Source of the DNA: Trebouxia sp. TZW2008
Taxonomy: Eukaryota; Chlorophyta; Trebouxiophyceae; Trebouxiales; Trebouxiaceae
Reading direction: 5' to 3'
Assembly (NCBI GenBank): GCA_002118135.1
Contig: BDIU01000045.1
Span: forward strand, 1-64,000
Length of the DNA stretch: 64,000 nt
Below the pieces are notes generated by a model that was given only the letters and a program-made list of their open reading frames with translations, was not told the DNA's origin and did not search any database. A program made the translations under genes and the position numbers. Each line of letters opens with the position of its first letter. Positions within the stretch are counted from its first letter, which is position 1. Of this stretch, positions 1 to 64,000 are shown piece after piece.

Positions 1-671
1 GCGACGCGCTGCCTGCCATTAAAAGCAAGTCAGTCAAGCTGGCAGCTTCTGAAGCTGAAATGTATTTCAGCATGTCATCAAGCTCCTTGCATAGGACGCT
101 CTCAGGCTGCACATCTTTGCCTGGAATTGGCGGGCAGACTGAGCATGACATCAGACGATGTGTCCCAAGACCAGCAACCCATTGATAGTCAAACTTGGCG
201 ATCCAGCCGCACTCAATACGGACAATGAATGGGCAGAAAAAGACTTGATCCCGCCCAGGTGTCAAGAAGTTGCTCCTGATGACCTTGTGCAACTGCAAAG
301 CACAGTCAATATGATTCCTTGACTGTCTGTCAGCAACAACGCTGACACTTGTAGGTGGAGTATGCAGCGGTTACAATATCACAATCTCAGACCTAACAGC
401 CTGAAGCATCTTCCAGGTCATGCACATGTGTACAGCAATTTAGCAGATACCGCGTATTGTAACCTGAGGCGGCTTACCTTGCCAAAGGCACCCTTGTTGC
501 TGTGGATGCCAACAGGGTCAATAAGAGGGTTGGATGATACATTTTGAGCCTTTGCCTCTCCAGGGTGACTTCGACGCCATTGATGAAGCACCGCAGATCT
601 GGTCGAGCTGTGTCCGCAGAAGTATGATCTTCCAATAGGAATGCAACTTCAATCTGACCTATGGCCGCCGC
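1..671 (-). CDS. Unrecognised island protein, partial (runs off left edge)
   Basis: Two exons fit on the minus strand. The first runs 671 to 478, from an AG acceptor, and includes the stretches QIEVAFLLEDHTS and GVEVTLERQRL. It ends at a GTAAGC donor in phase 2. The second is open from about 342 to base 1 and includes RSNFLTPGRDQVFF, IECGWIAKFDYQW and SCSVCPPIPGKD, and it leaves the window still open. The phases agree (AG|T or AG|C). No start or stop is visible and I do not recognise the family. The varied, non-repetitive residue content argues for a real coding region. It is probably cargo of the same mobile island as the recombinase at 5.1-7.9 kb; that link rests only on position and strand. 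Confidence 0.4.
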
Positions 672-1270
672 CTGAATATGCAGACACAACACCTCAGGCA
701 AACACCGCTTGCCACATTGCTCTTTCCATAAAGCAGAGTCTTGTCACATTCAAACAGGCAGAGGGCACAGGCATCCATTGCTGCTTTGCCATTAGCATGA
801 ACCAACAGACATGTACCCAATCAGACAAAGCTTCACAGTTGACCATGCAAGTGAGGATGCACAATGCTTCTATTGTGTCAGGTGAGCTGTGCGGACAAAA
901 CACATAGGAAAGATGACAAGCACCTGAAAAATCTGCAGCATGTGAGGGTAATATACTGTCTCCAGATCTGCTTGACCTTTATTTCGCGACTTTTTCCATT
1001 ACAACAATAGGCTTTGCATCCTGGCACTGGCCTTGATGAAGCAGAAAGAGGTAGCGAAGTGCAGCTAAAAAGGGCTGTTTAGGCTGCAGCAGTTCGTCAA
1101 CATGACAGGTCTGACAGGCTGTCTTGCCCAGCACCACCTCTTGTTCCCACATCACCCCTTCTGCAACACACTTGGCCTATTGTGCTATGGACATCAGTCA
1201 TTAGCTCTCTGATGACATGCAGGCAATGCAATTCCGTGATGTATGCTGAAATCTGGCAGCAGAATGCATG

Positions 1271-1345
1271 CAGGGTTCGACTTTGCAGGGTCTGACTTTG
1301 CAGGGTCTGAATTTGCAGGGTCTGACTTTGCAGGGTCTGACTTTG
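1271..1345. repeat. 15-bp tandem repeat, 5 copies
   Basis: Five head-to-tail copies of a 15-mer close to CAGGGTCTGACTTTG, with one or two changes per copy. Fifteen is a multiple of three. On the minus strand the repeat lies in an open frame (1463 to 1194) and would encode repeated AKSDP, preceded by MDPTIEYRLSQLEQQAVKR. That frame could be a short exon of a repeat-bearing protein, but nothing else supports it. Confidence 0.85.
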
Positions 1346-2095
1346 CTTGGTGCAACATCTCACCATCAGCCAGCATAGGTGGAGTCTCTGTGAAGCCTGT
1401 CTTGTGCCTCTTCACAGCCTGCTGCTCCAGTTGTGACAGTCTATACTCGATCGTCGGGTCCACTGCACGGCAAAATAATGGTCAGCAGCCACAGCTTTGC
1501 ATCTGCTGGGAAACACTGGCCAGCTGTGGAATCCAGAGCTATGTTTGTATCAGCTGCGGAACACCCATTTGCCGTGGAAATGTGGCTTCATAAAAAGGTG
1601 CAAACAAAGCATGCATGACGGCTAGACTGTGATCTGCCAAGTGGTGGGGGGAGTGCGCTTGCTCCTGTGACACTGCACATACAACATGCTTGGTGACCAT
1701 GCCACTAGGGCATAAGCAACACACATGGCTTTGCAATACTGACTTGCATGCATTCAGGCGTGAAGCATATGCATGCTGACAGTAGTTTAAGTTGGAAACA
1801 GCAATCTGGTACACAAGCTCGAAGGCCTAGCTGAGCGATGCTTGAAGAGGCAAACAGCAAATTGTGTGCCATGCTAAAGCTGAGGTGCACGCGCGCCCGA
1901 ACATTGTCAGAAATTGAGTCAAGTAATCTCTCTGCAGTGAAACAAGACTACACTGCTATGCATGTAATCAGACACGACTGCTGTGTAACACTGCTGTGCA
2001 GACAGCACGCTGAATGCTGGTGTTGCAAGGTTTACAGCAAAATTTTGAAGAAAACCGTCAATTGCCAGACTTGCATGATGAAGCAAAGCTTGACC

Positions 2096-2313
2096 CTAAC
2101 CTGTAGGCGCATGAGGTAGAAGTGTGCGCAATGTTTCCAAGACCTCCAAAGGAGGACCATCAAAGAAAAGTGGCCTGTCTGCTGCTGGTAGCTGCAGCAG
2201 CTTGCCCTTCAGGACTGGCTTATCTGAAGCGCTGAGCCCACTCACAGCTCCGTCTGGGATATCAAGCCGGTCCAGCAGTGTCAGCCATTCAGCCATGTTG
2301 CGCTCAACTCCTG
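2096..2313 (-). CDS. Possible 3'-terminal exon, unknown protein
   Basis: A clean acceptor (cttccctacgcag) on the minus strand is followed by an open frame. It includes MAEWLTLLDRLDIPDG, GKLLQLPAADRPLFF and LEVLETLRTLLPHAPTG, then a stop. The sequence is leucine-rich and would be helical. It could be the last exon of a gene that starts further right (2.4-2.8 kb), but I cannot join it to an upstream exon with confidence. No family recognised. Confidence 0.3.
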
Positions 2314-3127
2314 CGTAGGGAAGAAACAAGTTGCAAAAGGGCCATGTGCATACGTGCAACGTATGCAACAACGTGTACAACAACTCATCGATTGTAAACT
2401 CTGTTCTGCAATCTGCAAAGACTTTGAGCAATGAGCAGCATATTGCTCAATGAACTGACTACAGGCAAGCTGGTTTTGAACAGAACAGCAGAGCGACAGG
2501 GACAGGTCGTGCCGCAGGCTGTCCTCACTTGACGCCAGACTATTTGACAGAAAATGGCATGTGTCAGGATGCCAACACGGGTACTTGCAGTCTCAGTGCC
2601 ACCCAAGAAGAGCAACAAAGCTTTCCGCGCAGAGCTTTGCACACTGCTACCACACGGGTGGTCAGCGGCAGCACGAAACGCTGACTTCAGCGCTGACTGC
2701 TTCAACTGCTCTGACGAAAAGTCAAAGCTGGCAGGACAAGCGCTCGAGACCTCCGGACCTTTGAGCTCGAGCTCGAAAAGATGGTACCGTTAAGCAACGA
2801 TCATTCGCAAAGCGAATCACTTCCTTCTGAGCCAGCCGAGGCCAGGCAAATGGCCAGAGGAGCTGCAGGCGTCCGGCAGCCCTGTTTAGCGATTCGAGAG
2901 CAATTACATCACTGTGCAAACGTGAAGGTGCCGTACAACGAGCGGCCCCAGAGAGCGGCAACCCCGAAGAGCGAGAGCCCCCAGCCCGAGTTTAGAAATA
3001 ATAAACACCGAAACATGTAAAAGCCCCTGTCTGGAGGGTGTCTGGATGTACGGTGTGACGGTGACCAGAACCGTAACACCGTAACAAATCCACGTTTTGG
3101 GTAAGGTAGTGCAGCGGCCGTAGAACT

Positions 3128-3493
3128 TTGCCTGACTTGCCTGGCGTTTACATAGCTGGAGACTCGCAGCGCCAAGTTGAGGTGTTGGCAAAAGAGGCTG
3201 CTAATGACGAGATTGCTGAGCTTGACACCTTGCCCGCCCCTCCACTTCGCACCAGTAGGCAGATTGACTTGTTGCTGAGCAGTATCAAGACAGACGAGAA
3301 ACTCTCCTTTGTGTACATCGATCTCGAGGTGCCAGAAGCATGTAGTCACAACTGCAAGTTGGTGCACAAGGATGGGAGATATTTAAGGGTGCCTGGGCAG
3401 CATGGTTCCGACTTCAAGACTGGGACGCTGCATGCATTGTTGAAGCAGGCAGGGCTTGAATCTTTTTCTGAGCAAGACGTTCTTGACGCATAA
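3128..3493 (+). CDS. Hypothetical open frame inside the island
   Basis: A plus-strand open frame of about 120 residues with protein-like composition. It begins MPDLPGVYIAGDSQRQ; its middle reads KLSFVYIDLEVPEACSHNC, and its end RYLRVPGQHGSDFKTG. It overlaps the 3' part of the minus-strand frame at 3383-3886, so at least one of the two must be non-coding over the overlap or be spliced. No homologous family is recalled. It is kept as a candidate because the residue pattern does not look like a shadow. Confidence 0.3.
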   Translation: MPDLPGVYIAGDSQRQVEVLAKEAANDEIAELDTLPAPPLRTSRQIDLLLSSIKTDEKLSFVYIDLEVPEACSHNCKLVHKDGRYLRVPGQHGSDFKTGTLHALLKQAGLESFSEQDVLDA

Positions 3494-3886
3494 GCATCTG
3501 TAAAGCGCCAGTACCGCCATGCTCTCTCTGAACTTGGCAGCCTTTTTGCCCCTCAAAAGCTGAATGAATTGCAGAACTCCTTTACGACCCGCCACAGGCG
3601 TATCTCGTTGCCCCCTGCCAGGAAACTTGAAGTCCATACATAGAGTTTGGACATCAACATGCTCCCTTTTGAGCCTGTTATAGTACACGCTGCTTTTGTC
3701 AGATGCATGTTTTGTAAGTCTACCAGCTTCATCTGTGAAGCAAATGACAGTGATGAGGTCAATGATAGACACCTGCTTGCCGTCTGGGGTGACTCTGATG
3801 TTGCATGGCAGGGCATGTTGTGCACCCCCTAGGTGTTTGCACACGTCACTTGCAGGCATCGTGGCTGTATATGTATGTCCAAACAA
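3383..3886 (-). CDS. KilA/BRO-like accessory-element protein (tentative)
   Basis: The open frame reads from an ATG at 3886 (a second ATG lies 10 codons in). Its core has the order IRVTPDGKQVSIIDLI, then FKFPGRGQRDTPVAGRKG, then VLQFIQLLRGKKAAKFRES. I recall this pattern ('FPGxGQRxTPV' followed by 'LLxGxxAxxFR') from uncharacterised proteins of algal and protist mobile elements and large viruses, where it resembles the DNA-binding part of BRO/KilA-type antirepressors. That family link is from memory and approximate. After about residue 125 the frame looks less convincing, and a splice or frameshift near 3510 is possible. It lies just downstream of the 4080-4887 gene on the same strand. Confidence 0.4.
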   Translation of the reverse strand: MFGHTYTATMPASDVCKHLGGAQHALPCNIRVTPDGKQVSIIDLITVICFTDEAGRLTKHASDKSSVYYNRLKREHVDVQTLCMDFKFPGRGQRDTPVAGRKGVLQFIQLLRGKKAAKFRESMAVLALYRCLCVKNVLLRKRFKPCLLQQCMQRPSLEVGTMLPRHP

Positions 3887-4079
3887 AAAGTTTGGACCTC
3901 AAACGCAACATCAACGCATGTTGGTATCCAGAGAGGTTTTTACAAGCACATTTTTGTTGAATCAGGCTGCCAAGCAACACATTGTACATCCTTGTGACAT
4001 TCTGTTTTTGCCTTCAGAGATGAATGTCATGGATAGCATACACTGCCATCAGAAAAGTCCAATCAGAACAACTCAAACT

Positions 4080-4887
4080 TTACCCAATCAACTTTGCCAC
4101 AATTGCACTGACATCCTCGCTACTGGCAATGGATAACCACTTTTGCAACTCCTGTGCTGGACGCTGAGTTTGGTCAGCTGTTGTCCTCCTAACCTCAATC
4201 ATATTCTTGCCTTCTCGTAGTTCTTTGAACATAGTGCTCAATGCCACAACTGAAAAGGGCGAATCATTCATCACTTTGTTTCTGTCTATGGCAGCTTGTA
4301 ACAAGCTAGCCACCTTGTCAGCAGCCTCCCTTATTGTAAAAATGGGTACTTGTGCATTAGCACACTGTGCTTGTGCATTCACAGCCTGTTGCAAGACGTA
4401 GGCCTGCCTGCAGACTTCATAAGCCACATCCTGGCGCTTCTGCCATTTTTTCCTGTCAGAGTAAGGTTCAAAACCTGGGTTTGACAGGAAGTCCTGGTTA
4501 AACTCTGCTGTTAGCAACGACTCGCCGGGTATAGCAAAGTATTTGATGAAGGGAGGGAAGCCTAAAAGCCCATCCAGGTACATCTTGATCAAGGTGTCTA
4601 CCCTGTTGATGGCATAGGTATCCAAGTACAACTTCCTGCAGCCAATAAGGGCTTGCCTTGTTAGCTTATACCTTCTGGGGTAAAATGCCTTGCATTTGCA
4701 CAACCAGGGACACACACCTGGGCTTTGTGCAGGCAATCGACGGCTGCAGATGTGTCGCTGCCCTTTCGTTCTGCAGTGTTTGTTTAAGATCTAAAATCGT
4801 TTTGTCCCGTTCCAAGAGCAGGTCATCCTTGCGCACCAGCTCGGTTCGCATCTGATCTATCGTCATATGTCGATATAGGTCAGACAT
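4080..4887 (-). CDS. Coiled-coil protein of the mobile island, with apparent frame break
   Basis: The start is ATG at 4887, preceded by TATCGCC, the same context as the recombinase start at 7892. The first 45 residues form a heptad-like coiled coil (QMRTELVRKDDLLLERDK, LDLKQTLQNERAA). A second open frame, shifted by one, carries the rest: LDTYAINRVDTLIKMYL, GFPPFIKYFAIPGESLL, WQKRQDVAYEVCRQAYVL and a C-terminal helical region ending in AKLIG and a stop at 4080. The change of frame falls between about 4740 and 4690. The only GT..AG interval there is about 29 bp, shorter than any other intron inferred here, so a true indel (decay) is as likely as an intron. Function unknown. Confidence 0.45.
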
Positions 4888-5096
4888 GGCGATACGCGGA
4901 CCAGTAATAGAATTGACGCGAACAGATGTCTCGCTTATCCATATCCATACGGAAGACCTACGACCTGTTTGCGGGTTTATGAGTTTCTAGGTAGACCGGG
5001 CCGCGGGCGGACGTAACGCCCTCTGCTGGCAGTCTGCGGGGCACTGCGGGGCAAGCATTCAGATTCCCAATTCGCACCCCTTTCGCGCATTTGGTG

Positions 5097-7892
5097 TTAC
5101 GTAACGCGGTGGCCGCCGGATCTCCGAAACCAGGAAGTCGCACGGGATTCTGGCAGCGCCAAGACATCTGTTCGTCTCTGATCAAATGCTGACAGGGCCC
5201 TACACTCGCTGCTCTTGACAGCTGCTACCCATGCCTGCAGGCCTGGGACCAGCTCTACAGAGATGAGTTTCCACACTTCTGGCCTCTCCTGCTGAATGCG
5301 CTCCAATGTGTACAAGCTCCTGCCTTGCACAAAGACATCCTTCCAGCTGTCACTGTCATGCATGTGGTAGCCAGCTGCCCGCAGGATTGTTTTGAGGCTG
5401 TTGCCAGGACACTTCAGGTTGTAGAAGGTGTCCACTGCGTCATCATTGTCGTGTTTTGACAGCTCTTTGGTCTGGGTCTTTGGCACTGCATTCACAAGAC
5501 AAGTGTTATATTGAATGCAGTCAATCTTGCGGCAGCGATAGTGTGCAGCATGCTGCAGCTGCACAGGCTCACCTTCATTGTGCCAAAGACGACACATAGT
5601 GGAAGCGCGTAGCACCCGTGTTGCACAGCCCTTCATCCGCTCAACGATTTTGAGCTTGGCAAAAGCAGGGTGCAGGATCCTCTTGTTGAAGAGATCATGG
5701 CTGCTGGTGTGGAAGGCGCTGTTGATGGGACCGCTGCCTACCCTGACAAACTTCCTTTCAGAAAGCAGTGGCAGCATGCAGCACACACTCTGCTTGCTTT
5801 TCACTACTGTTGTCAGAGGGTTGCTGGGGGCTCTCATGAGCATGGCAACTGCATAGCACAACCCTGTAAACACTTATTGCAGGTTGCAGAAGAACAGAAC
5901 AGAGACAAGCATTTGTTGCAAGGTTGCAGAAGAACAGAACAGAGACAAGCACTGTCAAGCTTGACATAAGTACCTTGAGTCCTGTCCTGAAAGACCTGGA
6001 CCATGGTCCCATAATGACTGCCCTCCTTGCCTGGCAGCATGCGCTGATAATCATGCATGAGCCTTGCTGCCATCCAGAACCAGGGGCACAGGTGATCAAG
6101 CTCGCGATTGCGCACCACCCATGACAAGAGGCGAGAGGTTTTGCTGTTTTTGTTCTCTCCCTTGCTGAGGATCTCTATCAGCTTGATGGGCCCAGACTTT
6201 GCTGCATAGTCGCTGGATTCTGACAGCCAGGTGTTTCTGCGGCGAAGCTGCAACAGCTCCTCAGGCCTGATCATGGTCTGAGTGGCTATGCTGGCGAACT
6301 CATGGAACAAGATGGCATCATCTGGCTGCTTGTCCCAAAGCAAGTCAGAGATCTGCTTGATCTCTTCCTGAGAGAGCCAGCCTCTGTCACCGCAGTCATA
6401 ACCCTCCTCACTGCTTGCTGCCACGTGCTTGCCTACAAGACCAGACAGCTTTGACAACAACAACAAAAAGCTAAACCATGTCACAAAATGGGATTTGACC
6501 CTGCATCCCTTGGCTAGCTGCAAAGACACATCAACCCTTCACGCAAACATCTTCACAGCAAGTCAAGCTATGCAAGGTGTTTGCAACGTGACACATTCAG
6601 CATCACCAGAGCCCTTACTGTTAGCTTTTGCAGTGCGCATGGTGTCCTGCTTGAAGGTGTAGTGACTGTTTGGATCTGGAAAGCCGCCTTCGCGCCACTC
6701 TTCAGGCGTGACATAGCCATGAAAGTACACCATGCTGGCAATATGCTTCCAGCTTCTGCCAATGACCTGAGCGCCTGTGTCATTCTTCTGAACTCTAGTC
6801 ACAAACCAGTCATAGAAGGCTTGCAACTCCCTGCAGCTTTTCACTGGCACAGCATCCTGATGGTATGTTTGCCTACAATACTCCTGCAGGCGCAGCAGGG
6901 TTTGAGACAGTTTTCATGCAGGTGAGTAGACAATGCCAGCTACCAAGCGCGCCAAAACCGATACACTGTTCACCTGATACTTGTTGAGGGTGTCAGCCAC
7001 TGTAGCCCCAGCTGCAACCAGGCGCTTGTACCATATGTCATAGTATGCAGCATTCTTGCTGTGGTCAGCTGGATCATAGCCTTTCCACATGCTGATATCC
7101 AGACATGGCTTCAACAGCACGGCAAACAGCTTCTTGTCTTCTTTGCTGCAGCAAGCAAGATGGTATGAGCACACAGGCAACCAGCAGCTACTTTTTGACA
7201 CAGACAACTTACCTCATCCCACGAATGTTCTGCTTCAGCTCCATCAAAGCTGTCAAGGCATCTGCGCTTGAAGCAAAACGTTCCCCAACCAAAGCAGCGT
7301 CTTCCAGCACCTGTTTGTACACAGCATATCCCCCTGGTTCCTGCATGTTTCTGTATGACAGAGGTTTGGCAAAGTAAGCCTTTGCAGCCTGCACAGCTTC
7401 TAGGTCCCTGCAATGCAACCAAAGCAATTGTAAAGAAGCAAGGCGGCTGTCATCGCAACAGAGACAAAGGAGAACTCACGGTGGCGGCACTGAAGGCGTG
7501 TCATAGACTGCAGGTGGCGCTGCAGCTGGCTTAGGCTTGAGAGAAGGCAGCTCCTTCACGCCTTCAGGTGCAGCCTTGTACCAGCCGGCAGGCACTGCGG
7601 AGTCGCGCCCTCCTGCTACCAGAATGTGCGCTATCAAGAACTCTTTGTTCTTCAGCTTCTTCTTGGTTTGTTTGCCGTCGACGCGCTCAGTGTAGTACGC
7701 CGAGTTCGCCATGCCTGCCTGCTTAGCGAGCAGCTCCAGCGAATCTTTGCCCGTTTGCATGAAGTACCTCTTGCAAGCCAGGTCGCACAGCTCTCGCAGC
7801 CTTGCTACGTCGGCGCTGCTGGCGCCTGCCGGAGGTATGGGATCGCGCACATTGCTACAAGCTGTGATCGGTGAGTAAGCGACACAGGACAT
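5097..7892 (-). CDS. Probable tyrosine recombinase (Crypton-like), six exons
   Basis: Exons 7892-7480, 7407-7213, 7145-6974, 6883-6619, 6432-5974 and 5863-5097 join in phase. The N-terminal half is helical and DNA-binding-like. Exon 5 has MIRPEELLQLRRRN, which resembles the first catalytic-Arg box of tyrosine recombinases ('R..E...L'), and NRELDHLCPWFWMAARL, like the segment before the second box in Crypton/Ndc10-type proteins. Exon 6 has TRVLRASTMCRLWHNEG, then LQHAAHYRCRKIDCIQYN. This fits the order LR..T..L..G, H/W, Tyr nucleophile, with Thr where the usual His of HxxR would be. Not certain: the Tyr could be either Tyr of this segment. The stop lies within GGTGTTACGTAA, next to a candidate inverted repeat. 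Start chosen because it shares TATCGCCATGTC with the neighbouring island gene. Confidence 0.55.
5881..5951. repeat. 31-bp direct repeat, 2 copies, in recombinase intron 5
   Basis: Copies at 5881-5911 and 5921-5951 are identical over 31 bp (AGGTTGCAGAAGAACAGAAC... and on), period 40. They almost fill the 110-bp last intron of the recombinase gene. The identity implies recent duplication. Confidence 0.85.
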
Positions 7893-8158
7893 GGCGATAG
7901 GCGACGGAGGTATCGCGATGTTCACTACACACACTCTCGCTACGCCAGCGCTAACAAGAGAGAAGAAAAGAGAGAAGAGCCCGGCGAACAGTCGGCGAGA
8001 GGATGGCGAGCGACGTTGGTTCAACGGCCGCTTGTCTGTGGGTATTCTAAAAACCGTACTCGTCTAGCGTCAGATGTGGTGTAATCCAGAGATGGAATGT
8101 CCAGCATGTAAAATACTCTCTCTGTCTCGCTGCAGATCCAACAGCAGCGCCTGCAACT
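7893..8158. promoter_or_regulatory. Divergent spacer, recombinase / DnaJ
   Basis: 266 bp between two outward-facing starts, so both promoters must lie here. It contains repeated AGAGAAGA/GAGAGGATGGCG purine tracts and CG-rich hexamers (TATCGCGATG). No TATA box is evident. It also marks the border between the island and the cellular gene block. Confidence 0.4.
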
Positions 8159-9916
8159 TTGCAACGCTGCATTGTTGATGCTCCAGTTGCCTTAAAGCGA
8201 GAGCATGATCGCGCCTGCGATAAGTGTAGTATGCTGGCGGGGAGGCTGCGGGTACTACGCCTAAAGTTACCTGTTCTTGCACTTCCGAGCTTTTCACGGA
8301 CTAGGAGCAATAGGCTTCGCCAGCAAAGGCCGCGCAGTCGCGCACAATCGTCTGCGAGGCGCATATTTGTCGTCTGTGCTGCCTCCAATCAGTCCAGCTT
8401 TTATACTGTTCTCGGCATAACTAACAACGCCACACTTGTTGAAATCAAGTTGGCCTACCGGAGATTGGCAAAGCAGTGGCACCCAGATCGCGCCACATCG
8501 GCAGAAGCTACAGAAACATACAAGGTGAGGCACAGCATGTCTGCGTAACTAACGCTCGCGCTGTTAGTTGCCGACTAGTAGGCTGCCATGTAGACTATCA
8601 GAGACGCGTACGATGTCCTGAAAGACCCTTCGACGCGAGCACATTACGACAAGCACGGAGTAAGAGGGCTCGGCTCGCGCTACCATCAGTATCGGAAATC
8701 ACAGGGTCAGTCTCGACCGAACGCCGCTGCTCGGCTTGCTGCACAAACGAAGCATATGGTGACAGATAGGTGTGCGGTGCAGAGCCGGCTAGTCCACGAT
8801 CACCTACACAGAGAGGCGCAGATGTAGATGTCTTGCTAGGCCTGACATTCTTGGAAGCAGCACTTGGCACTCAACGAATTTTCCAGGCATCAGTACGCTT
8901 GAAGTGCACTGAGTGCAGTGGGTCTGGCGTGTCTAAAAGGCTGCACGCAGTTGACTGTAAGACCTGCCGTGGCAGTGGTGGAGTATTGAGATGCGAGACT
9001 GGTGCTGCAGGTACAGCCTTGCTGACTGCAAAGCATTGCGCACTGTGCCACCGGACCCATTCTTATAGCATGTTCTGTGTTGCCTGTATCTCAATAGCAA
9101 CTCATTCTCATAGTGCCTGTGTTGTGCCAGGGCGCACCAGCAGCTTTGGTGTATGTCCAGCATGTGGCGGCAAAGGCGAAAGCCTGCGTCATTGGTGCAA
9201 GACCTGTGGAGGACAGGGAAGGGCAGCTCGCACTCGCAACCTACGCATCAAAATACCTGCAGGTTTGCAATCGTGACGTTGCTGAAGGGCAATCTTAGCA
9301 TCAAAACCCCAGCAGCTTTGCTCCTTCAACATTGCTGCAGAGTAGCCAGGGTGAGCAGCACATGAGCTGAAGTATGCATGCACAGGTGTTGAGCGCGGCA
9401 GCATGCTTCGTCTTAGAGGCAAAGGGGACCTTGGCATTGCTGGAGGAGGATGTGGGGACATCATGCTGCATTTTATGGTAAGCAATTTTCTACCTGCAGT
9501 TATTGTATTGCTGGCAGAATGCTGTTGGTGCACCTGCAACTGTATTTGTCAAGTGCTGCTATTCAGAAGTATCCTTCATGCGTACCTTGCAGGTTTACCC
9601 AGAAGAGTCTCTCAGACGCATAGGGTTTGATGTTTACTCAACAGTGTCTCTCCCATACACTGATGCAATTCTTGGCACGCAAATGGATGTTCAGACTCTG
9701 AGGGGCGTAACTACAGTACAGATACAGCCTGGTACTCAGCCTGGTACAACAGTGACATTGCTAAATCAGGGTGTGCAAGTCTGGGGTGCAAAGTCCCTTG
9801 CGTTTGGCGCTCACTACCTGACTGTGAAAGTTCTGCTGCCTAAAAGTTGCACACAAGGCGAGCAAGAGCTGCTGGGTCAGCTAAAAAGCATTGCTGGAGC
9901 AGTTCCTGCCTTTTAA
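8159..9916 (+). CDS. Organelle-targeted type-A DnaJ (Hsp40) co-chaperone
   Basis: Exons 8159-8524, 8594-8659, 8770-9010, 9131-9262, 9386-9477 and 9593-9916 give 406 residues. If translation starts at the second in-frame ATG (8231), the length is 382, with a more typical transit peptide. The first 75-80 residues are Arg/Ser/Ala-rich with few acids, as in chloroplast or mitochondrial targeting. Next comes a J domain (SSFYTVLGI..., HPD within QWHPDRA, DAYDVLKDPSTRAHYDKHG), then VDVLLGLTFLEAALGTQR and four zinc-binding motifs: CTECSGSG, CKTCRGSG, CPACGGKG, CKTCGGQG. The substrate-binding C-terminal domain follows (RNLRIKIPAG, MLRLRGKGDLG, GDIMLHFMVYPEESLRRIG, SVSLPYTDAILG-like). It stimulates Hsp70 ATPase and holds unfolded clients. 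The Gly/Phe linker is very short or absent, as in plastid DnaJ proteins. Confidence 0.93.
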
Positions 9917-10597
9917 ATGCATGCTGCAAGCATCAGCTTCAAGCGCCACTTGAAACATTGCAATACGGCTATCTCGTTGCAAGTTTCACTACATTTGTGA
10001 GTGCCTCTTGACACCTCATGGCCTGTGCAAGCAGCCACTGTCGTTGCCAGTATGCGCACTTGCATACTTGCAAGTATCACTGTTCCTGACGGCTCACATG
10101 ATGTGCATTCTGAGCTAGAAAGCAACTTGCTGTGCAACATTATTTTGTTACAGACTAAGACGAGCATTTATCACAAGATGGATGTTTGTCAGACCATGAC
10201 TGTGACACACATGGGCCACAAAGCCTGTTGTTGCATACAAGATATGCAGGCAGGGCACTGTGAACCGCGACATTCAGCTCAATTGCATTTTATTCAGGAT
10301 TGCTGTCAATGATCCATGGCCAAGGATGATGCAGCTGATGGCATTCTTCAATGTCACCTTTTTACCTGTCTGAATTTCAGCGATCTTTGGACACGACCAT
10401 GTTGAGCCAACCGAATAGGCACATTGTCCAGGAGCAGACCTGGAAGCAGGCACTTGAGAGAGTAATTTCACATGCTCACACTCTCACAACGTCTGATCTT
10501 CTTCTTCCACTTGTGCTCAGATTCCTGCAGCAAGCGTTCAACGAAGCTTGCGCCATTGCGACCTTCAAGCTAGGCTTGCTCCACCCGCTGCCTCGTC
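9917..10597. other. Spacer between DnaJ and the kinase gene
   Basis: 681 bp with no supportable gene. It holds the DnaJ 3' UTR and the promoter of the next plus-strand gene. Short open frames on both strands look random. Confidence 0.5.
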
Positions 10598-13500
10598 ATG
10601 AGTACGGTCGGGCCCGACGTGGCGGTCGACGTGTACAGCAGATGCAGTTGGGGGGTCAAGTGGCTGCATCGCGCAGCCGAAGCCTGCTTTGGAAAAGATA
10701 TATATTCTGCTCAGTTCGTTCGTCTGGACGTCGCATCGTCACAAGAAGCGCTTGATAAGGTCAACACGGTACGTCGCTTCCCAGCAACAGCCTAAATATG
10801 CCACGGTCCAAGAATTTCACGAAGCTCATGGTTGACATCCTGCATCAACAGGGCACCGCGGAGGCGGTCGTGTACCTTGATGTTAAAGCAGCCTGCGGCC
10901 GCAAAGGTCATCTTGGTTTCACGCATCGGTAAGTGTAGCCTCTTCCCAGGGCAAAACGCCAGTCCTGACTTGTCCTGACCATACTTGTTGGACACCTTGC
11001 ACAGGCTTGGCAACAAGACCTTCAGCCATAAGTTGCCAATTCAGACTCAGACAGCTGAATCGCAAGCAAAATTACCCACCCTCAACGCTTCCGCATTCTG
11101 CAAAGTTTACACAGTTGAAGTGTCCACACATGATTTCAGAATTTGTCACAAGGCCTTGACACAGCTGCTCCCAGGAAGTGTCAAGCTGCATCATGAGGCA
11201 TCAGCTCATGAACAGTTTCTTGAGCCAGCCACAGCCAATCAGCTGGCTGTCTACATGCGACCTGAAGACAGTCTGTTGGCTGCTACTGATCAAGTACGTC
11301 ATATGCCCAGACGATATGATGTGCACTGTGGCTTGTCCATGTTGCTAGTTACCTTTGCAATGTAACAGCTCACATGCACAATTGTAAGGTTGAATCAGTT
11401 GAGCAAGACTGCTTGCCTGCTGACATGGACACAGCATACCTCAGGCTACACAAGGCGATGCAAGACAATCTCTGCTTCATGCTGTCACTGAAACTTGGTG
11501 GCTGCAGGGGTTGCTGGTGGTGTATAAAGCTCAGCATGGCGTCCGTCAGGGAACCATCAATGTCAATTTGTCCACAGCTTCTTTGCAATTAGAGGAGGCC
11601 GGCCTCAATGGGGTACAGAACCATGCTGTGAGTGAGCTCAGTGATGCGTTTGCTGTGCTTGCCAAGCCGCAGAGGTCGCTTTTGCCATTCAAAAGGAATG
11701 TGGTGCATCCAGGTAAGCAATCAAAGACTATGCAGCAGCCACTCACACTGGGACATCAAAGCACACCTGTCTTGAACTGCTGCAGCTATAACAGCAGGCT
11801 GCACACCAATGTTACTTGCACAGAATCGCTACTCAAAGTTGGCCCCGTTCAGCTCCCAGCCTCAATACATTCAGTACGGCAGCTGTTGCAGGCATGACTG
11901 CATCTTTTGCTGGTGACTCAACGCATGCACTGTGATTCAAGTCACACATGACTGAAGCACCTTTTGCTGTTGCAGCGTCCGGTGATGCGCCCTTGGTGAC
12001 ATCTACCTCAGCAGATACCATGTACCTCCAGCAGGAGGCAGTCCTTGACATTGTCAAAGCATGCAGTGGTGCAGACGGATGCTCAGTGGCTGTCATCTTG
12101 CAGTGTGTTGCAAAGGGAGGTCTCCAAGTAAGCAGCAGTCACTTAGTTACTTTGCTGGTCTCCAAGTTCTGCTGTACATGTTCAATCATGGTCCATTATG
12201 CCTCTCCTGCCTAAGCTCGTCAAGTTGGATGTTGGGCCATACTGAGAATCTCCTGGCACTGACTCAGGAGTGTGTCCAAGAGCTGCAAAGCATGCTGCAT
12301 GACTAGCATCAAGTCCTGAATCAGGAACCAGGCACCGTTGTGGAGATTTCGCAAGACACACATCATGATGACGTGTCAAAGATCGTTGTTCCCTCAATTC
12401 TGGCTATTTGTATGCAGGACGTAATCAAGGCTGCATGCGTCAAGGAGGATGACGAGACTGGTCTTCCACCTCGATTGCGTGAAGCTATCATCATCATGAT
12501 GGCAGCAGCTCCCAAGGAGTCAGACCTGACGAGAGATGTCTTGGCAGCGATCAAACATGGCCTTGAGCTTGCATGCAGCTTTTCAGCATTGCCAGAGCTG
12601 CTGCTGAACTTGTTGAATCTTCCAGGCTTTTGCCAGGTACATGTTTGCAAGACCTTTTTTGCTAGATCATTTTTGCCACAAGGTAGGTGTCGATGAATGT
12701 TTTATGCACTGCACAACTGGCATCTGTGCCGACTCGGCTTCTGATCAAGCTGGCACAGCTACAATCTACACCTACCTATGACTGCTGCAACAGAGTTTGC
12801 ACTGTAGCACAGCTTTACAAGTCTGCTGTGTTTGATGCAGGCAGCTCGCTTGTCAAATCTCTCCCTTAGCCTGATACAGTACATGAAGCGGCACCAGATT
12901 GCTCCAACAAAGTCAATCAGCCCTACAGTATCTGGGGCCATGATGCCAGCAGAAAATGTCAAGCGTTGGCGGATTAGCTCCTTGCTGCACAGAGCAAAGT
13001 TCAAGTATCAGGCAAGCAAAGCCTCACTATCAGACCTGACAGGAGATCAGGCCTCTTTGCACTTGCGCCCCTTTGTTGAGGTGTCTCAGCCATAGGAGAA
13101 CACACAGTCACTGCAACAGCATATGTCCATTGCTCACTTGATCTCCTGAAACATCTGAACACTGGAGCTTTTCCTGGCTTAGAGAAAGCTGTAGCCATTC
13201 TCACAAAGCAAATGTAGCATGCATGTTGAAATCATTTCAAAGTCTGCTGCAGGCTGTGCCAGAGGCCCCTGTGTTGACCCCTGCCTACAAGCAGGCACTG
13301 TACATACAGCAGCAGCAGGACATTGAGCTAGCAGCCAGAAGCGCAAGCCACTTGTCAGTTCAGGCGGCACAGCAGTCAGCTGCAGGTTTACTGGCTGATG
13401 CACAGGCGCAACAGCTGCAAGTCAAATGCACCGTAGTGCAAGCTCTGCTGCAGCTCAGCCCATTGCTATCTGAGGAGTCAGTCCCTCAGCAAGCTCTCAT

Positions 13501-16500
13501 TGAGGCCATGCTGTCTGAGCTGATGCCTGATTCCACACTCGTCATGCGAAGGCAGGATTTGTGGGATGACGAGCCAGATTTGCGGCAGCTGTGCATGTTA
13601 ATGTTGGCGTCGTTGACGGGACAGCCACAGTCCTGCGTCAGTCTGTTCATTCTCCCATCAGACTCAGAGTCAGATGCTGTTGTGCCATTGAGTCCTGCGC
13701 AGAAGCCGCCAGTTGCAGAGCACATCATGATCCGCAAGTGCTGGGAGGTCATGGAAAAGAATGTTGGGGTGCAAGAGGTGAGCTTGTGCTGCTCTTGGCA
13801 TATTGTTGGCTGCCACTTTGTCAGCATGTATTGTCATCAATCTACCAGATACCTGCAACCTGACATCACATTTGGTCACGGGAGCACTGTCCCTATATAG
13901 CAATCATGGCAAATTGCAAGTGTGCACACAATGTTTCAATGACATGACAGCGGTCAGTCTCAGGCTGCTGCTGGGGAACAGAGGTCCCTTTTTAGGATTC
14001 TCATTGCCTGTGACCTAGGCAGAAACATACATGTCCATTTGCTTGGTTAGCCTGTGTGGTCCCTATTGCAGGGCGTGCTAGGATTCACAGGGGCAGAGGA
14101 TGTCATTCAGCTTGCTGTGGACTACCTGGAGCAGATGCCAGACCCTCACCTGCCTCGCCAGTACTTGGTCAATGCTGCCAAGGCATGGCCAGCAATTCAG
14201 ACAGCGCTCATTACACAGGGCCCTGTTGCCTTCTGGACGCAGCGCAGGACAGCGCTGATGCTCCAGATTCTGCAGACTCGGCTGACAGTGGTCAATAAGC
14301 AGTGCAAGGTGCGCACTCTTGCTGCTTGCTAATCTTAGCTTTGCTGACAGCGTCACCTGCTGCTCATCTGTCAGCCATTCTTGGCTTTGCTGACAGTGCC
14401 CCCTGCTGCCCATCATTCTATTGTCGTTGACTATGTTGGCAGCACTTTTTGTATCTCATTCATCAGCCACTGTTGACTTTGCTAAGAGAGCGTACTTGCT
14501 GCCCATTGAGCCGCCATTGTGATCTTTGCTGACAGTGTCATGTGCTGGTCATCAATCAGCCACTGCTGGCTTTGCTGACAGCGCCGCTTGCTGTTCATGA
14601 ATCAGGCGTAATGGACTTTGCTGACAGTGTCTTGTGCTGCTCACCATTCAGCCGTTCTGGGACTTGCTGACAGTGTTACACAACCAAGCATATGCTAGTG
14701 TCAGCTGCTTCGTGGCACATCTGCAGCGTCTTGCAGCAAGCATTGTGCTTTGGGGTGGCTGGTGAAAACATTTTAGCTTGCTCACTGCAGGTGGGGCCAT
14801 CCAAGCTCATCTTGAGAGCTTACCTCACCAACCTCAGCATGGACGTGGTGTACGGGACTTTCATCCTGCACCACCTCAAGCTGCAGCCTTCTCAGGGCAG
14901 TGCTTGCGAGACTGTGCTAGCATACATGACATCCCTAGCCAATCTCATCCTAGTCATGCCAACCGAGGACGCACAGCCTGATGACAGGCTGCAGAGGCCC
15001 GCCTTATGGCACACAAGCCAAGCTAGCAAGCAGCAAGGTCCCGGGGACCTGGTCGTGCCTCAGGCCCCGCCACAGCTTCCTGCTACTGTGCCTTCAAAAG
15101 AAGCATCAGCACCTCTGCAGCACAAGGGCAGCAGTGAGACAATGGCAGACAAACTAGTCACTGCCATACTGACTCGAGCTCAGGCTTTGAGCAGCATGAG
15201 GATCCTTGTCATGCCGCCTGATGGCCTAGCGCTGGTCATGCTGCAGGACACCAGCAGGCCAGAGTCACAGCGCCATGCAGCCCTACAACTGCTGACTGCC
15301 GTGTACAGCTGCGTCAGCAATGCTGTTGTTGCAGACGCAGACGCTGCTGCTCACTGCTGCAAGCTCCACTACACAGCCTTTACAGAAGCCTATGCTGCTG
15401 AAGATGCCCAGCTGGCTCAACAACACCTGGCTGCTCTGCAAGCTTTGGCCAAACACAAGGTAAGCTACACTGTATATGCGCTAGAGTCGTTCTGAACATA
15501 TGTACACTAGTTATACTTGTCAGCACAATGCCATTGGGAACCATTCACTGCATGCCAGCTGCAGTGGTACTGTTGAGTGAGGACAGGTTGGTGTTCAAGT
15601 ACGATTAAGCAATGCAGTGATTCTAAAGAGCTGTCATTGTTCTGAGTTTGTCTTGTTTTGCTTCACTCAGAGACCTTTGCTGCCTAGGAGTCAATTCTTG
15701 CTTAAACACCCAGTCCCCATGCCGAAGGGCTTGCACCTTCTGGCACATGCCAAGCCCTTCTCTGGGATCATGTCTAATGGGCTGTTGGGGGGCCTGTGCA
15801 TGCCTGAATAGTCTTGGCCGCTGGCTTGCACCTTCTTTCCACCTGTGTTGCATGACTGCAGGTCTCTGCTGTGCGGCAATGCCTTGCTGAGCTGCAAGTC
15901 ATGGACTTCCTGATGCAAGAGATCGGCCTGGAAGCTGAGCTTCAGCTGGGAACCTCTGTGCCCATCTCGTCCAAAGCAACAACAGCAGACTTGCCGGCGC
16001 TTCCCAGCACTGGGCACATGTCAGTACAGACACCCACCGCCAGCACACCACTCAAGACTGCTGTCAGTCCTGCATCAGCACCTGTTACAGGAACAGGCAC
16101 CTCAGACCAGCTGGACAGCGTTTTGCAGAAGGCATCAGCTAGGAAGTCAAGCTCCAGGGTACGGCTGCCAGCTCTGTCACAGGAGGCGACCAACAGCCCC
16201 AGGATCTCAGCAAGATTTCCTGGAAGGGATGGCTACGCTGCATCTGCTAGGGACGGCTATGCTTCATCTGCCAGATCTGTTCTGGCAGGGCCAATTGACC
16301 AGCTTCTGCCTGCTGGCTTTGTGTCCAGTGGCGATCTGGAAGAAGATGCACAGCGACTCATGGACATGGAGAGTGAGGTAGGCTGTCTCGTCTTCAGCTT
16401 GACAGGAACTGCAGCTTTGTGTGTGGTCTGTCTGCTGGGGTTCAGACAGGCGTGCCTCTTCTGAAGTCTGCAGTTGTACCACCCCATGTCAATCGTGATT

Positions 16501-19500
16501 TAAACCATTTCTGGCTCAGATGACAAGCGTGAGCTTGACTGCAGTTGACATGATTAAGCAAGCATTGCAGTCTATTATGTGCTGATGTGAGGAAGTGCTG
16601 CAGAACGGGGACTCAGATGACTCAACCTCCCCTCCCCAGTCAACACGGCTGCCATCTAAGCGGCAACTTTTGCCGCCTCTGAACTTGTCAGGCTCTGCGC
16701 GCAAAGGAGGCCCTGCACTGCAGCTGGATGCATCCAACAGGTACGCTCACACCTGCTCTCCTTGAGCTTGAGTTCTGAGTGTTGTCATCATGACACCATG
16801 TTCTCAACAACAATCAGTAGAACACTTCTTGTCTGAGCTGCAGCAGTATGCCGCCTGCAACACAAGATGCTTCTTGGTCCATAGAACGGAATCTTGATTG
16901 AAGGATTGCATATCAAATGCACACATTTTTGCATCCTAGCGGCATCTGTGGCTGCCTTGCAACCACCTGACAGGGTGGCATCTTTGCACAGACAGGACCA
17001 GCAAGTTAGCGCTACAATCTTTCCAACATCATCGCTGTTGTGCAGGCAGCTCCCTGATGGCACCGAACAGCAGGCCAGTACAAGGGACAGTAACACAGCC
17101 ACGCCAAGGATGACTCCCAGGGTGAATGTCTTGCCGTCTCCCAAGCAAAGCAGCTCAAGGCCAGGCTCTGCATTGCACGGGGAGCACATCAACATGCCAA
17201 AGCTGCGGCTGAGTTTCTCGGCAGGGCGTGCAGTAGGGCAGTCCAGAAGTGAAGCCCAGGTGCATTGCCATGCTGCAAAGCTGTATTGGCGCTGAGATTT
17301 GTGCGTGGGCAGAAAGCATGTCTGATGTTCAGGCAGCAAATTTGACACACGTTCAATCAGCGCTAAAGTACCCTGCTGTTGATGTTGCGGGCAGACATGA
17401 TGAATGTCATGTGCCAATACTTGCTGAGCCTGTCCAAGCCCACACATTGCCAGCACTTGCAACATGGCTTGGAGTGTACATGCAAGCATTGCCACTGCTT
17501 TTTGGGTATGACTGAAATTTACGCATGCTGCTACAGGACAGTAGGACAGAAGGTGGTCAAGGTGACTTAGGTCAAGCAGGTCTAGATGAAGAGGACAAGG
17601 ATGCCCTGTACCAGCAGAAGCGGAAGACAAAGCTGATCTATTCTGATGATGGGTTGCGTTGTCAGGTAGCTTTTCCTGTCCCGCTCCAGTCAAGCTGTGT
17701 CATGTGACATCAAGATGCAGCCTGTCAAGCTGCTGCAGAATGACAGATAGAAGTAGCTGCCGTCACATTCATCTACGAGCTTCTCTACTATCCTGGTTAC
17801 AGCTTCAAAATCGTATCTGCAAGTGGGCGTCTCAAGTAGCAGGCGCACTGTACATTGCTTCAAGCCAAGGCAGCCCTTGCTGCAACTGCGAGCTGTGTTC
17901 ATTGCCAGTTCACTTGGGCCAAAGCTGGGTCTGTGTTTTCAAAAACTTCAGTTCCCGCCATCAGAAAGTATGCTGACATCACTCCTGAAGCACAAGCGTG
18001 TCTACTCTCACTGCTGCTGCAGCTGTTCTACCACAACAGTCAGTACCTATTGCAGGTGCTGCAACTAGTAGTGGAGATGCTGCTAGATGACAAGGGGCAG
18101 TTGGAGGCGCAATACTGCAGCAGCAGGGACTTCTCCACCCAACAGCCCCTGGGTGTGCTGCAGCAGCACCTCTGCAGTGACGCCAATGCTGACATGTCTG
18201 GGCCACTGCTGCACTGGGCCAAGGCCAGAAGCCCAGCTGCTGTGTGCTTGCTGCGCCTCACCAGCAAGTAAGCTGCTCCATGCCTGTCAAGGCATTCCAA
18301 AGCTGGTGCTGCCGTTGCTTGCATACATTAGCATCTGCAGCATGGTGTTAGCTTGCAAACACCAGCCTGACTTTTATGTATCTGCACCTTTTGATGAAAA
18401 AGTCAAGCGATAGCCTCAAAACCGCTGCAAGTCTGCCCATGGTTGCAGCTTCTGTCTGCAGACAATGTGAGCAGAAGGCAAATGCCCAGCTTGGCCCATG
18501 GCAGCATGCAAGCGAGGAGTCCAGGACTACAGCTTCATGCGGCTTCTGTGCTTGCAGGTTTCTGTTTGACAGGAGCATGTACCAGGACAGACAGCGCATA
18601 GCGCGAGGTGCCTTTGCCCAGGTGTTCACCTGCAACGCCCCCACCTTCTGCCCTGATGCTCCAGACCTGGCAGTCAAGGTCACAGACCTGCCATCAGCCG
18701 GCACTAATGCTATCAGCCAGGTGTGCCCTTTTTAGGCCACATTGCCAATGCCTTGTGCATGTGCTTGACTTTGTCACCCGACATCAGCATGCCTATCTCT
18801 TTCTCTGGCTAATCTTGTTGTAAGATCGCTGTGATAAGGGCAGTGATGCACAGAGCAGCTTCATAGATTGAAACAGGAGGCTTGGACAAACTCAAAAAGG
18901 AGGCTGCCACACGCAGGCTGCGGCGTACTGCTGCTCACAGTCTGCAAGCAGCATAAAACCAAGCAGCATACAGATCAAACGCATGTTGTGTCAGCTCACC
19001 TCTGGCATATTGTCATATGTGTAGGTGACAGCCTTCAAAGAGATTGCCATCATGCAGCGCCTACACAGCACACCAGGCATCTGCAGGCTGCATGACTATG
19101 GTATTGGGCCAGACAGCATTCTGCTGGTCATGACCAAGTACCGCTGTAGTCTAAGGGAGTGGCGGTTGAGGCAGCCGGGGGAAGCCCGCTACCAGCTGCG
19201 GCTTTATCTCAACATCTTTGCTCAGCTGGCAAAACTTGTCCAGGCATGCATGTTGCCTCTGTATCCTTGTGAACTACCTTTATATGGTGCCTTTGCATAT
19301 TGTATTTGTATGCTGCGCTTGTATTTTGTCTTATTAGAGAGAGTTGTGATTACACCCTTCAACAAATGCCGCCTGTGTATGTTGTCTTTGTATGCTGCCG
19401 CTGTATGCCGCTCCCGTATGCTGCCTTTAACAGGGCTGAAAATGGCACGACCTTGAGCACAGCACGCAGATCAACCGTTGCTGCATAGCACAGCAACAAT

Positions 19501-22500
19501 GTCAGTGATGATGCTCAGCTCGCTCGTCTGCGTCTGTACCTGAGCAACAACTTTGTTCAGTGCTTGACCCTGAGCTAAACATCTTGAGTCCGCTTTTGAA
19601 GAAGTAGAAAGCAAGCAGGTCACTTTCTAGCTACAATAAACTGTCTTATTGTTTTGCAGGCAGTTGCTGAGCAGGGGATTGTGCACTTTGACCTCAAGTG
19701 TGACAATGTGTTCCTTCAGTCTCGGCCAGGTCTGCAGGAGCCGGACTTCTGGTCCCCAGCATCGGAGGAGCCGCCGTTTGAGGTGGTGCTGGGAGACTTT
19801 GGGGACAGCCATGACTGCAGTCGGTCCGACAGCACCTCAGTCAGCTTGTGAGCCCTATACTGTACCTGCGTCCTGTTGCAGCTGTGAATTTATTCTGTGG
19901 CATGGCTGCCATTCAACACCTCTGAAGTTGCATCATCTGTAGTGGCAAATGCAATAACCATCAAACAAATCTGCTGCATCATCAAGTCTGGGGGCATGCA
20001 CTGTTGCCTAGGGCATAGATCTGCATCTGTGATGTCAGCAAACTACAACAGCTAAGCTATGGCGGTGGCCTACCACAAGCAAGCCTCATTGCAACATGGA
20101 CTCAAGCGCAAAACCGTCTTGCAGCATGATGCACAGCCTGCTGACGAGGCAATTTCACCCAACAGTCCAGCTTGCATACTCTTTGATAGTCATAAACACA
20201 GCTGCAATGGTCAGCATGAATGCTAGATTTGTGCACATGGCACCGGTCTTGTTTTGCGAAATTCTCGCAAGAGAGTTTCATGTTGCTTAGCGCTGATGCC
20301 CTGCCTCATCTGCTTTCTGCTGCAGGAACCGTGGCACAGAGTGCATCAGATCGCCAGAGATGCTATCAGGCTCCAGCAGCCAAGACAGCAGTCAAGTGCA
20401 GAGCAGCAGCAACTTGGCAGCCTGCGATATGTGGGCACTGGGCTGCTTGCTGTATGAGCTGGTATCAGGAAGCGTGCTGTTCCCAACAGACATGGACTGG
20501 TCAAAGTTCTTCATCACAGTCACAAACCCCAGTCAGGTGTATACTTAATTAAAACAAGCCCATCATACTGGCACCATGCATGCTCACAGCTTGCTCCAAA
20601 ACCTCTGCAGTTTCTTTCAAATTTGGGGCATAAGCAACTTCTGCACTCAAATGCAAACATGACAATTGCACAGACTACTTATGCATGCAAATCCAGTATC
20701 CAGTGACACTAGCATGAACATCTCAAGCCATCATCTCATGCACTTCTAAGCACACAGTCTACTCCCCAGCATGAGTGCACTGCTGAGCATGTTCACTTTG
20801 ACCAATAGCAGCCCTCTTGTCTTCATGCAGGCGCTGCTGTCACCTACAGCCAAACAAACTCTGGAGGCAATGCCAGCTGTGGCGGATCTGCTGAGCTACA
20901 TCTTGGTACGGGACCCATCGCAGCGTCCCACGGCCAAGGATGTTGCTGACCGGTACGCACAGGGTTGCGCTACGTACTTTAGATTGCTTCTCATGTGACC
21001 TGACCACCAAGTCTCACACTCACAGTTTACTTGTCATTTTGCATCCTGCATGTCAGTAACATACGCTTCAGCCATGAGAGCAGCTTCGAGTGCCCTGCTT
21101 GAGAGTACATCAGCTGAACCTGAGCATGTCTTGCCGCTTCCTACATGCCTGCTGCATTGATTCATCCATCACCTGCAGTCCAGGCAGATTTGAGCACCCA
21201 CCAGAGCAAAGCCTGCTGCAGAACCGCACAACCCTCTCTGCATGTTTCTAGATTGTTCCCGCAGAAGATTGGCAGCACTGAACTTGTTTGTGTACGTCAC
21301 AGGGTTCAGGAGGTGCTGCTAGACCCCCGGTCAACGCTGCTGCCCCACCGCCAGCCCTTCGTCCTGGCCCTATCGCCACTGAAAGCCCCCTCAGTCCCCA
21401 GCCTCTTCCTCACCCCCAGCACCGCAGCCGCCTCATCCCAGGACGCCCTCATGGCCGCCTTCTACACCACACACCTGGCTGCAGTTTCTGAGCATGTGTG
21501 CCTAGGCTCTGTCAGCGCAATGCAGCAGCCAGCAGCTATGAGGCAGGCCAACATCACCCACGCGGTGATGATCTGCAGCCGAGCTCAGCTCAGGCAAGCA
21601 GCAGCGGCTGAGGAGATGAACAGTGCTGAGGTGCTACATTGGTTGCTGGCAGATGCGCCTTTGGCTCAGGCTATCAAGAGCTGTCAGGCTGTTGGTGTGC
21701 TGGTCAAGCTGGTGCCTGTGACTGAGCAGGTGGGACATGCTGTGTGAAGGCATAGCTCCCCGTTGATGCAGGATACAGATTTAGTAGATGTCTAAATCCA
21801 TGAATGCATGCCATCTCTACATCACCATATGCAACTTTGTCCTCATGTGTGAGAGTGGTAGTAATAGAGCAGTGGCACAAACAGCATTGTGATCAGTCAG
21901 GAAGCAGAAGCAGCTTAGCGCATGTTTGCATCCTGCATGCCTTTGGCAAGGAGAGGCAAAGGTTTCGTGTCTTTGGCTTCTTCCACGAGTTTTATTGTGT
22001 TTTTCAGGCTTTTGCTGTTCTGCATCTGGACAACAGTGCAAACGAGTACCACTTGAAATGTGCTGCTGAACCTGTGTCGTGTTATTGAGCACAGATACCA
22101 AAAGCAAGACTTTATGGTCGTGCCTTTTTGCACTCAAAGAAAGGCATTTTGCTGGGCAGACCATCATTCAGGTCACCTTGAATGCCCTCTGGATGTGCCC
22201 CCCAATGTTGAGCTGCTAGTTAGTCATTTTTAAGGTCAAGTTTTCTGTGCTTGTATTTGCAGGAAACAGCAGGAGACGGGCAGTCACAGACTCTGGTCTC
22301 TCAACTGCCTGCAATCTTGCGGCATATCTCGCAAGCCCTGCAGATCCGTAGCAGCAGGGTGCTGATTGCTAGCTCAGATAGGTTTGAGGGCGATGCAGCA
22401 GTGGTTGCGACAGCCTTTGCAGCTGATCAGAAGGGGCAGGACATGTACCATGCCTTGGTGCATCTGCAGCACTGCCATCACGTGCTGCAGGTGTGCATCT

Positions 22501-22848
22501 TCCAACCCTCTGCTTGTAATACAGGACACAAGATTGACTGCTGCCGGGCGTCATGAGAGGGCCTGTCAGTAGAAGCTGTCCGGGATTCATGCTTGAAACG
22601 TGATCAGTTGATCTTGTAGTGTGCATCTTTGTTGCATGTGAGCTTGCTGTCAACTACGCAACAGAGCGCTGACACGTTGCTTGCTTATAGTGGGTCTGCA
22701 TCGCTAGTAAATACTCACCACGCCTCACCATCAGTATCTGAATTCTGTTTGTGCTGTGCAGCTGCAAGACAGGCACAGGCTGCAGCTGACTCAGTGGGCT
22801 GCCCAGAGGCTGTTGCAATCACAGACAAGCAGTGGGCTGGACACGTGA
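10598..22848 (+). CDS. Very large protein: helical N-terminal region + protein kinase + dead DSP-like phosphatase
   Basis: The C-terminal half is well resolved: exons 18558-18720, 19025-19243 (GC donor, or 19237 with a GT donor), 19660-19847, 20326-20536, 20831-20952, 21303-21729, 22263-22490 and 22762-22848. They encode a complete kinase domain: Gly-rich RGAFAQV, LAVKV lysine, FKEIAIM glutamate, VHFDLKCDN (HFD in place of HRD), GDFG, IRSPEM (APE box), DMWALGC and PSQRPTA. A DSP-like fold follows (VCLGSVSAMQ, NITHAVMI, VKLVPVTE), in which the HCxxxxxR loop is replaced by VLIASSDRFEGD. The 5' part (10598-18270) contains many plausible exons, mainly helical and HEAT/ARM-like, plus a Ser/Pro-rich linker (15.9-17.3 kb) with repeated DGYA(A/S)SAR. 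It may be the same gene or a separate one; exon joins at 10.77, 11.5 and 12.3 kb did not close cleanly. Likely a cytoplasmic signalling protein. Confidence 0.6.
14336..14677. repeat. Degenerate ~58-bp minisatellite in an intron
   Basis: Six or so diverged units built around TTTGCTGACAGTGTC, then TGCTG(C/G)TCATCAATCAGCCA, with about 55-65 bp between successive CTGACAG cores. The whole array lies between the exon ending near 14310 and the exon starting near 14792. The CTGACAG core also occurs in the last 25 bp of the upstream exon (GGCTGACAGTGG), so the array may derive from that exon's end. Confidence 0.75.
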
Positions 22849-23447
22849 TGCAGCACTTGATGACTGTCCTATCTCCTCTGCCACTTTGCAAAAGTTTGTG
22901 CGCCTGGCTCGCGCAGAAGGCTGGAGTCCAGATGGTTGTGTGCTAAATTGTTGAGTTCTGAAAGTGTACTGAAAGTGTGTTCTGAGACTTTGCCAACGAT
23001 ACTGGAGGCCATTTGCAGCAAAGTCACAGCAAAGGCCTGATAAGGTATGGCAATGTGTACAGCCCTGTTTCACCCATGGGGCTTGGCTTGATGGAAGGGC
23101 AATTTGTAGCCCTGTCATGAAGCCAAGTCATACATGCGGTACCCTCCCACCTTGATATTGAAGCACTGATGATTTTGATCATGTTGGCTTGCTTGAGAGA
23201 CAACGTTGCCGGTGTGATACGCAAAGACAAGGCAACTGCATAGTCCTCAGCGCTGATGAGCCTGTAGCTAGCAACAAAATTGCAATTCGACGCAATGAGC
23301 TGACTAAACAGCTGAGCTGCCTGGATTATTATGTAAAATTGATGACTAGATTCCTGACAATGCAGCTTGCATCCCGCTACAAGTGCAGTGCTGATCTCCG
23401 CGATCAAGCACCCGATCCTGTAACGTCCGCCACGCAGATAGTGCGTG

Positions 23448-26400
23448 ATGAAGGCAAAGCTGCACTTTTTGGAGAATGATGATGTGCCGTCCATCCTCAA
23501 TCCCGCCGGCCCCGCCCCGCATATCGCTGGCACAAAAGTGATAGCAACGATCGGTCCAGCATGTCACGAAGTGGAGCAGCTCGTGGCACTGCTAGAGTGC
23601 GGGATGTCGTGCGCGCGAGTGGATCTCACAGTGGGTGTAGTGTGTTGCAGCTAGACATGGCAGGCTTGTTGTCAGCCGAACAGGCTGAACTAATATGCAA
23701 CCTGACTTATTGCTTGCAGTGGGGCCCAGTGGACTATCACAAGAAATCCCTGCAAAACTTGCAGCTTGCTATGAAGCAGACCAGAAGGCTGTGTGCTGTA
23801 CTGCTGGACACCCTAGGTCGAGAGCTGATGATCCGCCGTAGCTACACTCTGGATGAAAAGGGCTGGCCCAAACATGAGGGGGCTTTTGAGGTCAAGAGGG
23901 GTGCAGAAGTCACTGTAACAACAGACATGGAAGCTGTCGCCTCCAGCAGTTGTCTGCCTATCACTTACCCAAACTTCCACAACTTAGTGAATGCTGGAGA
24001 CACCTTGTTTGTAGGCAGGTAAAACATTTCAAAAGCAAAGCAAGCATCAAAAAATGTTTGCTCCTTGTAGAGCATGCAGGAGCTCCTTGAGTATGGCTTG
24101 GTGTTCTGTAGATACCTTGTAAGCGGAGCAGATGAGTCCTCACTGTATCTGGAAGTCACAGCTGTGGATGGTAACAATGTTAAATGCACAGCACAGAATG
24201 ATGCTGTCATGGATGGGCTGCTAACCGTGACTCACCACTCAGCAAATGAAGAAGACATGTCTTCCATGCAAGCAGACCTGCCACTGCTGAGCGAGCATGA
24301 TGTGCATGCCATCAGAGATATCACATCCCAGTTTGAAGTGGACTTTGTTGCTTTGACATTCACACGGGATGGCGGGGATGTTGACACCATGCGTGACTTT
24401 CTGGACAAGCTGGGCCTTGAGCAGACCAAGATCCTGGCCAAGGTAAGCATCTGTTCACTTGAAAGCAACCAGTGCAATCTGACCAACTCACTGCAGCGGC
24501 TCACTTAAGCTCAAACTAATCTGCGAGCATCCAAGTTTGGATGATGTCCACTGGTTGCCATCGTGTCGGGTCAAGACTCTCTTGCTGCACAATGCAGGCA
24601 ATGCGTTGGGCTGCTTTTGTCTGCATCTCAGCAGCTGCCTTGCTGTCAGTGATACCACCATTCAGCGCTGACACTGGCAAATGGGACAAGCAGATATGCA
24701 ATGTCAGCAGCTGGTGTCAGCAGCGCATGCAGCAAACAACCGTCCACAGAAATCTGCAACTTCAAAGCATTCGTCAGCAGCAGCAGCTTTAGCAGCTCAC
24801 GCTGCTGACACACGCTTCAACATTCCGCTAGCAGTAGTTGGTACTCCCCGTTGGTGTAGCAGTTGTGTGGTGGTCTTACGCTTCGTTAACGGCAGCCGAC
24901 GCAGAATGCAGGTGTACAGCGTGATTTTGATGCTGAGTCAATAAGAGCAGCTGATGCTGCATGCAGGTGGAGAACAGGGCAGCGCTGTACAACTTCGCCA
25001 GCATAGCCACAGCTGCAGATGGCGTTGTGATCAGCCGCGGCAACTTGGGCTTGGATGTACTGCCTGAGAAGATGGCTTTGGTACAGAAGGATGTTGTCAG
25101 CAAGTGCAATCTGTTGGGCAAGCCGGTTATCATCACACGTGTGGTGGACACAATGGCTACTGCCCCACGCCCCACTAGGTACCCCTCTTCAAGACCCCTA
25201 ATCCTTCTGAGACTCCTTTGCCACTTGAACCCCATGCTTGCTTACACCAAGCAGGCCCCATGACATGAATGTGAATACATGTGTAAGAAGTGCAACTTGA
25301 CGTAGCGTATTGTCCCAGCGCTGATTGACTTACCCGTGTGATGAGTGCACGGCTTCCACACATACTGGAGCATCAAAGCATACCATATGTGTGTACACTT
25401 GCAGCATGGGCACCACCAGCAGCAACTGTAATTTGTGGGCAGCCTGGCATACAAGCATTGTGGACACAACTGAAAAGCATGCATGCAGGGCAGAGGCCAC
25501 AGATGTTGCAAACGCTGTCCTAGACGGGACTGATGGGTTGCTACTAGGGCCAGAAACCCTGCACCATCTGTACCTTGTGATGGCTTGCCACATCTTCTGT
25601 GTAAACGCATTTGCAAAGCATGCATGCATGGTAGAGGCCAAAGAGTTGCAAATGCTGTCCTAGGTTTGAATGATGGGTTGCTGCTGGGGCCAGAAACCCT
25701 GCACCATCTGTACCTTGATATAGCTTGCCACATCTTGTGTGTAGACGCATTTGCAAAGCATGCATGCAGGACAGAAGCCACAGATGTTGCAAATGCCGTC
25801 CTAAATGGCACTGATGGGTTGATGCTGAGGCCAGAAGCCCTGCAGCGTCTGTACCTTGGTATAGCTTGCCACATCTTCTGTCTAGATGCATTTGCAAAGC
25901 ATGCATGCAGGGCAGAAGCCACAGATGTTGCAAATGCCGTCCTAGATGGCACTGATGGGTTGATGCTGGGGGCAGAAACCCTGCGTGGCAAATACCCTGC
26001 CATCACTGTGAAGACAGTGCTAGCCATTTGCCGCCAAGCTGAGGAGGTCTTTGACTACTCTGGCCACTATGAATGGCTGACATGGCAAGGGGAGAAGGTA
26101 TGCTGCATCATCGCATGGATTGCAACATCAGGTGCAAAAGTAACAGCCTGCATCATCAGATAGCTTGCTGTGTGCATTTCTGCATTGTCTCCCATATTGC
26201 ATCATCTGTATCCAGCTTTTGTGCGTTTCAGCAATGTCTGATATGCGAAGACGCTTTGTGTATGGCTTGGCCTCGTCTGCCTGCAAAGTGATCTTGCTAT
26301 ATCAGTCTCTGTCCAGTAGGGCAGAGACTGATACAGCATCATTGGCAGCAGCAGCAGCAGCAGAAGGAGCAGCATTGGCATCAATAGCGTCATTTGCAGC

Positions 26401-29400
26401 AGCAGCAACAGCAACAGCAGCAGAAAAACAGCTGTAGCAACAGCAGAGCTACTCAACATCTCATGTCAGTTGCTGACTGGCTTGTGTTTGCAATCCGTAT
26501 AGTGCATCAATGAATGCGCATAGCATTGTATTTGTGCCTGACAGGAGCACAGAGCAGCATCAGCATCATCGATCATTCACATGCTTGCCAGTGAAGATGC
26601 ATGACCCTGCTGGGTGCCTGTAGAAGCCATGAACTGCCTACAAACAATTCTGTCCAAAGCCACTTTGTGCCAGCGCACATCAATCCACAACTCACTCTGC
26701 ACATAGGCTGTTCTGCACATAGGAGGACAGAGCGTTGAGGCAGAAGCGCAACACAAGCAGCGAGAGTGAAGAGCTGCAGGACCTGGCAGGTAAGCATTAG
26801 CCCAGCTGATCTGTGCAATGCACACACAGAACCATCTATGCTGTTTGGCGTCATGATGGGAGCTTCTATGGGCTGATGCAGCCCGACAGTGTATACACTG
26901 ATATACGCTCGGATGTGTCCTATTATGCATTGCTCAACTTACACATGTAACTGAACATGATACGCAAATTGGATGTGTACAATTGCACATAAATAGTGCA
27001 TGTTGCAGCTTTAGTTGATTACCATGCATTACATATCTTCAAATTTGTTATCATTCTTATGCCTGTTGATGTGCTGTGTTGATGATTACTGTCTATCATC
27101 ATTATTGCCAAAGCTATTGCTATTGTTGTTTCAATAGTTGGTCCTGTGCATTTTATTATTGTTGTTTTGATCTTGACTGCTGTGCAGGGTCGCCACTGGC
27201 TACAGTCCAGTCCGGTGTGACAAGTAGTGCGCCCGGTCAGCAGCCACAGCAGCACACAGGCTCCCCCCTGGGGCGCCCCACTCGCACCAGCTTTGATCAG
27301 TCAGACCGGCCGCCTGCCAGAACAAGCCTAGACCAGCCAGATGCCTCACTGCCGCCCTTGCATAAGCCAATGCAGGGTACGCCAGTTGCCGCTCTCTTGA
27401 ACAATCATAAAAAAGCCAGCACAATTTTGGACAGTTTCGGCTCCACCAATGTTTTTTGATCAAATTTTGATTGTCGACCTCATGCCTCCTGCTTGCTGCT
27501 GGCCATGCCTCTGTTGTTCGGCCCCTCCTTGACCACAACACAGCCATAGATTCCCCTCACACCTCACCTGGTATGCTCCTTGAGCCAATGACTCAAATTA
27601 GTCAACGATGCCCAAATATGTACGCTGTACATGGTAGCAAGTACTTTGTGTTCAATTGTAATCAGCGCTGAAGGCAGCAGGGTAGGCCATAGTGAGCCTG
27701 CTGGCCCAAGTAAATTGGGGTGTTAGTGGGGGGTTTGCCCAAGGTTTCCAGTTTTGGCAGCCTACGATGCTGCCTCATTGATCGCTTGACTGATTGATTG
27801 AGTGTATTCTTGACTGCAGGCAAAGCAGCTGGTGGAGCCTAGAGGCCTGGGCGGGGGACTGGCAGGGGGGCTGCCCAGGCTTTTCAGCTTTGGCAGCCTG
27901 CCTTGCAGCCTGAGTGATCGCTTGCTTGATTGCTTGATTGTGTGCACTCTGAACTGCAGGCAAGGCAGCAAAGGGGGCGGCCATGATGAGCCTGCAGGCC
28001 CAGGCAAGGGTGGCGGGGCTGGCAGGGGGGTTGACCAAGGTGTGCAGCTTTGGCAGCCTGCCACACAGGCTCAGTGATCTAGTGATAAGTGCAATCTTGA
28101 CTGCAGGCAAGACAGCAGGAGGTGCAGCCATGGTGAACCTGCAGCCCCAGGCAGGGGCAGGGGTCTGTTGGGGGTTTTGCCCAAAGTGTCCAGCTTTGGC
28201 AGCCTGCCACACAGGCTCAGTGATTTGTTGATTAAGTGCAATCTTGACTGCAGGCAAGACAGCAGGAGGTGCAGCCATGGTGAGCCTGCAGGCCCGAGCA
28301 GGGGTTGGGGGCCTGGGTGAGCTGCCCAAGGTGTCCAATTTTGGCAGACTGCTGCGCTGCCTCAGTCATTGCTTGATCAATTTGTGGGTTGACTGCTTGA
28401 TGGGCTGATTGGTTGAGTGCATGCTTGACTGCAGGCAAGGCAGCAGGGGGAGCAGCCATGGTGAGCCTGCAGGCCCGAGCAGGGGTGGGGCCCCTGGGTG
28501 GGCTGCCCAAGGTTTCCAGCTTTGGCAGCCTGCCACGCAGCCTGAGCGACCAATCCATGCGCAGGAAGTCCCTAGAGGAGCCCCGCCCTGCCCTGCCGTT
28601 CACCTCCCAGCTGGACAAGGCAGAATCCATCGCCTCTACTGCAGTCAGGACAGCAGATAAGATCAATGTGAGTTCATGACTCTTAGGGCAGCAAAAGAGA
28701 CTGCTGTAAGCTTGATGCATGAGTCGCCAATCCTTGCGCTACATGTCCCGAGAGGATCCTCGCCCTGTCTTGCCGTTCACCTCTCAGCTGAACAAGGCAG
28801 AATCCATTGCCTCCACAGCTGTCAGGACAGCAGACAAGATCAACGTGATTCCATGGCTGTTAGGGAAGCAGATACGATTGTTGTGACCATTATGCCTGAG
28901 GGACCAGTCTATGTGCAACAAGTCACTTGAGGAGCCGCAGCCTGCCCTGCCTGTCACCTCCCAGCAGGACAAGGCCGAGTCCATTGCCTCCACTGCTGCC
29001 AGAACAGCAGACAAGATTGATGCAAGTCTGCTGCCTAACTGATGCTAGGGCATTGTTAGTACATACACTGCTGTCAGGACAGCAGACAAGATCATTGTCA
29101 GCTCATGCCGTGATTGCATCAATCGTTGATTCACAGCTTCAGTACTGTTGAACTCCACACAAGGTATGCTGTTAGGATGGTAGACAAGATGAGCGTGAGC
29201 TCACGCCTTGACTGTTGTTGAAACAGCATTTCACATTACTGTTTGGACAGCAGACAAGATCAATGCAAGTTCACAGCCTGCCCTGCTCTTCACCTCCCAG
29301 CTGGGCAAGGTCAAGTCCATTGCATGCAGTGCCATCAGGACAGCAGACAAGATTGATGTGAGCCCCATTTCTGACTGCTGTAACAATCTGTTTGCATGAC

Positions 29401-31542
29401 ATGCTCTGCAATCAGCGTAATTGCGTTGGCTGCACCCTTTCGTTGCAACTGCTATCAGGACAGCAAGCATCATCACCGTCATGTGACCGTCCAACTGCTG
29501 TCAGGACAGCAGACAAGATCAATGTGAGCACATGCTTCAACTATTTAGGATCGCAGACTACAGCCTGACTGCTTTCAGAACAGCAGACAAGACCAGCGTG
29601 GCTCCACAGTCTGTCTTTTGTCAGGACAGCACACAGGATTGCTGTCAGGATGAATGTGAGATCAGGGCCTGACTGCAAACAGGACAGCAGACAAACACAC
29701 GCGAGTGCCTGTGCAGGCTGATCATGATGTATGCTAGCTCTGGTGGTCAATTATCAGCCCAAGATGCCCATGGTGTATGCTACCCTGGTGGTCAACTATC
29801 AGCCCAAGATGCCCATGCAGGCAGGACTGGTCATAGTGTGTCCAAATTCGGGGGGGGGTGGTGGGGGGGGGGGAGGGCATGGCTANNGGGGGGGGGAGGG
29901 CATGGCTAGCCTGATGCAGCTGCAGGAATAGTAGCTTAGCAGGCAGGACTGATCACAGTGTGTACTACCCTAGTGTCGCTGCAAAAGCGCTGCAATTGCT
30001 GTGTAGGCAGGACTGATCGTGGTGTATGCCAGCTCTCAACGCATGGCCAGCCTAATTCAGCCATCCACTTGTTGTGTAGGCAGGACTGATCATAGTGTAT
30101 GCTAGCTCTGGGCGCACAGCGAGCCTGGTGGCCAAGTACCGCCCCAAGATGCCCATCCTGACCCTAGTGGTGCCCCACCTCAAGAGCTGGACCCTCAAGT
30201 GGGAGCTGCAGGGCCGCTCCCTCGCCCGCCAGTGCCTCATCATTCGAGGTATGGGATTGTTATAGGGTTTGCACTTACGTTGTTGCATGCACAGAATCAA
30301 AGCGCAACTAATGTAGCTCAACATGCCAGGTGTGTGTTATTGCCGCAAAACATGCTGCACTTGATGACAAGATGAATGTAGCCATGAGCATTGTTTGAAG
30401 GAATGGCTCTGTGCCTAGCCAGCATTGTCACCACAAAGCAGACTTTATTGCAGCTTTGATCTGCTGGCTCAACAGCTGAGGATGTGATCAATGCAACAGT
30501 GAAATCTTTTACCGAACCTGCAGTTGGTGTTAGACAAAGTACAATTGCAGCTTTGATTTACTGGCTTGACAGCTGAGGGTGCCAGCATTGACATCCTCAT
30601 CATTGTTGCTGAAAGCGCAGGTGTGACTAGAGTATGTGAGAGTCCGTTTGCAGCGTTGATATTGGGACTCATCAGCTGAGTAGTGTCTTAACATGAAGAG
30701 CTGCACATGCAGGTGTTGTACCCATGCTGGCAGCGCCGGGGTCTGGCAGCAATGAGAACATGCTACAAGAAGCTGTGACAGCGGCTGCAAGGCGTGATTT
30801 GGTGCGGCCTCATGACCACGTGGTGTGCGTGATGAGCATCAAGGACAGCCTGGTGGTCAAAGTGGTTACCCTGGACAGCATTGGGGCGCGCTGCATGAGG
30901 CATGCCGACTCTGCACAAGGTTTGAGACTGATCTGTTAGAAAAGATAAAAAAAAGAAAAGTCTACGCCGTTAGGCGTCATAACGGGAGCCTCTGTCTAAA
31001 GAGGCAGCCTGGGACTGAACTGTTACTTCACGAGGGCATGAGCAGCACAGCCCACACCTAAGCTGATGCATATGCTACAGAATGCTGCACAGGATACATC
31101 ACTTACAATTGCTTGTTGTAGGCTGTCGCTCCTGTAGCGCGTTGAGTTGTATTGTCAACAGTTTGGGAAGCTTTGTCCTTGCGCACAATGGACTCTGCAC
31201 ACTGGCAGGCAGGGGCTTACTTTTGTTGCCTTTCTAGGGTTTTAAAACAGCATGCAATTGCATTGATGCTGCAAAGCACTGTTGCCTGATGTGGTGGCAA
31301 TTGCACACAGGACTGCTTTGTGCCTGTACTGATCAACAGCAGCTATTGATCTGTTGCATTATGCCAACAAGTGATGGGCTGCAATGCAAATTGATAGCTT
31401 TGAGGTGTGTAATGCAGGGTCTGAAGTGGATTTGGCAAAATTTGCTGACGTAGCGGATGTGTCCAAGGGTGGAGCAATCTTGGCGCCAGAGATCAAATTA
31501 GACAATGAGCCACTGCCGTCGCGTGTCACAGCTCCCGCCTAA
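23448..31542 (+). CDS. PK: Cytosolic (plant-type) pyruvate kinase, 733 aa, 11 exons
   Basis: Exons 23448-23630, 23720-24018, 24112-24442, 24967-25178, 25911-26097, 26723-26789, 27188-27376, 28435-28667, 30080-30248, 30713-30919 and 31418-31542 join in phase to 2202 nt. The enzyme converts PEP + ADP to pyruvate + ATP, the last step of glycolysis. Visible family signatures: [11 protein letters not shown] at the N-terminus, [12 protein letters not shown] (metal-binding Glu), [15 protein letters not shown] (plant cytosolic RGNLG), [57 protein letters not shown] and [21 protein letters not shown]. Exons 6-8 add a Ser/Pro/Gln-rich insertion of about 130 residues not present in usual 500-aa cytosolic forms. 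Exons 5, 8 and 9 have tandem splice-site echoes in adjoining introns. Start: ATG at 23448 opens an in-frame exon of 61 codons. Confidence 0.93.
25489..26051 (+). repeat. 141-bp tandem array: three echoes plus true exon 5 of PK
   Basis: Units start at 25489, 25630, 25770 and 25911 (periods 141, 140, 141). Each holds GCATGCATGCAG and then about 80 bp matching exon 5 ([16 protein letters not shown] coding). Copies 1 and 3 keep an intact CAG acceptor and a GTACCT donor exactly 81 nt later, a multiple of three. Copy 2 has ATG for CAG and a 1-bp deletion just inside the exon. Only copy 4 continues into CTGCGTGGCAAATACCC, the real exon. Parts of copies 2-4 are open in one frame. Confidence 0.95.
27671..28560 (+). 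repeat. Six-copy array ending in true exon 8 of PK (left side)
   Basis: Acceptor positions (last G of TGCAG or equivalent) are about 27671, 27819, 27959, 28106, 28253 and 28434, spaced 148, 140, 147, 147 and 181. Each unit reads GCAAGGCAGCAGGGGG..., then CCAAGGTTTCCAGCTTTGGC and CTGAGCGATC, encoding variants of [14 protein letters not shown] and SFGSLP. Between units lie short T-rich, TTGATTG-rich intron ends. Only the last unit runs on into the conserved [17 protein letters not shown] exon. The two pairs with a 147-bp period are the most alike. Confidence 0.92.
28668..29705 (+). repeat. About ten echoes of the 3' end of PK exon 8 with its 5' splice site (right side)
   Basis: Two nearly full-length copies (about 28740-28848 and 28905-29023) repeat the stretch from CTTCACCTCCCAGCTGGACA to GCAGACAAGATCAA and a donor-like GTGATT or GCAAGT. 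Shorter copies of GGACAGCAGACAAGATCAAT + GTGAGC follow near 29078, 29180, 29258, 29350, 29460, 29507, 29585, 29635 and 29685, with growing divergence. Many keep a plausible donor (GTGAGC, GTCAGC). Confidence 0.9.
29712..30079 (+). repeat. Echo array upstream of PK exon 9
   Basis: Partial copies of the exon-9 start GCAGGACTGATCATAGTGTA, each after a (T/G)CAG or GTAG acceptor, occur near 29715, 29819, 29942 and 30006, plus an internal duplicate of TATCAGCCCAAGATGCCCAT at about 29753 and 29800. The true exon begins at 30080. The last two spacings are 64 and 73 bp. Confidence 0.88.
29850..29900. other. Poly-G tract with two undetermined bases
   Basis: Long G runs interrupted by a few T/A, repeated as GGGGGGAGGGCATGGCTA, with NN at 29886-29887. 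The unresolved bases sit inside the exon-9 echo array, so local copy number may be mis-assembled. The G runs could form quadruplexes. Confidence 0.9.
30964..31005 (+). other. Two adjacent perfect hairpins in PK intron 10
   Basis: ACGCC-GTTA-GGCGT (30964-30977) and GCCTCT-GTCTAA-AGAGGC (30988-31005) lie 10 bp apart, right after an A-rich tract (AAAAGATAAAAAAAAGAAAA). They are inside the intron between exons 10 and 11. Could be a small structured RNA or a fossil of one. No C/D or H/ACA boxes are clear. Confidence 0.35.
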
Positions 31543-32141
31543 TTGCCATGTTACATTTGTAAGATAGAACTGTCATCCGTCAGATTGAAGATCAAGTCCT
31601 GTGACTTGTTCAGCAGTGCATTTCAAGTTAATTCAGAGATCAGGCTGTGGAAAGCCCTATTCAACAGGGCCCAAGGAGGTATCCCGAGACATCATTCAGT
31701 CATGCAGTCCTTTTAGCTTGCAAAGCGTTGCTCTGTAAATGGCATTGCTGAAAAGAGATAAAAGTTCGAGGCTATAGTACATATGCGTGGTGTAAAATAT
31801 TCTTGACGTGCATGCTCAGAGACATAGCTGAAGACTCATTGTACAATCCTTCCTGATGCAATCTGAAAATGTACAAGCAAACCATTTGCTGACTCAAGCA
31901 GGACCATGCCCTGTGGAACTTTGATGACGTGTCAAGTTGTCACGCTTCTTAAAGCCTGCTTTGGCTGCTGAACGCTGTACTCAACAAACTTTGAAAGACA
32001 TCAGCTCTCTATGCAATTCTTGGGCTACTTCGACTCATGCAAGCTCCTAACATGACATCCAACGACCTAAGCTACTCTTATAGATACTCTGTGCTGTTTC
32101 TGCTATTCCGAAATGGCATGCCTCTTCACACCGCTGAAGCT
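31543..32141. other. Convergent 3' spacer, PK / PI31
   Basis: 599 bp between two stops facing each other. It carries both 3' UTRs. No gene supported. No clear AATAAA is seen; TGTAA-like motifs (used as poly(A) signals by green algae) occur near 31557 on the plus strand. Confidence 0.5.
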
Positions 32142-34675
32142 TCAGCCAAACATGCTGTCCCAGTCTGGGCCTCTGCCTCGCCCTGGTTGCGCCATGTCAG
32201 GGTGTATTTGACCTGGCTGCCTCTGAAAGTCATCTGGATTGAATCCCTGAATGGCAGTAGGCATGCTTGCAGACTAGATCACTGACAGCTGTGTCAAAGA
32301 TAGGTTTTACGCAAGATGCTGCTCAAACATGACAAGACTCCATGCATGAACCCCTGCAAAGGTGATGACTGAATTTGGTACAGCTCGTTGGCAAAGCTAT
32401 TTGCTGCATGCAGAGCACCACCCCAAATTCAGGCTGTTTCTCTCACAAATGCCCCCGTTATTTACCTAACAGCAAAGAGTTTCCTTTTCTTCTGCTAGAG
32501 AAGCAGAGACTCAACATGACCAACCCTGTTTTGACTGCATCAATAATTGAGGTGCATAGGTCTTACCGGCATGCCAGGTGGGCCTATAGGGTCATATCTG
32601 GCACCAGAGGGATGGGAGCCTGGCCGTCCAGGTCGCATGCTGCCCCTGCCTGCACATGCATCAACCACTCAATCAGCAGGCGTGTACTGTCCCAATACAA
32701 GACCCAACAGAGGATCAAACAGAGAATGTCAACTCTAACTCTGTCAACATAATGTGTTTTTTTTGAATTCCCAGTATCACAGAATTCCCAGTCTCACAAA
32801 GATAATCAGACATGCATTCAACAAAATGGCATTGCCATATCAGAAACCAACCAGCAAAGAGGGGGTCGTCTGGGCCCATGTGCATGCCCCCTGACCTGCC
32901 CAGGCCGCCAGGGAAGGGCTCCTGCAGACCTCCATAGCCTGGAGGCTGGAAGCCTGGTGGCACTACGTCATGAGTGCCAATCATGCCACCAGGCGGCTGT
33001 GCTGTTCTTGTAGGTTCTGCAAAGCATGTGTGAGCCTGTTGGTGTGCAATCCATGACAGCAGCAAGTCTTGCTTTCAAGGGCTTGCATTGCTTGGCTTTG
33101 CACTGGTTGACTTGTGGAGGGTAGGACTGTCACTAACACCGTGCAGGTGCGAATTCAGCTTACACAGCCAAAACATTGCCAATTGAAGCTATGCAATCAA
33201 CAGTCACTTGCTTAGGCTGTAGACAGCCAGTCTGTTCAAGGGTCCACCATGCTGTAAGCATGGCAGGTAATGTTGTTCTCGTCATATATGGGTTCCTCTG
33301 GCAGTAAGGTGTATTAGTTGATCTAGACCTTGAGGGAACTCCTCATCTGGAGCACAATAATCAGGAGGGGGCTGTTGTTTGATGTTGCCTGCTGCTATGC
33401 GTTGCTTGGCTTGCACTGATTGAGTTGCAGAGTCCACAACTGTCACTAGCACTGAGTAGGCATGACTTTAGTTTGCACAGCCAAAGACACTGCCTTTCAA
33501 AGCCATGCAACCTGTGCTCAGCTGCCAGGCTGTAGACAATCAGTCTGTTTAAGGGTGCAGCTTGCTGTAAGCGCAAGAACTGCTGTTGGTCTTTTCACGT
33601 ATGGGTTCCTCTGACAGTAACTCCATATCTACTTGCTATACTGTTTTACTACTATGTATCTACTGATGAGTACAGAAGTGTTGGTTGATATATACCTTGA
33701 GGAAACTTGTCATCTGGAGCACCATAATCAGGAGGCGGTTCTTGTCTGGTGTTGCCTGCTGCTGTGCGTGCGTTGCTGCCCGCAGCTGCTTGCTGAGCAG
33801 ATTGCGCTGTAGAGTGACGGAGAAGGGGTATTTGGCTGTGAAGCTTGCTGACAAGGTCGTCCAGATTTTGATAGCAAGCAGGCAGCTCTGCACAGACAGG
33901 CAGCTTCAGCGGCAGCAGCAGCCACAGATGCTGACATACTGTGACAAACCTGCTCCAATCCTATTCATACGCATTGCCTTTGGTATGGGTTGATGTCTTT
34001 GGACACTGTTTTGCCCTGTTGAAAAGGAGCAGCTGCGGACCAGTCAGCAACAGAACAAGCAGCTGTTCTGCAGGTACAGACCTGTTTGTGATGTGACATA
34101 GTGATCAATGTCCAGCTCAAGCTGTTGAGGTTCCTGCTGAGCTGAGTTCAGAGTCACCCAATTCAATAACAGCTGTTCTCCCAGGACCACTCCTTTCAGC
34201 ATGATAGGAGCCTTGATCGCTGCATCAGAAGCACATTTGTGTGTGCGTGTGGTCACGCTTCTGCACTAAAATGCATAGTAACAAGACATGCTTCTGTGTA
34301 CCTCCTTTCTGCCATGGATCAGGGTTGTAAAGAAAGGTATAGGCATCCGAAGCAGAGTTCCAGTTGTTGAAGTCTGCAACGCTGTCTTGGCTTTCCACAG
34401 ACCCTACGAATGAATGTTTCTTGACGTTCAACGTGCTGCACGTCTCAGGCTGACGCTACTGTGATCTACGCACCTGCTGACGAAGCGCTTTCGGCGTGCT
34501 CGCCGACGGCCTCAAGTTTGAATCCCTCCGCAAGCATGCTTGTGTGCACCGCGAAGGCGACGCGATCAGACTTTGACCTGCGAGCGGACGCAGGGACCGG
34601 TGAGCGTTGAGTGCTACCAGGTCTGCTGCAGGTTGAACGGCTCTCGACACACCTAAAGTTTGGCCGCGTTGCCAT
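32142..34675 (-). CDS. PSMF1: Proteasome regulator PI31
   Basis: Exons 34675-34474, 34403-34302, 34219-34082, 33887-33696, 33016-32852, 32649-32567 and 32216-32142 join in phase to 318 residues. The N-terminal PI31/FP domain shows FAVHTSMLAEGFKLEAVG, DFNNWNSASDAYTFLY and LDIDHYVT. The C-terminal Pro/Gly-rich tail is diagnostic: VVPPGFQPPGYGG, GGMHMGPDDPLFAG, GARYDPIGPPGMP, IHPDM and terminal GRGPDWDSMFG. PI31 binds the 20S proteasome (in vitro inhibitor, in vivo assembly/transport adaptor) and FBXO7-type F-box proteins. Start chosen at the ATG that leaves a short N-terminus; an in-frame ATG 33 bp upstream is possible. A phase-compatible 63-nt duplicate of part of exon 4 lies in the next intron. 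Confidence 0.9.
33066..33740 (-). repeat. ~310-365 bp tandem duplication in PI31 intron 4, including exon-4 end
   Basis: Blocks near 33066-33365 and 33370-33740 match in order: GGCTTGCAC..., CTGTCACTA, GCTGTAGACA(G/A)(C/T)CAGTCTGTT, TATGGGTTCCTCTG(G/A)CAGTAA, then CCTTGAGG(G/A)AAC(T)..TCATCTGGAGCAC. The first matching landmarks are 312 bp apart. A 50-bp insertion in one copy makes the last ones 367 bp apart. The duplicated exon piece (about 33393-33331, minus) encodes QQPPPDYCAPDEEFPQ, against EPPPDYGAPDDKFPQ in exon 4. Confidence 0.88.
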
Positions 34676-35085
34676 GATCATTGCAATCAAGGCGTTTGAC
34701 GTTGCCATGATCGTTATTGCGCGCGCTGGTCGCCTGACCAGCGCTGGCTCTGCATCGCAACACAGCAATAGCTGCAGTGCCAAGTCGCACTGAATTCAGA
34801 TTACCCAAGACTTGTGCCTTCAATATAGCACAGCGTCCGGCAGCACCAGTTCGCTTGTTGCGTCACAAGAGTCGCGCAGGGATAACGGGGCTATCGCGGC
34901 TGTATCTGTTGTCTAAAGTCTTTGCAAAGCTTCAAGCTTGTCATTCGACGTTCAGCTGGTCTTGGCACACGACTGATCAAAACACCCGCACAACCTAGCT
35001 CCTATACGAGGCACTCGAAACACGTACTTGTGTGCGCACAAACACCCTGCCTTGCTGTGATGAACTTATTTGAGTGAGCCCTGCG
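34676..35085. promoter_or_regulatory. Divergent spacer, PI31 / hyccin
   Basis: 410 bp between outward starts. It contains GTTGCCATGATC repeated at 34669 and 34701 with about 32 bp spacing, and CG-rich segments. No TATA box stands out. Confidence 0.35.
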
Positions 35086-38000
35086 ATGGATGCGCGACAG
35101 ACAGCTGTTGAAGGACCTGCATCGGACATAGCCATCCCACCCAGCCTTGACGAGTATGTGCCGTCTGACGCATCAGTACACAACACAGACACAAGGAGTC
35201 AGCGGGTTATATCTCAAGGGAACCAGCCTGTGCGTTCCGAGGTTTGGCAACTTGTGGCATTGAGCCAGCTCCCTGACTAGCAGATCCTGCTGCATAGGTA
35301 TTCTGGCATGCACATGTAGGTGCAGTCCCTTGATAAAATTAAATTTGCTGAGGGCCTACACATAGATCAGTATGCATCTCAGCTTGTAAAGCTTCTGCGG
35401 CACAGAAGTGACGGCGCAGATGCCTTGACTAGGGCGCCCCTGGTTGAACATATCAAACTGGAGGCAGATGGCCTTGCCTCCAATGCTGACCCACACACCA
35501 CCCTTGTTTGGCAACTCACAGGTACAGTCAAGCCTGCTAAGGCATGACTGCCTGTTGAGACAAGTTTTGCTTTGTGTGTGACGCCTTTGACGATTCTGAT
35601 GGTTTCCTTCATGAAACAATGCATGAAAGTCATTCAGTAGCACAGCAGCTGTTTCTTCTCTCAAAGATACTGTTGTCTTTGTTACCCGCAGAACACCCAG
35701 CTGTTGCACAGGCCATGAAGCAGCACATTCAGCAACCAGCTTTTGGCCAGGAGTTAGATGCCATCTGTGCCTGGTTCTATGATTGGTGTAGAAGCACTTC
35801 CCCTCTGCTGCAGAGATTTGTAGCTCGCCATGCTCCTGAGCTTGCAAAACGTCACCTGTTGCACGCGTTGAGCACAACCGAGACACAACCTCTGCCTGGC
35901 CTAGAGGTAGACACCCCAGGCATATCAGATTGTGTACTTCAGTTGCTGTCTGCAATGTTGCATCGCCATGTCACCTGCGTTCACTGATCCTTAGAGTCAA
36001 TCGGGCAACCTTGCCTCTTGCCTGAAGTCAAAGGAACTGACCCTTCTTGTCAGCAAGATGTTGATCTGCCACCAGCGAAATGTACAAGCAATGGCTGTCA
36101 GTAGCATCCCTCAAAACTGCTGTATAATATTTGTATGTGTGCAGGCTTGCCTGGTAGCGTTGCTTGAGGCCAGATCTACATCAGCAGACTTCTTCCGCTT
36201 GCCTGACTTGTCTCAGCCCTCTGTGCATCACAGTCCTCTAAACCCCAATGTCACCAAGGTGAGCACAAACCTCATGCCCATCTCCTGTCTTTTTCAAGGG
36301 TACAATGCATCGCCTCAAGCTCATTGCCTGTGCATGAGTGAGTGTAAGAGTAGCAGCAGCACATCAAGTAGCACAAATCTTATGTCACAGGGCTCGTCAC
36401 GTCAATTGATTGATTGATTAAATTGACACCTGTGCCCGTGCGCACGCGAGGTAGGTAACAGGTATGCCTCACCCTGTTCCTGTAAACCATACAGCCTCCA
36501 TCATGCCAATGCTCACTGCCACCTGCATCTTCTTGCTTGCCTCCCACATCTGCATGGCAGCTGCTGGTGTACAATGCTGCAAGCATGCATGCTGATGCTC
36601 GTCATAGGCTGGAAAGCCCAATGCCATCGGCAAAGTCTGCTTGTGTGTTCCTGACACTTGAGACCAGAAGCAAAAGCTGCTGGCACTCATTTCAATAGCA
36701 ACACCTTATGCTGGCTAGTGTCAGAAGGAACCCAAAGCCACCTGACTTGTCAAGCAGGTCATTGTTGTGAAGGGCTGCAGGAGTCGAAACAGCCCAACCA
36801 GATCCCTTATAGTCACACGTTCATGGCACATGGCTGGCACACAACATTGGCTGCTGTTGATGCAGGGCTCTGGCAAGCAGGGGCTGGTGCGGGAGGACTC
36901 CATTCTTGGAGTGGCGCCTCCCACCTACAGCATCTTGCCTGCTGGTGTGGCAGCCCTCTTTGGATCTTCTGCCAAGGTGCCTCCCCTCTGCTGTCCTTGA
37001 TGGAGGCACGTCTTGCTGTGCAATGGCAGGGCATCAGTACTACGTGCCAGGCATTGTATCAGGAGCTGTGCAATGGCATGGCATCAGTTCTGCCTGCTTG
37101 GCATCTTATCAAGGGCTGTGCAACGGCGTGACATCAGTATGAGGTGCTGTCATTGGATAGCGGACTGTGCAAAGACATGATATCAGTACTGTGTGCTTGT
37201 ATCAGGAGCTGTGCAATCAGTACTGAGGGCTTGACATTGTATCAGAAGCTGCATTTTGAGGGCTCCATACCAAACTAGCTCACACAATCAAGCATGTGTA
37301 TAACCTCTATGCATGCCAACATACCCATGTCATTACACTTGTCACAAATGCCCAGCTGAACCTCTCATTGTGGTCTTGCGAGTAAGTCCCTTACGTGTAA
37401 CAATGTATTGGTGTCAGATCTCAATGTCAGGCTGCATCACAGAATGGCAGTTTGCAGACAGGTCATGTCAGGATATTGGCTGGCATGCAATCATGGCAGC
37501 GCAGTGCCATGGCAGGTGCAGCGCTGCAGTCCTTTTGCAGCTGGATGGTAACCTTCACAGATGCTGCCATTGAGGACTTTGCCCATGTGGCCGTTGGCCT
37601 TGCTGCTGCTGGCTGCCCTTGGTTTCAGCCTGAGACCCAGCGTGTCTTACAGGTATTGCATGGCATGATAGGTGCTGTGACTCAGCGTGACTTGCAGGTG
37701 TCGCATGGCATGACTGGTGCTCTGACTCCTTGTGCAGCACGTGAAGGACTGCAGCAATGATCGCATGACACATCTGCAGTTTATTGGCAGTCAATGCAAG
37801 AGCTCATGATGATTGTGGCAACAGCACTACGCATATGCTTCTTGGCTACGATGGCAAACATTGTCGCTCAACTGCAGCCTTGAGTGCTTGCTTTGCAATT
37901 TTGACTGCTCGTAGTGTTCAAGCTGTGTTGTGCTGTCCTGTCCTGTGGCGTGCTTGGCATACACCTGAAACTTCTGCCCACCAGCCTGTTCTTTGAGGGA

Positions 38001-38489
38001 TGATCTATTTTGCAGGATGAAATGCAGCTGCCAGAAGCACAGACAATGCACACGCCACAGCCCTCACAGACATACCGGGTGCAGTTTGGCCCTGAAGTGC
38101 TTGATCCCCTGTGCCATGGACTGGGCCATGCAATCTTCCGCATAGCGCTTGCACAGGAGCCATCCATGCAATCAACAGGACTGCCTGTTTCTGCAACAGA
38201 CAGCACTGGATCCACCTCAAGGCCCTCTCTTGGCTTGGTTGCTGGTAAGCACCAGTTGAGTACTGCATATGCTAAAGGGCTGCTATTGTCATGCGAAGAG
38301 GACACTCAGAACTCTTCCTTCTGCTTTCAGAATGATACTTTCTCTGCTGCAGAGGCAGTGGCTGGCTTACATGTGCGGACAACCTATGCCCTGGCTACTG
38401 AAGGAGTACTGCTTACACAGTCATTGCTGGCCCAACTGAAACAAGTATATGCTTCACAAGCGCGGGTGCCAGGGACAATCATCGTCTAG
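35086..38489 (+). CDS. Hyccin/FAM126-like protein
   Basis: Resolved exons: up to 35906 (includes ICAWFYDWCRSTSPLLQRF and GLE at its end), 36145-36258 (CLVALLEARSTSADFFRLPD, LSQPSVHHSP), 36866-36976 (GKQGLVREDSILGVAPP), 37530-37652 (SFCSWMVTFTDAAIEDFAH) and 38016-38489 (last exon). The core order CxWFYD..s.s.p.Lq.FV, pLpGLE, LvALl, LPDLSxPSvxH matches plant hyccins. In animals FAM126A/hyccin stabilises the PI4KIIIalpha-TTC7 complex that makes PI4P at the plasma membrane, and plant homologues likely do the same. The 5' end (35086-35640) includes KIKFAEGLHIDQYASQLV and DGADALTRAPLVEHIKL, but its splicing is uncertain, because an in-frame stop at 35278 needs an intron. 38490-39263 downstream holds no supported gene. 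Confidence 0.75.
36985..37260. repeat. ~60-bp degenerate tandem repeat in a hyccin intron
   Basis: Repeated blocks GCTGTGCAATGGCATGGCATCAGTACTG...CTTG.CAT.(T)GTATCAG at about 37015, 37067, 37117, 37175 and 37208. The array follows the exon ending at 36976 and lies in the intron before 37530. Confidence 0.75.
37636..37728 (+). repeat. 45-bp echo of a hyccin exon end and 5' splice site
   Basis: The exon end CCCAGCGTGTCTTACAG with donor GTATTGCATGGCATGAT is followed 45 bp later by CTCAGCGTGACTTGCAG with GTGTCGCATGGCATGACT. Both have usable donors. 45 is a multiple of three, so use of the second donor would add 15 codons if the frame stays open (TGA codons should be checked). Confidence 0.8.
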
Positions 38490-39263
38490 AGCATGCCTGG
38501 AGCACAGACTAGGGAATAGTGCAGCAACGCTTGACTCAAGTGAGAGACTAACGGCACAGTCAAAGATGCGGCTGTGACGTGACATGAACTGAACGCGAAC
38601 TTGAATGCGTTGTTGATATGCAATGCTGCAAAACTCACAAGACAGCATCCACAAAGACCTTGAGTACTATCTTGAGCCTATTGAAATACCGTCACTCTGG
38701 ATTGATTTTGCAAAAACTTTTCACGGCTGCAGAAGCTGCAAGTGCTATGCAATGCTGTACCAGGCGCTTCACCCGTGTCTCCACTCTACCCTGTCAACCC
38801 GTTTGGGTGTTCCGACAAACATGCGCTGCAAAGGTTGGCATTGAATACACTTGGCATTGACTTTGGCAGAGACAAAGCAAAGAAATTGGTGAAAGATTTA
38901 CATGCCGTGCTGACCCACCATACCATCATAAACCTGGGAAGAAAGCTCGAGAACACCAAGATTTTCAAGAGAAAATAAAACAGAGAAAGTGCACGACACA
39001 AGTGTTTGATGCTCATCAGCTGCGCTTTTCTGCTCCTGATTGCTCTTGAAGAGCAAAAAAGGGACGCCACGGTCTATCCGAGGCCTCTCAAACAAGCCTA
39101 ACGGCATGAAGTTTTTGGTTCCAGCTGACGTTTCATGCACAGCATGCAAAAATGCCTGCTCAGCTCCGGAACCACTTGAATTTGTTACAGATCTGCAACT
39201 GGTACCGGAACCGACGTCCGCCCGGCAATCACTTGCTATCGCATTGGCGCTCAACAACGAGCT
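38490..39263. other. Spacer, hyccin / AlkB
   Basis: 774 bp with the hyccin 3' UTR and the AlkB promoter. A plus-strand frame (38742-38978) ending in LGRKLENTKIFKRK is open, but it has no recognisable domain and no splice support. Confidence 0.45.
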
Positions 39264-42200
39264 ATGTCTCAAGCTTTGAAAGCATTTGCAAGTCAAGCAC
39301 CTGCTCCCGGAACGCCTGTTCGGACACTTGCCACGCCATTGTCAGCAGCTGTTCGCGCGCACACAGCCGGCGCAAGGACTGTGCGAACAACTGATGTGTT
39401 GCCTCGTCGATCAATCAGAAGCAGCTTGATCTGTCGGGCTCACAGCGCTCGGGTAGACGAAGCTCACTTGGTCAGGCGTCCTCAGCCGTGGAATTACAAG
39501 CTTGGCACTGTCTATCAGCACCTACTACCTGGACCTTTGCTGTTCCTACCATCCCTGCTGCAGCCATTGTCGACTATCATCTCTCTGGAAGGCGCCCAGC
39601 ACGGTCATGATTGGGTGCACTGGCTTCTATCCTTGCTCCCAGTGCCTCAGGTCAGTTTGCCTCATACTTTGTAGCATACAACTCTCTATGGAGCTACAGA
39701 GCCAATTGGTTTTGACATGACCGTTGAGCTTTGGAGTCCAGATCAACAGCTTCCTGATGCCTTTGTGAAGTGCAAGTTTGTTCAGTGCATGCTGTGTGCA
39801 GGTAGTCATGCAGTTTCCAGTTCTAGGCTTGGTAGATGTGCTGTATCAGCAGCATCTGAATCTTGCCAATGGGGTGTTGGATGCTGCAATCTCTCTGGCT
39901 GGCATTTACTTCTCCTTTGTACTGATGCCAGCCATGGATGCAGTCCTTGGCACAGACCTGCACCCCAAGACTCCAGTAAGCCCTCTACCGCTCAAAATCC
40001 TGTATGCCCATTATCTGTTGAAGGCAAGCATCATTGTTTACAAGCTTGCTGGTGAGTATTTATGACGCTTGGTGCATCCAGCAACAATAAGTGCCGGCAA
40101 ACAATTCTGTCAAAAGCTGTTTTGTGCCAGCGCACGGTAATCCTAGACTCAACTCAAATCTGTGCAAAATGTTGATTGCCAAGTAACCCTAGCAGCCCAC
40201 AGCACCAGACCCGCTTGATTGACCAAAAGACAGGCAAGACATTGCTCAAATTGCCTTGTATTTGAGTGCAGGCAGAGCGCAAGGCAGCTTCTGAGGACAT
40301 GCGCTACAGAGCTCTGTTGTGGACTTGGGTGGGGCTGCACTGTGGCCTGCTTGTGCTGTGTACGGATGCTGTTCATGGGCACAACATGCACCCTCTCGCA
40401 TGCCTAGGTCAGGCCTTAGGGATCTGCATGTCCTGATCTGCATGCGTTCATGCACCATCACATCACACTGCATTTCACTCGATCACAGTTGCGCCCAAAC
40501 TCAACACCCAATGACGCAATGCAACAGCACACTGCGTTTCACCTCATTACATAGTCATGCCTGCACTTGATCACACTCAATCATGTTGCATGACTACTCA
40601 TACGGTCTTGTAAGTCATGTTGCTGAATACTGTGCAGCCATGTGTTGATGAAGCACTGAGTCAAAGCTTCAGCATGAAGGGCTTAGGCAGTGCCAACTGT
40701 CACCTTAGTCACATTAGCGACGATCTTCAGACAAGTAAGACAGCAGCTTGCTTGAAGGTCTGATGCTGACCCTGGGGGCTGAGGGTGCACTAGGGTTTGT
40801 GGTGTCCCACGAGCTGGTGCACGGCCACCATAAGATGGATCAGTGGCTGGCCAACATCATGCTGTGCACCACAGGCTACATGCACTGGAATGTCAGCCAC
40901 ATTGCTCACCACACCCAGGTGCTGCAGCATTCTATGTCCTGCCCACTATGTTCATCATGCCATGTGATGTCGTCTGTCTGAATCGTGCCATGTTGTGTTG
41001 TCTGTTTGCACAAAATCATCTCCTGTTATCTATTTTCATCATGCCGTGTTCTGTTGTCTGTTTGCATGACACCGTGGTCTGGTGTCTGTTGTCATCAAGC
41101 CAAGAGGCAATGCACTGCTTCTGCGCACACCTAGCAGAGGCATGGAATTCAACTAGTAAGCATGTACATCATGCTGGTGCTGATGATGAAGCTACTTCGC
41201 TGTTATCATCACAGTCAACATGGATGCAATGTACACCATCCCTGCTGCTGCTATGGGGTGCTAGGTGCAGCACACCTGCACAAGATGTAGCATGTCACTA
41301 TTTGCTGATGTTTTTGTACAAAGGCTTACAGCTCAAGTCAAACATGGTTCAATATGGACGATTAACGGTGCAGGAATTGAAAACCTCCAACAGCAATGCT
41401 GTCTCTGCATGGCAGCGCATTGCTGTTGAAGTGTTCCATTTCTCGGACAATACCCACTCAAGTAGTTCAAGGTGTTTTTGAGCTGACAACGCATGGTCCA
41501 AATGCTATTCAGGCCATAAATGTCCAGAATCTCATGCACATCAAATGAGGAGGTCTGCCAAGTCTTGCATCCAGTGTGTATGTCAGGAGCAAAACTTTGA
41601 GTGCTTCAGCCTGATGATGTTGAGGGTTGTGCATGCAGGTGGCCACTCTTGATGACCCAGCTTCAGCTCGCTTGGGGGAAAGTCTGTACCGCTTTGTGCC
41701 AAGAAGTGTTGCAGGCAACTGGAAGGATGCAACTCGCATGGAGCTGGCTCGCTTGCACTCCCTGAACCAGACTCCTTTCAGCATGCAGAACAGGTCAGGC
41801 TAACCCTAATGCCATGAATCACCGTATCACCCCGTACGCAACATACAAATGTCTGACGGATCTCTGGGGTGCAGCGTATGTTGTGAATCATGCAACATGC
41901 TGTTGCCAATGCATCACAACATGCAACTATCTCAGATTCATGCAGCCAAATAGAGAGTATGGCAATTCACTGCCTCATTGCAGAACCGTTCTGCCATTGA
42001 CTAGACTATGTGTCATCATTGATGGCAGTACTACGAAGCATAGACAGCTGACATAGCATGCATTGAAGTTGTGGTGTATGTGCATAGCAAGTGTCATCAG
42101 ACCATCAGTCAGCAATGGGCATAGCTTCTGCACCAGCTCGGCACGAGTGAATGTGCAGTTCCTGCACAATCCCCGAGGAAGGCTGACTGATGTGCTGCAT

Positions 42201-43907
42201 AGCAGTGGTGTTTTGAGCTTGCTTCCTCAATGCATGCATGCCCAGCTCAAAAGTTGAAGCCGCTCTTGCATGCAGCGTTTGCGTGTGCATGATGGAGATC
42301 TTGTCACCTGAAAATGCACCCAAAATTATCATCCAAAAAGCAACATGTCATGTATACTCTTGTTTTTTTTGGCAAGGTGTTTCCCTCGGCAGCAGCAGAA
42401 CTTCCCTAGCAAGCTTGCATGAGCTCTGGTCTTTTCAAACAGACCCACAAAGACCAAATTCAACGCACAAAGACTGAGACACACATACAACCACTGAAAC
42501 AAACACAACGTGCAGGATCTTCATCTGGGCTGCAGCTCCCCTAGCTATGTTGGCAGTCATGACAAGCAGCTTTGGAGCTGAGGGCTTGACCCTGCTTGTG
42601 GGCCAAGCTACCCTGAGTGTACTCATGCTGGAGGCAGCCAACTATGTCCAGCACTACGGCTTGCAACGCAACAGATTTGAAAACGGCAGGTGAGTTTTTG
42701 ACCTGCAGCCAACTGATTCCAGCACTTTGGTTTATAATGCAGCAGCCTTGAGATCAGCAGGCATGTCTGCAAACTGCGGCCCACGTAGCTCATGAGTTGC
42801 GAAAGGCTTGCATGCAATGGCACACCTAGCACATGCACTGAAAAGCGTCAAACTTGCTGTGAATACTACATGCAGTGGCAAAATGTGTGCTAGCTGAGTT
42901 GATGTGGAAGAGGCTAGCAGCTTGCTGTCAGTGCATTTCCTACTGCATTGTCATGAGCTCTATGCCTGCCTGTCTCCTTCCGCACACGCGTCCAGCTTTT
43001 ACATGTTATTTGGGTGCATCTACCACATTATACAACTTTTCAGCTTGACATTTGAGACAATCTGTGATTTGGTAAATGGGATAGCACTTGTGTCCTGCAG
43101 TGTTAAAGGCAATTCGAGCTGTCTTTGCTTCACTGCAATCTACCAAGTAAACGGACGTGTATGCAATCTCAAGGTCTGAAGTGCAAGGCCCATTGCTTGC
43201 AGCCAGTCTAGCAACACAAGACATCTGCAACTCGCGCCAAGCACCCTGGCTAGAATGTGCAGCATACAGTGATCATTACATTGCTTGCAGGTATGAAGGT
43301 GTCAAGGTGGACCACAGCTGGAATGCCAACTGGCTGTTTACCAACAGCTGCATGTTTCAGCTGCCACTGCACTCTGACCACCACATGCATGGCGCAAAGC
43401 CGTATCAGGTGACTCAATAACCCACAGCAAGCACTGCTACAGCACAAGCAGGGCCAACATCCTAGTGTAGCAATGTGAGACATGCGCACCTCGCCATCCA
43501 GCTAGATTGCATTTCTCGATATGCGCTCTTGACATTTAGCAGCTGATTTCGCTGCCTTCCTTTCACACTGCCACAAGCTGTGTTGCAAACCAAACAGAAA
43601 GGGTGCATCAAAAGCTGACGTAAGTTTCAAGTCTCAATGATTCAGTTGCCGATTTGGAGGCAGATTCTCAATTGCATTGACAAGCAAGCTCAAATTGTAT
43701 GTGAGGGCAGTTTGTAGCAGTCTGTCATGCAAGTCTGGGTGGTGCCTTCAGGTGCTGCAGGACAAACGAGAGGCACCACAGCTGCCAGCCAGCTACCCAG
43801 TCATGGCGTTGCTGGCAATGATTCCTATTGCCTTCTTCACAGTCATGAACCCCAGGGCATTGGCAGCGATGGACGCTCATGACGGCGGCAACAATGAGCA
43901 GAGCTGA
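39264..43907 (+). CDS. AlkB-type alkane / fatty-acyl 1-monooxygenase, plastid- or mitochondrion-targeted
   Basis: Exons 39264-39650, 39802-39975, 40272-40407, 40758-40918, 41639-41793, 42516-42689, 43291-43408 and 43752-43907 close in phase to 486 residues. The first 80 residues are Ala/Arg/Ser/Thr-rich (RTLATPLSAAVRAHTAG), like a transit peptide. Membrane helices follow (LPGPLLFLPSLLQPL, VGLHCGLLVLCTDA, FGAEGLTLLVGQATLSVL). Di-iron histidine boxes: HELVHGHHK, SHIAHHTQVATLDDPASARL, LPLHSDHHMHGAKPYQ, plus the family NYVQHYGL and DHSWNANW motifs. AlkB enzymes hydroxylate the terminal carbon of alkanes or fatty acyls using rubredoxin electrons. Box 2 has H-x2-HH, where bacterial AlkB has EH-x3-HH. 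Seven introns show long residence in a eukaryote. No rubredoxin gene is seen nearby. Confidence 0.9.
40930..41105. repeat. Degenerate TCATCATGCCATGTxxTGTTGTCTGTTTGCA repeats in AlkB intron 4
   Basis: Three to four diverged units with the core ATC(A)TGCC(A/G)TGT(T/G).TGTTGTCTGT, 25-65 bp apart, in the 720-bp intron between exons 4 and 5. The rest of that intron has no other structure I can identify. Confidence 0.6.
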
Positions 43908-44442
43908 GCATGCACATGTGATGGTGTTATGTGCGCTGACGCAGCAGCTAATGCTTGGAGCGCTGCATAGTAGCTATCCTCCTGTATCATCAGCTAGCAG
44001 CCTAGGATAGCATAGTCCATGCTGTAGGATTGTCAGGCATTCCCGGGAAGATCATGTGTACATTCATTGGGCTTCATGCTGACTTCAAGCATGCTGTACA
44101 ACAGGCACCTGTTACAGGGTAATAATTGCAAATTTAAACAGAGAAGATGAGCAAAGCAGCTCAAGCAAATTTGTTCTGTCATGCATGCGTGCAGAAGACA
44201 ACAGATCATTGCCTTGGGTGTTCAAATGTCAACCTAATAATATACTTGTCATGATTCAAGTCTCTACAGCTACCCAAGTGATGGTGTGCAACTCAACTCT
44301 GCCTGAAATGCCAAGTTTTTCCAAGCTGATGTGCTTTGGGCAAAGACAAGCAAGCCAGACATCTCATGTGTTGGTGCGTGCCGCAGCAGCGAATTCAGAC
44401 AATGATGACCGACATGTTGTGCATGACAGCTACAGTCATCAG
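43908..44442. other. Convergent 3' spacer, AlkB / Rab3GAP2
   Basis: 535 bp holding two 3' UTRs. TAGCTATCCTCC...GCTAGCAGCCTAGGATAGCATAG near 43970 contains short inverted pieces. No gene supported. Confidence 0.45.
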
Positions 44443-47400
44443 CTAAGCTGTTTGACGCATCTGTTTTTGGAAAGCTTCTAGCACGTTGATAGTTTGCCCT
44501 GTTTGCGTATCCAAAACTAGACATTGACTGGCACCAGATGGTAACTCAACACCACTCTCAGCATGCTCAGGAGCATCAGGGTCCAGACCAAAAGCCCTGG
44601 ACCGCTGAAGCAGTTTGCACTCATTCTCAACATGTGTGATAGCAACCCTGGGACCATGCCTCATTTTCCACAGCTCAAGTGCTTGTCGCCTTGGTGCATA
44701 CAACACCAGATGGAGGCTGGATGTGTACACTGCATCACTGTCAACAGTGTCATCAATCTCTTCTATAGCTTCTATCTTTTCGTGCTGTTCTGCTTCAGCC
44801 CTCCGCCTTTTGCCAGCATGAGCATGACTGAGACTTTCATGACGCTCAGAGTTCTTGGCAGTCCCGACTGTTGTGCATGTGACCCATCCCAATTGGGCAT
44901 CTCTGTAGGATTTCCACATGCGGATGACGGTCAGACTGGCGACATCAATGAGCAGCACTCGCCCCAGTGAGTCACTTGCAACCGCTAAGGAGCCCCTGTA
45001 GCAAAATTTGAGCGTTTGCAGCAGTCCTCGACAGCAAGTGTTGTCTGCGCTCTAAGTGCAGCATGCCAAAGCAAAGCTTTACGCATGCATAAGCCAAAGT
45101 GCATATGCTTGATATGACATGGGCCATTTGATGCGTGCAATGAACAGCCACGCTGATGCAGATCCGGAATGTGTTATGTGATTAGCCTGAGTGGCTATGG
45201 ATCCTCGCCAATGCAGCTTGCAATGGCAACAACTTTGTGACCGGACTCCAAAAGCAGGATGTAAAACAACTGAATGCTTTGGCCACTTTGACTTTCACGG
45301 CTTTGTGTTGATGAGTGTGCTTTATTGCATGGCAGCAGGCAATGTCAGGTTTCAAATACTGTGGTCACACACACCGGGCACTTATGCTAGAAGGTGTGCT
45401 ACATGGTCACTTCGTTTGAAGACTCGGAAGTTACGCAACTTCTCAATGTGAGTGGGTGCATCTCAAAGACATGCATCCGTGTTCACAGATAGCGTTTCAA
45501 GATCAATTTTTGCACACAATGTATCCTGACACTGGCATGTGAACGGCAATACCTTGGTGCCAGCAGCAACTGCTCAACAGCTCTTGGGCCATCTCGCAAG
45601 CTCCTGAAGAGGGTGACAGGCTCGCCCTTTGGCAAGTCCTCGTCTTGTGCATCTCTTGGGGAACCTGGCTGGTCTAGATTCACCTTGGCTGCCACCCAGT
45701 TGCGGATGCCTGCATGGTGCCGGCATTTGTTGCTGCAGAAGCGCTTGAAGGCAGCACACTGCTTCTGCATGTATCTAGCAGCTTTACAGAAGCTTGACTG
45801 CTACCCAGTTGCAGATGCCTGCATGGTGCTGGCGTTCGTTGCTGCAGAATTGCTTGGAGGCAGTATACTGTTTCTGCATGCACTTAGGAGATTCACACAA
45901 CCTTGGCTGCAACACAATGCATGTGCCTGCGAGGTGCTGCCCAATGTTGCCACAGAAATGTTGATTGGTGTCCTATGATATGAATGCGAGTGATCGCGCG
46001 CCTCAGCTGATGATGAGCTGAGTGGATCTGAGGCTGATTGCAGAAATGTTTGAAGGCAGGTTGTTGCTTCAGTACGCATTTGGTGGGGTCACCAAACCTC
46101 ACCAGCAAGCATGAGAATCATGCACAGCTACAAATCGAAGACAGAATCACGGAAATGCCAGACTAGCTGAAAATCCTGACAACAATGTATTTCAGTAGTA
46201 ACGAACAGGGTGGACTCATTTTGGTCACTCTTGGTGTGCCCATGAGAGGCTGTGCAACCTGTCAGACCTTGTCTGTAGCCTGACTGGCGCCCCCAGGCTG
46301 CAGCCCTAGCCACCCCCAGCACCCCACTTGCCACAGATGATGCCAGACCAGTCACAAAGGCCAAGCTGCCCCTCTGCAGCACCTCTTCTGCTTCGTATGC
46401 TGCTAGCGCTGGGTCCCTGCAGCTCACTCAATTTATCAACAAAGTCACTTTTTCTTGTGCTGCTAGCACTGAGTCTCTGCAGGTCACTATATTCGTGGAC
46501 AATTTGGCTTTACCAGAGGTTGATTTGAAACTTAGATGCGTACATAAACGCTTGAGCTGCTTGAGTGCCATTGCAATGTCACAGAACAAGGGCTGTGTTC
46601 TTGCTTGTGGGTTGCAGCAGTAAGTTTTTGACTACCAAATGCAGGCAAGGCATTTTGCAGGCCTTGCCTCCAACAAGGCAGATCTTTCATAAGCATACAA
46701 AAGTTGAGTTTGCAGCTGCACATGCAGAACTGTGCCTTTGAGTTGGAGACTCTTGACTGCTCCCAAACCTGTCTGGCTGGGTCTTTTGGGCCCGCCTGGC
46801 ATGCGTTTTCAACAGATGAATGGATTTATGAATAAATGAGTGTGTCACCTGCCAGATGTGACAAGCAGTAGCTTTGATCTGCTTTCTCTCCCTGTGAGTG
46901 AGCCATACAAGCTTGGAGGCTTGCGGCCTGCGTATATGCCTGCTGACCTAGGCCCAGCTTTCCTCAGATCCCATATGTTGTATGACAATGGTGCAGTGGC
47001 GCTGTTGTCACCCCAGCGTCGGTTTTGTTCCTGTCGCCGGACCAGAGACCGTATCTCAAACGATGATAGCTTGACAATGGCGTCTCTGAAAGTGATGGTG
47101 ATGTCTTCTGATCGGTCATCAGGATCTAGGCCTGCACAACAGGCAAGTGTTGACCATTCATATGCTGAGCCAAACCAACATATCACAATTGAGTTTGTTA
47201 CCCTTGCCAGGTTGCTATGCGCAGTGAATGCATGGTGTCAGCATGTGCATGCAGTTGTAACTTACCCTTTCCAGCTGTACGTGCTTGCACACTTTGGGCC
47301 TGACTGGTGTGTATTCTCTGCCTGTGCAGAAGCAAACCATCCTCAGCGTGCAACTGCATGTAGCCCAGAGAAGATCCCAGCACCAGGCAGCAATCTTGCA

Positions 47401-47704
47401 GGTCAGGCTGACTGCCTGCAAAACACAGCAAATTCGCTTTCCAGTCGACCTGGGACGAGCAGTAGCCAATGCCAAACAGAATTGCAGAGTTTGATAACAC
47501 GCCGCAGGATGTGAGTGATGTACCGGCATAGCCAATCCAGCAGAGGCTGGTGATCTGTTCCGGAAAACTGCATGCATCTTGTGGTATTGAGTTTACGTCG
47601 CTGGACTCAGGAGCGCCTAGCGGGAGGATAGCCAAGCGTTGGCTAAGCGCAAGTGCCACAAGATTCCTAAAGCAGCCTTGAGTCAGGGACGGCAAGCTTC
47701 GCAA
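44443..47704 (-). CDS. RAB3GAP2: Rab3-GAP regulatory subunit (RAB3GAP2 N-domain) protein, 477 aa
   Basis: Exons 47704-47524, 47415-47305, 47131-46849, 46416-46268, 45709-45553 and 44995-44443 join in phase to 1434 nt. Family landmarks in order: ITSLCWIGYAG, LVLGSSLGYMQLHAEDG, ITITFRDAIVKLSS, APLSYNIWDLRKAGPRSAG, AFVTGLASSVASGVLG, SDSLGRVLLIDVASLTVIR, MWKSYRDAQLGW, LHLVLYAPRRQALELW, GPRVAITHVENECKLL, CLVLDTQTG. In animals the RAB3GAP1/2 complex is a GAP for Rab3 and a GEF for Rab18. Here only the N-terminal beta-propeller-like domain is present, against about 1,390 residues in mammals, so the protein may act as a shorter scaffold. An acidic/basic insert (KRRRAEAEQHEKIEAIEEID) interrupts the domain. 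Two exons have echoes upstream. Confidence 0.9.
45680..46045 (-). repeat. 109-110-bp echo array upstream of RAB3GAP2 exon 5
   Basis: Reading the minus strand, the working 3' splice site (ATGCAG|GCATCCGCAACTGGGTGGCAG at 45710/45709) is preceded by a copy 109 bp upstream (ATGCAG|GCATCTGCAACTGGGTAGCAG near 45818) and a weaker one 110 bp further (CGCAG|GCACATGCATTGTGTTGCAG near 45928). A faint fourth lies near 46035. The intronic CAACAAATGCCGGCACC-type stretch before each site is also repeated. Confidence 0.92.
46405..46500 (-). repeat. 60-bp echo upstream of RAB3GAP2 exon 4
   Basis: The true acceptor CTGCAG|GGACCCAGCGCTAGCAGC (46417/46416) is preceded 60 bp upstream by CTGCAG|AGACTCAGTGCTAGCAGC (near 46477). 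Sixty is a multiple of three, so use of the upstream acceptor would keep the frame if no stop intervenes. Confidence 0.85.
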
Positions 47705-48498
47705 TATAGTTGACCCAGTGCAGCACGTTCAAACCTGGATGGGTGAAGCGAAGTTGATGCCGCGGTCCAGAATGTCTCGGCGGACTGCGCCCGGTCGTCC
47801 GCGCTGCCAAACGCCAGTGCAATTGCATTTGGCTGAAGTGCCATTCGTGAACGCGTTGACTGAAGCGTGTGCCTGTACTCCCTCGCCTGTTCGCTTCAGC
47901 GTTTAACGCCAAAAGTTAACGCTTGCACAGGAAAGAATTTTTGGCACTCTGCAAAACACTGTGCATCAGCTTGGGCTTGAGTTGTGACTCATGCCCAGGC
48001 GACCATTTAATCTCACACTGACCCAGCAGCAGCCATCATTGACTGACAAATTTGTCAATTTAAATTGACTTAGTAACATGCGTGCATGAGCTCAGCATAA
48101 TTTGGCAGAGTCTTTTACACTGTATACACTGGGCGACACAAGCAATGCAGCCAGAGGACCAGGCACGGATGTGCCTTGACGGCCCATAGCACACTTTGCA
48201 CTGACACACGACGGGGCTGGCACTACAGAAATCAGTAGCAATGGGTGATGACGCTCAACAGCTACAGCTGCACAGGACACATGGACGGTCTATGACATGG
48301 ACTGTACCTCTAGCAGGTGAACCTATTAGCAAAACTGGAAGCAAGCAGGAAAGCTATGATGAAATTGGTGGGCAGGAAAAGCTGTGTCATGACAGCACAG
48401 GCTGCAAAAGCAGCACAGTGCAAGCTTGCCCAATACTGCGGAGAATTGAGGAATGAGCGCTAGCTCATTGGGAAAGATTGACATCTGCTGCACTGCGT
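47705..48498. promoter_or_regulatory. Spacer holding G3BP-like 3' UTR and RAB3GAP2 promoter
   Basis: 794 bp between two minus-strand genes. CG-rich proximal part (47740-47900) with paired GTTAACG motifs (47886-47925: TTTAACGCCAAAAGTTAACGC). A plus-strand frame at 48241-48456 is open but shows no domain. Confidence 0.4.
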
Positions 48499-51400
48499 CT
48501 ACTCAGCCAAAGGCGCAGCGACTTCAGCTGTTTGTGGAGCGGAGGATCTGCCTGCTCCTTTACCCCTGCCCCTACCCCCATCTCGACCCCCCCTACCCCT
48601 GGGTACACCCTGCCCACCAGTGCTTTGACCACCTCTGCCTGCCTGACCTCTGTCAACCCCAGTCTGTTGAGCATCATCTGGGAATGAGCCAGAGCCTGAT
48701 GCTGGTAATGGGATTGGGCCTGTGCTACCCCTACCCTGATAGCCACCCCTGTCACCGCCCCTGCCCCTGCCAAACCCACCATCACCCCTGCCTCTGTCAC
48801 CACGACCATAGCCTCGGCCGCCTCCTCTGCCGCTGCCAAAGTTTGCACGCTTGGGGGTGATGCTCAACTGCATGCAAAGCAGGCTGATTTGACATGCTGA
48901 CATGGCATGCAAAAACACCGCACGCAAAACCTGAAAGGCCTGAGTCTGATGGTGCACTGGTTCTGGTCTAGATCTGACGTGCCACAGCATAGTGCGAGGA
49001 GCTCAAAGCATGCAAGTACAGGCCTGTAAACACTCACTAGTGAAGCCAACGCTCCTTGTCAAGTTGTATATAACTTAGAATAATACTGGTTGGAAGGCAT
49101 TGCATGCATTGCCAGCTTTAGCATAGAGTGTCACACATGCAGTCATAGCACTTCACTTCAAGTTTGACTGCAATGCAACTAATGCACCTGGAATGGCATG
49201 ACAAGATGCAGGCACAGCCTGTTATGCAGGCAACTCTCCAGATGCAGCTCAGTGCAGGGTTGACTGCAATGCAACTGATGCAACCAATGGCCTTGAAAAG
49301 GAAGGATAAGGTGCAGGGCTTACAATGTTGTCCTTCAGCTGCACTTCCTTGGCCTCAATGCAGGCCTGAGCAGAGGCCACATCCACAAAGTCCACATATG
49401 CAAAGGAGTTGTTGTTGCCGTTGTGCTTGACTGTAATGGCACCGCTGCCGGCCTTGACAGTCCCAAACTGGGTGAACAGCTCCCTCAGCTCGTCTGATGT
49501 GGCATCCTGAACACCAGTGAGTTACCCTGAGTGCTGCTTCAGATATTGTACACAAGTATCTGACAAAATGAACCAACGTGATGCAGGTGCAAGCTGTTGA
49601 AAGTCGCAACACATTGGCACCAATGCATCAGACATGACATGCAAATGTACAGGAATACTGATGGTTGTCACAGACAATATGGTAATTCACTGCTGCACAT
49701 GTTGCTGGGAGCGCTGTCAGGCAACGGCAAGTGAATGCCGTGACTGTGAAAACCTGTGAAGCCATGCATGTATTTGTGCACTTGCAAGCATTTACAAGTG
49801 TCTGGTCTACACCGGTGACACCGCACACTGTTGTGGCTGGCTGGCACACAACAGCCAGCCACACAAGCCAAACAGAAGGGCTGAGTTCATGCTGTACAAG
49901 CCAATTGCTTACCAACAGTTCCCATGTATTGGAGCTGTGCGCCAGCATTTCAAACTGTCAGCTCAGCAGTTTGTCATGTCACGCTTTCGCAGTGATCATA
50001 ATGCCCAGACATCAAAAAATTCAACAAATGGCCAGCCATTGATGGATTTCATTGTAAGGCGCAAAAGTAAGTTGACTTGAGATAAGTCCGCATAGGTGTT
50101 TTGCATGAGAAGTTGGAAACACACCTGTGGCAGGTTCCTGACATACACAGCCTTCTTGCTGGAGTCATCATCTCTGTTGTACTGCACGCCCCGACCGCCT
50201 GGAGCATTGTAGGGGGGTCTGACTGGGGGGCCCTCTGACCCCACAGGCCTGAGTCCAGCTGACTCACCCTTACCAGCAGCGTCAGCAGCAGAGGGTGCTG
50301 CAGCGGTTGCTGGGCCAGGCCTGCCTTGACTACGGTTGCCACCGGGCCTGGGTGCCAAGGCAGGTGCTGCGGCAGTGGATGAGGAAGGTGGTGGCATCGG
50401 GCCGGTGGGTGCAGCAGGGGGGGCTTGGGAGGGGGGTTGGGGACGGCTAGCAGAGCGAGGGGCGCTGGACGGTGCATTGCCTCCTAATGCAGCTGCAGCA
50501 TTCTCCTTGGCTCGCAGGCTGTCAGCGTATGACTTGGGGGCAGATGGGGTGGGGGCTGCGGTCGGTGCTGAGTTTTGCTGCTGGCTGCCCTTCTTGTCGG
50601 CTTCCTGCAGAACATCAAGCTGAGTTGAGACATGTAGACTGACGAGACCATCAAACTGGATTGAGACATGTAGACTGGTGAGAACATCAGACTGGGCTGA
50701 GGCATGTAAACTAGCCAAAACGCTGGACTGGGTTAAGACATGCATACTGACCATGGTAGACGCTCAAGCAGGCTGTGCCTTTCAGAGGCCAGCACCTGCA
50801 GTCCAATGCTGCTGCCGCGACTGTCTGCAGCTATGCAACAAGCAGGGTGCCTGCAGCTAGATAGAAGCAATATTTGATGTGAACCTGCTGGCATGCGAGC
50901 ACAATGCTGTCAGGCAGAGTGTACAGTATACTGTTGATAAAAGTTCATTCAGCAAAAGAAATTTTAAATTGTATGTCAAGGAAAATACAGCTGCATATGC
51001 GGTACCTCCATGTAGTGACAGACTAATATAGCAGCACTCTGCTTGGTAAACAGCACAGTTTTCAAGGAGAAGATACAGTACCTGTGGTGCTGAAGGGCGT
51101 CGCTGTGGCTTGACAGGTGGGCGGTTCTGGTCAACAGCAGGCTGAGGTACTGGCTGGTCACCAGAGGGGCCCTTCTGCTCAGTGAGCGGTTGCTGCTGCT
51201 GCTGTTGACTGGAGGTCTGGTCAGGCTCAGGCTCCTGCTCAGAGGACTCCAGGGAGGGGGCTGTGGGGGTCTGCTGAGCAGGGGTGGGGGTCTGTGTGAC
51301 TGAGGGGGCTGAAGGCTTGGGTGGTGGGGGTGGCAGACCCTGCACAGTCTCACTAGTCAGCCACATTGCTTCACCAGGAAGACAGTCAATGTCAAGCTGC

Positions 51401-53392
51401 CACTATGCACTGACCTCGGCCTTTATGTTAGTAACATGCTCATCACAATTCCTGCTGTTGTGAGTGAATGCTAGCACCATGCAAGCAATCAGTATGACCG
51501 CTATGGTAAGAACATGCAGCAGGTCTAGTGTAGCACATGTGAGCATCTTGCTCGCATCATGATCTGCTAAAGGCTGATTAGTGCTTGCTGTAATGTTTGA
51601 TTGACAATGCAGGACAAGCCAGCCTAGGAAAACAAGACATGCACCAACCACACCTAGCACCTCTGTTAGAATGTGTTATTATCACGACTCTGATTGTGAC
51701 TGTTACTGTGACTGTTGTTGGCATGAGATTTGTTATTATCACTGTGTTGGTTTAGGTTACCTGTGAGGCAGGGGGTGAGGGGACTTGGGCCAAGTCACCA
51801 GAGCTGTGGCCTGAGGCCAAGCCAGAGGTGAGGTCAGCGGTGGCAGAGGGGGCGTGGAAGTGGCCATTGGCCTGCTGGAAGGCAGAGACTTGGGGTTGAG
51901 GAGGAGAGGGCACTTGGGTGTGGTGCAATTGCCCTGACAGCCCCCCAGAAGATGCTGGCCTAGACCCTAGGGAGTTGTAGCCATTAGCCTGCAGCAATAT
52001 GTAAGTCAGATATAGAGCCTGAGAGAATCTTCATGCAGCAATAGGCCAGTCATTGTGAGAGCCATGCAGGATGTCCCAGAAGCGGAAGAGACAGGTGCAG
52101 CCATTCTGCATGCAGCAATGGGCTAGCCACCCTAAAATCAAAGCTTCTAACAACAAAATTCGAGACCCAGGTAAGCGGAGCCATTTGCCTGCAGAAGTAT
52201 GCTGCTCGCCTTTGAAGCCAGGTTGAGCATGCCACAACTGTAGAACCACCTTGCCACATCATGCAGAAACTGGGCAAGACCCAAAACAGGGGCATTTGAA
52301 ATCTGGCTTGTTTGTATGCTTCTCCTTGGCTGCACAAGAATGACTGCAGTCGTAAATGCAATTGCCATGCCCACCTCTTGGTGACCACGGTACTGCTGAT
52401 TGGCACCATTGACTTCTGATGCCGCCAGGTCTGAGGAGAAGCCTTTGGCAGGCTCTGACAGGAAGCGAAACGTGTCATTCAGGACAAAGTAGCCTCTTTC
52501 CTGGGTTGCCAAGAAGAAGCTTTGCACAAAAGCCTTACGCTCCTTGCCCTGCATGCAGCAGGCTTTATATGAAAATTCGCCAACTGATTGCAGTGATTGG
52601 TTTAATGGGTAGCGTCACCATGAGCAAACTAAATCTGCTTGAGGCAGCTTGCACATAAGCATGTATGGCATACCACACTGCAGCTGACCATTGGGCAAGT
52701 TTGGGTGTATCATAAAGCGTTGAACAGACAGCGATCTGCTGACAAGCTGGGAATGGTCAGATATGCAAGTCACCGCTCAGCTATAGTGATGTGCTGTGCA
52801 CTGTAAATGGAGCACTGGGTGAGATGCTTCATGCACCATCTGTCTGGGCATGAATGAATCGTACCAGGACAGTCAGGTGTCCTGTGACAAGCACAGTAAC
52901 ACCTCCTTCCAGTGAGTATTGAGCGTCCACATTCTCCACCTCTGCAGAACCTCCACCCAGATTCATGGAGCGCATCTTTTCATCGATAGCCTGCAAGCAG
53001 GTCAGGTTGTCACAACCAATCACAATCAATCAGCCCGAGAGCAGAATGATGTGGGGAGCGCTGGACTCTTACTGCTTGCCCATGCACGGTGACCCCCTGT
53101 CCACCAGTGCTGTGAGTCAAGCTTGAGCCATCAGTGTAAAAGCGGTGTGCCAGTGAGGGCTGCTGAGTGAGGACGTAGTAAAACTGCCGTGCAAATTCAG
53201 TTCCAACCTGCATATATTGAAAGGGCTTGCTTGGACATCGACTGAAAGCTGCAAGTGTCCAACAAGCAGCAGTAGCAGTACAGGCAGCACTCTGAACAAG
53301 TCGAGATCGCTTACAGTATGAGCAGGAGGGCAGCCTTGGTGACTGTCAGATGCGGCCTGATTGTAGTTCTGGTTGGCATCATAGCTTGACAT
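48499..53392 (-). CDS. G3BP: NTF2-RRM-RGG RNA-binding protein (G3BP-like), ~676 aa
   Basis: Nine exons, all phase 0: 53392-53315, 53207-53073, 52990-52865, 52548-52375, 51988-51761, 51339-51082, 50604-50125, 49506-49324, 48867-48499. The NTF2-like domain comes first (VGTEFARQFYYVLTQQP, HRFYTDGSSLTH, AIDEKMRSMNL, VTVLVTGHLTVL, FVQSFFLATQERGYFVLND). About 320 residues of Pro/Gln/Ala-rich disorder follow, then an RRM (AVYVRNLPQ as RNP2, NNSFAYVDF as RNP1) and an RGG tail (GRGGGRGYGRGDRGRG...). This is the architecture of G3BP, the stress-granule nucleator that binds RNA and caprin/USP10-type partners. Two exons (5 and 7) have repeated splice-site regions upstream. Start: ATG at 53392 begins a 26-codon exon and leaves a divergent promoter. 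Confidence 0.94.
50605..50748 (-). repeat. 36-bp tandem repeat ending at the 3' splice site of G3BP-like exon 7
   Basis: Four units of AGTCTACATGTCTCAACTCA + GCTTGATGTTCT type abut the acceptor TTCTGCAG at 50605. The unit is a multiple of three, and on the minus strand the array is open, with repeats of SLHVSxQxDVL. If retained, the intron end would add a 12-residue repeat to the disordered linker. Confidence 0.88.
51975..52205 (-). repeat. 200-bp-spaced echo of G3BP-like exon 5 start
   Basis: True acceptor CTGCAG|GCTAATGGCTACAACTCCCT (51989/51988) and upstream copy CTGCAG|GCAAATGGCTCCGCTTACCT (52189/52188), exactly 200 bp apart, both going on to GGGTCT(A/C)G. Smaller repeats of ATGCAGCAAT(A/G)GGC(C/T)AG lie between (52034, 52111). 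Confidence 0.88.
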
Positions 53393-54275
53393 TGCGAAAG
53401 ATCCTGACAAGGCACAGAGAGCGATATGAGTGTCGAGATACAATCCCTAGGGACAAACAGCGCACAGCAAGGCGCAACAGTAACTGCTGTCCTGCGCCTG
53501 ATGCCCACCGAACGCCTCACCTGTGACGAATGGCAAGAAACGGTAGCTAGATCCACGGGAATGACGAGCGTTGTTGCAGGTGACACAGCCAAGACTAACA
53601 GGTGCCGCCAATGCACGGGGCAAGCTCTGGACTCAGGTTGAGTCAACCCTGCTCAATGCCTGGACTCACATCAATTGCTTTGTGTCCGCATGTAGTATTT
53701 ATTTACGCATTTGATGTTGCAGAAACGCAACGGCATGACAGCAAGGTGCATGGTGATGAAGTCAGAGTAAGTCTATTGAGGCATGCATACGAGCAAAACA
53801 GCATGAAAATTGCAGCAGGTGCGACAGCTGCAATATAAAGTACTGCATCTGTCGAGGCAGAAAGGCGTGCAGAGGTGCTCAAGAGAAGGAGATGCGAGAC
53901 TGAAGTGACGGCAGCATCAGATCTGAAGCAGATACATGATTGACAGGCACTGAGCTCATGATCACGATCAGTACACAGGCTTTGAGACTCACAGGTCACT
54001 TGGGCATAAGAGTATCTGCGACACCACTGTGGCAGAAATGTTGTAGCTGATGCAAATGCCGCACAATGCCGCACAGAGTATACTCATTACAATTGTTGCT
54101 GCTGAGGCTGCTGCATCTGTATAGCACACATGGTTTCAGAGCTTGCCGACAGTACGCGAACTGCATGCTCTTGGACCCCCGCTGCAACCGTGCAAGTCGA
54201 TCTGAAGGACTCTTGCCGCTTGCAAGGTTCTTTGTTGTGAACACTGCTTGCTTGTGATCTCGGCTGCGCGCCACG
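53393..54275. promoter_or_regulatory. Divergent spacer, G3BP-like / zinc-finger gene
   Basis: 883 bp between outward starts. A short plus-strand frame starts at 53426 (MSVEIQSLGTNS..., open to 53641), but I see no domain and it may be 5' UTR. CG-content rises close to both starts. Confidence 0.4.
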
Positions 54276-55671
54276 ATGTTCAAGCGGCGAGACTGGGTGC
54301 ACATGCACGGCCAGGACGGCGAAGGCAGCTCTGACGACGACAGCTCAGGTCCTTCTAAGCTGTGCTCTTAACGCATCAAACGTTGCCTAGCAGTTGAGCT
54401 GCATCCAGCTGTCGTACAGATGGGTCTGAGGTCTCTGAGAGAGAGTCCAGTGCATCTGGCAGTGACGCCAGTGACAGCGGCAGCGAGGCTGAGGAACCTG
54501 CTCAGTCTGACGTAGCTGAAGAGTCAGCTGAACTTCCGGAAGCGAGGCGATTGCAGGACTTGTCAGAAGATGACTTCGAAGAGGCAGATGAACCCAGAGT
54601 TGATGTTGTGGAGCTTGTCCAGTGAGCTTATGTGCTTTTCATAGGACAGGCATTGTCCTTTCAACTTGCCATCTGACTTTACAGCTTTGCAATCAATTGA
54701 GCCATTGCTGCGCAGAACTTGGTTGACGTCTCCTGAGCCAGAACTACTCAAGGTAATGCGATTCCAGATTGCGTATGCACAACAATTTGATGGTGAACTG
54801 AAATTCATTGCGCTTGTCGACTTACCTCAGTGCTCCATCTGCAGGGCCCGCCATTGAGGTGCAGATGGTGTCCTGGCACTTTGTTGCTCAATGCTATCGC
54901 CTTGAAAAACCATGTGGAAAGCAAGCGGCATCAGAGAAGACACAAACCAGATGAAGATCAGCCACAGCCCATCTGCCTAGCAGAGGATATGCAAGAAGCT
55001 GAGTCGGTGAGCCTCTTAGCTTCATCACAATTGCATGTGCTATCCCTGTTGGTTGCTTTTGCTTCTGCTGCAGTGCAGATGTTAAAGTCTCAACTGCACT
55101 GGGGTCCAGATCCGCTCGGCTCACTGGCTGAGGCGTACGACTGCTTGTGGTCTGCGACCCAGCACACAAGCAATCCGGTGTCAATGGGACAAAGGAGCAT
55201 TAATCGCATGGGCATGATTTCTGTCTCAGCTGGATTTGAGTTGCAATCAACGTGTGCTCCAAATGATTGCACTCCCTCACTGCATGTACACTTGTCTGCA
55301 TAGTAGTGAACGTGTGTTTAACTCTGCCTTGATCTCACCTGTAGGAAGGGGAGACCCATGCAGAGCGCTTGGAGCGCTTGAGACAGCTGTCTGCACCACC
55401 TCAGTTGTCCAAGCTATCAGCTAGCCAAAGAAGAAGGATGATACGCAAGCTCAAGGCCGAACAGCGCAGCAAACTTCCCAAAGTCAAGCCCGGCAAGCGA
55501 CAACGAGCTGAGATCAAAGCACAGGTGTTTGGCAGTGCTGGCGGCAGATCCGACAAGCAGAAGCAGAATAAACAGAATTTGGAGTCTGTTCAGAATGCCA
55601 AGGAGATGAAAAAGAAAGCAAAAAAGGCCAAGAAGCAGAAGATTAAACGTCAGAAACAGCAAAAAGTGTAA
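54276..55671 (+). CDS. C2H2 zinc-finger, acidic-then-basic protein (nucleolar/ribosome-biogenesis-like), 288 aa
   Basis: Exons 54276-54348, 54420-54621, 54650-54752, 54845-55006 and 55345-55671 close in phase; intron 2 is only 28 bp by this model, so its acceptor may instead be 54644 with a shifted donor. The N-terminal third is Ser/Asp/Glu-rich (SERESSASGSDASDSGSEAE). One U1-type C2H2 finger (CRWCPGTLLL...HVESKRH) lies near residue 150. The C-terminal 100 residues are Lys/Arg-rich (SASQRRRMIRKLKAEQRSKL, then NAKEMKKKAKKAKKQKIKRQ). This acidic-finger-basic layout is typical of nucleolar pre-rRNA processing factors, but I cannot name the orthologue. Confidence 0.75.
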
Positions 55672-57089
55672 TTGATGGTAGCTTTTGCTGCAAATTGTAG
55701 TGTTGTTTGTGTTGATAGCTTGTTATTGAGTACAAGAACGCTGTTGTATGCTGTGTGTATACCTTGCAGCAGCCCAAAGTTGAGTGCTTATTTGCAACGT
55801 GAGTGTAACTTGCAAGCCTTGAAGACGCATTCAAGGCAGATTGTAGGCGATCACTGTCTGCCAAATTTCTGCTTTGTAACTGCTCCTGTACTGATTTGAG
55901 ACTCAAGGTCACTTGGGCTTGAGAGTATCTGTGACATCTATACAAATTTGTTTCCGGTATACACAGATGATACCATAACCAAGTACAGCTCTTGCTGACA
56001 GACCATGTGACGTACGCCCTATTGCCCTATTGCCATCGAGGTACCTCTTGTTCCCCTGCTCAATTTTGTGCCTGTTTGTCTTAAATGCTTGCATTGATTC
56101 TCGCAACTGTTCGATTTTCTGGAAATTGCTGCATGTGCAGCTCACTCTGCCTGCCTGCTGAAATGTAGCTTGTGGACTTGCATTGACGAGCTGACATTGA
56201 CAGTGAACATGCATGGCGGGTGACAAGCAACAAGCAAACACGATGATCAGGTCAGAAGGAACTCCAGGCAACGTGCTGGATTAGAGACTCGACACGAACG
56301 TGCATGTAGCATGGGGTAAACAGGTCATTCCTGTATGCTACCTGCAAGCTGTCCTGCATCTGCAGCTGCTGAGCCACACCTAGTGCATGCCCTGGGGCTC
56401 TCACCACCAGTCCAGCTGAAATGTGAGGCTGGCAGATCCAGCCAAAGACAGGCAGGAAGGTGCCACTGACAAGAATCATGCACAGCCAATTCACAGCTGC
56501 CACATGTGTGTCTTTCACAACTGCAATGCAGTCTCTGGAATGAGCTGAACCCCACAAGGAGCCCTAGGAGCCAATAGGCTCAAAGTCAGGTGTATCCTGG
56601 TGTAGCCATCAGCAGCGAGAACAGAATTGCATGCCTGAGCAGGGCGCTAATAGTTCATAGCCGCAGACTGCTGAAGTGCAGCTTTTTGCATTCTGCATTG
56701 GAAGCTGCGTGAGCTCTAAGATGCAGCCCAGGATTCTCTGAGGTGCTGATTTTGCTCATAAGCTGTGCTGATGGCCAGTGAGCAATTCTAATGTGTTGTT
56801 TACCGGTAAACTGGTACCATTGCTGCTACGCTGCAGGAGGCAACTGAAGCTGTGCATGCCACAGGCAAACAGGTGATACTGATGTTGTCTCAGACAAGAA
56901 AGAAGCTGTGCCGGCAGGACTATGCAGGCACTCCTGCATGAAAGTCAGCATCATGGGGCGCTGACTGGATTGAAGAAAGAAGCAGTGTCGGCAAGACTAT
57001 GCACAGGTTGCTGTATGGAAATCAACACCATGAAGCGCTGACTGGTTGAGGGAAAGGAGCACTGAGTGGTTACAATGCTATCTAAACAT
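55672..57089. other. Convergent spacer with a tandem repeat and a possible exon
   Basis: 1.4 kb between two stops. A minus-strand frame (56557-56252) with VNWLCMILVSGTFLPVFGWI could be a membrane-protein fragment, but has no partner exon. At about 56893-57055 two copies of a 75-80 bp unit (AAGAAAGAAGC(T/A)GTG(C/T)CGGCA ... GCGCTGACTGG(A)TTG) lie head to tail. The rest I cannot assign. Confidence 0.45.
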
Positions 57090-58110
57090 CTAGTCCACAT
57101 CCTGCATGGCCTGAACCTCCTTCTCTGTGAACTTGCCCTTGCCCTTGTCTGCATCCTTTGAGCCCTGCTTGCGATCTAGCAACGCTTTCCTGTCCTTGTC
57201 TATCTTTAGTTTTGTGATGACAACCTGCAGCAAATGCCAATATTGGATACTGCATTATGTGCACAGACAGGTCTAACAGGACAACAGTGCAGCGCAGCTC
57301 GTGTGCACAAATAGATGTGGCACAGCAATGCAGCGCAGAACATGTTGCAAGGGCAGAGACAGACCTTGCTGGGGTCAATACCAACATTGACAGTGGCACT
57401 GTTGACCTTTTCCCTGGTTATTCTCTCAATGTGAATGACCCACTTTTTCCTGTACACTGCAACAACTTTGCCTTCCCGTCCCTGCAGCAAGGGCAAAACC
57501 AAAGGCATCAACAGGCAGACTGGTACAAGAAAAGACCAAATATGGCAAACATATGCAAGTGCTGCGTCTGCCTCTGGAAAAGCCACATGCCATACTGACA
57601 AGCTGCACAATTGCTTGCCAATCAAACGCTTCTACTGGTGTGCTGATGTGACCACTCTAGTGTCACTAATGGTGCTTGCTGACCTTGTAGGTTCCCCTTA
57701 CTACGCTGACCTCATCGTCCTTGCGAACTGGTACAGAGCGCACCTGCATGGGCATACAACGTTTTACATTGTCTGTGTCTCAGGATCGACCCTGATAGTA
57801 ACGTGCAACATACATTGCATGAAGAATTCGTGAGAAAAGTTCAACATAAGCAACCAGTAAAGTTCACCTGGTACTTTTCCCTAAGCTCCTTGTTTAGGTG
57901 AGAGCTCATGATCTTGTGCCTCTGGACCGACGTGGCGGAGAAGTGGTTCTGCACATTGCAAAGCAGTGAACGGGAATCCCGAACAACGGCAGAGTGTCGA
58001 GAAAGCGATCGAGCAAATCGAAAGCAGCAACTTGTTGAGGTTGTAGGTTGAAGCAGCACCTTCCGGCTCTTCCGCCGGGAAGAACTGACTGCATCTGACA
58101 GTTTCACCAT
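57090..58110 (-). CDS. RPL26: 60S ribosomal protein L26 (uL24), 147 aa
   Basis: Exons 58110-58060, 57948-57868, 57743-57684, 57481-57365 and 57224-57090, all phase 0. Near-canonical eukaryotic sequence: [89 protein letters not shown]. It has the KOW motif and the usual length (145-150 residues). It binds 25S rRNA near the exit tunnel. Shares a 193-bp divergent promoter with GPI1. Confidence 0.97.
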
Positions 58111-58303
58111 CTTGCCCTCGTCGCACCGGTTGTGCAAGCGTCCTCAACGCCAGAGAGGAACGCACACACAGGGCGGCTGTTGGTTTCACTCCCAGCTTCC
58201 GTGAAATTCAGAAGTCCCCGTAAACACGGAGAGCGTGGCTCGCAGATTTGAATTCCCTGCATGAACGCAGAAGTGCTGCCAAGATGAAGCAAGAATCGAC
58301 ATT
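58111..58303. promoter_or_regulatory. Divergent promoter, RPL26 / PIG-Q
   Basis: 193 bp between outward ATGs. No TATA box. GC-rich in the middle; a stretch ACACGGAGAGCGTGGC lies near 58225. The short distance implies a shared nucleosome-free region. Confidence 0.5.
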
Positions 58304-60603
58304 ATGGACGACATTGCGACACATTTAAGGGTCTATGTCCCTCAAACACTTGACTGCATTGAAACCTCGCAGCTTATTGGTCATGCTTTCAACACCAGAT
58401 GCAAAGCAAGGCTGCTTGTCACTATTGTCATTGAACAGTCTGCTGCTTCGACCACGGAGCTGCATGCATGCACAACTCCGCCACTTTGCTCTCGTGTCAA
58501 ATCTGGAGCTCACAGCCCGTCAACTTGCAAGTCTGGCGTTGATGTACAAAGTTCAGCTGATATAAAGCCTGAAGGCAATCCCCGCGACTTGACGCAAGAG
58601 CTCCAACGAGCAGCCTCCGTCAGTCAAGCCTGCTGCATTGTCCTCTACGATCCAGCACAGTGCAAGCCGGCTGTGAGGCCATCAGAGGATGCCACCCCTG
58701 GCGCTCTTCAGGCTTGGACTATCCTCCAGCTTGTTGCCAGAGGCACAGCTGCTTTACCCTGGAGCTCTGGAATGCAGCCCAATAGCATTGTTAGACCATT
58801 TGCAAAAGATGGAAGCATGCTGCTACACATCATCAAAGGGTGCCTCAGTACGCATGCAAGTGCTGACTGTACACGCTAAAAGTCAACCTGTTGCTGAGCC
58901 TGACGGGCAGCACAATGCAGGCAGCAACATCCATGGAAACAACTCTAGCAGCAGCATTGGCTCAAATTCATGGCAGCTGCTCTTGCGGATCCAGCAACAG
59001 GCCGCAACTGTCAGCCTACAGCATGCTGCAGGCGTTGTGTCTGCAGCATTGTTGCTAGCGCATGCATCAGATCTCTGTGCTTTCATGCAATGGGCAGCGA
59101 AGCAAGTCAAAGTGAGTGCATTGGATGCACAGGTCGAATGGCTCATGGGTGCACCAGCAGGTATCTGACCAACAGCAGCAATTGCTCTGTTGCACAATTT
59201 GGCTCTTGCAGCATGTGAATTGCCAATGCTGGCGTATGACGGTAACAAACAAATATCAGAAGTCAAATTGAGAAACCCACAAAACAACTACAAAGAGCCT
59301 GTCAAGTATGATTTGAACATGCTGGCCAGGGACCCTGTCTGCTTGCAGGATTGAAGCTGCATACTGAGCTGACTCATTTTCTGGGCACTACCATGCAACT
59401 GTGGACACAATGCTCAGCAGATGCATATGCTGCACTTGGACCAAGTGCTGAGAGGTGGCTCCTAGGCAAGCTTCTTCACAAGCTGCTTTCATCGCTTTGT
59501 CTGCACTTGCTGCTCATCAACGCAACTTGACAAAATAAGCAGGTTCCTCACAACATTGCATCCCCTCATGATCACTGTTTGTGTGAAGTCAAGCAGCTGT
59601 CATGTTGTATCGGTTTGCAGGTGTAACAGCTGCAGCAGGCATTCTTGGAGGACTGACTTTGCAGCTTGCTCTTGTGCATGATCTACTGTATGTGCTAGCC
59701 ACACCGCTTATGCTGGCCTACATGGCATGCGCCAAGCTTTATGCGTTACAACTGCACTACGCCATGCTCATGTGGCGCTTGATGCGAGGTCATAGGTATG
59801 TTGCATTCTTGCTGAAGTTGGAGCCTGCAATAGTTGCTGTTCTAGCTGTGTCATGCCTTGTTCTACCTGCAGAGATGCCTTAGCTTTGCTCAGAAAAAGG
59901 CATGGTCTGGGAGCATCACCAGCAAAGCGGAAGAAACAGAACAACAGGAATGTTGAAGATGAACTTGCCTTGGAGCAGGTTTGTTGCATACACCTTTACT
60001 TGAGGCATTGCAGCATTTCAGTACATGGAATGATTGACATGGCTGTTCACTGCTGCAGATGATTGTTGGTGTGCTGCTGTTCACACCCCTCCTCTTCTTG
60101 CTGCCAACAACAGCTGTATACTATGCCATGTCCCTCGTGTTGTTTGGTTGTGTCTTGCTGACTTGCTGGGCACTCGAGACTGTATGCCAGCTGGCAAGCA
60201 GCAATCTGGCTTTCTCATGCTGGTGTTGGCTATTCAAGCCTCACATGGTGCCAGGTACATGACATTTCGTTATTCTAGCTATGCAACTTCTTTCCAGTTG
60301 TAGAGATTTCATGTGCACTTTTTAATGTGTAGATTTTGACTGATTGCAGGCAACATCGCTTTTTGGCATGCAGCAACAACTTTTCGCCCTCCTGGCCTTA
60401 GGCCTGACTGTCAGGTTACAGTTCTGGAACTTGTGCAGCATCGTTGCAGCTTCAAGCTGCACCTGTATCACCTGATGCAAGAGGCGTCCAGCGATGTCCG
60501 CTGGAATTCAATAGCAGAATTGTTGCATAGTATACTACATGGCAAGTCTCTTGTCTTTGGTAACATGCGCATTAGCCGATACGTGAATCGCTTCAAGCTA
60601 TAG
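58304..60603 (+). CDS. PIGQ: GPI-GlcNAc transferase subunit PIG-Q / GPI1
   Basis: Clear exons: 58304 to 59160, 59349 to about 59530, 59621-59788, 59894-59978, 60059-60254 and 60350-60603. The diagnostic core WLMGAPAG|LKLHTELTHFLG spans the first clear splice. Then come hydrophobic helices (ILGGLTLQLALVHDLLYVLA, MIVGVLLFTPLLFLLPTTA, YYAMSLVLFGCVLLTCWALE) as in the multi-pass GPI1 family. The protein stabilises the ER complex that moves GlcNAc to phosphatidylinositol, the first step of GPI-anchor synthesis. Within the first region the open frame changes by one between about 58800 and 58870 without a believable intron, so an indel or unseen short intron lies there. The donor after LLLIN (59530) is also unclear. 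Confidence 0.85.
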
Positions 60604-60690
60604 TAAACAAAGGCTTCGTATCTGTGGCGACTGGCATGGGACTTAGCAAAAGCCATCTGTTTGAATTCAAATGCTGCAAAGTTATAGCGT
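60604..60690. other. 87-bp convergent spacer, PIG-Q / RAD23
   Basis: Two stop codons only 87 bp apart on opposite strands. The 3' UTRs must overlap, so antisense pairing of the two mRNAs is expected. Confidence 0.7.
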
Positions 60691-63600
60691 TTACATCATG
60701 TCCTCAGTGGAAGATTCAAGCAAGAAGTTGGCTGCCAAAGCTTCATTTTTGTCACAAGCCAAGAAAGCCTCAATGCAAGAATTCCTGTCAAATCCCATAG
60801 CTTCTAATCTGCCAATTGACTCCATCTCTGCTGGTGTCAAAGCTACCTGAACCCCGCCACCCTGACCCATGCCTGCAATCCACTCATGTTAACAGCTTGA
60901 AATACAATTAATCCGTACAATGATCCTCTCAGCAGTTCCGAAACAGCATCAGCTCTACCCTGAGCAGATTTTGCACATTGTTTGCTCCGCCGTCAATGCA
61001 TATTAGCCAAACATTAGAGCTTTGCAGGCCACAAGACGCCAGCAACACTTTTTGCAAAGAAGACAAGATTGTACCTCCGCCCCCTGCAGCACCTGCTAGC
61101 TGGGCTGCCAGGTCTGCCATGTCGCCTCCACCCTGAGGCGCAGGCTCATTGATCATACGCAGAAACTCCTCCTGATTGGCATTGATCATCTGCAGTAGCT
61201 CTGGGTTTGACTTGCCCAGCTCCTGCAACACACAAGTGTCAAAGCCTTTTTCCTAGCTTCAGCAACGTGGACAACTTTGAAGCACAGCTACTGTGACTGC
61301 GAGTAGTTGGAAAAGCTGTCAAAGCTCAGGGGAATAATGTGTGATAATCAATTGACAAGACACATAACAAAAAGGAAAATTGACATGAGGCACACCTGAA
61401 GCATAGGTTGCAAGATCTGTGGATTGGCCTGAACAATCTGTCGCAAAGCCTGAAATTGTTGGTTGCTGCGCAAGAACTCCAAGCTGCCTCCACCAGCTGC
61501 CGCACCAGCTTGACCAGCACCTGCACCGGCTGCTGGCTGAGCCTGCATGATACCAAAGCACCTTGTCAGCCGCTTAAATATGGCACTGAAATTAGAACGC
61601 TGGCGGAATCTGCATGAGACCTGCACTTGCACCCCCTGCTGGCTGGGCCTGCATGACACCAGGACCTCATCAAGAGCTGAAGTTGGCACTGAGACCAGAA
61701 TGCAGCGCTAACGCATGGCTCACGCATACTACGGCTACCCATCATTACTGACTATGAGGAGCAGAATGCTGGCTGAGCCTGCATGAGACCAGCACCTTTT
61801 CATGGAATTGGAGTTGACACTGAACCAAAATCTTTGTATTGCTCAAATTGTAAGCATTCTGCCATAGCATCTTATTGAGTGCTTGGGAATGGTACTGAAA
61901 TTTTGAACTCTGACGTGTTGCAGTATCTGGACAATTATCTATACAAGATCACACACACAGCAGTTCCTGTCAGATTGGGCTTTTGCTCAGGAGAAAGTTC
62001 AAGATCATGCTAGACCAGCATGATTCACAGCCCTTGCAGTGTTATGATTTTGTCTGACAGGCGACTGCTGGAGGGTGATGCAGAGAAAGGTGGACTTCAG
62101 GGCTTGCAAGCACCTGTAGCCAACTGCTCCATGATCCGCTGTGATGTTGCATGGCTGTTCCGTACAACAGATCAGCATGTCTCTGATAGCCAGCATGACA
62201 TCAGTGACAGGGTGTGTGAGCATGATAACAGCACACGTCAAAAGCCCAATGCATATGGACGCCGGGCATACCTGTGGGTTGAACATGTCCAGTGGCTGTG
62301 TATTAGGCCCAGCTGGGGCTGCAGGCTGCTGCCCTGGTGCAGCTGCCCCTGCGCCTGCCCCTACATCATGTTTAATACACAGATCAGGACGCTTTCACAA
62401 GCAGCGCCAGGCAGCGTATAAGTAACGTCAATTTCAACACTTGGTGAAGATGATTAAGATGATGAAGGCTTGACAGGTGAATCGATGCACAGGACACAGG
62501 CACTGGTGTTCATGTGATTCTGGCAATGATAGAACAGTAACACTGTGTTTTGCTTTAAAGCGCTGTGAGCAAGGCTGCCATTGTGCACTTTGAGCATATG
62601 GGGCTATCTTGAAGATGATCATCATGCATGTCCACTCTGTCATATGAAGCCTAGACACAGTGCCACAATGTAGCTAAAAGTCAAGAAGCATAACAGACAA
62701 CAAGCTTGTCAGAGCCCAGCAAGGATTGAGGTTGGATACACTTGGCAGACAACTGTATGCAACCACCCCTCCAACCTCCATGTCCAATATGGAATAGGTG
62801 AGCACAGGACCACACTGCTCGGAGACAATTGATTGCTCCAGTACGTACCTCATTGAGCCTGCTAAGCCTGTCTAGCATGCGTTTTGAAAGAATGAGCTCA
62901 ATGAAGCATTGAACGGCAATGCAGGAGGGGTACCTGGGGCAGCACCACCTGGGGCAGCTCCAACAGGTGGGGCATCAGCACCAGGAGGAATGCCAGACAT
63001 CAGATACTCCACAGCCCGCTCAGGGTTGTTGTATGCTGCCCGCATGGCTCTCACCACCTCCTCACGTGGGAAACCCATGTCCACAATCTGCGCTATGAAC
63101 CAAATGCTTGCAAGCGCCCATGACCTCATTGTATCTATGCATGCCATTACAATTTACAAGATCAGAGGCTACATGGGACAACCATGTCCATGTTCTGCAT
63201 CATGAATACGTTTCTGCTTGCAAGTGCCTGTGATCACAAACACAACCATGCGTGCTGTCTGCACTGATAAAGGCAGGGCAGCAGCTGACAGCAGAGCATC
63301 AATGGAGCATTTTGTCGCTGCTTAATCACCTTCTTCATGTCCTTAATCACCAATGAGACAAGAACAGGCATATTTTAGATGCTTGATCACATATTGCTGA
63401 TTCAGACTCCACATAAAGGTGTCTTTGGTCTCAAGGTGCCTTTGGTCAATTGTACCATCAAGCATTGCACGAGCTAAAATACCGCATACTGGCAGGATAG
63501 GCATTGGTGGACACGCACCCAGCCCCTGTGCTATGTAACATACTGTCATCACTATTAGCATAAGCAACAGTCTTGAATGCTGCAAGGGGCCTACCCCATC

Positions 63601-64000
63601 AATGCTTGACTTGAGACTATCACCAGTGGCCAGGTTAGATGCTGCTGAGGCATAAGGATCTCCACTGGAGGCAGGTGCAGCTGCTGCAGTGCTGGGGGTT
63701 GGTGCAGCTGCCGCAGCAGGTGCGGGGGCTGATGCTGTGATTGCTGCAGCTGGGACAGCCCTGCAAATCAGTGCTGCCAGCTTGCAGAACAAGCCGTGTA
63801 TACATGACAATGCTCTTGCATGCAAGACAGGCACTCCATCATGAAGTTGTGACAGGGATGAAGCGTATGCATATATATGCGTATGTATGTATGAAGCGCA
63901 CATGCATATGAGGCGTATGTGTATGACAGGGACCTGCTGGCTGAGGCTTGCGTTTGACAGCAATTGTATGACAAATGAAAGGGAAGTTGCTTACGATGAG
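60691..64000 (-). CDS. RAD23: RAD23 UBL-UBA shuttle, 3' part (5' end outside window)
   Basis: Exons seen: end of one at 64000-63995 (donor GTAAGC), 63760-63595, 63087-62934, 62360-62272, 61542-61396, 61222-61075 and 60872-60691. Order: Ala/Pro linker, UBA1 ([34 protein letters not shown]), Gly/Ala/Pro linker, XPC-binding domain ([49 protein letters not shown]) and UBA2 ([26 protein letters not shown]). The N-terminal UBL must lie beyond 64000. RAD23 carries ubiquitylated proteins to the proteasome and stabilises XPC/RAD4 in repair. A short exon before UBA1 is probably missing from my model. The exon at 61542 has two echoes upstream. Confidence 0.92.
61535..61795 (-). repeat. Echo array upstream of RAD23 XPC-binding exon
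   Basis: Minus-strand acceptors CATGCAG|GCTCAGCCAGCAGCCGGTGC (true, 61543/61542), CATGCAG|GCCCAGCCAGCAGGGGGTGC (106 bp upstream) and CATGCAG|GCTCAGCCAGCATTCTGCTC (a further 130 bp). Preceding intron pieces (TGGTGTC or TGGTCTC before CATGCAG) are repeated too. Confidence 0.92.

What the first reader, a model, noticed from the sequence alone, without database searches (positions are those of the whole stretch)
23448..63760. Recurrent 'splice-site echoes': tandem decayed copies of exon edges in introns of at least six unrelated genes
In PK, RAB3GAP2, the G3BP-like gene, RAD23, PI31 and hyccin, introns next to an exon contain tandem copies of that exon's own edge together with its splice site. 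Left-side echoes (intron end + TGCAG + exon start) are commonest; right-side echoes (exon end + GT) also occur. Periods differ by locus (36, 45, 60, 106-130, 109, 141, 147, 200 and ~310 bp), so this is not one dispersed repeat. In every case the intact copy is the one next to the functional exon body. Coding genes without homology share the pattern within 40 kb, so it looks like a genome-wide process in this lineage: local duplication anchored at splice sites (perhaps at TGCAG/CATGCAG microhomology), followed by decay of the outer copies. That would be a continuing source of intron length and new cassette exons. I know of tandem exon duplication in general, but not of such a recurrent splice-site-centred form.
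Basis: partly seen in the sequence, partly recalled or inferred. Interest (0 to 1): 0.92.

Follow-up and report, generated by a model that had tools for sequence, protein, structure and literature searches.

The report
Decayed exon-edge copies in algal introns
In this green-alga (Trebouxia-like) genome, short stretches of DNA are duplicated in tandem very often, and when a duplicated stretch straddles the edge of an exon the spare copy is left in the intron to decay; the repeats are real and abundant, but they do not need a special process aimed at splice sites.

Summary
In five of the six named genes (pyruvate kinase, RAB3GAP2, RAD23, PI31-like, hyccin) introns carry diverged tandem copies of an exon's own edge with its splice site; the 36-bp array of the G3BP-like gene holds intron end only. 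It is not confined to this window: in 242 kb (window plus 18 sampled ~50%-GC loci), 116 local tandem arrays cover 18.5% of the sequence; 314 self-matches score >=24, none in five shuffles. Pyruvate kinase of two relatives has one copy of each echoed segment. Outer copies decay neutrally (codon-position mismatches 0.160/0.152/0.267).

Array ends lie a median 77-78 bp inside exons, widely spread; TGCAG is not enriched at ends; unit lengths ignore the reading frame; other non-coding DNA (19.1%) is as rich in arrays as introns (19.5%). Units of 60-220 bp in genes with short introns must often straddle an exon edge: geometry predicts 29-41 edge arrays of 50, observed 41 (42 after correcting two known errors). 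An excess remains under most settings and vanishes under one. Best reading: pervasive short-range tandem duplication, filtered by purifying selection. Open: why so frequent, and why arrays above 90% identity are scarce.

The parts
25416..25984 (+). Acceptor-type echo array of PK exon 5, period ~141 bp, ~3.6 copies
   Evidence: relatives' PK aligns contiguously at 25888-26094, with partial matches at 25421-25573 and 25645-25713
25909..26097 (+). PK exon 5 (functional copy)
   Evidence: tblastn with P0001 and P0002
27640..28549 (+). Acceptor-type echo array of PK exon 7, period 136-147 bp
28434..28667 (+). PK exon 7 (functional copy)
28540..29665 (+). Donor-type echo array of PK exon 7 (exon end + GT), irregular period ~177 bp, decayed copies
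29713..30171 (+). Acceptor-type echo array of PK exon 8, decayed copies, smallest period ~46 bp
30080..30248 (+). PK exon 8 (functional copy)
30447..30680 (+). PK intron 8 array, period 97 bp, with no exon sequence: a counter-example to splice-edge anchoring
33084..33801 (-). Donor-type echo (one decayed copy, offset ~314 bp) of the PI31-like exon ending in CCTCAAG|GT
   Evidence: Pfam PI31_Prot_C below cut-off. The stricter alignment cut this array at 33620, so it counts as 'no exon'
37630..37728 (+). Donor-type echo of the hyccin exon 37522-37652, period 45 bp
42634..42784 (+).
   Evidence: exon itself only predicted
45682..46108 (-). Acceptor-type echo array of RAB3GAP2 exon 45553-45732, period 109 bp, 51 bp of exon in the unit
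46392..46511 (-). Acceptor-type echo of RAB3GAP2 exon 46268-46416, period 60 bp
50609..50753 (-). 36-bp array in the intron next to the acceptor of the G3BP-like exon 50125-50604; contains no exon sequence
61512..61824 (-). Acceptor-type echo array of RAD23 exon 61396-61542, period ~106 bp
14267..14676 (+).
   Evidence: exon only predicted

Best explanation
The nuclear genome of this Trebouxia-like alga undergoes, or underwent, a high rate of ordinary short-range tandem duplication (units mostly 40-220 bp) at positions that ignore splice sites. Because units are about as long as exons and introns, many straddle an exon edge. A duplication inside an exon changes the protein and is usually removed. 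One that straddles an edge is tolerated when the spliceosome uses the copy joined to the rest of the exon; the other copy then becomes intron, loses constraint and decays, sometimes after further rounds of copying. The visible result is an 'echo' of the exon edge and a longer intron. Shown here: abundance in all sampled ~50%-GC loci, broad breakpoint depth, no frame preference, neutral decay of echoes, constraint on the exon copy, single copies in relatives' PK. Inferred: that splicing skips the echoes, and the molecular step (replication slippage, template switching or unequal exchange).
For: 116 arrays = 44,822 of 242,092 bp; 314 matches against 0 in five shuffles and arrays in 18 of 18 loci. 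Echo against exon mismatch by codon position 0.160/0.152/0.267 over 112 echoes, 27 stops in 2,524 codons, 86 of 103 gaps frameshifting, 52 of 112 echoes with a stop or frameshift. Exonic part diverges less than intronic part of the same alignment (0.180 against 0.234; 31 of 42 arrays). Periods modulo 3 are 24/25/20 over 69 arrays and exonic depth is broad. Arrays cover 19.5% of called introns, 19.1% of other non-coding and 10.6% of called exons. Exon-internal arrays 3 against 13.7 expected. No TGCAG enrichment at ends against copy interiors. 99 of 105 arrays match nothing else in the sample. PK of relatives has one copy. Array-bearing edges also occur in homology-supported sampled genes: Arp3, ABCA-type and ABCG-type transporters.
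Against: With PK exons fixed by homology and the PI31 array restored it is 42 of 50 against 28.7, 31.1 or 32.1 (p 8e-6 to 4e-4), and 8 of 11 against 4.7 in the window (p 0.02). Placing units anywhere in the collapsed sample gives 63 of 105 against 24.4. The excess is also seen among arrays >=85% identical (11 of 15 against 6.4). Gene models come from my own small self-trained finder, so missed exons and echoes called as exons blur these tests in both directions. Arrays above 90% identity are scarce, which a constant-rate process does not predict.
Confidence: 0.7

Rival explanations
1. One reading: duplication anchored at splice sites through TGCAG/CATGCAG microhomology.
For: Acceptor consensus here is TGCAG|G; most arrays with period >=60 that lie in a called intron touch an exon edge (51 of 69).
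Against: Array ends lie a median 77-78 bp inside exons and are widely spread; TGCAG/CTGCA is no commoner at ends (0.142) than inside copies (0.137); donor echoes are not much rarer than acceptor ones (20 and 31); non-coding DNA outside called introns is equally rich in arrays.
Confidence: 0.07
2. Duplication breakpoints prefer exons (for example through codon-biased short repeats or transcription-linked breaks), giving a real but diffuse excess of edge-straddling units without anchoring at the splice site.
For: Residual excess: 42 of 50 against 28.7-32.1 expected after correction; 30 of 38 simple arrays against 22.6, p 0.003; still seen at >=85% identity (11 of 15 against 6.4).
Against: Two-copy arrays alone: 15 of 18 against 11.9, p 0.055; with the longest offset as unit the expectation is 40.6 and the excess is gone; shorter ancestral introns or missed exons would also raise the expectation; the conserved exon copy raises detectability slightly.
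Confidence: 0.2
3. Echoes are functional alternative or mutually exclusive exons.
For: PK exon 5 copies have period ~141 (a multiple of three) and partly open frames; my gene finder called some echoes as exons; 60 of 112 echoes have no stop or frameshift in the aligned part.
Against: 52 of 112 echoes carry a stop or frameshift, 86 of 103 gaps shift the frame, and mismatch at positions 1 and 2 (0.16, 0.15) fits one constrained plus one free copy; relatives' PK lacks them; by eye, outer PK exon 5 copies run on into the next unit without a clear donor.
Confidence: 0.03
4. A dispersed element (introner or transposon) or an assembly artefact makes the arrays.
For: 6 of 105 arrays have a match elsewhere in the sample at E <= 1e-4, so short dispersed repeats exist.
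Against: 99 of 105 arrays match nothing else in the 242-kb sample; the far-offset band holds no match scoring >=22 in the ~50%-GC sequences; copies mostly differ by 10-30%, which read collapse or mis-joining does not make.
Confidence: 0.01

Closest known systems
Internal gene duplication (Gao and Lynch 2009, as quoted in PMC7605655; passages of that paper seen, the original not seen)
   Same: Duplicated segments inside genes that include intronic and/or exonic sequence.
   Different: The quoted figure is 8-17% of genes; here all 18 sampled ~50%-GC loci have arrays, about one per 2.1 kb. Detection thresholds differ, so the contrast is qualitative.
[quoted passage not shown] review PMC3443670, passages seen)
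   Same: Tandem duplication of a segment containing intron end, 3' splice site and exon start.
   Different: In potato the copied piece became a new intron plus inserted exon sequence; here the copy stays inside an intron and decays, with no intron gain shown.
Tandem exon duplication and relic pseudoexons (recalled; only a search listing seen)
   Same: Dead exon-derived copies in introns.
   Different: Most edge arrays here contain only part of an exon with one splice site.
Introns nested in tandem arrays in human genes (Zhuo and colleagues 2007; recalled, nothing seen; the search returned no paper)
   Same: Splice sites inside tandem arrays.
   Different: That work, as recalled, claims new, often alternatively spliced introns; here introns are lengthened.

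Membership tests
Internal (intragenic) tandem duplication | Head-to-tail copies within one gene, beyond chance | tested here: met
   314 matches against 0 in five shuffles; none scoring >=22 in the far band of ~50%-GC sequences
Internal (intragenic) tandem duplication | Ancestral single-copy state in relatives | tested here: met
   PK proteins P0001 and P0002 hold one copy of each echoed segment; protein level and one gene only, says nothing of relatives' introns
[quoted passage not shown]
   No relative's nuclear DNA or RNA at hand
Functional tandem (mutually exclusive) exons | All copies keep frame and show codon-level constraint | tested here: not met
   52 of 112 echoes have a stop or frameshift; 86 of 103 gaps frameshift
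   Median exonic depth 77-78 bp; TGCAG/CTGCA 0.142 at ends, 0.137 inside
   42 of 50 against 28.7, 31.1, 32.1 or 40.6 according to assumption
Introner elements | Same sequence in introns of many unrelated genes | tested here: not met
   99 of 105 arrays have no match elsewhere in the sample; 6 do

The most novel reading that the evidence does not exclude
This lineage went through a burst of short tandem duplication with breakpoints biased towards exons, which set much of its present intron length and seeded its introns with decoy splice sites. The burst has since slowed, or young arrays are purged until divergence makes them stable, which would explain why arrays above 90% identity are scarce.
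Probability: 0.2. Interest if true: 0.7.

Novelty: new member of a known kind. Interest (0 to 1): 0.4.

Why it matters
It offers a countable record of how introns lengthen: each echo sets a conserved exon copy beside a neutral copy, so duplication age, decay and constraint can be read within one genome. It also warns annotators: a self-trained gene finder called several PK echoes as exons with posterior above 0.9. And it shows how a splice-centred pattern can largely arise from undirected duplication plus selection when units are as long as introns.

Tried and rejected
A first unsupervised gene-finder run found only 3% coding and was replaced by one seeded with exons recognised by eye in the window. 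The first self-alignment chained unrelated stretches and was redone with an X-drop (then 26); this cut the PI31 array short. Identities were inflated for overlapping copies and redone with banded alignment. My finder misplaced the acceptors of PK exons 5 and 7; the largest exonic depth (215 bp) is such an error. The edge test was therefore rerun with homology-fixed PK exons and the PI31 array restored: the excess grew slightly, so I moved 0.02 of confidence from the best explanation to the exon-biased rival. The detectability bias from a conserved exon copy was simulated and is small (edge:none ratio 0.41 to 0.46). Alternative-exon, dispersed-element and assembly-artefact readings were rejected (see rivals). 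Paper searches showed no title or abstract start reporting this pattern in Trebouxia; they cover open-licence PMC papers, and several lists were capped (for example 15 of 765, 15 of 249). The Asterochloris genome paper (passages) has no occurrence of 'tandem' in its main text. Ten window ORFs outside the finding had no Pfam match.

Full report
What the sequence is. The window is C44:1-64000 of a 68.5-Mb, 527-contig eukaryotic assembly. Its pyruvate kinase, joined by me from window exons, is 81% identical to an unnamed sequence (P0001), 77% to Trebouxia sp. C0009 (P0002), 60% to Myrmecia bisecta (P0003) and 70% over two thirds of its length to P0004, whose label I take from memory to be Asterochloris. 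It is a Trebouxia-like green alga; the species is not established. Splice consensus learnt from the data is CAG|GTGAGC and TGCAG|G.
Noticed in passing
L006, L016, L017, L018, L023, L024: Low-GC contigs (0.39-0.44); L016, L017, L018, L023 and L024 have many far-band repeats; a MinD/ParA-type gene in L018 and tRNAs in L006, L017, L018, L023 suggest organellar, perhaps plastid, DNA with heavily repeated spacers.
   Followed up: partly
window and the 18 ~50%-GC loci: Few arrays have copies more than 90% identical (10 of 105 by best pair), although simulated detection there is practically complete: burst, purging of young arrays, or assembly collapse.
   Followed up: partly
window about 30947 and 31009; L004 about 310-375 and 9348; L007 about 3381; L021 about 9044; L010 about 9514; L022 about 9808; L008 about 5277: Short dispersed repeats shared between loci at about 76-96% identity, one of them in PK intron 9: a separate, minor repeat class touching 6 of 105 arrays.
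   Followed up: no
window 30447-30680: PK intron 8 holds a tandem array (period 97) with no exon sequence, in the same gene as four exon-edge arrays.
   Followed up: no
window 2099-8063, minus strand: Predicted multi-exon region whose six tested ORFs have no Pfam match.
   Followed up: no
window about 29886: Two N inside a G-rich stretch within the PK echo region, the only unknown bases in the window.
   Followed up: no
L014 1982-2367: Low-complexity translations (IRSDQ and TV repeats) called as exons next to a kinase gene, probably gene-finder error.
   Followed up: no
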